A stretch of 64,000 nt of DNA from Beroe forskalii (taxonomy: Eukaryota > Ctenophora > Nuda > Beroida > Beroidae), in contig WFMF01000306.1 of NCBI GenBank assembly GCA_011033025.1, forward strand, positions 62,001-126,000, in the 5' to 3' direction. Shown one piece after another: positions 1-64,000 of this stretch. The notes under the pieces are model-generated. The model was not told the DNA's origin, searched no databases, and was given only the letters and a program-made list of their open reading frames with translations. The position numbers and the translations under genes are program-made. The first letter of the stretch is position 1. Each line of letters begins with the position of its first letter.

Positions 1-1336
1 CGAGGGCAGCTATAATTTTGATGTAATTTATTAAGTTGTTTTATATTCCTTTATAATCATCACATTGAATCTAGAGAGACATTGATGACATTTTACAGAT
101 TATCTGATTGTTATTTAGATAATTTGCTGATTTGAACTAGCATACTTAACATATTTACCTTTATTATCGACGGCGTATTATAATTTAACCACTGGTCAGT
201 GGTCACAGCGCGTTAAAGTTTTCCCGATCAGTGCATAAGGTATGACGAGTCAGCGTGTTGAATTGTAGAGCCATTTGGTACAAAAGGTCACTGTTGGTGT
301 TATGAAACAAAAGATAAATGTGGTCTGGCAATGGCGTATCGAGGGCTTTTCTAGCATAAATGGCTGCAGAAATGATGTTGGGTCTCGCGAACAATCAACT
401 GTATCAACAATTACTGTATCCCGCGTAATGCTCAATTAAAGTAACAGAGATGAGAGAGCAAGTAAAAACAAAGCAGCTGATACGTAGAAAACTTTGTCTT
501 GAGAAGGTAGATGAGTAAACTGTATGAGTACCATGTTTACTTTGTGTCAAGGTTTATTTCTGATTCAGCGATCGAAATACAAATAACGCATATGAGCACA
601 GACTTGTGGCGCCAAGCAAACTTCCTTCATGACTCTTGTAGAGTAGAAGCTGTTGCTCACTCGAGCTATTCCTTATCTAATCTACTGAAGATAAGAAGGT
701 AGCTCAATGAGAATCAGGAGGCCTCTCGGCAGCGTATCATGCTATGGCAACCGCCAACAGAAAGCAGATCTCCCATGACCCATCATCTCTTGTAGTCCAA
801 ATCCAGGTGTCCCAACTGCAAGAAATGATGATCATTCCGCCATGAACGAATGTGGATAATATTATGTTAAATCAGTTTCACGAACGTACAAGTGGTGGTC
901 GTGTGGAAATTACGGAAGGTGTTTACAGACTTACAGAACTCACGACATCTAAATACGTATGACGAACTGTGGGAAAACTGTAAACACTGTGGGTAAGAAT
1001 CAAACACCGCCGCCTATAATATTGCCTCGGGAAATCTATATCTGATTGAGTTGTAACTTTGTAAGTACTTAAGTAGTATGCCAAACGGTCTGTACAAAAT
1101 ATATAAAAATACATTATGTTAAGATGTTATAAGCATACACTAGACCGAGATTTATTAGTGAAATAACTATCTTTATATATTCACTATCAAATGTGTTAAT
1201 TTGTATATAGTAGGGAGGGTGTTTACTGTTGATTAACATTAAATTATTGTTTTATATATGAATTTATCATATACAGTAGCATTTTGTAAAAGGTATTAAT
1301 AGTGCACAATCACATGTATTTGTAAAACGTTTATCA
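1..1336. other. No gene recognised
   Basis: AT-rich DNA with only short chance reading frames. I see no family motif, no convincing exon flanked by splice sites and no clear repeat. Confidence 0.5.
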
Positions 1337-1632
1337 GGGGGCTGGCAAGCCCCCCGCGGCGGTTTGCGAGCCCGAGGGCCCGAAGGGCCCGAGGGCGAGC
1401 ATTGGACGACGGACCTAACAGTGCGAGGGCCGAAGGCCCGAGCGCGAGCCCGAGGACCCGAAGGGTCCGAGGGCGAGCATTGGACGGCGAACCTAACAGT
1501 GCGAGGGCCGAAGGCCCGAGCGCGAGCCCGAGGACCCGAAGGGTCCGAGGGCGAGCATTGAACGGCAATCCTTACAGTACACGAGCTTCCGGACATCGGA
1601 AGTGAGTTTTGTTAACTTTGCTTGCCAGCCCC
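1337..1632. repeat. GC-rich 78-bp tandem repeat between 14-bp inverted ends
   Basis: A GC-rich island in AT-rich DNA. The motif gcgagcattg recurs at 1395, 1473 and 1551, a 78-bp period with about three copies built from variants of ccgaaggcccgag. The block is bounded by gggggctggcaagc (from 1337) and its inverse (ending 1632), so it may be a small transposon. I could not find a target-site duplication. The reading frames across it follow from the repeat and are unlikely to be coding. Confidence 0.6.
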
Positions 1633-1842
1633 CAACTATATGTTTTCATGGATTCGCTATATTTCACGTTGAAATTTGAGTAAGTTCCCGTTGCCGAAAT
1701 CGCACTAAAATTTGAACATTGCATGTTTAGAGGTCAAAGGTGCAACTGTCAAAATTTCAGATTGATTGGATTAAAAATGGCCGAGATATTACAACTTGAA
1801 TATTGCCAAAATCGAGGGTGTTCTTGTTAAATAGGGTTACGA

Positions 1843-1920
1843 CCATATATATACACATATATGTATATACTATATACATATATATATACAGATATATAGA
1901 GGTATATACATATAGAGAGA
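1843..1920. repeat. TA-rich microsatellite
   Basis: Imperfect alternating tatatac/catata tract ending in a short ga-rich run. Confidence 0.85.
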
Positions 1921-2535
1921 TGACGCTTTAGTGCTAGAAGTGTACCCTATTTAAACGGCGATATCTCGGGAACCATAAAAGATTCAGAGCTCAACGACCC
2001 AGCGTTGGAAAGAAGAAAGATAGAACTTGCAGTTAGTGACCTTAAAAACTATTTTACGTCATGATAATGACGTCATAATGACGTCACAAAACTATGAATT
2101 TCAAATGTCGATTTTCCCAAAAATAGGCGTTTTTCAATGCAATTTTTCGGTATGAAGCTTTCGAGATAGGAAAAAATGCTCCTCCTAGTGTAGAAAGGAA
2201 ATTTAATGTACTTTTCAAAAATGTGGTCGAAAAGTTTTGGGCTCCCCGGCATCATTGAGATATATGCGATTGTTTGAAACACTTTGACACGAAAAAAATT
2301 CCAAAAACTCGCAAAACTTGTGAAGCTAGTGGGAGAGAGAACGGGACCACCCCAGAACTTCATCTTTGGATATGTTGTCGGTCATAGTCCCAATTGTGTT
2401 AATGAATGGGTCTCAGATAGCTTATCTAATTTTATGACGTAATTGTGACGTCATCAGTAATGCTAGGTAACGCGAATTTTTACACGCGATTTGACGCCAA
2501 ATTTCAATATCTGGGCACAGAAAAAAGGGTGATAT

Positions 2536-2805
2536 TTTTCCCAAAACCAAAAGGATTTGGTTGTGATGGTCCGCGGCGGTTTTAAGGCGTTCTTTACTGT
2601 AAAACCCATGATATGAAAGAACGCGACGGTTAAAACTGCCGCAACGGCACTTTTTGATACATTAAAGTTACGTGAATGCTGTATATTGTGACGTTGCAGC
2701 AGTTTTAACCGTCGCGTTCTTTCTCATATCATGGGTTTTACAGTAAAGAACGCCTTAAAACCGCCGCGGACCATCACAACCAAATCCTTTTTGGTTTTGG
2801 GAAAA
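2536..2805. mobile_element. Long hairpin, probable MITE
   Basis: Two inverted arms of about 110 bp (2536-2645 and 2693-2805) are almost identical and separated by about 47 bp. Arm landmarks are cccaaaaccaaaaggatttg and ggtccgcggcggttttaagg. The upstream DNA (2050-2460) holds several tgacgtca palindromes. There is no coding capacity. It could be a hairpin MITE or a small-RNA precursor locus; sequence alone does not decide. Confidence 0.75.
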
Positions 2806-3802
2806 TTATATTATATACTTTTATAACTACCTATTCAGCGTTTTCGAACATCTCTTATTTTATGAATCTCCATTTTATTGTTTCTGATAATATCTTGATG
2901 GGCATTCAAGAATCAAACCGATACAATTTACGAATGAAACATGGATATGTAATTCAGTACTTAGGTTCTGATTCAGTACTTTGGTACCTACTCACTATGC
3001 TGTACTACTTTTGTTACGAACACGTGGTTTAAGGACAAAGGGTGACTTCAGAGTGAATTCTTGTTTTCTTGAATGCTTATGAAATATTTAGCCAGATACA
3101 CTCCATTTAACAGCTGGCATCCGTGTAATTTGACCTTAATTAAAAGCTTAGATCATCACTGTGTTCACACATTTGCAATGTTCCCTCAATAAAAAAATAA
3201 AAATGCTCGTTATCTTGGTACTTCTGAAACAAAGATTGAGAAATAAAACATTATATTTAAGTATTAACCAATTATCAGCTGGGATTATAGCGACAACCTA
3301 CAATTCATATTCTAAAGACTGATCTCGCATTTCACAGTCCAAATTTTATAGGCATTGCTCAAGAAATTAAGGGAATTAAGAAACTTGCTACTCTAGTAGC
3401 AGGATGTAGTTGTGTTTGCCCTTCACTGCCAGAAGTTTTGACGTTGGTCTCCAGACAATTCTGGTCCAGAATCATCTTGGAGTCTTGGTACCACTTTTTG
3501 TCGCTAGACAAGCAGACACAATAATCATGTCTGTAGGGCCACGGGCTTGTCACGCCCGTTCGAATGGGGAAATTCAGATCTCAGCCTATGGACTCAAACG
3601 TGTTTGGCTCAAACGAATCGCAATGCCCATGTTTATATTTTTATATTTATTATTATTCGACTTGTTAATTAGAATGAGACCTTAAATGCTCAGAAAAAAA
3701 ACGATCTTTGGGCACCAACAATTGACACTGCGGAAGCGATTTTTGTATCTCGACCAAGAAGAAATGCAATGGTAATTTTTATGTGAGATTTATAAACATA
3801 GA
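2806..3802. other. No gene recognised
   Basis: AT-rich sequence up to the hAT-like insertion. The longest open stretches resemble no family I know and lack splice context. Confidence 0.5.
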
Positions 3803-3810
3803 GCCTAAAG

Positions 3811-3995
3811 CAAGGATCGACCGAGGCCTCGGCTCGGCCTCGGTTTTCACCGAGGATTTGGGTTTCACCGAGGCCTCGGCCTCGGCCTCGGTCAGAATTG
3901 CCAATCCTCGGAATGCCTCGGCCTCGGTCATTTAAATCCCGATTCTCCTCGGCCTCGGCCGAGTTTTATAAATTGCCGAGGATTTTACCGAGGAT
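3811..3995. repeat. Left subterminal cctcgg cluster of the hAT-like element
   Basis: Multiple ccgagg/cctcgg words, many in runs of two or three, interspersed with gatttt-rich spacers directly inside the left inverted repeat. Probably transposase-binding repeats (inference). Confidence 0.8.
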
Positions 3996-4224
3996 TTTAA
4001 AGGAAAATATCCATATTTGATAACAGGAAAAACCTGAATTTTATTTGAAAAGGTCCAAAAATAACTAGTAGGATTAATTTGAAAGATCTTGAAACATCTG
4101 ATGAACTGTGGCCATCATAGAAGTCAAAAAACTGACGTCCTCCTATTTAACTAGTCTCGTCAAAAATAGGAAAAATGGGTAGGAAGAAATTTAGTCTATA
4201 ATCTGATAATGGAATTTAGTCGTA

Positions 4225-5870
4225 TCCAAACGTCTGGCTCATAGGGGCTGCCGCCCAATACCCATGCTTAAGCAGTTATTCAGACTTTTAAAAAAACTGC
4301 CTTGATTTTAGTGCGGCCATTGTCATCTGAAAAGTACCTAAAAGTACCTAAAATATATGCAAAAAAATTAATAAAATCCTACTGGGAATTCAACTTCACT
4401 TACTCCGAACGTTTGGCTGCCGCCCCAGACCCCTCCTTAGCATTTAACATTATGATTAGTAGTTAGTAAGTTACTGCCGCGATTTTAATTCGGCAGGTAT
4501 TATGAAATATTGATAAAATCCTATTCAAGGAGCTTCAATTAAATTCACTAGCACTGCACGTCTTAAGTGGCTGCCGTGTTTTTTTTTGACCAGTCTCGTC
4601 GATAATAGGTAAGAATTGAAGAAATCCTACTAGGGCACCAATCTAATCTAATCCATAATCTAAACGTCTGGTTCTGGGGCTGCCGCCTCAGACCCCCGCC
4701 TAGCTCTGTACTTAAGTTGCTGCTGTGAATTTTCCTCGACCAGTCTCGTCGAAAATAGGCAAGAATTGAAGTGAAATCCTATTGAGTCACCAATTTGATC
4801 TAATCTAAACGTCTGGCTTCTGGGGCTGCCGCCCCCAAATCCCCTACATAGCACCGTACTTTAGTTGCGCCGTGATTTTCTCCGATCAGTCTCGTCAAAA
4901 ATCGGCAAGAATTGAAGTGAAATCCTATTGAGGAACCAATTTGATCTAATCTAAACGTCTGGCAGCCGGCCTTTGGGGACTGCCGCCAACAGACCCCTGC
5001 CTAGCCCTGCCTAGCCCTGCCTAGCACTGCCGTAGATTTTCCTCAACCAGTCTGTTTTAAACTTTACAAAACTACTTTAAACAAAAATTATACCGAAATT
5101 GAGACCAGAAGATACGTCGTAGAACGTCGAAATTTATTGTCATTAAAAAACCACATCGTTTCCGTTTGTACGTGTACCACTGAGTCAAAAAAGAATAATT
5201 AATTACAATTATGGGACTCTTATTCAACGTCCCGATCCGTGAAATTGTCGAAAATAGGCAAGATTCGAAGTTAGATCCTATTGAAGCACCAATTTTTAAT
5301 CTCATCCGAATGTCTGGCTTCTGGGGCTGCTGCCCCAGACCCCCTACAATGCAGGGGTCTGGGGGCAGCACCGTACTTAAGTCGCTGCGGTGATTTTCTC
5401 CGACCAGTCTCGTCGAAAATAGGCAAGAATTGAAGTGAAATCCTATTGAGGCACAAATTTAATCAAATCTAAACGTCTGGCATCTGGGGGTTGCCGCCCT
5501 CGACCTCTCCCTAGTCCCTAGCACTGTACTTAAGTTGCTGCCGTGAATTTTCCTCGACCAGTCCCGTCGAAAATAGACGAGAATTGAAGTGAAATTCTAT
5601 TGAGGAACCAATTTAATCAAATCTAAACGCCTGGCTTCTGGGGGCTGCTGCCCCCAGACCCCTGCCTAGCACTGTAGGGCCTGTGGTACTTACGTTGCTG
5701 CCATGATTTTTTCCTTGAAGAGTCTTGTAGAAAGTAGGCAAGAATTGATGTGAAATCATACTGAGGCACCAATTTAATCTAATCTAAACGTCTGGCTTGT
5801 GGGGCTACCGCCCCAGAACCTTGCTAAACATTGTCAACTAGGAAGCAACGTCAAACCCTAAAGCACTGTT
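4225..5870. repeat. Degenerate tandem array, unit about 140-165 bp
   Basis: The block beginning aaacgtctggcttctggggc recurs near 4228, 4406, 4665, 4806, 4953, 5308, 5471, 5626 and 5787. It is followed by agacccctgcctagca, ctgccgtgattttc, gaccagtctcgtcgaaaata and aattgaagtgaaatcc. Units have drifted and some are incomplete; one insertion-like stretch lies at 5050-5210. It is not coding. Related pieces occur in opposite orientation at 54.19-54.51 kb. Confidence 0.85.
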
Positions 5871-5984
5871 AGGCTACAGAAGTGAAAGAGGTCGAAATTG
5901 ACAAATGCCCGCAAGACCAAATTTAAAAGCCTTTGTCTTGTATTATAGGTATCTTTCTATGCAAAACAATACCTATTACCTACT

Positions 5985-6295
5985 ATAAAGGGTCAGTGGT
6001 GTAGTGGTATCGATTTGAGCACAGGATCCAAAAATCCTGAGTTTGAATCCCGGTAAGCACGACTTAGCTAAGGGTGAAGATTTGTCTCGAGCCTATGCAG
6101 CCGACAGTTCACTCAGCCGAGTGTATAGGAAACTGTGCGTGAGGGTTAAATGAGGAGATGCCCATTGCAGCGAAGTCTCGGGCGAATAAAGTGTGGATTA
6201 CACTTCCTTAACTGCACTGGCTTGATTACACTTGAATCCTTCGATTCCTGTCATTGGCCGTACGGCTATTGGAATAAAAGTAAAACCTTCAAAAT
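5985..6295 (+). mobile_element. tRNA-derived SINE
   Basis: The first 70 bp look like a tRNA gene. An A-box-like tggtgtagtggtatc is followed by an anticodon-like stem (cagga/tcctg) and a B-box-like gtttgaatccc, the parts of an internal RNA polymerase III promoter. A tRNA-unrelated body of about 220 bp follows, ending in a short A-rich tail near 6300, where the truncated Penelope copy begins. I could not delimit a target duplication. Confidence 0.75.
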
Positions 6296-6304
6296 CAAAA
6301 AATA

Positions 6305-8447
6305 TTCCTCCTGAAAGCAAAGCTCATGAATGATAGCAGTGAATTTAATGGTCTTGACCTGAATCTAGTTGCCATGGATGTTGTAGCACTGTACCCGAGT
6401 ATAAAGATTGACTTGGCTTTGGAGGCTGTCGAGATCGCCCTTACAAAAGTCACCCAATTTTCTCAGCTACAAATAGGAGCTATAATTCAACTTTTGTCGT
6501 ACACGTTACATAATTCAGTAGTGTGTTTCAGAGGGCAGTGGTACAAGTCTGTTGAAGGTGCACCGACTGGCAACCCGGAGATTCCACCAGTTGCGAACAT
6601 CATGGTGAAGTATTTACTGGATGAGAAGATCTTACCTAGTTCGAATATCTCTCCACTTAATAAAATGGTACACAGGATGCGCTTCCTTGATGACATTTGA
6701 GTGCATGGCAAGGGTCTGCCGAATCATTTCACAGGTTTTTGGAAGAAGTGAATGTCGTAGGATCTACTTATGGCATAACTTTCACTGGCGACTGTGATAG
6801 GACAGTGCAGTTCCTTGACGTCACAACTAGTCTCACTCAGGGAGGGCTCAGTACCACCATGTATGTCAAGCCAACTGATGCTACCCGGTATTTGAACAGG
6901 AGGAGTTACCACAGTAGACACACATTCTCTGGAATACCATATTCTCAATTTAGGAGGGCTGCTATTATATGTTCAGACGCACAGGATAGGGAAGCTTGCA
7001 TAGCAAGAATGGAAATGAAGTTTTTGAACAGTGGGTACAAAATGCAAGATTTAGTTGATGCTAAGCAAAAGGCACTTTCCCTGAACAGAGATGAACTATT
7101 GAACACAAAGGAAGAACCCAGTTCAGAAGATCAGAAGGTACTGGCATTTGTGATCAACCAACACCCTGATCTCAGAAAGGAATTATCTAAGTTCTTTGAA
7201 GACAATGGGGATAAAGTTCGCAATCTATTGGGGGATGTTAAGATAGTCATTGCTGAAAAAAGGCATCAAACACTGCATCCTTATTGTTTCAGAAATCAGG
7301 TTTCTCGAAAAACAGATTACCTGTCTTGGTCAACCAAAAATGTAACTCTTCTCGTTGCCTTACAAGACCTACAATGGAATTGGGGAAAACTGAGAGGGTT
7401 AATGGAAGACAATTAAATTGGACTTCAGACACACGTGTGTGCTTCAGAGGAGATAGTGTACTTGGCCAAGTGTAAGGTTTGTGATGATCCTGAATCAAAA
7501 TCTAACTTCTACTTCGGCCAAAGTGTTAACAATCTGATGAAGAGATGCAATGGTCACAGAAGTACGTTTAAACTAAACAAGAAGGACGAATCTGCTTTAT
7601 CCATGCATGTTTATGACAAGCACCCAGAACTGTTCGGTGAAAAATTGTGTAACTTTAACTTTGGTGTAGTGAAGCAGGTACAACCTGCCAAATTAGACAG
7701 AGTTGAGGACTTTTACATTTTTATTACCGACGCAGATACATGTGGGTTGAACAGATACAAAGTGTCTAACTAGTTTGAGAATTGAATGCTGAATTTTTGA
7801 ATTTTTGAATTTTATACGATTTTTATCAGAAAATAATTTTTATCGTGATATTTTTATAAGAAAAATTTTAAACACTTCAGCGCAAATTTCTGTATTGATG
7901 TTAGATAAAATTATCTATTGTATAATTATAAATTTGAGGTTATGTAATTTTGTATTTTAATGTAACATCATAATTTGAAAATTTGATTATCGTATTTTAT
8001 AAAGGAGCAATTTTGATTTTTGATCATTATTGGCAGGCAAACTTTTGGTAACGTTACTTTTCTTGTTATATGTTGTTTTGAAACTTAAATTAATCTTAGA
8101 TTATATATCCGTTGCTGTTTTTCATTGTAAATATGTAAATATTTGTAAATATTATTTAATGATAATTTATATTTCGTAATTTTGTAATCAGTAATTATTT
8201 ATGATAGGGTACGTTAACACATTTTTAGTTATTTTTTGTTAATTTGTAGCAGTTTAATAGGTATAAAGACTGATTTTTCGTCGAGATTAAGCAGTTGGAA
8301 CCACCCTATTCTAGTTTTTCACCCTACATTTTATATTTCTATTTCATTATACAGGATGTATATATGACAGAACGTCGAAGGATCTAACATCTTAATGTGT
8401 AATGGAGCATTGGTATCATTCAGCAATCAACTCGTTTGATTTTGTAG
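6305..8447 (+). pseudogene. 5'-truncated, frameshifted Penelope-like element copy
   Basis: This copy corresponds to 10068-12298 of the downstream full element and is nearly identical to it. It starts inside the reverse transcriptase domain. Compared with the intact copy it has a 1-bp deletion just after the RT catalytic LDDI (near 6699), further 1-bp deletions near 7268 and 7405, and a 2-bp insertion near 7436, so the frame is broken. Its 3' UTR lacks about 85 bp that the other copy has (11680-11764). It ends exactly where the full copy starts, which gives the partial-tandem arrangement common in Penelope-like elements. Confidence 0.9.
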
Positions 8448-11400
8448 TTAATATTGATCAGTTAGTCTGGTATCAGTAAGAGCTCTATTGCACAAAACTC
8501 AGTGGTCTTTGGAGTCTGTTGCTCGTTTTTTATGGCTGACACAAGCTTATCTTCTTCAGACCCCAGTCTAAATCCACAAGATAATGAGATAAGAAATATT
8601 CGATGTATTGTGAGAAATATTGAAAAACTTTCCAGTTCTATCGCTCGTTTGAAAGAGAAAAAGAAACTGCTCTCTGATCACGGAGAGTTGGACTTGTTTT
8701 CATCACTCAGGCCTAGAATTGGGAAGCGTTTTGGTGACAGCTGTCTCGATGAAAGAAAACAAAACATTTTAAATGAATGCCGGTCAAGGTTATTACCAAT
8801 CAGTTTAGAGGAGATTGACAATCAGATAAGCGATTTTAGAATACAACTTTACAGAAATTTTAATAATTTACAATCAATTGTGTCACCAGAAGAATACAGA
8901 CGTATTTCATGTAGAATTTGGCAGAGAGAAAGAAGTGTCTTGGAAAAAGTAAGGAAAGATCATGACAGAAAAGTCTCTTATTTTATTTCTAAAACCCAGC
9001 CAACTTCAAGTGTAATACTCAATGACCCATTAGTATCGTCGTCAGCACCATGTTTGACCAGACCAGAGAAAAAAGTGAAACATGAGGAGTTGAAAAGGGC
9101 ATACAATGCAAAACGGAATAAGAAGAAGAAGGAGAAGGCCAAAGCACTGAAACAGGAGCAGACCAGAGCACAAATATCGCTCATTAAGGAAAGCAATTTG
9201 GTGCAGAACTTCTCATCTTATGAAATTCCGGATAGTGCATATGCATTTTTGGCTTTGGGGAGCTCTTTCGTACCATCAGCTATGGGCCACAAGCATGATG
9301 ATATCTACGATTTCAAGTTATTTGCTAGGAAAATGAGATGGACAGCTTTTTTCCACAATAACAAAGAATTGGATAGTACTGTCGTCAGTAGTGAGCCACA
9401 AGATGTTAACGCGTTCCATGTATCTGACACACTGAAACCCCAGAGTTACGAGAACCCAACTCAACAAGATAAACGGGTTGAAAGTTTCATAGAGCAGTTA
9501 TCATCAAAAATTACAGCACATGAAAAGAAGCGACCCAAATCTAATCTCACTCATTTCGAAATGGAAGGGCTTAAATGGTGTAAGAGGATGATGCTAGAAA
9601 GGGTCTTGTATTTTACTAAAGTGGACAAGGGTGGAAGCATTATTGTAATGGACGTGGAGACTGTGGAGTCCGACATCCTGAAAACACTGACGAATACTCA
9701 GAAATATGAATTGGTTCAAGGTGATCCCAGATCTAGTATTAGGTCAGAGATAAACAACATGATCAATGACATGACGAATAATTCACTTTTCACCATGAAA
9801 GACAGGTTGTATCTAACAGGTCAGACTGAAAAGGGTGGATATTCTCATGACCCATCATTTTGTACACGAGAACCATATTTGTATCCTCTGTATAAAATTC
9901 ATAAGTTGAGTAAGGAACAGATCGATAACAAAGTCATCCCCTCAAATCGCATGGTTACTTCATCAGTGGGTGGTCCTACATATCGCATTGGAAAGTTTCT
10001 GGAAGAGCTGTTGAACCCTGTATCAGAGGAGTATTGTAAAGGGGAGTTGATAAGGGATACTCCGGATTTCCTCCTGAAAGCAAAGCTCATGAATGATAGC
10101 AGTGAATTTAATGGTCTTGACCTGAATCTAGTTGCCATGGATGTTGTAGCACTGTACCCGAGTATAAAGATTGACTTGGCTTTGGAGGCTGTCGAGATCG
10201 CCCTTACAAAAGTCACCCAATTTTCTCAGCTACAAATAGGAGCTATAATTCAACTTTTGTCGTACACGTTACATAATTCAGTAGTGTGTTTCAGAGGGCA
10301 GTGGTACAAGTCTGTTGAAGGTGCACCGACTGGCAACCCGGAGATTCCACCAGTTGCGAACATCATGGTGAAGTATTTACTGGATGAGAAGATCTTACCT
10401 AGTTCGAATATCTCTCCACTTAATAAAATGGTACACAGGATGCGCTTCCTTGATGACATTTGGAGTGCATGGCAAGGGTCTGCCGAATCATTTCACAGGT
10501 TTTTGGAAGAAGTGAATGTCGTAGGATCTACTTATGGCATAACTTTCACTGGCGACTGTGATAGGACAGTGCAGTTCCTTGACGTCACAACTAGTCTCAC
10601 TCAGGGAGGGCTCAGTACCACCATGTATGTCAAGCCAACTGATGCTACCCGGTATTTGAACAGGAGGAGTTACCACAGTAGACACACATTCTCTGGAATA
10701 CCATATTCTCAATTTAGGAGGGCTGCTGTTATATGTTCAGACGCACAGGATAGAGAAGCTTGCATAGCAAGAATGGAAATGAAGTTTTTGAACAGTGGGT
10801 ACAAAATGCAAGATTTAGTTGATGCTAAGCAAAAGGCACTTTCCCTGAACAGAGATGAACTATTGAACACAAAGGAAGAACCCAGTTCAGAAGATCAGAA
10901 GGTACTGGCATTTGTGATCAACCAACACCCTGATCTCAGAAAGGAATTATCTAAGTTCTTTGAAGACAATGGGGATAAAGTTCGCAATCTATTGGGGGAT
11001 GTTAAGATAGTCATTGCTGAAAAAAGGCATCAAAACACTGCATCCTTATTGTTTCAGAAATCAGGTTTCTCGAAAAACAGATTACCTGTCTTGGTCAACC
11101 AAAAATGTAACTCTTCTCGTTGCCTTACAAGACCAACAATGGAATTGGGGAAAACTGAGAGGGTTAATGGGAAGACAATTAAATTGGACTTCAGACACAC
11201 GTGTGCTTCAGAGGAGATAGTGTACTTGGCCAAGTGTAAGGTTTGTGATGATCCTGAATCAAAATCTAACTTCTACTTCGGCCAAAGTGTTAACAATCTG
11301 ATGAAGAGATGCAATGGTCACAGAAGTACGTTTAAACTAAACAAGAAGGACGAATCTGCTTTATCCATGCATGTTTATGACAAGCACCCAGAACTGTTCG

Positions 11401-12298
11401 GTGAAAAATTGTGTAACTTTAACTTTGGTGTAGTGAAGCAGGTACAACCTGCCAAATTAGACAGAGTTGAGGACTTTTACATTTTTATTACCGACGCAGA
11501 TACATGTGGGTTGAACAGATACAAAGTGTCTAACTAGTTTGAGAATTGAATGCTGAATTTTTGAATTTTTGAATTTTATACGATTTTTATCAGAAAATAA
11601 TTTTTATCGCGATATTTTTATAAGGAAAATTTTAAACACTTCAGCGCAAATTTCTGTATTGATGTTAGATAAAATTGCTATTTCTTGATTTTAATTTCCT
11701 TTTAGCTCTTTGATTTATCAGATCTTTGACCGGCAGAACATTTAAATTTTTTTTGATTTATGTATCTATTGTATAATTATAAATTTGAGGTTATGTAATT
11801 TTGTATTTTAATGTAACATCATAATTTGAAAATTTGATTATCGTATTTTATAAAGGAGCAATTTTGATTTTTGATCATTATTGGCAGGCAAACTTTTGGT
11901 AACGTTACTTTTCTTGTTATATGTTGTTTTGAAACTTAAATTAATCTTAGATTATATATCCGTTGCTGTTTTTCATTGTAAATATGTAAATATTTGTAAA
12001 TATTATTTAATGATAATTTATATTTCGTAATTTTGTAATCAGTAATTATTTATGATAGGGTACGTTAACACATTTTTAGTTATTTTTTGTTAATTTGTAG
12101 CAGTTTAATAGGTATAAAGACTGATTTTTCGTCGAGATTAAGCAGTTGGAACCACCCTATTCTAGTTTTTCACCCTACATTTTATATTTCTATTTCATTA
12201 TACAGGATGTATATATGACAGAACGTCGAAGGATCTAACATCTTAATGTGTAATGGAGCATTGGTATCATTCAGCAATCAACTCGTTTGATTTTGTAG
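8448..12298 (+). mobile_element. Full-length Penelope-like retroelement
   Basis: The unit starts where the truncated upstream copy ends (8447) and finishes with the same 3' terminus, gattttgtag (12298). It contains a short 5' leader, one large uninterrupted reading frame and an AT-rich 3' UTR of about 760 bp. The intact frame and the near identity of the two copies suggest fairly recent activity. The copied 3' UTR upstream could act as a leader or promoter, as proposed for Penelope pseudo-LTRs; this is inference. I looked for a hammerhead core (CTGATGA...GAAA) in the leader and UTR and did not see one. Confidence 0.9.
8532..11537 (+). CDS. Penelope-like reverse transcriptase with C-terminal GIY-YIG-type endonuclease
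   Basis: An intact reading frame of 1001 codons, starting at ATG 8532 (MADTSLSSSD); the frame is also open a little upstream. The N-terminal third is charged and coiled-coil-like, with a Lys-rich basic patch (about residues 190-215). The RT core follows: MDVVALYPSI (motif A, catalytic Asp), EGAPTGNPEIPPVANI (motif B), RFLDDIW (motif C, the Asp pair) and TVQFLDVTTSL. The Penelope-typical block YVKPTDATRYLNRRSYHS...IPYSQFRRA comes next. The C-terminal region EEIVYLAKCKVC...FYFGQSVNNLMKRCNGHRS matches a GIY-YIG endonuclease module with its Cys motif. It copies element RNA into DNA at a nicked target. This is the conventional RT-then-endonuclease order, not the permuted one. Confidence 0.92.
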   Translation: MADTSLSSSDPSLNPQDNEIRNIRCIVRNIEKLSSSIARLKEKKKLLSDHGELDLFSSLRPRIGKRFGDSCLDERKQNILNECRSRLLPISLEEIDNQISDFRIQLYRNFNNLQSIVSPEEYRRISCRIWQRERSVLEKVRKDHDRKVSYFISKTQPTSSVILNDPLVSSSAPCLTRPEKKVKHEELKRAYNAKRNKKKKEKAKALKQEQTRAQISLIKESNLVQNFSSYEIPDSAYAFLALGSSFVPSAMGHKHDDIYDFKLFARKMRWTAFFHNNKELDSTVVSSEPQDVNAFHVSDTLKPQSYENPTQQDKRVESFIEQLSSKITAHEKKRPKSNLTHFEMEGLKWCKRMMLERVLYFTKVDKGGSIIVMDVETVESDILKTLTNTQKYELVQGDPRSSIRSEINNMINDMTNNSLFTMKDRLYLTGQTEKGGYSHDPSFCTREPYLYPLYKIHKLSKEQIDNKVIPSNRMVTSSVGGPTYRIGKFLEELLNPVSEEYCKGELIRDTPDFLLKAKLMNDSSEFNGLDLNLVAMDVVALYPSIKIDLALEAVEIALTKVTQFSQLQIGAIIQLLSYTLHNSVVCFRGQWYKSVEGAPTGNPEIPPVANIMVKYLLDEKILPSSNISPLNKMVHRMRFLDDIWSAWQGSAESFHRFLEEVNVVGSTYGITFTGDCDRTVQFLDVTTSLTQGGLSTTMYVKPTDATRYLNRRSYHSRHTFSGIPYSQFRRAAVICSDAQDREACIARMEMKFLNSGYKMQDLVDAKQKALSLNRDELLNTKEEPSSEDQKVLAFVINQHPDLRKELSKFFEDNGDKVRNLLGDVKIVIAEKRHQNTASLLFQKSGFSKNRLPVLVNQKCNSSRCLTRPTMELGKTERVNGKTIKLDFRHTCASEEIVYLAKCKVCDDPESKSNFYFGQSVNNLMKRCNGHRSTFKLNKKDESALSMHVYDKHPELFGEKLCNFNFGVVKQVQPAKLDRVEDFYIFITDADTCGLNRYKVSN

Positions 12299-12535
12299 AA
12301 AATATTAAATACTATGCTATATTATGCTCGTTGAGGTCTTATACTGATACAGATCCCTCGCAGGGAAATGTGCTTTCATTTGTCCAGATATAAGATGAAT
12401 AATAAGTACAAATAATGCAGTTAAGATGTAGTATTACAATCCACTGAACAATATCAATTAGTTTTGGATTTTTCCAACAAATCAGTGCAGTTGTGGTCAT
12501 CCGTTCAAATTGTTGAAAATATCCACTGAAATCCT

Positions 12536-12705
12536 CGGCCTCGGCCTCGGCCTCGGTGCAAATTAGGGCACCGAGGACTCGGCCTCGGCCTCGGTCAAAA
12601 TTTAAGATCGTCGTTTTCCTCGGCCTCGGCCTCGGTTGAAATTTCAGATTTTCGTTTTCCTCGGCCTCGGCCTCGGTCAGAAATCTGCCCCTCGGTCGAT
12701 CCTTG
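12536..12705. repeat. Right subterminal cctcgg cluster of the hAT-like element
   Basis: Four groups of cctcggcctcgg separated by spacers of about 30 bp, mirroring the left end and leading into the inverted terminal repeat that ends at 12705. Confidence 0.8.
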
Positions 12706-12713
12706 GCCTAAAG

Positions 12714-14407
12714 TATCCAGGAAAAAGTGACATGCCAAAAACTGTGTTCTTAGCAATAAGCAATTCATGATTTGGCTATTTTGCCCGAAAAGTTTTTATG
12801 GAATTTCATGGACCGAAAGCCTTTTTGTAAAACAAAAAGCCTTTGGGGGAGGGAAAATTGCTTCGCAAAGATTAATATATTCATAACGGCAAAATAGTCA
12901 ATGCCCTCTGCGAAGTTAACTCATTAGCATAGGTTAAAATAAGAGAGTCCACTATAAAGTGAATTTGACGCAGCTTTGTCAATCTTTTCTCCTAGGCTCC
13001 GAGTAGATTGGAGTTAAGTAGGGTGGACAATAGACCAATGCATATTGCATGTGTTAAAGGTGATTGGAGCGTCTTTCGGGCATAAAGACATATAAATTAT
13101 AAACGCTATTCCCTCCCTTCTAATCGGTCCTTATAAGCCACGTCAAGAAACCCCCGTTTTTGGTGCCTCTCATTGCATATTAAAAATGAAGACCATATTC
13201 CAAAAGCGTAATTTCTTTATATATGCAGATGATCCATCTTCATAATTAATAGACACAGCTTGTAAAATAAAACCAACAATGGCGATAACGGTGGCGTGTC
13301 GAACTCATATGTGCGCGGCTTTTTCATGCGCGGCGTAATCGTGCGCGGCTCACTGCTTGTAATTAACAGGCAGTGAGCCGTGCACGATTACGCCGCGCAC
13401 GGAAAAGCCGCGCACATGAGTTCGACACGCCCCTGTAGGGCTAAAAGAATTGCAGGTCTACAAGGACGAGTAATACTCGCTTTTGATATTTTGCATCTGG
13501 GTCACTCTTTGAAAAGGAAATTTGAATAACACGTCGCATTCAATTAAGGTTAGAGCAAAGGAAGGTGGTCACAATAAGAAACGTGTGTTGCAGAGCAAAT
13601 TAAAACTGAGTGAGCGATTTGAATGGCGAGTTTGTATGTTTAAAATCAATGAACAGATTTATATGCTTAAATTTTTGAACTCGTACTGCAATCTGCAGTG
13701 ATACTGCAGTCAACGGCAGCTGGTCCATCACTCAACAAATATTATTTTTATGTACAAGAATTTTTACAAGAATTTTAGAATATAATTTTGACAAATAAAA
13801 AGCAATGTCATTCAAATCGCACACACGTCAGTAGCATTATGTTTATCGGCGATGATAAAGTGATTTGGTGTGTTATTGACTATTGGGCCAAAAATGGAGT
13901 CTCTAGGACCTTCCTAGGCTGTGATAGAAATTTCCCCATAAGCACCTAAGGGTGTGGCATGGGCGTGGCCCGACAGACATACATGTGTCTAGCGATACAA
14001 AAATTGCACGAAAATGACTCTGGACTAGAATTGAAGAAAAATGTTTAACCGACAAAAATTCTGGGCAAAGAAGTTCATAATGAAGTTACACATCTACACA
14101 CTGCTACTAGAGTATACGTTAATTGGTAATTAAAGCTGTCATCAAATGACCAATTTCTGACGAATTTCGAACCTCCCCCCCCTTCCGTTATCATGTAACA
14201 GTAGTCGTATTTGATTATTTGTGTCTTGTGAACTTCAACATTTAACAGAATAATTTGAAAACTTCATCCTCTGCCGAGCTGATTAATTGAACCACCCCTT
14301 GAAAAATTGAAACCACCCCAATCAACTATAATATTTTGAGACCCCTTACATTTATTATTCTGAGATACTCACAAAGCACCATCTAACATATCCTGGTTTT
14401 GTGATAG
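12714..14407. other. Non-coding stretch upstream of the 14.4-kb exons
   Basis: I found no exon here. Apart from the hairpin at 13293-13431 the sequence is AT-rich and featureless. Earlier exons of the gene at 14.4-16.0 kb should lie here or upstream of the transposon block, but none is recognisable. Confidence 0.5.
13293..13431. mobile_element. Short near-perfect hairpin, probable MITE
   Basis: Arms 13293-13356 and 13370-13431 (about 62 bp) are inverted copies separated by about 13 bp. Landmarks are ggcgtgtcgaactcat at the tip and gcgcggcgtaatcgtgcgcg inside. The arms are GC-rich within AT-rich DNA. A related but more complex structure lies at 17.9-18.2 kb, so this is a family. Confidence 0.75.
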
Positions 14408-16014
14408 GATGAAAGGTTGGAGTATAATCAGCAACTGTGAGAGCACTGTTGAGCTGCAGTCCATGAAAGGAGAACACTTGGCTGACGTACTGGAAGAGTT
14501 CGCGTACCATTACCAGATAGATCCACTACCAGTGGTCAACAAGAGCACTGTTATTCTAGAGGTTCGTGTTGCAGGAATCTAAAGCAATGTATAGACATCT
14601 TTAGAAGTATAGTGAAACTACATTGTATTGAATTAGTGAAACACACTTCTAAGTGCGTTTCAGTAATTCAATGTTGTTTTTTCAATACATGCCTGTATTT
14701 CTAAGTAGTTACAGTTGCAAGGGTTTATTTATACAATGCTTTAGATCAAAAAGGCTTATACTTTAGCAATGGAAATGCTGGTTGCAGTACTCAAACCCAT
14801 TATTCGAAGTAATTCGATAATACACGGTGTGATTTAAGATGCTTTCCTTGTTCTCTATTCAACATCCTACCCTAATTTCAGAACATCAGAGATCTCCTTG
14901 ACGAGATAACATGTTGTATTGAGAACTACGACAAAGACATCACTGACCTGTATCCGTCCCTGCAAAACGCCCCCAATAAGGACGATTTGGACGGGGTTGT
15001 AGTGAGTGCACGACAGGTACGGAACTGTGATTAAATCATTGGTATTTTGGAGTGATTTCACTCGAACTGGTTCCTTTGGTTGTGTACACGGTCATTTAGA
15101 ATTACTTTTTCTGAGTCCCTTATATAAACAGCCGATGAGATCACACATCACATCATCAGTACTAGGCAAGTAGCCAGAAATCAAGGTTTACAAGTAATTT
15201 AGGTTTATGCCCTTTATGACTTAATACTCAGCTGGCACAATATTGTCTAACTAGGTTGGAATTTAATGACTTTAACCCTCCGAATGTTTTTGAAATTCTG
15301 TATCGCAACATCAGGTGGCACTCTGTAGTAAATTTCCAACGTTAAAGTGGCAATCTTTGATCGGTCACAAATTTTGAAAACTTGTACGGAAGGCGCTCAA
15401 CTATGTTTCTTAGCGCGCATCACGCCAACGCGCAGCAAATATTCGATTATTGTAAATAAATAAATCACTGCATTTCTGTGTGATAATATCACTCAAAAAG
15501 TCAAAAACCCAGTGATCATGGGTTATTTCGTTTGAAAAAGTGACTATTATGAGTGCTCGACAGGTGAACGTGACGATGAACCAGTACCTTTCCTCCATCT
15601 CCCCTCCATCTGACTTAGAGTTGTGTGACGCGCGGCTCTCGGCCCTCTCCCTAGCACTCGCAAATCACGTCTTGGTGTCGAGCAACATCCTGGTCCGATG
15701 TCAGAGTACCAACTGGTTACCGACCTACTTTCAGGTATTTTACTGTTGTTTAGTTATCTTGTTCAATAATTTTCTTTGTGTTCTGTTAACGCTTATCAAC
15801 CGTAATGGCATTTTGTTATCAGTGCTACTATTGCCTACCAATACTAAATACTTTGTACTAAAACAGCTGCTCAACTTCATCACCGACTTTTGCTCCAACT
15901 CTCTATTTAATCTCTAATACAATCCAGGATTCTCTGAAAGAAATAGAAGAGAAGATCGTCGAGCTACGCGAATATCTGAGTGCTGGAAGTGATGATACTC
16001 TGACCAGTGTCTGA
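14408..16014 (+). CDS. Unrecognised gene, last four exons
   Basis: Four phase-0 exons with canonical GT-AG borders: 14408-14561, 14882-15016, 15564-15734 and 15928-16014 (TGA at 16012). Together they encode about 180 residues: MKGWSIISNCESTVELQ, then LADVLEEFAYHYQIDPLP, NIRDLLDEITCCIENYDKD, VNVTMNQYLSSISPPSDL, and a terminal DSLKEIEEKIVELREYL helix. The composition suggests an alpha-helical, partly coiled-coil C-terminus. I do not recognise the family and assign no function. The 5' part is not visible; the 8.9-kb transposon block lies upstream. Oddity: intron 2 is flanked by the same 16-bp sequence, TGAGTGC(A/T)CGACAGGT, at donor and acceptor. The next exon could also be read slightly upstream, but the AG at 15562-15563 keeps frame. 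Confidence 0.75.
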
Positions 16015-17114
16015 AAAACAGATTTCCTTTGATGATAATATACATTATACATGATAGTGACTGGACAAATATATATTATGTATACATTCGATCAATGACA
16101 TGATAAACTTTCTCTATATATCGTGATACTATACTTTAGTATTCTACTGGCATGTGTGCTCATCGGTCGAATGTACAAAGCAACATGTAGGAAGGAGGGG
16201 TGAAGAGAGACGGGCCTAGTGATCTGAACGACTCGATTAAATCTTATGAGAAATACGACCTATGTGACAGTGATTCCATATTTCAGTAATAACAATTGAG
16301 TTGTGGCAACACTTGGCTGTTCATGCCAATGCTTTAGACCAGGCTGCAGTCCGACTGATGAGTACACATGCATAATATTGGATATCATTTTATGTCTATT
16401 GCAGTATTAATTGGAAATGTTAATACACTTTTTTCTGATAATGCCTTGAATCGTGTTTCTATCAAGCTGTATGATATTTGATAATTGTAAAATACTTTGC
16501 CGATATTACATCAAGTTTAACTCTGTACGTATTATATTAGGAAAAAGCTACTTGCTCTAGCTCTCTTCAATATTCTAGAACTCTAAAATATATTTCATAT
16601 TCCGTTACATCTCGTTATGATGCCCGGAGAAGGATAATTGTGGCAAGTTGATCAAAGTAATAAGAGAGTTCAGGATAATTCATTTAAGACTTCCCACAGT
16701 AATATTTTAAATTGTTAAAAGGCATGAAAACCACGTTATTTCGTATGATGTTTTGTATTCCATTCAAATTTGTCAATGTCATGATAAACACCGTCTTATG
16801 ATTATTCTTACTTCTGTTATTGTAATCATACAAAGACAATATACACGTCCCTATGTACCTATGTACCTGTTTTTTATTAAATTATTTGAAGTTTATGTTT
16901 ATGCATACAAAGTTAATTTTACTTAAAAGTACATAGTTTCGTACATTTAACGTTTAATCATGAAGGATTTATGATGTTTTAGTATTTCTATCACTGCAGT
17001 TTGACCTATAAAACTTCAAATTCGCAATAGCTTAACTGACTTTTTCCAACTTCATAGAAAAAAGGACACGTGCCAAGATAATTCTTTTTCATGGTGAACT
17101 GCTTCAATGAATTT

Positions 17115-17327
17115 CAGTCGGGAGGAACGCCGAGATTCCTTCGGCGGACCTAAGGTGGACTCACCCTAACCATAGCTCTATTTTTTGCCCCAACTAGAAA
17201 CCCAACAGTCACCCTAACCCTTATCAACATCCCAATCCTTATCCCTCCACGATTAGGTTCTCCATAGGTCTGATAAAGCGAGTCCGCCTAAGGTTCACCG
17301 AAGGAATGTCGGCGTTCCTCCAGACTG
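17115..17327. mobile_element. Inverted-repeat MITE, about 213 bp
   Basis: Imperfect terminal inverted repeats of about 46 bp begin cagtc(t/g)ggaggaacgccga at both ends and flank about 120 bp of unrelated sequence. The CAG start would suit the hAT group, but the 8 bp on either side do not match, so no target duplication is shown. Confidence 0.65.
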
Positions 17328-17849
17328 CCGATTATCATTCTGATGCTTTAATAATTGATAAAGTCTATACATAATGAAAATATGCACCCATTAAATAATA
17401 ATATCATAATAGTTAAAGTTTAATTGTAGCATTACCCTATTGAGATGAGCCGTATGTACGTTTTGAGTTCCAGAGTATATTTTCGATCTTATTAAGTTTT
17501 ATGATCTTTGGGCATTTACATACTCGTACTGATGCAATACTGAATACTTTTGCTTCATGCAAAGTTTGTCCATATCAATTCGTTATTCGTCCATGAGAAG
17601 TGGATCAATTGTATCGCTGCACCCAAAATTTTGTAAAAATTGAATTTCATTATACTTTTATCTAATTTTGTGTACATCCTTTGTTTTAAAAAAATCTTCA
17701 TTCTATTCCCTGCAGATCATAAATCAAAATAGAAACGACGTTTATTTCCATTCGCAATATAAATAAGAAATGATACAATTACAAATCGGGATTAAAAGAT
17801 CTTACGTTACGCAACGTTATGACAACCCGAGATGTGATCTTTTTGCTTT

Positions 17850-18203
17850 TTTGTGCAGCATATAGCGATGCGCATTTTATTTCAAATTCAATGGGTTTGC
17901 ACATGTGTCAGTGATGTGCGGCAGTTCGAACTGCAGTTTGCGCGGCGCACAGACGTGTATTTACGCCGCTTTCACAAAACTGCAGTTCGAACTGTAGCCG
18001 TAAAAACACTTAAAAAGCACATCCCCCAGCGTCATTTCACCGCATAATCATGGTGTCTCGACTTTTTTCAGCGCGTCATATTACGCCGCGCGTGGTACAG
18101 CGCGCAAATGTGCTTTTTAATTCTATGCAACGTATAGTTTGCTTTTTAGAGCAAGATTGCGCGGCGTAATATGCCGCTCTTTAAAAGGTCGAGACACCAC
18201 ACC
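17850..18203. repeat. Compound nested palindromes
   Basis: Inverted pairs are nested or adjacent: gcagttcgaactgcagttt with its inverse near 17980; aaaaagcacat (18010) with atgtgcttttt (18105); tggtgtctcgac (18051) with gtcgagacacca (ending 18202). Internal gcgcggcgtaatat words recall the hairpin at 13.3 kb. Confidence 0.6.
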
Positions 18204-18512
18204 ACCCCTGTTATTGAAACTTGAACTTGGAGCTAAAAGGTGTGGGAACAGCAATGCTATCATTTGTAATTCACCCTGCCTGTAGTCACACATACAAACT
18301 CGGTGATCTGAAAATGAGCAGGGTGAATTACAAATAAAAACCAAGCATTGGCATGTAATTTGCATAGGTATCATGTAGATAATGTGTTGTTACACACTAC
18401 ATGCAGGTATATCTCGTTAATCGAGAAAGGTATATGTACCAAGAGTGCCATATATAGAATTAAATCTGATAGCAATGCTATCACTTCACCAAATATTCCA
18501 CATTCATTAATA

Positions 18513-18748
18513 AGGCTTCCGTAACGTTCGTCGGTCGATCGAGTGGAGTTGGTCGATCGATCAACTCCATTTGAACGAATGATGTGTTTTACTGGTCCCT
18601 AATGACTTGAATCGTGTTTAAATGAGCAATTTTGAGTTATTTCCCTATTAGGTCAAAGATTTTCTATTTAAAACACATCAGTTGATCCAATGGAGTTGAT
18701 TGATCGACCGGTTCCATTCGATCGACCGACGAACGTTACGGGCGCCAA
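18513..18748. mobile_element. Inverted-repeat MITE, about 230 bp
   Basis: Arms of about 50-70 bp begin ccgtaacgttcgtcggtcg and contain repeated ggtcgatcga words. They are inverted copies around a 100-bp AT-rich centre. The core lies at 18519-18742. Confidence 0.7.
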
Positions 18749-18917
18749 ACCAATTTTCTGTAATGAAGAACACTACTAAATCATGAGCAGAGAAATATTT
18801 TCACTACGGATTTGTCTTCATGTTCCCGATACCAGGGGTGTCATGATTGGTTAGGTTAAGATCTCATGAATCCCTGCCCTCTGCTACCGTCCCAGGTGAA
18901 TGAAATGTCCAATTCCA

Positions 18918-21900
18918 CTAAACGCCACAAACACGGGTGTGGTGGGCTGAGTCCTTGGATAGACACTCCGGCGAGCAGTACTTGAAGGAGCACGTGTTGC
19001 ACTGGACTTTGTTCAAGTTAGCATTACACACGCTACACACCGCAAACATGAGCATTCGATCCACGCTTTGCAAGCAGTCGTAAAACACCTGGGAGAAAGA
19101 CCGTTCAGTAAAGAGCCACCAACAAAATTGAAAATTTTGTACCAAATACCAATGGCAATACTTACTTTAGTTTTACTAGTACTACTTTGGAAACATGGCT
19201 TGCGAGTTAGTTCAAAACATTAACACATTACAAATAAGGCTTTAAGATAGTACCTTGCGATTGGTGGAAAGGTACAGTCCGTTGTTGGCGTATGTTGCGA
19301 GGTACTGATCCCACTCTGCTCCGTACCGGTCTTCTAAGTAACCCTGAAAAGGATGCTAAATTAACGGGAGACACAGAACCCATTCACATCCAAGGTCTCC
19401 CGAGTGTTAATGGGACCCTGTTGCTTTGGGGAAAGATTTCATACGCCGGGGGACTGAGGGGGACGAATTAAAACTTCTGGAATTTTAAGATATTTTGCAT
19501 TTAATCAATCGGTGCTCACTGAAATGATTTGATATTTACCTTAAGATCTGACTCCTTTACTGTAAGAGAGTTAGCCAGTATACCACCCTCACTTTTCTGC
19601 TGTGTAGTCGTGTCCTCGGGGGTGATAACGGTGTAATCTTCAGTAACATCTTTATCTTCATTCGCCTCACTGAACTTTACTCCTTTCTTACTCTTCTTTG
19701 TCTTTTTCCGTTCACTTCGCTGAGTTTGAGTGTTATTAATGTTTAAGCACGGAACACACATAACGAATAACAACGATAATCTAAAGTTTCGCTGTCAAAT
19801 TGAAATGGGTACTGACTACTGCTACACTGCTAAGTCATGTGATAGACTCATGTATAGAAGAACTTGGGAACCCCAAAACAACGCCAGTAATTCACGTATC
19901 TAATGCTAAATTCGAATATGGAGTAACAACTTTCAGCTTACTTTTTATGGTGAACTCCGATATAAAAGCGTTCTTCAGTTCAGCAGCGAAGTCTGACAGA
20001 AGCTTGCCAACTTTTGCTTGCAGAGCTTTCTTCATACCTGAGATCACAGTCACGGGTGATAACAAATTTCCAAAACGGTGATATTAATGATTAACGCTAA
20101 TACAATGAAGTTCCAATCACGTGACTCATGTTGGGGACTAAGGACTCAACTGACTTCGATAACTATTTAATGAGTGTCTTACCTACCAGTACAAGAGTAC
20201 ACAGATAAGTTCAAAGTAGGTACTCTAAATTCTGACTTAGCAAGTTCTTCATACCTGGCATATACTGGAGCACTTCAGTCTGAATGAGTCCGTCTCCCTT
20301 CCCGAAGTCGTCGTAGATCATTTCCATGGCTTTGTCCATGGGGTAGATGTTGTCTTTGTGTAGGGGGTTCATGCACACCACCATGTTTCTTGCCAGGCAG
20401 GATGTAGGAGATAAATGATAATTTCGGAGATAATAATCCGCACGATTTTCACGCGTTTCAGCTGCATAAACATTTAACACAGCTGACACGCGTGTAAAAT
20501 CTTGTGGATCATTAATATTATGGCCATTGTCAAATGCCAACAGTGTTCAAGCCTCTATTTTACAATTCATGATTCAGTTGTAATTGATTGAAAATTTGGA
20601 GGTCGTGCTGAAAACACCAAGCAAGAACTACTAACCAGGCAGGAGAGGGGGAAATAAGATGATCTGTCAACTCCCAACTCTTCTATAACTTTCTCTAGAA
20701 AAGTACAGGCTCCGAACTTCTCGATGAGTTTGTCGCTGTACCTCGGCCCTTTCTCACAGAGAGTGTTGTAAAACAGCATCACCTGACCATGATACATTAC
20801 TACATTATAGTACAATAACTTCAGCAAGTAATCTCAGCAATCAATCTCATATGATTTTAAACCCCCTAGATTTTTCTTCTGCAGCGCAGGTTTTTTCCGT
20901 TTAAGTTTTTCCATTGTTAGAACAGTGTGATATCCACAGGACAATAATTATATTTTCAAATTCGAATATCAATTTGGAGAGCAGAATATCTTACCTTGCT
21001 CTTAGCAAATCTGAAGAAGGTGCTCGGAACAGGCTCATTAAGGATAAACCAGTACAGTTCCAGCAGGGTGTCCTTTCCCATGACTGCGTCCAAATCCGCT
21101 TCAGTCATCCCTTTTACTGGGATCTGTGATAGGGAGAATTGTCTGGTGAAAAATCAGAAGTGGGACAAAAATCAGAAGTGGAGCAAAAATATGAATGCTT
21201 TTTATAGCAGTTTGTTATCATTTAAGTTTAGTATTTTTTAATTTTTAGAATAATTGCCCAATGCCCAATTACAATATCAATTCATGTCTCATGATAAAAT
21301 TCCCCCTTGATAAATGACCCTCCCAATACCTCGTATATGAACCAGGAGATGATGTTGACAAAGCAGTTCACTTCTCCTGGCATGTAGGGAGTCAGTGCGT
21401 TGAGAAGCTCCAGTTGTCTGGCAGGGATCCTCTTGTTCCAGTGCGTCACCAAAACTCCTGCAGCAAACTTTAATTGGTTGGTTGGTTTACCACACATGAA
21501 TTGGGCGTAAGTGCCTCATCTAACGCTCCCGTGGGGGCGTTGTGGGGGCGCCAATTCCAAAAGCTCAAAAAGGGTATCGGGCAGAGCACTATTGCCCAAT
21601 CATTAAAATGGTTTTGAATACTGGTTCCTGTCAAATTTGAGAGGTAAAAAGAGTTTTTTTTTGTATTTTACAGGGAAACCAGCGAAAACTGGCGAATATC
21701 ATTGCTGCAATGGTGTCAGGCTCATAATTAAAATCTATGACTAGATTGGGGTCGACTTCCTTGCCAATACAAGATTCGTTGCATCTGGCAAGTGACAACT
21801 TTAATTTCGAAATTCTTACCAGGTTTGAGGAACTCCTCGACCACTCCGTGGAATTCCTCCAGGATTTCCATGAAGAATGGTTTGTGCGTTGATCCAAGAG

Positions 21901-24621
21901 TGAGCAAGTACTTGAGCAACACCTAAAAGAAAAGGATAAATCAATGGAAGCACTACTACACCGAGAATGTGGATGATATTCACTCAGATTGATATTCTAA
22001 CTTGCGTCTCCTTAACAATGCCGCGTTAAAACCTGATAGCAACACCCCACACTCACTTGTCAGGCGTTGCCTGACCCCCTAACTCCCTAATGGGTCTGAC
22101 GACGTCAGACTAACACTCACCAGCACAGTAGCCAGACAGGGACTGTTGTAGATCATGTGCTGGAAGGTCGGTATTATCTGTCTACACAGCCGTTGGTGAG
22201 CGTAGTCCGTCCTTGTGATGTCGTTCTCTGCTCGTTTGGTTGCCAGGGCAACCAGGAGGGTTCCCACGGACATCTGAACGGTGGAGAAGAGGTGGGTGTC
22301 CTCGGCCTTCAGAGCCGGGTACTCGGCTTTCATGAGGGAGAGGATGGCCGTGGTAACTCCTGGAGAAAGGGTTGTTTTCAGGGTTTGTGAGGGGACTGGC
22401 TTTTTTAATCTTTATGGATATCAAAAATCTATAATTAAATTCAAGTGTTTATGAATGTTTATTTCCTTGCCATGAGCCATGCCTTCCAAAATAAAAATTC
22501 ACTCCAGATGAGTCCTGGTTATTACCTGTTTTGAACATGGTGTCAGTGAGAGTTGGCTGTTTCTCAGGAGGTACAGTGAGATACACCTCTGCCATGGCAA
22601 CACAGAAACAGATCGTGTTCTCCATCCGTCTCTTAGATAGCACACCGTCCTTGTCGGGCTGGGGTATAAAGCAGGATTAGTTTACTGCGAAATTAGAGGA
22701 CTGCTACCTTGCACTGGTATTCTACCTAAATATCAAAGTGGTTCCATTGGACAGATATCCATTGAAAATGTCCATTAATTCCACATCAATTTCTGATATA
22801 TGGGTCTGTACAGAATGGAATTTGCAACAACCTTCCCCCATAGTTATATTCAATAACAGGAATAATAAACTCACCAAGACTTCGTACATGTTCATGGTGT
22901 TGAGGATGTCGTGTCCCACCTCCGCACTGAACAAGTCCGCCCCATCAACAGAGAGAGACAACTCCGTCTGAAGTCATAGAGCGATTAATTATTTAAGCAT
23001 ACCATTCAAGAAAACAATGTTATTACACCGTGGCTCCTGTTACGAGAAAAACTCGCGAGTCAAGCCGATAAAACGCGCGAGAATTTTTTTGTCGTAGCTC
23101 CTGTGCAAGAATACTTGCGAGAAAAATCGGCCTTTTGACTCGCGAGAATGTTCGCGAGGCAAATTTACAAGAAGACGTGTTCAAATTTCTCGCGAGAAAA
23201 ACTCGCTAGGCCAATACGAAAAAGGAATAATTGATTTAATGTTCAAAGATGAGAAGTGTGCAGCACACGCCTATCACCCGGATGTAAAATCGAATTATCT
23301 CATTGATTGTATGTGCGCTCGGCGCTATACCCTAGTGATTTGTCAATTGTGATTGCTCTCCCAGTTTGCTGTTGTTTTGAAACATTTTTCACGATACAAG
23401 AACCCAATTGTTATTATAAATGCATCCTGCAGTTATCTTCGTTATCACCTTCAAGTTCAATTCAGGGTAACATAATTGGGATTAAGTTTCTAGAGCGATT
23501 GGTGTTAATTGCAACTTGTATATTATTCAGGAGTTGCTCAATGAGAAACTTAAGACCTAATTAGCCCCGAAAGTCGCTTGTTTGACATTTATCAATCATG
23601 AAAGATGCTGCTGTGATAACATTATCTATAGAACATTATCTCAGAAATGTTCTAATTAGTAAATGCTAATTGTATACCTAGGCTCTTGTCTAGAATTGAA
23701 ATACCTATGTCCTATACCAGTACCAAGTATAAATTAGAATCACAAGTCCCGAATTTTAATGTCGCTCTTTAGTTCATTCAGTCTCCCTAGATTTCAATTG
23801 TTGCAGAAATTTATTTCTTTGTGTTACACATTTTCATTTAGACTTTGGGTTTTATGAAACTTAAAAGTATACCAATTTAATGGCCATGACCCTCTACTGA
23901 CCCACTGGTTACTGGTTTTTCTGCAACTCCAGCATTATCCTGTTCTGATAAATACCATGTACTGATAGTTTGAACTAGGTACCTAGGTTAAGGTACGTAA
24001 TACCTATTTCAATTTTATAGCAGTGGTTTTTAAAATAGTGATTCTCAGTGAATAGCCCCATCCAAGCAGGTTGAGGTTCTCTCTGCTTTTTTGCTTGAAT
24101 GCGTCATACTGGCTAATAAGGGTTATCACAGGATTATCTGTAGGCATCATAATACCTCACTACCTCAGGGTATCGGTATGGGCAGGTGTCATGATCATGT
24201 GGGGTTATGGGAAAATAATGATCAGGCTTTCCCTATGCTGCCGTTTACCATAAGTTTGCCAAGGAATTTACCACAATTTTACCACTAGTTAATGAAAAGT
24301 TTATCATTACTGGAACCTAACCTTATAAGTTTCCCTCGTTAGGTTGCCGTTAGTTTAGTATTTTACTGTTTACCATTATTTTACCACAACATTGCCATAA
24401 GTTAACCATGATTTTACCATAAGTTTCTCAAAACATTACCTACTATACAAGAGTATAAGTTAACCATTATTTTATTTTTATCAGTTTATATATTAGGTTC
24501 TAAGGAGCGCAAACAAAGTTTTTTAAACAATTACCTCAATCTCAGAGTAGTGTTTTATCATCCTGTCGTCTGGTTTGCAGGCCTCCCACAGGAAGGTTAC
24601 GTGCAGGGCGCTCGTTGCCAT
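18918..24621 (-). CDS. MYND-type zinc-finger protein with an all-helical body
   Basis: Exons (minus, 5' to 3'): 24621-24535 (start MATSALHVTFLWEACK), 22967-22875, 22658-22526, 22359-22121, 21922-21820, 21457-21330, 21123-20995, 20782-20636, about 20462-20255, 20037-19942, 19719-19540, 19343-19254 and 19088-18918. That is about 600 codons. The body looks like an alpha-helical repeat protein. A charged Lys/Glu linker (exon 11, about 60 residues) is followed by a C-terminal MYND finger: CSVCNANLNKVQCNTC, then KYCSPECLS and H-x3-C, which supplies the zinc ligands. MYND fingers mediate protein contacts, often with proline-rich motifs. I cannot assign the orthologue. The right edge of exon 9 and the phase of the exon 10/11 join are unresolved. 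The exon 9/10 intron is bounded by CAGGTATGAAGAA on both sides. Confidence 0.8.
22057..22110. repeat. Pair of short palindromes in the MYND gene intron
   Basis: gtcaggcgttgcctgac and gtctgacgacgtcagac lie about 20 bp apart, just downstream of the exon 4 donor. The same pair, in reverse order and variant form, is at 39918-39971. Confidence 0.6.
23030..23220. repeat. ctcgcgag-rich repeat in MYND gene intron 1
   Basis: Degenerate repeats around the palindrome ctcgcgag and the words gctcctgt and gagaaaaa, about 60 bp apart. Not coding. Confidence 0.5.
24130..24470. repeat. Degenerate ttaccataagtt repeats in MYND gene intron 1
   Basis: Words such as ttaccataagtttgcc, ttaccacaattttacc and ttaaccatgatttt recur irregularly every 12-20 bp. 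Confidence 0.55.
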
Positions 24622-25826
24622 GGTTACCACTCAAATTTGAAGTGTTTTCAAACGTCAGTAGAGAGTAAGACCGGAGGTCATATTTTTAATACAACAGAAA
24701 ACAATAACGTATGACGAAAGTATGAAATAACGAATTTTATCAGTAACTAAAGGGGGTAAAACTTGGTCTAACCCTGTGGTAACTAAAAGTAGGTATACAG
24801 CAACACACAAGTCTGGTATAGCGTGCAGCGTGTGTTTTGCTGCAATGGAAGGGTTGGGTGTTGAAAGCTGAGCTGTGTACGAATACCATGGCATGGAATT
24901 CTTCTGTAAGCTGCTGACAATTGTACAACAATCCGGTCTGAGGCGAGTCGTTAAACAAAATACAAGAGTGTTAATGTATGTATTAGTACACGCATTCTTT
25001 TACTCAAAGCCCAAAGGTTTCTACATCAACAAGAGTCAGCAAAAGTTCAATTTTATCACAATTTACGATAATGTCAAACTGTGGGAGTTGGCTTTTCAAT
25101 TTCATGACATGAGAGTTGAAGATAGGAAAAACATAGGTTTTAAGAAACATCAGAAATTTTACTATGAAGGCGAAAAGCATGAACACAAAAACTCAAGGTT
25201 AACAGGTTCAATAATTAATTATGCGAGTGTAATACATTTCCATTGTAATTATACGATTTACTATAACATAAATCATTTGCACCTATCATTCCATGAAACA
25301 TGAAGCTCGGGTATGTACATAAAACGGTAATAATTAGAGAATATGGTGCACTAGAGAAAATCCAAAAACGAATATAATATCGTAGGTATTATTGTTGGTA
25401 CTATATCCTAGTAGATCTATTAACAAATATAAAAATAATAAAGTTCGTCCAAAAATAACGTTTATAGATGGGATGGAAGGGTCACATTGCTACACGCAGC
25501 GCATGTTTTGTTTTCTAACTTTTCAGATATGCCATAGATTTATTTGTTTGATAACATTAATTTTTTTGACTTCAATCTAGTGCCGTCAGCCTGTTATAAT
25601 TTTATTTTGCAGAACAAAAAAGAAAATCAGGTGGTCAGAATGAATAATATAATGGTTATTACCTATGTAGTATGTAGTACTTATATAGTTCGAGCGCATA
25701 TTTTTTATCATTTCCTAAATGACGCAAACCACATTCAAGGTGTGGTTTGTTCAAATTTCCATATTTTCTCCTTAATTTGAGGTTCCGGCGGAAATACCAA
25801 GTACACCATACCAAGAGCTAAACGCA
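24622..25826. other. Intergenic region between MYND and malic enzyme genes
   Basis: Both neighbours are on the minus strand, so this holds the promoter side of the MYND gene and the 3' flank of the malic enzyme gene. A 142-codon AT-rich frame at 24875-25303 (+) has no recognisable motif; I do not call it a gene. Confidence 0.5.
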
Positions 25827-31183
<5,357 letters not shown>

Positions 31184-34100
31184 GGCGCTCACAATGACAC
31201 CTCAACACGGGGGAATGGTAACGGTTGGGAGTGGTAATATCTGGAAGTGGTAGTAGCATTTGGAGAGTGGTAACAGTTAGGGAGTGTTATCAGTTTGGGA
31301 GTGTTAACAGTTCAGATTGGTAAAATTTGGTAGTGTTAACAGAATAACAGATGGGAGTGGTAACAGTTGGGTGATTTTAAGAGGATGAGATATTGAGATA
31401 AGTTGTGTTCGATCAAGGGAACAGCATTGCTGGGTTCGAGAATAACAAATGTCACCAAGAGTTCAATATTCGGCCACGCAGAAACCTTCCCGCATCCTTG
31501 GCTCACAAGAGACAAAGCTCAACATAGTGAAGTCAGAAGTATACATAAGAGTAAACGGCTCAATCTGACACGGGGCTTAGGATTTACTTATAAATCGAGA
31601 GCAGGTGTAGATTATAACCATGATCGGTCAGTAAGCTTAAAGCTGTAAATATATTGGTATTTCAGAAATTTAGAGCACTCTGACTAAGTGCCAGTAACCA
31701 GGTGGTAAGGATTATCAGAGCTTAATAATAACTGTAGGTAAATTTCTCATAATAACATCTGGATAGAAATGTCCCGATACTAAGGACTTAAGGAGCTATT
31801 AACCATTCAAATCCGAATTTTTACAGAATTCATTATAGAAAATAAATGATTGGATAATTGGATATTATGAAAATCGAGGCAAATCATACTTTAGAACGCT
31901 CATCACTCCATTGAGGACAGTATTTTGATTATTGCACAATATCAGTGGAAAATGCCCCAATTATTTAGTACTTTGATTACAGAGGTCTGTGATAAAATTT
32001 CATCAAAGAAATAAAAGGTGCAAACCCGCCCTCTTCATTACAAAACCATCAAGAAAGAGAAACGGAACAAGAGAAACAGGAACAACAGGTTTATCAAATA
32101 CCCGGGGAGTGAACTTCTGCAGTTCCTAAAATTAGCAAAGTGTTTCGTTGCAGAGCACAGAACTTCTTATCTAAAGAAATTTCTTATCGTATTTGTGAGT
32201 CAAGGCTCTAAATTTGATTTGCCTAACGTCACATTTGTTCCTCATCATGCTTATTTCATATTTCAGTCGCCTTTCAATGAGCTCTCAGTTTCATTTCAAA
32301 TCTTATCTTTTCGGTGACTTTTTAAAATCTGAGAGTTCAACAGTTTTAAGTATCTTCGTAGTTATTTTCACTGAGAAGTTCGTGTGGAAAGGTTGTGTTG
32401 AATCTGCTTGAAATTTGATAAAATCAGATTAAATTAAAGTTCAGCTGTGGATTTTGAAGGAAAAAGGTTTAGGAAACGGAGGCCATTCCCTCGGTTTCAT
32501 GCTAAAAAGTTTAAGACTTATACGCGTATGTGTTTAATTTTCAGATTAGAACAGAGGTATATACAGTAGGCTAGGACATATGAAGTGAAATTCAATGATA
32601 TCATATAACGCGAATAAATGACTCATTTTTTGACGAGATAACAAAATTTGAGTGACGTTGATCAAATATTATAACGTCGCAGGTTCATTCATATGTCTCA
32701 ACGAAGATAAGTTGATTTAACAAAATTTACATCTTTTCCCAGAAATCTGAAGAAATAAAAACGTACGTGCTTATTTCATGATGTTGTCAATTGTACGACA
32801 CCCTTGAAAAGTTGAAGTAAGGGCGTGACCTCACAGAAATAAGCAGAGTCTGAAAGTCTGAATAGTAAATGGAACCGAGAGGCAGACTCTGCAAATATAT
32901 AGCAATAGGTAACCACGTACGTTACTGACTACTGAGAAAAGTGAGGACCACTAATGGGATCGGCCACCTGAAGCACCTGACCACCTGGACATAATTCCTC
33001 AAAACACCTGATACTATAGAATACTTCCTACGTTATTCAGATAAAAATCCAAAATATCGGTATAGAGTTTCATGAATAGAACCATAGTAGTGGCGAGGAA
33101 TAAAATCTTAGACTTTTAGAGATTTATAAACGAAATAGATCATAGGATGTGAGGAGTTTTAAACGCTTTAAACTTTTACAATATTGTAGAAATGACATTA
33201 GATTAAGTTAGAATATTCAAGAAGCTGCCCCAAAGCAACAAGTATAATGAGGCTGGGATACCGCGAATATGGCACGCGGTTACATGATAAAACGGTGAAT
33301 GTCTACTGCATAGTACACAGCTACTCAAATTTAACAAAAAGTCTCAAACTCTGGTTTGACGACCCTCATCAGAAATAAACGCTCAGATTGTTAAATAGAC
33401 TCCTTTATAAAATTTAATTTGATTCTAGTATTCTAAGGTATTTTTGAGTAATCCTCAGTGCAATTGCCAAATAGTAACGCTGATTCAACGTTATTCTATG
33501 ATTCTACAGTCTACACTGTTGTATCGAAGAGACCACATACTTTAACTACTGTATATGCGAGCCAGACAGGATTGTTCAGTTTAAATGGTCCTTATTGCTT
33601 TATTGAAAGTTCAATTATCATAATATTTTGGACTGACTTAGAGTTAAGTTATAATCTACATGAGACACTACTGTTACCAGATTTACAGACAATGAATAAC
33701 TATTAAACTTACGTAATGTTTAATGGATCCAACGATCGAAGAGAAAAAATGAAACCACTTTGAGAAGCAATGTCGATACTAGTACTGCAACTTACCAGCG
33801 AGAGCATTGGGCAATGATACTATTGTACTTAAGATTTTACACGAAAAGCTTCATAGAATAAGGTGAAAACCGATCATAAAAACCACCATTCAACAGAAAT
33901 CACTCTATTTCTGTTACAAATTCATCAGAATAATCAATGTCAAGACAGCTCGATGGATAGCACAAAATTTCAAGACAATTCGACAGAACAAAGTAACTTC
34001 GGGACTACCTGGCAGAATACACAGAGTAACGAACAGGATCTAACTCGAGACACATATTCTCATCATCTGACAGAGAAGTTAAAAGAAATATAAGAAACAT

Positions 34101-35786
34101 GGCGGAGTAACGCTAGTTATTACACAATGAAATTATTCCATACTTCCACGCTGCTGAGGCTCCTGTTTATAGATTTAGATCGGAGGTAAATACAGATACA
34201 AACCGGTAGTTGGTAACTATAAACGGAATTACCATGGAAATTGCAAATTACAAGCAGTCTGATAGTGTGACTGTACGTGTGTGATACTTATTTAAATGAT
34301 AGGATTTAACAAGCATTGTACGATTGTAATGACAATGCTTTTAACGTCTGTACGTGATTGAGAAGACGGAAGATTGAAGAAGATAGGAATGAAGATGAAG
34401 ATGCAACTAACACACTGAAACCATACTGTTGTCACAATCAGTAATCACAGTTACAGCTGCGCGGTGCGTGTTGAGTTACCGCTGCTTATATTATACCATT
34501 TTGAGGAGTAATATCATTACATATAGTTAGTGGAACTAAAATATAAGTTTCCTTGTTATGAAACATAATATAGAGTAATTGCCCAAATAGGGGCAGAGAA
34601 TCAAGACTATCAAGACAAAATAATGCATACAAACAAACATATGACTTTACAAAGCCGCTGTGCTAGATTTTACCTTGCTTACGTCATTTGGTACCAGGTA
34701 CACACTACACAATTAGTGACAGTCCAGGGAGTCCAGAAACCATGAAGAACAAACCATGCAACCTGAGTCCTGTACAGTTGCAATATACATATTATAGTCA
34801 ATAGTGGATTATAACATAGTGTTTATGTACACTGTACAGCATATGCTACAGGCTGCTATTGTATAGAGGAACTGGCAGCTGGCTTCACTGCGCTATTGTA
34901 AGATTGGAATCCAAAATAGTTCAGCTTTCTGTATAGTAGTGGTCGTGCGATATTGTTTCTGGACGATCGTCCAGTTCATTCCTTACGTGTTACCGTGAGG
35001 ACTGAGGATATGTTATTAAGTGACAAAATTATGAAGAAAGGCACTCACGAGTCACGCTGGAGACGTTTTTTATTAGAAGAATACTTTATTAGTTACTTCA
35101 TAGAAAAGTATTAAAATAAATGTAAGAACTGACTAACACGATATAAGGAGCCTTGTTGAGAACATATAAGCTGATAATAAATTGATATTGGGTTGATATT
35201 GAGTCCTGATATACCTAAGACTTTTCCCATCACTATGAGACTATAAGATAGGTAATCCTATACCTGTCCAATGACAACTGCTAACTGCCTCTTGTGATTA
35301 ACATCAGCTGAAAATCTCAAGTCACGCTTGCTCATTGAGACCTTATTAAGACGAATGCTGCAGATTACGACTCTTAATTCGTGTAGACTGTGGGAATTAA
35401 ATTTCCAAACAATCTCGCATGGAGCTGCGAAATTCATCACGTTTCGCTGTTGTTATAAACGAGTTTACAATGTAACGTTATAAGAATATCCAATGAAATC
35501 CCACATATAACACAGCATTGTCATACATGATAAACCCAGTGGCTGGAGCTGAGAGAATGAGTCAACAAAAATTTGGACTGGTGCCAAGTCATTATGTTTG
35601 ATGTGTGAAGACCCTTTTAATTAAATGATATATGAGCTTATGAGAGGACCGAATGAAACTTTACGTTTGAATCACACAAATGAATCACAAAGTTGATTTC
35701 ACGAATAAATAGTGAAGTATTGATAAACGAGGGAAATACTGGCCACTAAAAATCGTATTGATAAAATAGTTCATTAAATGTAGTTC

Positions 35787-36601
35787 ATTTTGAACAGTGG
35801 TGGATCTACAATGGGGTTGTGGCGGGGTTGCAACCCCGCCACTTTTTCTGCTGTGGGGTTGTAGTGGGGTTGTGGGGTTGTTCTTTTTACAGTGGGGTTG
35901 TTGGGGTTGTGAGCAGTGGGCTGTTGCAAACAAATTATCTATTACCAAATTGATCCTAGATGCGGATTCAGATTGAAACCTTGAAAATTTTTGCCTGCAG
36001 CAGGCTTTTGTGATCAGATTATATATTACCAAATTGGTCCTAGAGGCTGATTCAGATGCAAAATCTTGAAAAATTTTGCCCGCAGCAGGCTCTTATGATA
36101 AAATTTCGTGACTTAATTGGTCTTAGACACAGCCACAGATATAGAAATTTTCGCCTGCGGCGGGCAGTTGTGATGAATTTCCTGTTAGACACTGACACAG
36201 CTATGTGAATCATTGATTTTTTTGCTTGTTATCAAATTATACATTACCAAATTGACTTGAGTGACAGATTCAGATACCAAATACCTTGAAAATTTTCGAC
36301 TGCAGTAGACTTTTGTAATAGATTATGTAACTAAATTGGCTAAAGACACAGTCTTTGATATGTATAAGATTTTCAAAATTTTCGCCTGCGGCGCTCAGAA
36401 AGATTAATAAGGATTATGATCCAAAATAATATTGCCATTCCTTGTATTTGTTTTGTTTTTTGCAAGTGAGCAGCGGTTTAAAAAATCTTAAGAATGGATC
36501 TGAGAGGAAAATTAAAATTTTTTGGGTGTGGCTGGCTGGATCGCTTTGCTTGCCAACAACCCCGCCACTTTTTTCAGCCTGGATCCACCCCTGATTTTGA
36601 A
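35787..36601. mobile_element. Non-autonomous hAT element, 799 bp, with 8-bp target duplication
   Basis: The element spans 35795-36593. The left end cagtggtggatctaca and the inverted right end caggggtggatccagg form hAT-type terminal repeats. The 8 bp attttgaa occur exactly on both sides (35787-35794 and 36594-36601). The interior has a palindromic caaccccgcc block near each end and degenerate repeats of about 100 bp with gcctgcagcaggc-like palindromes. There is no transposase frame, so it needs a transposase in trans. Confidence 0.92.
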
Positions 36602-36770
36602 GCCTTTGTACTAAAAGATAATATTGTTATTAGGGAAGTTTCCCTTTAAATTAATCAAACTATGTAACCTTCTTACACAACCCTCCGAATCTACCAAGAA
36701 AACATACGTCATACCTAACAAATTTAATATTATGAAGCACTCAGGAGGCAACAATCAATCGCTAGATGTA

Positions 36771-36890
36771 ACATGAATAACAGTGTACACTAGAATAGTA
36801 GAATGACGGTAGGAATTACGGTAGATGTAACATGAATAACAGCATACACTAGAATGATGGTAGGAATGAGATTCATGCTTGCTGCACGCG
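36771..36890. repeat. Two-copy tandem repeat, about 60 bp
   Basis: gtagatgtaacatgaataac followed by agtgtacactagaat is repeated once with small changes. Confidence 0.75.
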
Positions 36891-38619
36891 ATGCTATTAG
36901 AGCGTTCAGATTGTACAGTAAAGTAATACAATGCACGCATATTCTAATCTCTATTAGCTCCATTCCGTACCATTGTTATCCATAACAATACCTTGTTCCT
37001 GAATATATAACTATATAATCCATTCAGAGGCACGCCCATAATTCATTTCCTCATTAATCATTACAAATCATCAACATACACAAGTTCATCTCATTCTCTG
37101 GGCCGTGGTAAAGGTAAACTACACTCTAACGAAAACAACAATACGCTATAAGATTATACTGTATTGTATTCAGAGAGAAAAGCTAAACCTCATGTCATAA
37201 GTAGATTCTACTTCATACTTGTTCATATATAATAGATATATCACACATTAACACTATATAACACATAGGTAAACATATACATCCACTAAATGTGTGCAAT
37301 GTAATTACACCGCTTACCAGTGACCATTGCAGGCATAGAGATAAAATGTACTGCACTATACAGGTTATGCCCAATTACTTAATAATGAGAGCTCAGATGC
37401 ATGGATTTTAGGCCTTTGGAAGCACTCGCACCTAGTGTCAAAATGGGTGCTTAAAGCACAAACACACTCTTACATTAGGATATGATACTTAGGGATGGTA
37501 TAATTTCATAGTATTTCATTGATTTGGACTGATTTTGGTTTATTGAATAGTTTTAGAACAGTAGCTAGGTACTGTGATTTAGCTAAAAATCTAACCCTTC
37601 ACATAACCTTCACATAACCTTCACACTTAAATAAAAACCTGCTTATTCCTTCTCCCATTTTCAGCAGATAACTGCACATTATTTCAACATGCTGACTTTC
37701 ACTTTTATTAGTTTCATAATTAAAGATAACCAATAATCATGACAGATAGCATGATGATTAGACTCAAGACTGATCTTCTAGGCAATTTTATGCTTGAATG
37801 TTAGTACCTAAAGATCTTGAGTGTTCAGTGTTCGCGGTCCACGGAGCTCTTATTGATCACAATTTGGAGGAGACAAACCTCGCAGTATCAAAATTGATGG
37901 GTATAGTTATTCACAATAAACAGTTCGCATTTGGAGTTTCAAAGAAGTTTCAAATGAATCTCACAACCTCTGTTCAAAGCTCTGAAGCAGCCTGGCCAAC
38001 AAAAAGCAATTCCTTAGTTCCTTATAGACGACTGGGAAAATCGCATTTGTTCTGACAGAATAAATACTCAGCTGGAAACTTAGAGAATTGCCCAAGATGT
38101 AATCGAATTTTGATATCAGATCATACACCTAATTGGTTATGGTTTTACGAGATAAATATGTACGATGCCCATGTCAATATCTAGATTGTTAAGGCCCATA
38201 TCGTATCACCAAAAAATAATTCGTGACCAATGTAGACTTGAATGACCAATGTTCAATGAACTACCTGTGGACCCCATGTCCATAATCCATTGGAATTTAC
38301 CATTGGTTTCCATAGAATCCAGGTGGCATATCTGCATTAATCTTATTAAACTTAGAATTTCAGCAGTCCACAGACTATAAATCATCCAATTATTGCGAGT
38401 CAGCAAATTGTAAAATATCATTTGAAGTCAGTTTTGGGAGGTTACCCATGAAATTGTAATTCACAAACCTGGCTGTAAGTATCTTGAAACACTGCTGGCA
38501 AACATGGCGCTATATCATGACAAGAAACGAAAATAATTCCGTGCATTACCAACAATAGCGAGTCCGAAGAATTGTTATCCAACGCGATAATTAAACTCGC
38601 ATATTTTAACTTTCAATGC

Positions 38620-39130
38620 GCGGCGCTGGAACATCTTGCTGCATGCTCGTAGGATGCGTGCGCGCATCTGTTTAGCTTAGATCCTCGAAAGAACGCTGAG
38701 GGTTGTCAAACCCAGTGCAGAGCATTATGCTGCCCGTTTCTGTTCGTTTTTGGGATCACGAACTTTTGTTATTTTGTGATATCCCGGCCTTTTCCTAACC
38801 ATGCAAAGGTATGAGTACGCGCGGCAGCGCGCGCTTCTGAGGCTAGGAAGCGCGTCGCGAACTGAATCATTGTCGTACGATGTATGACCCGCTGACGCCA
38901 GCCGCGAAGCGGCTGGCTTCAGCTGAGAATTTGCCCTTACCAAGACCCTGGTTTTGCTAAACACGTATATCCCTGTGTGGCTCGCGCGGCGCGCTTCCCC
39001 AGCACAGGGAAGCGCGCGGCGCGTACACACACCTATGCGGGCTTAGGAAACCCTGGTTACGCGCACGGAGTGCGCGGCGCGGCAGCCGCGGCAAGCGTTT
39101 CGCGACACCCCTGGTTAGGGGAAGCTGAGA
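38620..39130. repeat. GC-rich dispersed repeat modules
   Basis: gcgcgc-rich DNA in which short modules recur: ccctggttacgcgcacggag, tatatccctgtgtggctcgc, and acacacctatgcgggcttag. The same modules occur at 39.45-39.72, 41.2-41.3 and 59.2-59.56 kb in both orientations. Sharp change from the AT-rich surroundings. Confidence 0.75.
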
Positions 39131-39198
39131 ATCAGCGCCGCTGATTCTCGAGAGGGTCTGTCAACGCCAGACTTCCTTGCCAGGCGTTGCCTGGCCTA

Positions 39199-39455
39199 TG
39201 GTGTCCGAGAGTGGACACAAAAAAAATAAGTCGAAAAAAATAAGTTGAAAAAAATAAATCGAAAAAAATAACTTGAAAAAAATAACTCGAAAAAATAAGT
39301 CCAAAGTCGAAAAAAATAACTCGAAAAAAATAAGTTGAAAAAAATAAATCGAAAAAAATAACTTGAAAAAAATAAGTCGAAAAAAATTCATCGAAAAAAA
39401 GTAACTTGAAAAAAATAACTCTAAAAAAATAAATTCTCAGTTCACAGCTCAATAT
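39199..39455. repeat. A-rich aaaaaaataagtcg array (left inverted arm)
   Basis: Units of 13-15 bp, aaaaaaataa(g/c)t(c/t)(g/a). The left edge ggtgtccgagagtggacac and the right edge ctcagttcacag are both found in inverse order around 40.90-41.14 kb, so this is one arm of an inverted duplication. Confidence 0.9.
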
Positions 39456-39857
39456 AGGTTGCTAAACAAGTATATCCCTGTGTGGCTCGCACGGCGCGCT
39501 TCCCCAGTAGCGCGCTTCCCCTGTGTGTCCCGTAGGGAAGCGCGCGGCGCGTACACACACCTATGCGGGCTTAGGAGATTCGCTTGCTAAACACATATAT
39601 CCTCTTAGGATGTTACCCTACCCTCGCGCGCAGTGTTCCCCTAACCAGGGGTTCCCCTGCTGCGCTGCGCACTCCGTGCGCGTAACCAGGGTCCTGGTTT
39701 AGGTTAGGGCAACGTGCGGTGCAACGTTCCACATTTGGACGCGGTCACTTTGTGCTCTCGCCATCCAGTCAGAAGAAATAAACGGACTTAACGTCCGTCG
39801 ACATAAATCCCTGTTCGCATTGCACGGCGCGCTTCCCCATAGGAAAGCGCTTCTTTT

Positions 39858-40080
39858 ACATTGGTACCAATGGTGATTGCTGAAATGGCACCAAACCAAT
39901 GGCGCACCCTATCTCCATTTGTCTGACGTCGTCAGACCCATTATTTCAAATGGGGTCAGGCAACGCCTGACAAATCTCCATTGGTACCATTGGCGATCGC
40001 CATTGGATGCCAATGGTACCATTTAAATGGAGCCAATGGCCGAATGGCGACAATGATGCCATTGGTGCCAATGGTACCGA
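39858..40080. repeat. Cluster of ccattgg/ccaatgg words
   Basis: The palindromic-type words ccattgg, ccaatgg and ttggtaccaatgg appear about ten times in 220 bp beside the T-rich array. Confidence 0.6.
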
Positions 40081-40512
40081 TATATTTTTTCGATTTATTT
40101 TTTTCGATTTATTTTTTTCGATTTATTTTTTTCGATTTATTTTTTTCGATTTATTTTTTTCGACTAATTTTTTTCAACTTATTTTTTTCGAGTTATTTTT
40201 TTCGAGTTATTTTTTTCGATTTATTTTTTCGATTTATTTTTTTTCGAGTTATATTTTTTTTCGAGTTATTTTTTTCGAGTTATTTTTTTCGAGTTATTTT
40301 TTTCGAGTTATTTTTTCGAGTTATTTTTTTCGACTTATTTTTTTCGACTTATTTTTTTCGACTTATTTTTTTTCGACTTATTTTTTTCGACTTATTTTTT
40401 TCGACTTATTTTTTTCGACTTATTTTTTTCGAGTTATTTTTTCGAGTTATTTTTTTCGACTTATTTTTTTCGACTTATTTTTTCAACTTGTTTTTTCGAC
40501 TAGTTTTTTTCG
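40081..40512. repeat. T-rich tttttttcgacttat array
   Basis: About 30 tandem units of 13-15 bp. The long frames full of Phe, Ser and Tyr read through it are artefacts of the repeat. Confidence 0.9.
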
Positions 40513-40899
40513 ATAATAATGGGTCGGGCAATGTCAGAAAAAGAAGCCCTTACGTTTATAGTGTTTCTGAGTGATGTTTTCTTAACAAGCGCCCTATTAG
40601 TATTCTGCGCTTGCCAGACGTTGTCTGCCCCATATTTTTTTTCAACGCGAGGGGGGCAGGCAACGCCTGGCAATTCTGCGCCGCGTGCATGTGTGCACTG
40701 CGCCAGTGCGCTGTCGTTTGTTCTTTTCTCGGCCGATGACACTGATGACAGGCTCGTGAGGATCAGCGCCGCACTGGCATCAGCGGCTTACTCAAACAAG
40801 ATAACCCTCTTCTGCGCACGGCGCACGCCGATCGGCGTTAGCACCTGGTTTAGTGGTTTGGTGAAGTCAGTGGGTCATACAACGTCAGACAAGCAAGTC

Positions 40900-41135
40900 T
40901 CCCATACTGAACTGTGAACTGTGAATTTATTAATTTATTTTTTTCGATTTATTTTTTTCAAGTTATTTTTTTCGATCTATTTTTTTCAACTTATTTTTTT
41001 CGAGTTATTTTTTTCGACTTATTTTTTTCGACTTATTTTTTTCGAGTTATTTTTTTCAAGTTATTTTTTTCGATTTATTTTTTTCAACTTATTTTTTTCG
41101 ACTTATTTTTTTTGTGTCCACTCTCGGACACCATA
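40900..41135. repeat. T-rich array (right inverted arm)
   Basis: Inverse counterpart of 39199-39455, including the outer tag gtgtccactctcggacac and the inner tag actgtgaactgtgaa. The arms of about 240 bp are about 1.45 kb apart. Confidence 0.9.
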
Positions 41136-41369
41136 CCTGGCCCCCTCGCGCGCGCGCCCCGACTCGACAAAAAATATGGGGCAGGCAACGTCTGGCTAAG
41201 ACTTCCTTATAAGCCCGCATAGGTGTGTGTACGCGCCGCGCGAGCCACACAGGGATATACGTGTTTACTTGTTTAGCAAACGCCAGACAGCTGAATCAGT
41301 ATACGTGTTTAGCAACCCGCAGCCTTGTCCTACGTTTATAGGACCTATTTTGCGCGCGCGTTCAGGGAA

Positions 41370-41765
41370 CACGTCATACTGCTGTCGACAGTACGTCATA
41401 CTGCTGTCGACAGTACGTCATACTGCTGTCGACAGTACGTCATACTGCTGTCGACAGTACGTCATACTGCTGTCGACAGTACGTCATATACTGCTGTCAA
41501 CAGTACGTCATACTGCTGTCAACAGTACGACATACTGCTGTCAACAGTACGTCATACTGCTGTCAACAGTACGACATACTGCTGTCAACAGTACGACATA
41601 CTGCTGTCAACAGTACGTCATACTGCTGTCAACAGTACGTCATACTGCTGTCAACAGTACGTCATACTGCTGTCAACAGTACGTCATACTGCTGTCAACA
41701 GTACGCCAAACTGCTGTCAACAGTACGCCATACTGCTGTCAACAGTACGTCACACTGCTGTCGGG
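41370..41765. repeat. 22-bp satellite array 1, 18 units
   Basis: Unit catactgctgtc(g/a)acagtacgt. The five leftmost units have ctgtcgacag and the others ctgtcaacag. All three forward frames stay open, which follows from the unit having no stop, not from coding. Confidence 0.95.
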
Positions 41766-42078
41766 ATACTGCGTGTATTACTGCTTTACCATAGAAAAAT
41801 ATTCGTTTTCTGTTTTGTCCCTTTAACGTGAGATTGTCGTAGTTTTTGAATTAAATTTTTGGATTTATATTTTTTCTTTATTCTGTATGTAAGCATTATA
41901 CTTTTACTTAATTAGTTACGTATTAAATTATTAAATTATTCAGTAGTTACTTTATTTTAATCTTTACACTATATAGGAAAATTGAGGGAAGATGATAGTT
42001 GAGCTCATAAAACATGTTTAAGTCGCCAATGCACAATCTAAAGTTTGTGAACCTCAATCAATAGCCTTTTACTTGTTA

Positions 42079-42412
42079 TACTGCTGTCAACAGTACGACA
42101 TACTGCTGTCGACAGTACGTCATACTGCTGTCAACAGTACGTCATACTGCTGTCAACAGTACGCCATACTGCTGTCAACAGTACGTCATACTGCTGTCAA
42201 CAGTACGACATACTGCTGTCAACAGTACGTCATACTGCTGTCAACAGTACGTCATACTGCTGTCAACATTACATCATTATGCTGTCAACAGTACGTCATA
42301 CTGCTGTCAACAGTATGTCATACTGCTGTCAACATTATGTCATACTGCTATCAACAGTACACCATACTGATGTGAAACAGTAAGTCATACTGCTGTCAAC
42401 GTTGACAACAGT
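42079..42412. repeat. 22-bp satellite array 2, about 15 units
   Basis: Same unit as array 1, about 310 bp away across unique AT-rich sequence. The right end decays (accatactgatgtgaaacag and similar), giving way to normal DNA near 42420. Confidence 0.95.
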
Positions 42413-42805
42413 ACGTCAACAGTACGGTCAAAGCCATGCCATTGGCTCCTTTAAATTCAGCCTCAATTCGACAAGATTTTAAATCAAAAACTATCTTTAG
42501 ACTTTTCCAAATCCATTCAATCTTGTATCTACATTTATAATTGTAAATATCAGAGAAAAATCGATCAAATTTACTGAAAGTTTGTTTCACACAGCTAAAT
42601 ATTTCATTTGAAAATGAAAGAAGAATATAACTTGCAATATATTTGGGGATAACAAAGCATTTTCGTTATGAATTTGGTCCACTGAACGTAAAATAACTTT
42701 AATTTAAAATTCGTAAACTCCAATTAAAATATCAAATATCAAAATATCATAACAATGCAAGAATAATAAAAATTTGTTCTCAATAATGTGAAGAGTTTTT
42801 CTAAT

Positions 42806-45800
42806 TTAATCTGATTTTGATTCTGGTTGTTTCATTCGTTTGAGAGTACTCAGGAGATACTGTTTTTCCTCTTGTACCTGCAACGTTTTCCGGTTATCTT
42901 GAATGGTTTACTTCTCTAAGGTTATCTTGAGGTTATCTTGAGATAAACCTCGACCGACTGCATTTTGAGGCGCGGCGTGGTACACTGCGCAGTGCGCATG
43001 GATCCTTTTTTGCAGCGCGTGACAGTGAAAAGTGTACGATCTTGTACAAAAAAGGGGGGAGGCAAACGTATATGATGTACTTGTACTTATATTTGCGTAG
43101 AATTGTGTTAAATTTAGTACGAGAATGTACTGTGTGTATCCGTACGAAAGTATTTGGGAGAATGTATGGGCAATAATGTAGACTTTTACCTTGAGTAACT
43201 CTGTCCTGAGTTCCTTGGAAAGATTCAGAAGAGCGTCGTTGTGAATCTCGTATTCCTGTACCATTTGTCTCAGCTCGTCAATACCGCTGGAAAGGAAGAG
43301 TTTACCACTGTTAATTTTTTATAGTCATCGAAATTAACAACCTAGGAAATGGTTCAAGAGCTCGAGTTGAAAGATGATACGAATTACGAGAAAATTGAAA
43401 TTAATTACTCACGCCTTTCCGATCTCTGAATAGTTTGGAGCGGTTGATTCGATGTTATCCAGTCTCCATGATCCAAAACTGGTTCTACCTTTCAAAGCAA
43501 GGTAACTTTAATCAGTTCAGAATAACATGGATTCACAGGCATACACTTGAAATCTAGCCGGTTTCATTTCTACTTAATTCATAATAAACGTTTGCTGACC
43601 CTCAATACTTCAACACAGCAATTTGGGTACATGTGAACACTGAAAACATACCAAAACTGGTTCTACTTTCACTCTCCGCCTGAATATCTTCAGCTTTTAT
43701 ATGTACCTGGTGTTGAATTCGAGTAAATACATCATCATTTCATGATATCGGGTTAAACACCCGACGAAGAAATGTCACATATCAAATCTTAGGATACAGT
43801 ACAAACTGCAAAAGTACAATATCAAACCAACTGTTTCTGAACTCACAAATTCGCCATCACTACTGCTACTCATGGCATCTTCCAATGTGAAGGTATGTGA
43901 TTCTCCGGCCTCCACAACAGACAGCCCCTCAAATGATGGTCGTGTTTCAGGAACACTGTCACTGCTTACAGAGCCAATGCTGCCTCCAGGACTAGGAATA
44001 ACAGTTACATCAGGAACATTATCAGTAGGGTCCAAAACTGAATTATTTTCACCGGACTCATGCTTAGGATTCCTTTCACTGGTGTCAACAGTGCTGTCTC
44101 CACTCAGGGAGGAGTCTGTGTTATCGGATATAACCCGGTCACTGTCTGCAATAGAGGAGTCACTAGGATGAATGTCTTCCACTGACTCAGTCAACATCGC
44201 ACTGCTTTCACACTGCTTATCTTCCCCCTCTCCTTCACTGCTATTATCTGGCCCTGAGCCAAGTTCAGTTTTATCATCGGATTGGCTGATAAGACCAGCA
44301 TTTTGGATAGTCTCGTTACACGTGATAGTGACATCGTTGGAATTGATGACGTCATCGGGGCTGCTCTCGTTGCGGGGCGTGATAACCTCCTCTTGCGGAG
44401 TGAAGATGGAGCTCCGAGGGGTCAGATCGTCCAGGCGAGTGTCGTTGTCTGAATCATCGGAACTGTCGATGATTTGACCCTCGTTAAGGAAGATGGGTGG
44501 AGTGGCAGTGTCGATGTCTTCGACCAGTCTCTCGTACCCTGAATAAGAAATGGAGGTGAATATACACAATGGGACTTTGAGTTACACTAACTATGACTCC
44601 GAATTCTAGGGTAAGATATTTGTGGGAGATGATCCAAGAGATGAAACTTAGAAAGCTAACCTTTTGGGTCCTGGAACTCGGCAGGCTGAGACGACGATGA
44701 ATGGGTGGAGTCTGGGGTGGGTGAAGGAGACTGGAGTGGGCGAGTGGGTGACGGGGAGCGCGAGGACGAGGGGGAGGAGGACTGCGAGGAGGGGGAGGAA
44801 GGCGGGGCGGGGGGAGGGAGCAGGGGTATGGGGGATACCCCATCCTGCTCGTCTCCACTCATTCCTAACAGCGCTTCCTCTTCCTTGAGCGATACGCCGT
44901 CTTCTCTTTTCATTCTGACTCCGGGTAAACCTGAGTCTTCCAGCCAGGGCGTGGTCGGCTGGTCTTCTGAGGAATGTGTCATAAGTTAGACTTCAAATTC
45001 TTAGACAGTTGACGCGACCGCCATAAAAAACGATCACGTACCTACACATGACGCTCGTGTGGAAACTTCAACTTTTCCGAACCGATCTGTTCAGATTTCG
45101 CGACACATCCATAACTGTTCCACCCGCGGATTATAAATCTGAAGAAAATGAAGCGTGTTGTAGACTTAGAGGGTTTCCGGACTAGCCCTGCGGCCCTAGG
45201 ACAGATTCAAAAGGAATAAACATAAAATTACATGTCCTACCTACCTAGGAAATATTGCTGCTCACCACCGCTTGCTGGACCACCAGCTTCCGACTTGCAG
45301 CGTGGCTCTAACGGCACCCCCTGTACTCTGACCTCAACGTGTCGTCTTGCAGCCTGTATTGGGATAATGTTAGGGAAGCTTTGATCGGAACTATCCCCTT
45401 CGGAACCCTTTTTCGGATGTCAGAATGGCTCACGAAACACTGAAATAACAGCTCACGGTTTATAAAAGTGACACTGTAATTACCGGTGACAGGTCATCCT
45501 CAGAGTTCTCTGAGGAGTAGTAGGAGGAGCTGCTCTGAACGCAATGTGGTCGGAGGTGCAGGGCTCGGGACTTCACCAGTTTCTTGTTGGGGCGGGGTCT
45601 ACTCCGCACGCAATCCTCGCTAAACGTCACACTCACAGCCTTGCAGGGCGTACTGACGGCACGTAGTGCGCTCTTAGTCGGGGTGTCCGGGGTTTGACGA
45701 GGATCAGAGGGGCTCTGAAACATGGTTAATTAGTCACAAAACGTCATAAAGAATCCAAAAAGCATCCAAAACGCGGCAGAGTCCAAAACGCGCCAAAAAA

Positions 45801-48800
45801 CGTCAGAACACGCCGAACGCTCCGAAAAGCTTCAAAACGAGCCAAATAGCGTCAAACCGTGGCGAAAAATGTGACCGTCCCCCTAGAACAGGGAGGTGTT
45901 TTATTGAGTTAATCACATCACCTTTTTGAGAGATGAGAACTCCATGTTCTTGCTGCTGACGTGATGAAGGAGTGAGTCTCTGAGTAGAGGGGGCACGGAC
46001 TCAGGAAGCTTCGTGTTGGCTTGTGCTGCTGCCACGCAGTGCATTGCTACAGCAAACTCTGCTAACGATAGGGATCCGTCACGGTCCATATCCGACAGCT
46101 CCCTGGCGAAGAAAGTATTTTAATCTACACTCAAGAATTGCTGTAGTCTGGGGAGCAAGGTATAATATCAGGCTCTAAATAAGTGGTAGTTTCTAATTAG
46201 GTTATCAGGACTCCTACAAAACTAAAAGTGGATCGCGTGAGTCCGTGAATCGAATGGAGATGCAAGCAGAAGAAATGGAGTGTTTTACGTTAAAACATAT
46301 TTGAGATAACTCACCAGATTTGGGCTAGCGATTCTCTGGATAGACCAGACACCATGAGATACTCTCGTGATTGCTTCCCTGAAATTATTACCAATAACGA
46401 TTTTATTTTGATCTAAAATCCCCTTAAATAGTCATTAGGAGTGACTTCAATAGAATTTTGGAAATATAATTATTCATTCGACAGAGTTCGATTTGTTTGC
46501 ATCAATTTTGCCCTGCAATTCAAAATATAATCCTACATTCAAACTGGAATAATGGAATTCGATCATGGAGATTTGATTCCTCCAGTCTACAGACATAAAC
46601 ATGATAGAGTTGCCCACATAGTTACATCGATGAAATTGTAACATGAGCTATGTTTTGGTTTAACTTCAAATTAATTGCGCTGTAAGTTCAAGTTTGGCAA
46701 TTGATCTCATTCGATCGATCAATTAATTCAATCATGTCATTTCGATTCAATTAATTAATGAATGATCAATAATTAATTTCTCCAATTGCGCGTTTTGAAA
46801 CTCACGTGAAACTTTTGACCTATTTATTGTTATAGCGCGTTACAAACTATCAGACAAAATATTGGCCAAAATTGGCACGTTGTGCCAATATTTCCCATGA
46901 GTAGGCGGCACAATGTCAAAATAGCTTAATTTCCTTAAAAGCTTCCACTAGTGAAATAAATTTGCAAATATACCCAACTGATTGTATGATTTTACTACAT
47001 CGAAGGAACAGACAGTCCTTTTTTGGCATTTGAAACTTTATAAGCAGACGGAATACGTTTTTATCCGCCATTTTCTCAGAAATTCATCATTTTCGACAGT
47101 TTCTATCTATCTTAATCTAATAATGACCACTGCTTTTCATGAAGTTGCAAGAAACGGCGAGACATGCGAATTTATCACACAATAAAGTTACAAACAGTGA
47201 TTTAAGGACTATTGTTTTTTAAGTGTATGGTTTTTTCACAGTACGGGGTGTAATTAATGCTCCCTTTTTCATAATATGAATGCAGTCTTTGATACTTGCA
47301 TTTTATGTGAATTTTCTATGTTATCTCGGAGGAAATTGAATTTCCACTCCAATGCAATATTGCAACACAAATATTTCTTATCTTTCATGGTCTGTGGAAA
47401 GCTTTATCAACTCTCCATGGCTTACGTCAAAGGACGTTGAAACGTGCAATATTTAAGCAGATTTTAACTCAATTCTTGCTTATAAGTCGTGATTTCTTGT
47501 TTCTCGTTGGACTCATGTACTCTCAAATACTGTACTGTACTTTATCCTTCTTTGTTTGAGCATCAATATAAAAATTATCGAAAAATGGCTGCTTTCATTT
47601 CGTACAAATATTCTAAAATTCATCTTAAATTTACAAAGTATTTGTAAGGCAAATCCTGATTGCATATTTAGGAAATAATAATCGCATTCATTATATAGCC
47701 CTTTAAATGGCTTATAAGGCCTATCGCAAGTTACAACTAACAACCCTATCCTATGTATTCTATTACAACTACTCCACGGTACTGTTGTTCCTAATTTGGC
47801 CAATTGATTGGAGTTCGCATTAAACCTCTCTAACCCCACATCTTGAGGTCCAGTATGTACCCAGCTATCCTCCTTCTCCTGCTGCCCCTATGCAGTGCTG
47901 ACACAGCTATATCAGGCTTGCTAGTCTCCCACCCTGAGAACCACTCCAATCTCACTCTCCGTAACATATCCGGCACTGCCCCAGCCTGGCTATCTGGCAC
48001 TCTCTACCGGACAGGACCAGGACTACTGGAGCACGGGAACAGGAGTGTTAACAACCTGATGGACGGCCTGTCCAAAGTCCACGCCTGGCACTTCCCAGGG
48101 GACGGTAGTGTCCAGTACACGGCGTCCATGTTAAAGACGGGAGTTTATAACAAGACCATGAGTCAGGGGTACTATGCTGCTTTTCCCGTTATGGGAGATA
48201 TCAACCCAGACTTCACGCTAAAAGAGAAAATTACAATGATGTCTGGGGACATAGCCACCAAGGACAACACAAACATAGCGATATGGGACCTGGATGATGG
48301 AGATATCACAATAACCACAGAAAGCCCTGTAATGAACCAAATGACACCGAATAGTCTCCAGTACAAGGGACAGCTGGTGAGTCCTGCTATCAAGTTAGGA
48401 ACGAGAAAGAACGCCCTTTTCTCTGCCACCCACTACGCTAGACATCCCTCAGATGGAAGTAGTTATAACTACGTGGCCTTCATGGAGCCCCTGATGCTCA
48501 GGGTGGAGTATGTGTTTTACAAGTACGAAGCAGGAAAGAGTGGGATGATGCAGCCAAAGAAACTAGCAAGTATTCCTGTAAGTATGAGAGATATGAGAAT
48601 CGTTCACCAATTCGGAATCACTGAGAACTTCCTTTATGTGCCACGGTTCAACTACAAGATATCGTTTTCCTTTGACTTACTGGAAAACATGTCTCACTTC
48701 TGTAAGGCTTTAGTGTTCGAGAAGAAGCATCCCACTTACATGGACATCATCTCCCTAAAAACCGGTGAAATACACCAGTTCGAGCTAGCTCCCCTGCGAG

Positions 48801-51800
48801 GCGTCCACATCATGAACACATTCGAGAGGACTAACCCCAAGGGAGAACTGGAGGTGGTTATGGATGTGCCCATCACACACTTCCCCTCCTGGAGACCAGA
48901 TATCCCGGAACCATGTCCATTTGATGTGTACAAGATACCTCTGATCAAGGAGGACGGACACCAGTATCAGAACATTGCCTGGAACACGACCCTTACCCGG
49001 GTTATCTACAACATAGACACCAAAGAGAGCTCTCTGGAGACCTTCCCGCAGACCTGGACACCAGTTGACACCCTGGTTGAGTTCCCCTTTATTAACAGTC
49101 ACTATGTGGGGAAGCAGTACTGCTACTGCTACCTAATGCAGTGGCACATGGGTACCATGGCAATGAGTCTACTGAAGTACGATGTTTGTGCTAAGGAATC
49201 CATATCTTGGAGTGAGAAAGGGAAGCACATCATGGAGCCGGTGTTTGTGCCCAGGACAGAAGCACTGAGAGATGCCATGAAGGAAGATAAGGACGGAAAG
49301 AAGGAAGATAAGGACGGAAAGAAGGACAGGGATGGAGACATCAGGACAGAAGATGAGGACGACGGAGTGGTAATCTCGCCGGTGTTTGATTCCAGCAACA
49401 ACAGTACAGAGTTGATCGTATGGAATGCCAAGGATTTGACTGTGGTTGCAAGGTATGATAACTTGGTTGACGTTCCCATCACCATACATGGACTATGGTT
49501 TGATAACAAGACTAAGAAATAGATTGTTATAATTGTATTTGTAGTGTTATTGTAAATTTTTTTTTTTTTTTTTTTTTCACTCAGGGTGAATGATCACTGA
49601 GCTCCTTGTTAGGGCGCTCTCACATCCTGTCACATTCATCATCGTGTACATGGACTTAAACAGTGACATTTTTCCCTTGTCTATTGCCTCAGCCTTCATC
49701 CCACAAAATCTGAAATACCTGAAATAAAAGTAAATATGAAAAAAATAAATTAAAATAAATTAAAATAAATTAAAATAAACTAAATTTTTCTTTTCTTTTC
49801 TTTTTATTTTGTTTTACGTTCTTTTTTAGCTTTATTTTTCTTTTTTTGTGTTTTTCATACATTTTTCGATTTTTTTGTTTTTTTGTAATTTCATATAACA
49901 CCTCATCAGCAGACAGCTCCTCACCACGTCAGATTTCACCACCCTGGCACAGCACAAGATCTGAAGGTGTCAGAAAAAGAGATAGAATTCAGGGAGGGAA
50001 GAGCAGGAACGAGATAACCGAGAGAGATGAAGAGTATCTAGATCACGGAGTCAGCTTCTCCAGTAGAATAACGCGGATATTTGATCTATCGCCGTTTAAC
50101 GCGAATTTCGTATATCTCGTATATTCTAGCCAATCTAGAGACTTAGAGTTTTGAAAGTTCTTACTTATGTACCATTTAGCAGATAGATTTAGATAATTAA
50201 TGGTCGGGTCGATATGGTTACATAGCATGAAGAATATCTTATTTCTATCATCATAATAGGCGTCTATGTTATTCTTAATGAATTTTTGCAGCTTATCTAG
50301 GAATAGCTGTGGATAATGGTCAGTGCAGTCTTTGCCATACCTCCTTAGCTTTTATATGAACTTAATATTTGTTTTAGTTCCGTTCTACATTCTACAATCG
50401 TGGTACAATTCAGTGACACGTTAGCCAAGTTTAACTCAAATAGTCGATTAATAACGTGATGATCGAATGAGTGTTGAAAGCTAAGTAGTACCAGTAATTT
50501 TACAAATCTCTAGTCTCAACTTCATAACTTCATGAGTTGCTCACAGTCAATTTTCTGTTCCTAGGTGTCATACAATGATTCAGTGGGTGTAAATATGAAA
50601 ATGTGAACTGCTCAAGTAACTACCTACCTTCCCATGAACCTAGGATGTATCATTCAGATTGGAGACGCTTGTGTGAGAATTCTCCTCAGTTTATGACACA
50701 ACTAATTAAACAGTTAATTTACCACATGAGAAATCCGGATCAAAAAAATTCCGGACAAATTATTTAGTTAAATAAAACACTTTTAAGAGCCACCACACTC
50801 TATTTATTAAAAAAATAAAATTTACATGAAAATTTGGTTTTTTGAATTCCCAGCCCAACGAGCCTATTCCGACCCTCGTTAAATACAGCAGAGACCAGAG
50901 TACCCGATGTGAACCCGTGGAGAGGTTTGATGCTGTACAACTTCTAATTGTAACTTTAATATGAAGACACTGATGATAACCTGATATGAACCCATGGAAA
51001 GGTATGATACTGTGAAACTTCTAATTGTAACTTTAATAATAGTTAATACTAATAAGAAACTGTAAAGTACCTGATATGAACCCATGGAGGGGTTTGATGC
51101 TGTGAAATTTCTCCTCGTACTCCCTCCACGAATCCTCGGAGATGCTCCACTCGAACTGCGGCGTGGGAGGCTGGAAGCTGGCCCAGTCCTGGGTACTGAC
51201 GAATGTCATGCTACTGCCACGCCTGAAATCAAGAGAGGGCTTAGTAAGTGTTTAGTTAGAATCCAGGGTATATTGGTCTCATAATCCCATATAGTAGAAA
51301 CCGGAAATAACGGTAGATAGATATGCCCGGGCCGGACAATTTCATAAGGGGATTTTTTAGAATTATGCTACAAATATGAAATTAAACTAAACGTGTAAAA
51401 AGTGAAAGTCATTTTAGAGCGCTGTCAAAAATGAATAATCGCAAAAATCGAATCACAAACCGTGCGACTAGCTAACTTAGCAACCTACTTTATTACTAGA
51501 ACTTAAGAGGAATATATAAATTATGAAATCCAAAAATTTAGAGGGAATGTCACTTGAATTAAACGAATGGCTAAACTCAACCATACACATATTTAATACG
51601 TAGCTAACTATTCCTGCAGAAGCGGTCATTTAAGCGTTTATTAAAATCATACGTAGGAAAATAAAATAAGGTCTATATTAAATCCGGTAATCAATAATAA
51701 CAGGGTATTTTGGATTTCAGCCCAATTCTGCAAACTCAATACTCAAATACAAGGAAAGCATCGTTTGGATACTGATCTCTGCTGCAGTCAATAGTCAAGA

Positions 51801-53215
51801 TCTTGAAGTTAATAAACTTTCTCGCAAGTCTCAGCATTGCTATATGTACAGCGTACACAGCACATTCATGCTGTATCAAAGTTATCAAAGGGGGCATTGG
51901 CATACACACAGGAACTTAGAATCAAGAGAACTGTTAACAATACCGCTATCTAGGGAAATCAGATACATATTTATTCAAGTTGAGACCATGTATGATTAAA
52001 TGTAGCGCTAAGGACTTTATTGAGATGTAATTTATAATGATGTATGATGCTCAAAAGAAACACTGTGACATTATATGGGACACTTGATCTGCTCAAGGTT
52101 TGTGGACCGTGCCAGTATTATTCGTTTAAGAATTATTGCTATACCTATGGAATAAGTTTATAAATTTCTGAAGAAATTTACAAACAGATGAAATAGTGAA
52201 AAACTTAAAAACTTCTAACTACCCAATTATAGGACCGACTAACAGATGAAATATCATTTTACCTGTGAGTATTGACGATAGTCTGCCATGCAGGAAGTTC
52301 GGGCATCGCAGGAACTTCGCTGAAGAAAGGAAGTGTGTTATGGATCAGGAAGTATCTTTGGATAATCATATTTCTATGTACTTATGTAAGTTAAACTGTT
52401 AATAATCAATGAAGAAACATGAAAAATGTGCTGAAGGCAGTAACACGATTCGCACTGTTAGTCAACGCCAAATAAAGGGTTATCTTGACCTCAGGCTAAA
52501 TTTACTTGGTTTGTTATACATGAAGATCAATGTGAAATGAATAATATTCATATTTCAAATTGCATCATTGCCGAAATGGATAGTAATAGTAACCATTTCA
52601 ATTAACCCTAACCTTGAATAACCACCTTTTGATAACTAAATAGAGTAACTACAAAAAGTTAAATCCATTTGTTAGGAGTTTATCAGTTGATGATCACGTG
52701 TACCTACCTCCGTTTATATAAGAATAGTTCAATTATATTAATGATCAATTTAATGATATTTAATGCAAACCTTTGTTTATCTCCTGCTATAACACTCTGT
52801 GAATCGCTGCTATTCTTGCACTGGGAAGAGGACACGGCTGCAGCAGCATTTGCATCACTGCTGTTCTGTGAAATGTTCTCTTCTGTAACGCTAATTTGCT
52901 GCGACGTTACGCCACTCTGCTGCGACGTAACGCCACTTTGCTGTGACGTAACGCCACTTTGCTGTGACGTAACGCCACTTTGCTGCGACGTAACGCCACT
53001 CTGCTGTAACGTAACGCCACTTTGCTGTAACGTAGCACCACCCTCTTGCGACCTCGTAGCTTGTCGCGACACCACCCGAAGTTCGGATGTCTCTTCCTCT
53101 TCCGGTTTGATGATGGGAGCAGTAGATCTGCGAGGCAAGGACCTGGCTCCGTGGAGAGGCAAGGACCTGGCTCCGTGGAGAGGCGTGGAGCGGGCAGCAT
53201 TGTACTTTGACCTGT
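42806..53215 (-). CDS. REPS-like EH-domain endocytic adaptor, 5' end missing
   Basis: Exons (minus): 53215-52771, 52319-52263, 51222-51071, 46378-46315, 46102-45922, 45714-45484, 45353-45266, 44966-44661, 44538-43847, 43706-43667 (or -43651), 43488-43413, 43286-43190 and 42877-42806 (ends KQPESKSD). Over 830 codons. One EH domain is split over three exons: YEEKFHSIKPLHGFISG, REYLMVSGLSRESLAQIW and ELSDMDRDGSLSLAEF. The last holds a full EF-hand loop (D-x-D-x-D-G...E). Next come Ser/Pro/Glu-rich disordered regions and a C-terminal coiled coil (ELRQMVQEYEIHNDALLNL). A single EH domain with a coiled-coil C-terminus fits the REPS (RalBP1-associated) family, which acts in clathrin endocytosis by binding NPF motifs; intersectin/Eps15 have more EH domains. 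The first exon seen opens with an acceptor, so the start lies upstream. Its large intron contains the carotenoid oxygenase gene. Confidence 0.85.
47855..49522 (+). CDS. Carotenoid oxygenase (BCO/RPE65 family) with signal peptide, intronless
   Basis: A single uninterrupted frame of 555 codons from ATG 47855; the frame is open a little further upstream without an ATG. Family features are GTLYRTGPGLLE near the start, HAWHFPGDGSVQYT, and four iron-ligand histidines in ATHYARHPSDG, VHQFGITENF, GVHIMNTFE and ITIHGLWF. It should cleave or isomerise a carotenoid or retinoid double bond. Length is normal for the family. Unusual: it begins with a clear signal peptide (MYPAILLLLLPLCSADT) and has ten N-x-S/T sites, so it looks secreted or ER-luminal, whereas animal relatives are cytosolic or membrane-associated. 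An acidic Asp/Lys repeat (KEDKDGKKEDKDGKKDRDGD) is inserted near residue 480. It is nested in an intron of the REPS-like gene on the opposite strand. Absence of introns suggests retroposition, but no A-tail follows it. Confidence 0.92.
   Translation: MYPAILLLLLPLCSADTAISGLLVSHPENHSNLTLRNISGTAPAWLSGTLYRTGPGLLEHGNRSVNNLMDGLSKVHAWHFPGDGSVQYTASMLKTGVYNKTMSQGYYAAFPVMGDINPDFTLKEKITMMSGDIATKDNTNIAIWDLDDGDITITTESPVMNQMTPNSLQYKGQLVSPAIKLGTRKNALFSATHYARHPSDGSSYNYVAFMEPLMLRVEYVFYKYEAGKSGMMQPKKLASIPVSMRDMRIVHQFGITENFLYVPRFNYKISFSFDLLENMSHFCKALVFEKKHPTYMDIISLKTGEIHQFELAPLRGVHIMNTFERTNPKGELEVVMDVPITHFPSWRPDIPEPCPFDVYKIPLIKEDGHQYQNIAWNTTLTRVIYNIDTKESSLETFPQTWTPVDTLVEFPFINSHYVGKQYCYCYLMQWHMGTMAMSLLKYDVCAKESISWSEKGKHIMEPVFVPRTEALRDAMKEDKDGKKEDKDGKKDRDGDIRTEDEDDGVVISPVFDSSNNSTELIVWNAKDLTVVARYDNLVDVPITIHGLWFDNKTKK
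49555..49722 (-). pseudogene. Minus-strand coding fragment ending in an A-tract
   Basis: On the minus strand an acceptor-like tttatttcag is followed by a frame containing KAEAIDKGKMSLFKSMY and ending in TGA, after which a run of about 23 A begins at once. I do not recognise the protein. It could be the 3' end of a retrocopied transcript or a small terminal exon. It lies 30-200 bp downstream of the carotenoid oxygenase stop codon. Confidence 0.35.
49739..49790. repeat. aaaataaatt microsatellite
   Basis: Four tandem aaaataaatt units followed by T/C-rich low-complexity DNA to about 49880. Confidence 0.8.
50040..50340 (-). pseudogene. Unrecognised minus-strand coding-like fragment
   Basis: About 100 codons open on the minus strand, ending in TAG at 50040. 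The residues (YGKDCTDHYPQLFLDKLQKF, then YYDDRNKIFFMLCNHIDP, then NIRVILLEKLTP) look protein-like and unlike the AT-rich noise around. A stop lies immediately upstream of about 50345. It sits in the REPS intron beside the A-tailed fragment, perhaps part of the same inserted transcript. No family assigned. Confidence 0.4.
50915..51117 (-). repeat. Three tandem copies of the EH-exon 3' edge and splice donor
   Basis: The true exon end (HSIKPLHGFISG|GT, left edge 51071) is followed in the intron by two degenerate copies near 50986-51030 and 50915-50960, about 70-80 bp apart. Each preserves catgggttcatatcag|gt or a close variant. The period includes aattgtaactttaat spacer sequence. Confidence 0.85.
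52895..53040 (-). repeat. In-frame 21-bp minisatellite in a REPS exon
   Basis: Encodes about seven copies of SQQSGVT (early copies LQQSGVT). The 21-bp unit keeps the frame. A second in-frame duplication of 24 bp (LPLHGARS twice) is at 53138-53190. Both lie in the predicted disordered N-terminal region. Confidence 0.9.
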
Positions 53216-54020
53216 CTGGGGAAGAGTAATATGGTAAGGGATCGTTCGCATATCAAAGAATCATATATTCTAAATTCTAACCTTTCCTGGAATTTAGGAG
53301 CCTCATTAAATCCATTGAATTATTCAAATGCTGATCCGATGAGAGCAACTGTTCGGCACGATGACACTTGACAGGAATAGTGACATATTGCATGTAATTG
53401 CAAGGGTAAGAGACGTTACACCCTACTAAAACTTTCTCAGAGAGTCAGAGATCCACCAAGTCACAAAGAAGGAGATTGCCAATTGCCTACCAACAGTTAA
53501 TAACATCGCTTGTTTAAATCCGTGCTTGTTAAAGCAGGGCAGAAAGACTCCTACTGATAATAGCAATGCTATCCGAAAAGACCCACCATAATTGGCTCAT
53601 TAAATCTGGACAGCCAATCAGAGCACAGTAAAATATGTAATTGTGCGTACTTGAATATTAAATAGAACTGAGACCGTAAAGACTTGCTGTTACTCTATTA
53701 TGAAGAGGGGGACCCCATAATCACGGCTCTAATAGCTGTGTTGGTTCCCTAAGTTGTGTGTTGTAATGATATGAGCTGAATATTATGTAAATTCCCAAAC
53801 TTGCATGCGTCTTTTCAAACTTTTCAAGTGAAACCTTTCTTTCGTTCAACCTTTGAACCATTCCATGAATCCATGGTAGAAACGTTTTTATTCACTTTTA
53901 TGTTGACAGCACCTGTTCACTTTCAGTGTCTAACTCAGTTTCCATTTTTAGCATAGAAAATGTTGATTTCATGACGCAATCAATATATTGGACGACCTAA
54001 CAAGGATCACACGGCGTAAA
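53216..54020. other. Gap between the REPS exon and the kringle gene start
   Basis: No recognisable exon. It should contain a promoter for the kringle gene, and is REPS intron if the REPS 5' exons lie further right. Confidence 0.5.
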
Positions 54021-55174
<1,154 letters not shown>

Positions 55175-55454
55175 TATAATATTTTCAATTATCATTTTCA
55201 ATGCGGTAAAATGCAAATAAGATCCATTTTTTCCTTTTCCCAATAATTAAACCAATCTTAAACAATTAAACATAACCCAGATGTCCTGACCTCTCTCAGT
55301 AGCACCATGCCACCTGCTTGGATAATGATACTTTCCCATCGTGAACATTGTGTAAAGATTAAGAGCTGTACTAATAAGGCCAGTCTAATAAGGGTACATG
55401 TAAATAAATAACACAGCTCATCAAAACCAGTTCTTCTGAATAAAGGAATGATTT

Positions 55455-55840
55455 GAAGAAATCAAACCCAAACACTTTGCACCACTATTCAACTGTCAGT
55501 TTTGAGATAAAATATCTCTTCTTCAGGAACTCCACAAAGTGTGATACAACATTCTCAGTTAGTTAATTTAATATGTGTTGTGTTGTTAGTTTGAAGAATG
55601 TTTGAAGTGATTGATCATTTCAGTGAAACACAAAATTCTCAAATATTAAATCAAACTCAAACACTTTGCACCACTATTCAACTGTCAGATTCGAGATGAA
55701 ATATCTCTTCTTCAGGAACTCCACAAAGTGTGACAACATTCTCAAATTTGATTGTATATAGTAGTATTGTTAAGTTTATGTTGTTAAGTTTGAAGAATGT
55801 TTCAATTAAATATATCTTAGAACTGAATCAGTATGAATAT
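55455..55840. repeat. Two-copy tandem repeat, period about 190 bp
   Basis: Shared core aacactttgcaccactattc, aactgtcag, tatctcttcttcaggaactc and cacaaagtgtga, starting near 55456 and 55650. A triple 18-21-bp repeat aatcttttgtacttttc follows at 55985-56048. Confidence 0.85.
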
Positions 55841-56143
55841 CATAAAATATCTAAAATCTTTAAGAAAACTTTCATCAAGACATCAATCTGGAATCTGGGG
55901 TTGTGTTGTGAAACACACTTTGTATATACCAACATAAAACGCAATAGCTACTCTGAACAGAACCTTTTAGCTTCAGTTCCTTGTTTAGAATCTTTTGTAC
56001 TTTTCAAAGAATCTTTTGTACTTTTCAGAATCTTTTGTACTTTTCAATACGTTGCAATAATTCGCTCTCTTATCGCAACGCTTATCTCTGTTACATTTCG
56101 TGCAACTTGTTAATTACACGCACAGTCTTACCTTGTAAATGAA

Positions 56144-57290
56144 ATGCAAGAATTAATGTATGAGATTGATCGAGGGTACGACGAAGCCTTTACATGGAGT
56201 AAAGACGCTCTACGGCAGTTGCAGAAACCTTACGGAAAGCTGCAGAACATTGATATGAGGGATATCAACAGGTTGAACAAGCCGGAGCTCGCTAGTTTGC
56301 TATCCAGATCGCTACATTACATGGACGAATTGATGGGGTATGTCAGAGAGATGCGAAACTCAACGAGTGCTGTGCAGAATGATCTCATTGAGAGCCAGAA
56401 GCAAGTGATCAGCGCTCAGAAGGAGCTATCAGACTGTAAAAGTAAATTACTTGAAACGCTGAAAGACACTGTGAAATCGTCTGTTGTTGACTCAGAAGTC
56501 TGAATTTCAAACGTAGGTTCGATCGTGGAGAAATCCCAGCCGAAGGAGCAAGTCATCAGCCCGCAAACGCTGCAGAGTGTTGTGAAGCACGTCGTACAGG
56601 AGGAGGACCGCAGTCACAACGTCATCGTGTTTGGTCTGACGGAGGAGAACGACAGCGAACTGAGCAAAACTGTGAGCGAGGTTTTTCAGGGCATCGGTCA
56701 AAAACCGAAAATTGTTGAGACCTGTAGGATAGGCAACAAGTCAAGAACAAGTCAGGCATCTGTCCGGCCCGTGAAAGTGAAAGTTTCAAGCGCCATTGTT
56801 GCTGGTCAGTTGGTTGCCAACGCTAGGAATCTCCGGAATGTGGAGAAGTTCAAAACTGTTTTCGTGTGTCCAGATCGATCCCCCGAACAGCGTCAGATTC
56901 ATAGAGACTTGGTGAAGGAAATGAAGGAGAGGGCCTCACAGGAAACTGGGAAGACATTCTTCATAAAGGACGGACAAATTAGTTTCAGAGATAAGATTGC
57001 CTCAAATGGATGAAACTGAAAGTGTTTTTTGTGGCATATTGAATTGTTTGTTGATTGTTGCTGGTAAGAGGGTTTTGTATGTTTTAGTAATTGCTTTTCA
57101 TGTGATCACACAGGGCTGAACAGCCCTCAGGGACTTGATTGGCAATGTTAACTTCACTGGTTTCGAATTGCTGGCGATACTCTCTGGTCTGATAACTATA
57201 TAATTTTGACTGTAATGATCTATATTTATTATATGTAATATATTTAAAAGCCCTTTGCGGTGCCCTTACGAGGGTTTTCAATCAATCAAT
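56144..57290 (+). mobile_element. LINE ORF1 plus 3' tail, lacking ORF2
   Basis: A frame at 56144-57013 encodes an N-terminal coiled coil (MQELMYEIDRGYDEAF... SLHYMDELMGYVREM) followed by the RRM-like and C-terminal domains of a CR1/L2-type ORF1 protein (RSHNVIVFGLTEEND, FKTVFVCPDRSPEQRQIHRD). One in-frame TGA at 56501 separates the halves; the frame is otherwise continuous. Only about 280 bp later, with no reverse transcriptase, comes a LINE-type 3' end: a gggctgaacagccc hairpin, then gcccttacgagggttttcaa and an (atca)n tail at 57264-57290. ORF1p binds RNA and acts as a chaperone. The arrangement is that of a half-LINE. Confidence 0.8.
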
Positions 57291-57652
57291 CAACATGCAG
57301 TTCAGCAAGGACATCCACTAAGTTTGCCAGGCTAGGCCAATATCTGAACAACCATAGGGACAAATTTTGGCTTTATACCTTAATTTGACATGAGAGACGT
57401 TTCCCAAAAGCTATTGTGTTGGTGTGCTGTGTTCATAATTTTTAATGGAAAATGTGAATTAAGGGTAATTTAAGATTGACCAAAAGCAAAATCACATTAA
57501 GTCCAAAATTAGGCGAAGTACATTGTGAATTTGGAAGAGTGCTCTTGGCATGGATCAATGCTTGATTCAACATTCAGTATGAGTATGATCATGATACTCA
57601 GTTTTAATTTTCATCATACAATCACAAATTATAATAATCAAATTATTAAAAA

Positions 57653-59013
57653 GTCCTCTACTTCTCTTCACTTAGTGTGTTGCTTAATTTCTTGGTGCTT
57701 GGAGTAAAGACAAAGACCAAAGAGCAAGTTTCGGATTCATTCAGGCAGGTGGTCACTGCGCTTGACGGTGCTATGCCCTGGTGCCAGGGGGTGACTGCTG
57801 GGGGGCCTACCTCATAAAAAGCTCTCGCAATTTAAACACCCTGAAAGCTGAGGTAGGTATTGGACTGAAGATGCCTGCACACCACTCATCTTGGTGTGAC
57901 TCATTAAGATCCTACTGCTCTCCACATTGCATTACCTAAAGGAATCATGTTGGTGTTCAAGTATGGAGTTGGAGAAAAGTCTTGCAGATTGATGTCTTGA
58001 AGAAATATTTCTTTTTAATTCAAATATGTTTTAACCCTGATTTTCAGGAGAAGCATCTCTCAAGATGAAGTATTGGATCAGGATGCATGCCACTCGCATT
58101 AATTTCATTAATGTGCATCGTAAAAGGACACAAATGACCCGGATCCATCCGCCGGTCCTCTACTTCTCTTCACTTAGTGTGTTGCTTAATTTCTTGGTGC
58201 TTGGAGTAAAGACAAAGACCAAAGAGCAAGTTTCGGATTCATTCAGGCAGGTGGTCACTGCGCTTGACGGTGCTATGCCCTGGTGCCAGGGGTGACTGCT
58301 GGGGGCCTACCTCATAAAAAAGCTCTCGCAATTTAAACACCCCGAAAGCTGAGGTAGGTATTGGACTGAAGATGCCTGCACACCACTCATCTTGGTGTGA
58401 CTCATTAAGATCCTACTGCTCTCCACATTGCATTACCTAAAGGAATCATGTTGGTGTTCAAGTATGGAGTTGGAGAAAAGTCTTGCAGATTGATGTCTTG
58501 AAGAAATATTTCTTTTTAATTCAAATATGTTTTAACCCTGATTTTCAGGAGAAGCATCTCTCAAGATGAAGTATTGGATCAGGATGCATGCCACTCGCAT
58601 TAATTTCATTTAATGTGCATCGTAAAAGGACACAAATGACCCGGATCCATCCGCCGGTCCTCTACTTCTCTTCACTTAGTGTGTTGCTTAATTTCTTGGT
58701 GCTTGGAGTAAAGACAAAGACCAAAGAGCAAGTTTCGGATTCATTCAGGCAGGTGGTCACTGCGCTTGACGGTGCTATGCCCTGGTGCCAGGGGGTGACT
58801 GCTGGGGGGCCTACCTCATAAAAAGCTCTCGCAATTTAAACACCCCGAAAGCTGAGGTAGGTATTGGACTGAAGATGCCTGCACACCACTCATCTTGGTG
58901 TGACTCATTAAGATCCTACTGCTCTCCACATTGCATTACCTAAAGGAATCATGTTGGTGTTCAAGTATGGAGTTGGAGAAAAGTCTTGCAGATTGATGTC
59001 TTGAAGAAATATT
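57653..59013. repeat. 503-bp tandem repeat, about 2.7 copies
   Basis: Copies start at 57653, 58156 and 58658 (tcctctacttctcttcactt) and are nearly identical. The last stops at 59013 after gaagaaatatttc. Each copy contains tgattttcag|gagaagcatctc, which looks like a 3' splice site, and an open stretch (LGVKTKTKEQVSDSFRQVV). I cannot show that it is coding. Confidence 0.92.
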
Positions 59014-59199
59014 TCTAATTTCACTCCAGTGCCCTCCACCGCGCACGCAACGTTTTCCTGCACTGGTATGCAACACGACCCTCGGTCCCTCGACTCCAAA
59101 CTTGTTGCGCGCTAGGAATGGGAGAAATCCATCAATGCATCGATGGACGTTGCCCCGTCTATTTCTTCTGATCGACTGGCGCGAGGTTGCAAAGTGACG

Positions 59200-59560
59200 T
59201 CCGGTCCAAATGTGGAACGTTGCACCGCGCGCGAGGGTTCCCCTAACCAGGGGTTTAGCGCTTGCCGCGCCGCGCACTCCGTGCGCGTAACCAGGGCCCT
59301 GGTTAGGGCAAGCGCGAGGGTAGGGTAACATCCTACGATCAATGCAATGTTTGACTATATTAACTATTAGGTAACCCCATTCCTAAGCCCGCATAGGTCT
59401 ATTAAGGTGTGTGTACGCGGCGTACGCGCCGCGCGCTTCCTGTTCTGAGGAAGTGCGCCGTGTTTAGCAACCAGCGCCCTGGTTTCGCAGCGCGACGCCC
59501 CTGGTTAGGTTCCTAAGCCCGCATAGGTGTGTGTTCGCGCCGCGCGCTTCCCTACGGCGC
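59200..59560. repeat. GC-rich dispersed repeat modules, second island
   Basis: Shares cctaaccaggggt, cgcactccgtgcgcgtaacc, gcgagggtagggtaacatcc and cctaagcccgcataggtgtg with the 38.6-41.3 kb region, in other orders and orientations. Confidence 0.85.
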
Positions 59561-59600
59561 GGTAGTGCATCAATAGCAGAGGGCAAAGAAATAACCAAAT

Positions 59601-59924
59601 CTAGTGTTCCACCTGAGAAATGGGCTGGATCTTTAACATGTTGAACAAAATCCCTACTTTCATGAAGAGATATGAACTTCTTTGCACATGAAAGTTGGAG
59701 TCACCACAGATAATTGGATACCTAGCTTTTGTGACAAGGTCATCAAGATATTTATCAAACTCCTCAAGAAAAGTATTCACTTTGGTTTCGTTATATTTAT
59801 CCTTAGACTTTTTTTGAGTAGTACAGTACAGTAGATTGTGCAGAGCTTGATTATAGTGGAGACGCTTAGGGACATAAAAAGCAAAATGTAAATATTTTTC
59901 CAAAATCGACAATTTTGGTACCAA
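59601..59924 (-). pseudogene. LINE ORF2 endonuclease fragment
   Basis: A minus-strand frame contains NTFLEEFDKYLDDLV followed by YPIICGDSNFHVQ, matching the GD-x-N-x-H region of the apurinic-type (EEP) endonuclease at the N-terminus of non-LTR retrotransposon ORF2. The frame ends soon after, and no reverse transcriptase is near. Dead fragment. Confidence 0.65.
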
Positions 59925-60594
59925 AAGAAAGCTCTTGTTGAGTACCTTATTACAGGAAATTAAGTTTACATATAATTAAGCCCTAAGGTCTCAAAAAGGG
60001 CTTAATTTCATGCACCTTAATGACATGTATTCTTAATTTCATGAGGACTAATTTTTCAAGCAAATTTGGACATAATAAGTTCGAAAACATTGATTTTTTC
60101 AATTATTTATTATTCAGTATTGATTAAGCTTTGAATTGATGCCGGATGGAAAGCCACTGGTATTGCCAAGACTATCAATAATGCAATAGACATCTTGAGC
60201 TCACTTCTTGACACTCCATCATACTTTCAAACCTTCATACCTGAATTTACATAGCGTCCAATGTTTTCAAGAATCAAGGCCATAATGATAATCAGCTATT
60301 ATGTGGTGTTTTGTGGAAACATATTCGATCATTAATTTGATGTAACTGATAAGATTCTCATGATGCTGTGATAATCTATTCTATAGGTTATTTTGTCATT
60401 GTAATCATCGTCTCTGAAAATTCCCCAATTGTAATTAATTGTGTTAAGTGGTAATAAGGAATTATACTTTTGGATCCGGAGTGGTAAGGACGCATACTTG
60501 TGGGAGTGGTTTGGTATGAGATTCGGCGTCCGCGCGCGGTTTTAGTTCAAATATGTAAACAAACTGAAACTGGAACGCTCCTGCACGTGCAGTT
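59925..60594. other. No gene recognised
   Basis: AT-rich spacer between the LINE fragment and the foldback element; nothing recognisable. Confidence 0.5.
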
Positions 60595-61074
60595 CACACC
60601 AACTTCACCTTCAGAAGCATGTCCTAAAATGTAATCACCAGGAGCAGCTTTTATCGAAATACCTAAATACGTAACCACTCCCGCAAGAATGCCGTTAGTG
60701 TGTTACTACTGAGCAATCATAATACGGCTGTGTTTATCATACCATACCACTCCTTCAATCAGCCATTATGAATTATCGTGTATACCTGATTTGGTATAAC
60801 TGTACCTAACCACTCCGCCTAAAATTTGTTATCGTATAATGAAATTAAGATAATGACCGAATGTAACTTATGTGTAATGTACGTAAAAACACTGTACACT
60901 CTTACACGACAGCTTTTCATCCAGGCCAAAGTTTCAATTTTCAAAAGACGAAAAGTTTGAAAAAATATACGGAAAAGTTTACAATTTTACCTGAAAACCA
61001 GGAACAACTTTCATGTTTTATTACTAACACCTAGTTTTCATGGAACCCAATCTCAACGTTGAATTGTTGAACTA

Positions 61075-61530
61075 GAATGGCCGAGACGCCTAGTCGAGGC
61101 TAGTGGCAAAGTCTCCAATTCCAGGCGAGTGGCAGAGTCACCCATTCGAGTCGAGCGGCCAAGTTGATATTGATGAGTTGAAACAGTTCGATGATTTCAT
61201 TTGTTAATTAATCGAATGGCTGATCATAATGGAATTGGAACTCTCGAAAGGTCAACGTCAGTCGAATGGCGGACTCCATTCGAGTGGACGAGATAAGCGG
61301 CCATAAGTCGAGTGGTCATGTCGAGTTGAGAAGCCAATCCGAGTTGGGTGGCTGAGTCGTTACATTTACTCATTTAGCTGCGTCGAGCCGAATGGCTACG
61401 TCGAGTTGGTAGAAACAGTGGCCGAATCGAGTCGATTGGATGAGTCTAGTGGCTGAGTCTAGTTGAATATCCACATCGATTTATTGGCTTACTAATCAAG
61501 GTGAGTGGCTGAGTCAAGTTGAGTGGCCGA
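61075..61530. repeat. Degenerate gagtggccgagtcgagt minisatellite
   Basis: Irregular units of 15-25 bp built from gtcgag, gagtgg and ggccgag across the left half of the foldback centre. Confidence 0.7.
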
Positions 61531-61776
61531 GTCGAGTCCCAATCTTTTTCCTTATTAACTCCTTAATAGTTAATACTGCAACTGCTATATATTTGGATAA
61601 GTTTTGTTGCAAAACTGCTAAAATCGAGTGGTTTTCGAGGCAAATCTTATTAGAATATGTTCGACACTATAGTGGTTGCAGTATTAGTACGTAATACGGT
61701 TCGTAATAATGGCTCGCCCCTACGGGGCTCGACATTATTACTCACCATATTACTACACTAAGTTGGCAAGTAGGGG

Positions 61777-61985
61777 GAGCCCATGTATCGGGGTTATCCC
61801 AAGGCATTGGTGAAGCCCGAGGTTCGGTGCGGCCTGGTATGGTGAAGACCGGCAATGGGGTGAGTCTGGTACGGGTGAGCCCCTGTATCGGGGTTATCCC
61901 AAGGCATGGGTGAAGCCCGAGGTTCGGTGCAGCCTGGTATGGTGAAGACCGGCAATGGGGTGAGTCTGGCATGGGCGAGACCGCG
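61777..61985. repeat. Two-copy tandem repeat, period 99 bp
   Basis: gagcccatgtatcggggtta and its neighbour gagcccctgtatcggggtta start two almost identical units with gaagcccgaggttcggtgc and gaccggcaatggggtgagtc. Confidence 0.9.
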
Positions 61986-62126
61986 TATAGAGGTGAGCCC
62001 CGGACAATCCGGGGAGCCCTAGATTAACTGATTAAGGGGAGCAGTGTATAGGGGAGTCCATGATTATTAAATAAAGGTGATCCCAGGTTTAGGGGAAGCC
62101 TGCGTACGGTGAACCCTGTTATGTGA

Positions 62127-62171
62127 TCCCGGGAATAGGGGGAGCATTAATGCCTCCCCCTATTCCCGGGA
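62127..62171. repeat. Near-perfect 45-bp palindrome
   Basis: tcccgggaatagggggag on the left and its inverse on the right surround cattaatg, with one unpaired c. It lies close to the middle of the foldback element. A second palindrome, ttatcggcgataa with its inverse, lies at 62986-63012. Confidence 0.85.
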
Positions 62172-63420
62172 ACCCATACTTGCCAGCCCCATTGAAAATT
62201 ACCGAAAAATAACAAAATCATGGCTAATGACATGGCGAAATAAAGATAACCAAATGCAATAACAGGACATATTGCAATAAAGTCTGGTCAGATATGCACG
62301 AAAATTCCTGACTTTCTGCATTTATAGGTGCAAGTTTGAGACTCGGTTTATAGGTTCTCCAGATGTAACTCCTTCGAAATGTACCATGAACCAATGTTGA
62401 AAAATGTGGGAACATGCCCAAATGACCACGCCTATTCTAATCGTGAGAAAATTTTACAATTCTAATTTTCAGCCAATTTTTATATGCTTGGCATGTAAAT
62501 AGTATATTTTTATTTTTTGGATCCCATGAGGCCAAAACTTCATGAATCATTGCAATCAGTATTATATCAATGTAGGGCATCGAAGAAGTGGTTTTTTGAA
62601 GTCCAGAATCGATTGCTGATGTTATTCAATTATGCCTTGACCTTCCCCTGAACCTGTAGGGCCGACCAAGCCCTTTTTGCTTAGACCGCAAAGGACCAAA
62701 ACCTCATAAAATAAACCCCATTAAATATTATCATATCAATGTGCCAGGGAAAAGTGCCGTAAGGGCTTAGTGGTTTCTGGGTAAAGTGGTGCCAGAGATG
62801 AGTTGTGTCAGGGTTTAGTGGTGCCAGGGAAGTCGGGGTAATGTGATGTTAGGGTTTAGTGCTTAAGAGCTTAAGTGGTGTCAAGAAACTTCTTCAAAAC
62901 ATGGCAAATTTTGCTAATTAAATTATCAGTTATATTATCGTTCAGATTTTATGATCGGCGATATCCGATTTTTTTTCACGTTTTATCGGCGATAATTTAT
63001 CGCCGATAATATTGGTTGCAAACCCCACTTTTTCAAACTTTTCGTCTTTTGAAAATTGAAACTTTGGCCTGGATGAAAAGCTGTCGTGTGTAAGAGTGTG
63101 TACTGTGTATGTTCGTGTAATATAGTGTTTACGTACATATTTACACATAAGATACATTCGGTCATTATCTTAATTTCATTATACGATAACAAATCCGAGG
63201 CGGAGTGGTTAGGTACAGTTATACCAAATCAGGTATACACGATAATTCATAATGGCTGATTGAAGGAGTTGTATGGTTTGATAAACACAGCCGTGTTATG
63301 ATTGCTCAGTAGTAACACACTAACGGCATTCTTGCGGGAGTGGTTACGTATTTAGGTATTTCGATAAAAGCTGCTCCTGGTGAAGAATTTAGGGCATGCT
63401 TCTGAAGGTGAAGTTGTGTG

Positions 63421-64000
63421 GGGAAATCAGATACATATTTATTCAAGTTGAGACCATGTATGATTAAATGTAGCGCTAAGGATTTTATTGAGATGTAATT
63501 TATAATGATGTATGATGCTCAGGAGAAACACTGTGACATTATCAGGGACACTTGATCTGCTCATGATGGTTCGTGGACCGTGCCAGTATTATTCGTTTAA
63601 GAATTATTGTTAAACCTTTGGAATAGGTTTATAAATTTCTAAAGAAATTTACAAACAGATGAAATAGTCCGGGATCTTATTACTTTATTAAGTAAAAACT
63701 TAAAAACTTCTAACTACCCAATTATAGGAACGACTAACAGATAAAATATCATTTTACCTGTGAGTATTGACGATTGTCTGCCATGCAGGAAGTTCGGGCA
63801 TCGCAGGAACTTCGCTGAAGAAAGGAACTGTGTTATGGATCAGGAAGTATCTTAAGATTATTGTATTTCTATGTACTTATGTAAGTTAAACTGTTAATAA
63901 TCAATGAAGAAACATGAAAAATGTGCTGAAGGCAGTAACACGATTCGCACTGTTAGTCAACGCCAAATACTTACTTGGTTACTTGGTTTGTTATACATGA
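63421..64000 (-). pseudogene. Duplicate of a REPS exon with its flanking introns
   Basis: Aligns along its length to about 51955-52520 with roughly 95% identity by eye, and continues to the window edge. It includes the 57-nt exon (63758-63814) with both splice sites intact. The only exon difference I see is silent (ACT to ACA, Thr). A 27-bp insertion near 63670 and a shortened stretch near 63968 distinguish it. It could be an extra usable exon of the REPS-like gene, part of a second gene copy, or a dead segment; the window ends before this can be told. Confidence 0.8.

Follow-up and report, generated by a model that had tools for sequence, protein, structure and literature searches.

How new introns arise has long been asked, and most of the gains described so far have no known source. 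In the excerpts on which we draw, neo-introns of Daphnia pulex are attributed to the repair of staggered double-strand breaks, with the source of most inserts unknown; their flanks carry repeats of 4-12 bp, and their gain was shown by population polymorphism (PMC4202315). Flank repeats by themselves do not prove intron gain. In the Drosophila comparison, as excerpted, repeats of at least 5 bp flank 19 of 77 gained and 26 of 100 conserved introns, and are thus no commoner at gained ones (PMC3296678). A survey of intron borders, again as excerpted, reports that all 213 introns examined have repeats at their splice borders or close by, 4-30 bp long (mean 11.4), offsets and imperfect matches being allowed (PMC11782384). 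The ctenophore and Mnemiopsis passages of the intron-gain literature that we consulted say nothing on flank repeats, and we found no literature on recent intron gains in Mnemiopsis leidyi.

Here we consider four introns in a 64,000-nucleotide stretch of the Beroe forskalii genome (the window), for which an earlier note had claimed direct repeats of exon sequence at donor and acceptor. All four repeat pairs are present at the positions claimed. The further claim that AG|GT lies inside the repeat holds for sites 1 and 2 and fails at the other two. Three pairs, at sites 1, 2 and 4 (the last on a hand model), exceed chance.

At site 1, on the forward strand, predicted intron 1 (15017..15563, 547 bp, phase 0) lies between exons 14882-15016 and 15564-15734. 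Direct sequence comparison places the donor-side copy of the repeat at 15003..15018 and the acceptor-side copy, 15/16 identical to it, at 15550..15565, so that the match spans -14..+2 around the junction, mostly on one side. The gene finder, which ignores repeats when placing introns, ends intron 1 exactly at the repeat junction; both neighbouring exons were among its training seeds, and a looser gene-finder set divides the intron differently. Joining the predicted exons gives the protein SARQ|VNVTM, and the acceptor signal is weak (6th percentile of 254 introns). By its sequence, the host gene appears GCIP/CCNDBP1-like: its protein matches Pfam GCIP_C at E 0.038 with 14.8 bits, below the cut-off of 36.2, and this sub-threshold alignment (protein 49-129 to profile 23-102) crosses the junction. 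A search for a solved structural relative of the protein returned none up to E 10.

Site 2 lies on the reverse strand, in a gene for a zinc-finger protein of MYND or HIT type (zf-MYND, E 0.00038; zf-HIT, E 0.00048; neither match reaches its curated cut-off). Its intron (20038..20254, 217 bp, phase 1) is likewise predicted by the gene finder with ends exactly at the repeat junction. The donor-side copy at 20245..20257 reads CAG|GTATGAAGAA, and the acceptor-side copy at 20028..20040 is identical to it at 13/13 positions (11/11 in a second comparison), with a match that spans -3..+10 and again falls mostly on one side. The splice signals are good, with the donor at the 90th and the acceptor at the 32nd percentile of the 254 introns. 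The unspliced frame aligns for about 15 residues into intron 2, with a stop, a possible sign of a longer duplication now decayed.

Intron 4 (43489..43666, reverse strand, 178 bp) belongs to a hand model of a gene whose predicted product contains an EH domain (E 3.5e-10) and which we take to be REPS-like. Direct comparison gives a donor-side copy at 43651..43669 and an acceptor-side copy, 18/19 identical, at 43473..43491, with a 16/16 exact core adjoined by a one-base indel. The donor reads GAAA|GTAGAACC and the acceptor GAAAG|GTAGAACC; with the intron removed, the open frames of both flanks join as ESESRTSFGSWRLDN. Intron 4 is reproduced in neither of the two gene-finder sets, and the gene finder places a 31-bp exon (43609-43639) inside it. 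Coding scores of the flanks are low (-3.9 and 0.5), and the splice signals are weak, at the 5th (donor) and 0th (acceptor) percentile of the 254 introns.

The remaining case, site 3, lies in a malic enzyme gene on the reverse strand, where the claimed intron (30845..31065, 221 bp) would join LNK|GMAMT. Its ungapped repeat copies (30841-30851 and 31062-31072) are 10/11 identical, and reading them as CCTAAA(A)TAAGG requires one additional A in the donor copy, whose run of A (about 31065-31076) bears on an in-frame stop. Inside the claimed intron lies a possible alternative exon (30930..30964, 11 protein letters), which the gene finder uses instead of the upstream exon, and also a 37-bp fragment (30880..30916) of the 3' end of a dispersed repeat, three other copies of which align over 115-432 bp with a common 3' end. 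The malic enzyme gene also carries a partial tandem duplication nearby.

Similarity in register with the splice junction was scored against 12,000 shuffled pairs, in which donor and acceptor flanks were re-paired with the splice consensus kept. The score is 13 at each of sites 1 and 2 and 18 at site 4, values reached by 0/12,000 shuffled pairs. Site 3 scores 9, matched by 29/12,000; scores of 9 or more are expected 0.6 times among 254 introns and were observed three times, and the site 3 repeat does not stand out from chance. The comparison with shuffled flanks, which the earlier note had named as able to refute its reading, comes out in favour of sites 1, 2 and 4 and against site 3. Among the 254 predicted introns, two (sites 1 and 2, both in the window) score at least 13, where the expectation is 0.000 and the shuffled maximum 12. 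This bears out the earlier statement that the feature is missing from most other introns. The high rate of intron gain that had been suggested finds no support in these two, and none of the 168 predicted introns outside the window passes. These counts cover predicted genes scoring above 12 and introns with complete flanks. In a looser set of 494 introns, one (site 2) scores at least 8, against 1.18 expected and a shuffled maximum of 59 that presumably reflects duplicated sequence. In the sequence models of sites 1, 2 and 4, intron excision gives a continuous reading frame; because the junction is in register with the repeat, removing the intron leaves a single open reading frame.

Short direct repeats are also common across the DNA sampled. 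In 314 kb, unique short repeats 60-700 bp apart form 52 pairs scoring at least 13, compared with 22, 14, 15, 14 and 10 pairs in five bins of larger spacing, in scans that leave out tandem-masked, overlapping or long pairs. For 38 of the 52 pairs, the DNA between the repeats occurs nowhere else in the 314 kb, and insertions that duplicate their flanks may thus be general here. Four of the 14 pairs with a multi-copy interior comprise three that look satellite-like and one with a small inverted-repeat element. An annotation-free, in-register scan of the window and C1 found no enrichment of GT-AG junctions among local direct repeats: GT-AG accounts for 4 pairs in the window (mean 6.4 over the 256 dinucleotide combinations, rank 171/256) and 14 in C1 (mean 14.3, rank 103/256). 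The scan yielded 21 GT-AG candidate rows (4 in the window and 17 in C1, some of them duplicates), three of which have positive coding scores on both sides, namely those of sites 1 and 2 and a third from a repetitive, proline-rich part of C1.

We propose, at about even odds, that introns 1, 2 and 4, with site 3 set aside, arose as insertions of unique DNA with a target duplication of 13-16 bp, as has been suggested for the neo-introns of Daphnia. In each case a staggered break in an exon would have taken up unrelated DNA (531, 204 and 162 bp), with 13-16 bp of the exon duplicated so as to flank it on both sides. One splice signal (GT donor or AG acceptor) or the two together would come from the duplicated exon sequence, so that splicing would take out the insert along with one of the duplicate copies and leave the protein unchanged. 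The three introns would then be spliced at these positions and be true gains, probably the work of end joining with filler DNA and not of a mobile element; the one line of evidence on their age, the identity of the repeats, suggests that they are recent. The weak splice signals at sites 1 and 4 fit co-opted sites. Against insertion, the signals at site 2 are good, GT-AG is unenriched among local repeats, and young-looking repeats adjoin inserts for which no source was found in the assembly.

A mobile origin had been put forward in the earlier note as an intron-forming element with target duplication. The duplication expected of such an event is there at three sites; a shared element finds no support. 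A search of the 216-Mb assembly, which skips very common words, matched introns 1, 2 and 4 only to themselves, and the introns at the sites show no similarity to one another. No inverted repeats were found in sites 2, 3 and 4, and among the five listed of the six inverted-repeat pairs within site 1 none lies at the intron ends. Introner families described earlier, moreover, have target duplications of 3-9 bp in the excerpts available (PMC9860276). An introner-like or truncated retroelement whose other copies were lost, diverged, skipped or unassembled is thus an unlikely origin, although the claimed malic enzyme intron contains part of a truncated dispersed element, the 37-bp fragment, and introners are described in the same excerpts as taking splice sites from target duplications (PMC9860276). 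We consider it rather unlikely that these are older introns patched later, in that conversion of one exon by a cDNA of the spliced transcript ran 10-16 bp past the junction and placed the terminal bases of the adjoining exon at the intron end, an aborted intron loss that would leave the same in-register duplication. Such patching would account both for intron bodies with no source found beside young-looking repeats and for the largely one-sided match at the junctions of sites 1 and 2; the general excess of local direct repeats, however, requires no splicing.

The other mechanism raised earlier, in which an exonic AGGT segment is duplicated in tandem, draws on the AGGT inside the repeats at sites 1 and 2, the partial duplication in the malic enzyme gene and the frame's weak extension into intron 2. 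It would, however, call for a duplicated unit of intron length (178-547 bp), whereas similarity ends after 13-19 bp and, beyond the short repeats, none is clear between the intron bodies and the exons beside them. Intron-exon scores were reached by 5 and 11 of 40 shuffles at site 1, 8 and 27 at site 2, and 17 and 2 at site 4 (the 2/40 being the end of intron 4 against the upstream exon), and we regard this mechanism as very improbable. Coincidence, helped by the splice consensus and by the scanning of many introns, fits site 3 and is favoured by the abundance of short direct repeats and the unenriched GT-AG among them, but consensus-keeping shuffles never reach sites 1, 2 and 4, and for these it is distinctly improbable. 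A search of the genome for intron-free homologues of sites 1-3 returned only the genes themselves and three chance-level matches. A broader possibility, which we hold to be quite unlikely, is that this lineage makes or remodels introns copy-free while duplicating 13-16 bp of exon, by long-stagger filler insertion or by overrun of cDNA conversion. The latter, if true, would write exon ends into existing introns and so counterfeit the signature of intron birth.

Set beside the described systems, sites 1, 2 and 4 look like intron birth of an already described kind. With the Daphnia type they share a direct exon repeat at both intron ends beyond chance; the repeats here are longer (13-16 bp rather than the 4-12 bp of the Daphnia excerpts) and are known from the sequence of one genome (PMC4202315). 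With introners, they share the inferred insertion with target duplication and splice sites drawn partly from the duplication, but introners, as excerpted, form multi-copy families, part of them with terminal inverted repeats (PMC9860276), whereas the search of the assembly found no second copy of introns 1, 2 or 4, which are unrelated to one another, and none of the inverted repeats listed lies at an intron end. The tandem genomic duplication of AGGT, again in excerpt, has its counterpart in the AGGT at both ends of sites 1 and 2, yet the intron body here is not recognisable as an exon copy (PMC3443670). The border survey, as available to us, allows offsets, whereas we required junction register, which two of 254 predicted introns pass (PMC11782384). 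Clean candidates of this sort, two or three in number and outside any repeat family, would give one more lineage for testing the break-repair model directly, through the presence or absence of the introns in relatives.

All four repeat pairs that had been described at intron ends (sites 1-4) were found in the window sequence. At sites 1, 2 and 4, which lie in a GCIP-like, a MYND-finger and an EH-domain gene, respectively, the diagonal joining the two repeat copies coincides with the splice-junction diagonal, and thus predicted splicing would give back single-copy sequence. Site 1 reads ...GCACGACAG/GTACGG at the donor and ...GCTCGACAG/GTGAAC at the acceptor (protein SARQ/VNVTM; slashes mark junctions), and site 2 reads TGCCAG/GTATGAAGAAC and TCTCAG/GTATGAAGAAA (QYMPG/MKKAL). 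Site 4, with the longest match of the four, reads GTGAAA/GTAGAACCAGTTTTGGTATG and TTGAAAG/GTAGAACCAGTTTTGGATCA (protein ESESRTSFGSWRLDN), its acceptor copy carrying one extra base immediately upstream of the register match.

We compared donor and acceptor flanks along the junction diagonal with shuffled donor/acceptor pairs, using introns predicted by a purpose-written gene finder, whose training DNA was the window together with 200 kb from a second contig, C1. Training began from hand-picked seeds that included both exons beside intron 1, so the placing of this intron is not fully independent. In the first gene set (119 predicted introns in 264 kb), two introns scored 11 or more, namely sites 1 and 2 with 13 each (0.00 expected, shuffled maximum 10). 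A looser set of 494 predicted introns kept site 2 alone, intron 1 being split differently, and its shuffled maximum was 59, presumably due to duplicated sequence. The finder was then retrained with a further 50 kb of the window's contig and predicted 254 introns, some of them surely false: 86 lie in the window, 45 within the extra flank and 123 in C1. Sites 1 and 2 alone scored 13 (0.000 expected, shuffled maximum 12). Site 4 is a hand model, added post hoc; its flanks have low coding scores, and the finder placed a 31-bp exon within the modelled intron. When one-base gaps were allowed, none of 12,000 shuffled pairs reached the score of site 1, 2 or 4, and 29 reached that of site 3. The flank similarity proposed in the earlier note exceeds chance at three of its four introns.

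The high rate of intron gain proposed alongside is not borne out, having rested on the window alone. In-register repeats beyond chance occur at 2 of 254 predicted introns, or three counting the site 4 hand model, and at none of the 168 predicted outside the window. Were two such introns distributed at random over the 254, the chance that both belong to the 86 of the window would be roughly one in nine; the window is therefore not exceptional.

Site 3, claimed as an intron at 30845-31065 (-), lies in a malic enzyme gene: LNKGMA, encoded by its downstream exon alone, aligns to LNKGMA in solved enzymes. Its exon-end similarity is within chance, and a simple insertion does not describe its structure. 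In the upstream exon, DILRDPNLK is followed directly by a stop, caused by an extra A in the donor-side copy; either the assembly is wrong here or the exon is dead. The claimed intron contains another exon-like piece, with RNK at its end, which was selected by the gene finder. The gene may have two alternative 5' exons at 30930-31200 (-); one, starting MLRRR, has an in-frame stop, and the other ends in ten residues not shown here. The claimed intron also carries a 37-bp fragment (30880-30916, -) from the 3' end of a dispersed family, with at least 39 further copies at 87-97% identity among the best matches listed. Alignments among three other copies span 115-432 bp and share a 3' end within a few bases, resembling a 5'-truncated retroelement. 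By eye, a possible 9-bp target duplication (TCTTTCAGA/TCTTACAGA) flanks the fragment. Elsewhere in this gene (26284-26682, -) is a partial tandem duplication, in which an exon end (ten residues), an intron and the next exon's start (GNNA.IF) occur twice; the two exon pieces of the extra copy are mutually out of frame, so it would need skipping.

The window looks like nuclear DNA of an animal and belongs to an assembly of 216 Mb in 1134 contigs. One contig matches known COX1 chains and has four in-frame TGA codons, with 507 residues open when TGA is read as tryptophan. Its unusual sequence suggests that the animal may be a ctenophore. The window also holds a 1,023-residue mobile-element-like frame (8466-11537, +), which may be Penelope-like, with a broken copy, closely similar by eye, just upstream (6284-7773, +), and long arrays at about 39100-42400 that translate into repeated FFSTYFFRLIFF-like and AVNSTSYCCQQYVILLST-like units. 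Among the ten best genome matches to the protein kinase domain (PF00069), nine span nearly all 263 positions stop-free, which suggests that kinase genes are intron-poor in this genome. At 18250-18483, an exact 13-bp direct repeat encloses 208 bp; the first 72 bp, with 17-bp inverted ends by eye, look like a small MITE-like element, and the first 64 bp match a C1 locus at 97%.

How might introns 1, 2 and 4 have arisen? Tandem duplication of a whole unit, one origin suggested in the earlier note, is unlikely, because the intron bodies show no similarity to one another and no clear similarity to adjacent exons. The test against exons is weakest at site 4 (2 of 40 shuffles), and at site 2 the alignment of the unspliced frame extends about 15 residues into the intron. 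A shared inserted element, the other suggestion, is not supported: each intron matches only itself in the assembly, as far as a search that passes over highly frequent words can show, and so belongs to no detectable introner family. On sequence comparison, this leaves insertion of unique DNA into an exon, which would have duplicated its target. Short direct repeats in the sampled 314 kb are in general excess at 60-700 bp spacing (52, versus 10-22 in five control bins), which is supporting but not decisive, since the 52 include the three sites, one partial tandem duplication and satellite-like arrays. Against insertion, local direct repeats taken as a whole show no excess of GT-AG junctions. 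A cDNA conversion overrunning the splice junction of an old intron would leave an identical mark.

Unique-DNA insertion with a duplicated target is the model put forward for the neo-introns of Daphnia; there, the repeats at the two ends of an intron measure 4-12 bp and the origin of most inserts is unknown (PMC4202315). In contrast, a Drosophila study describes flank repeats as no commoner at gained introns than at conserved ones (PMC3296678).
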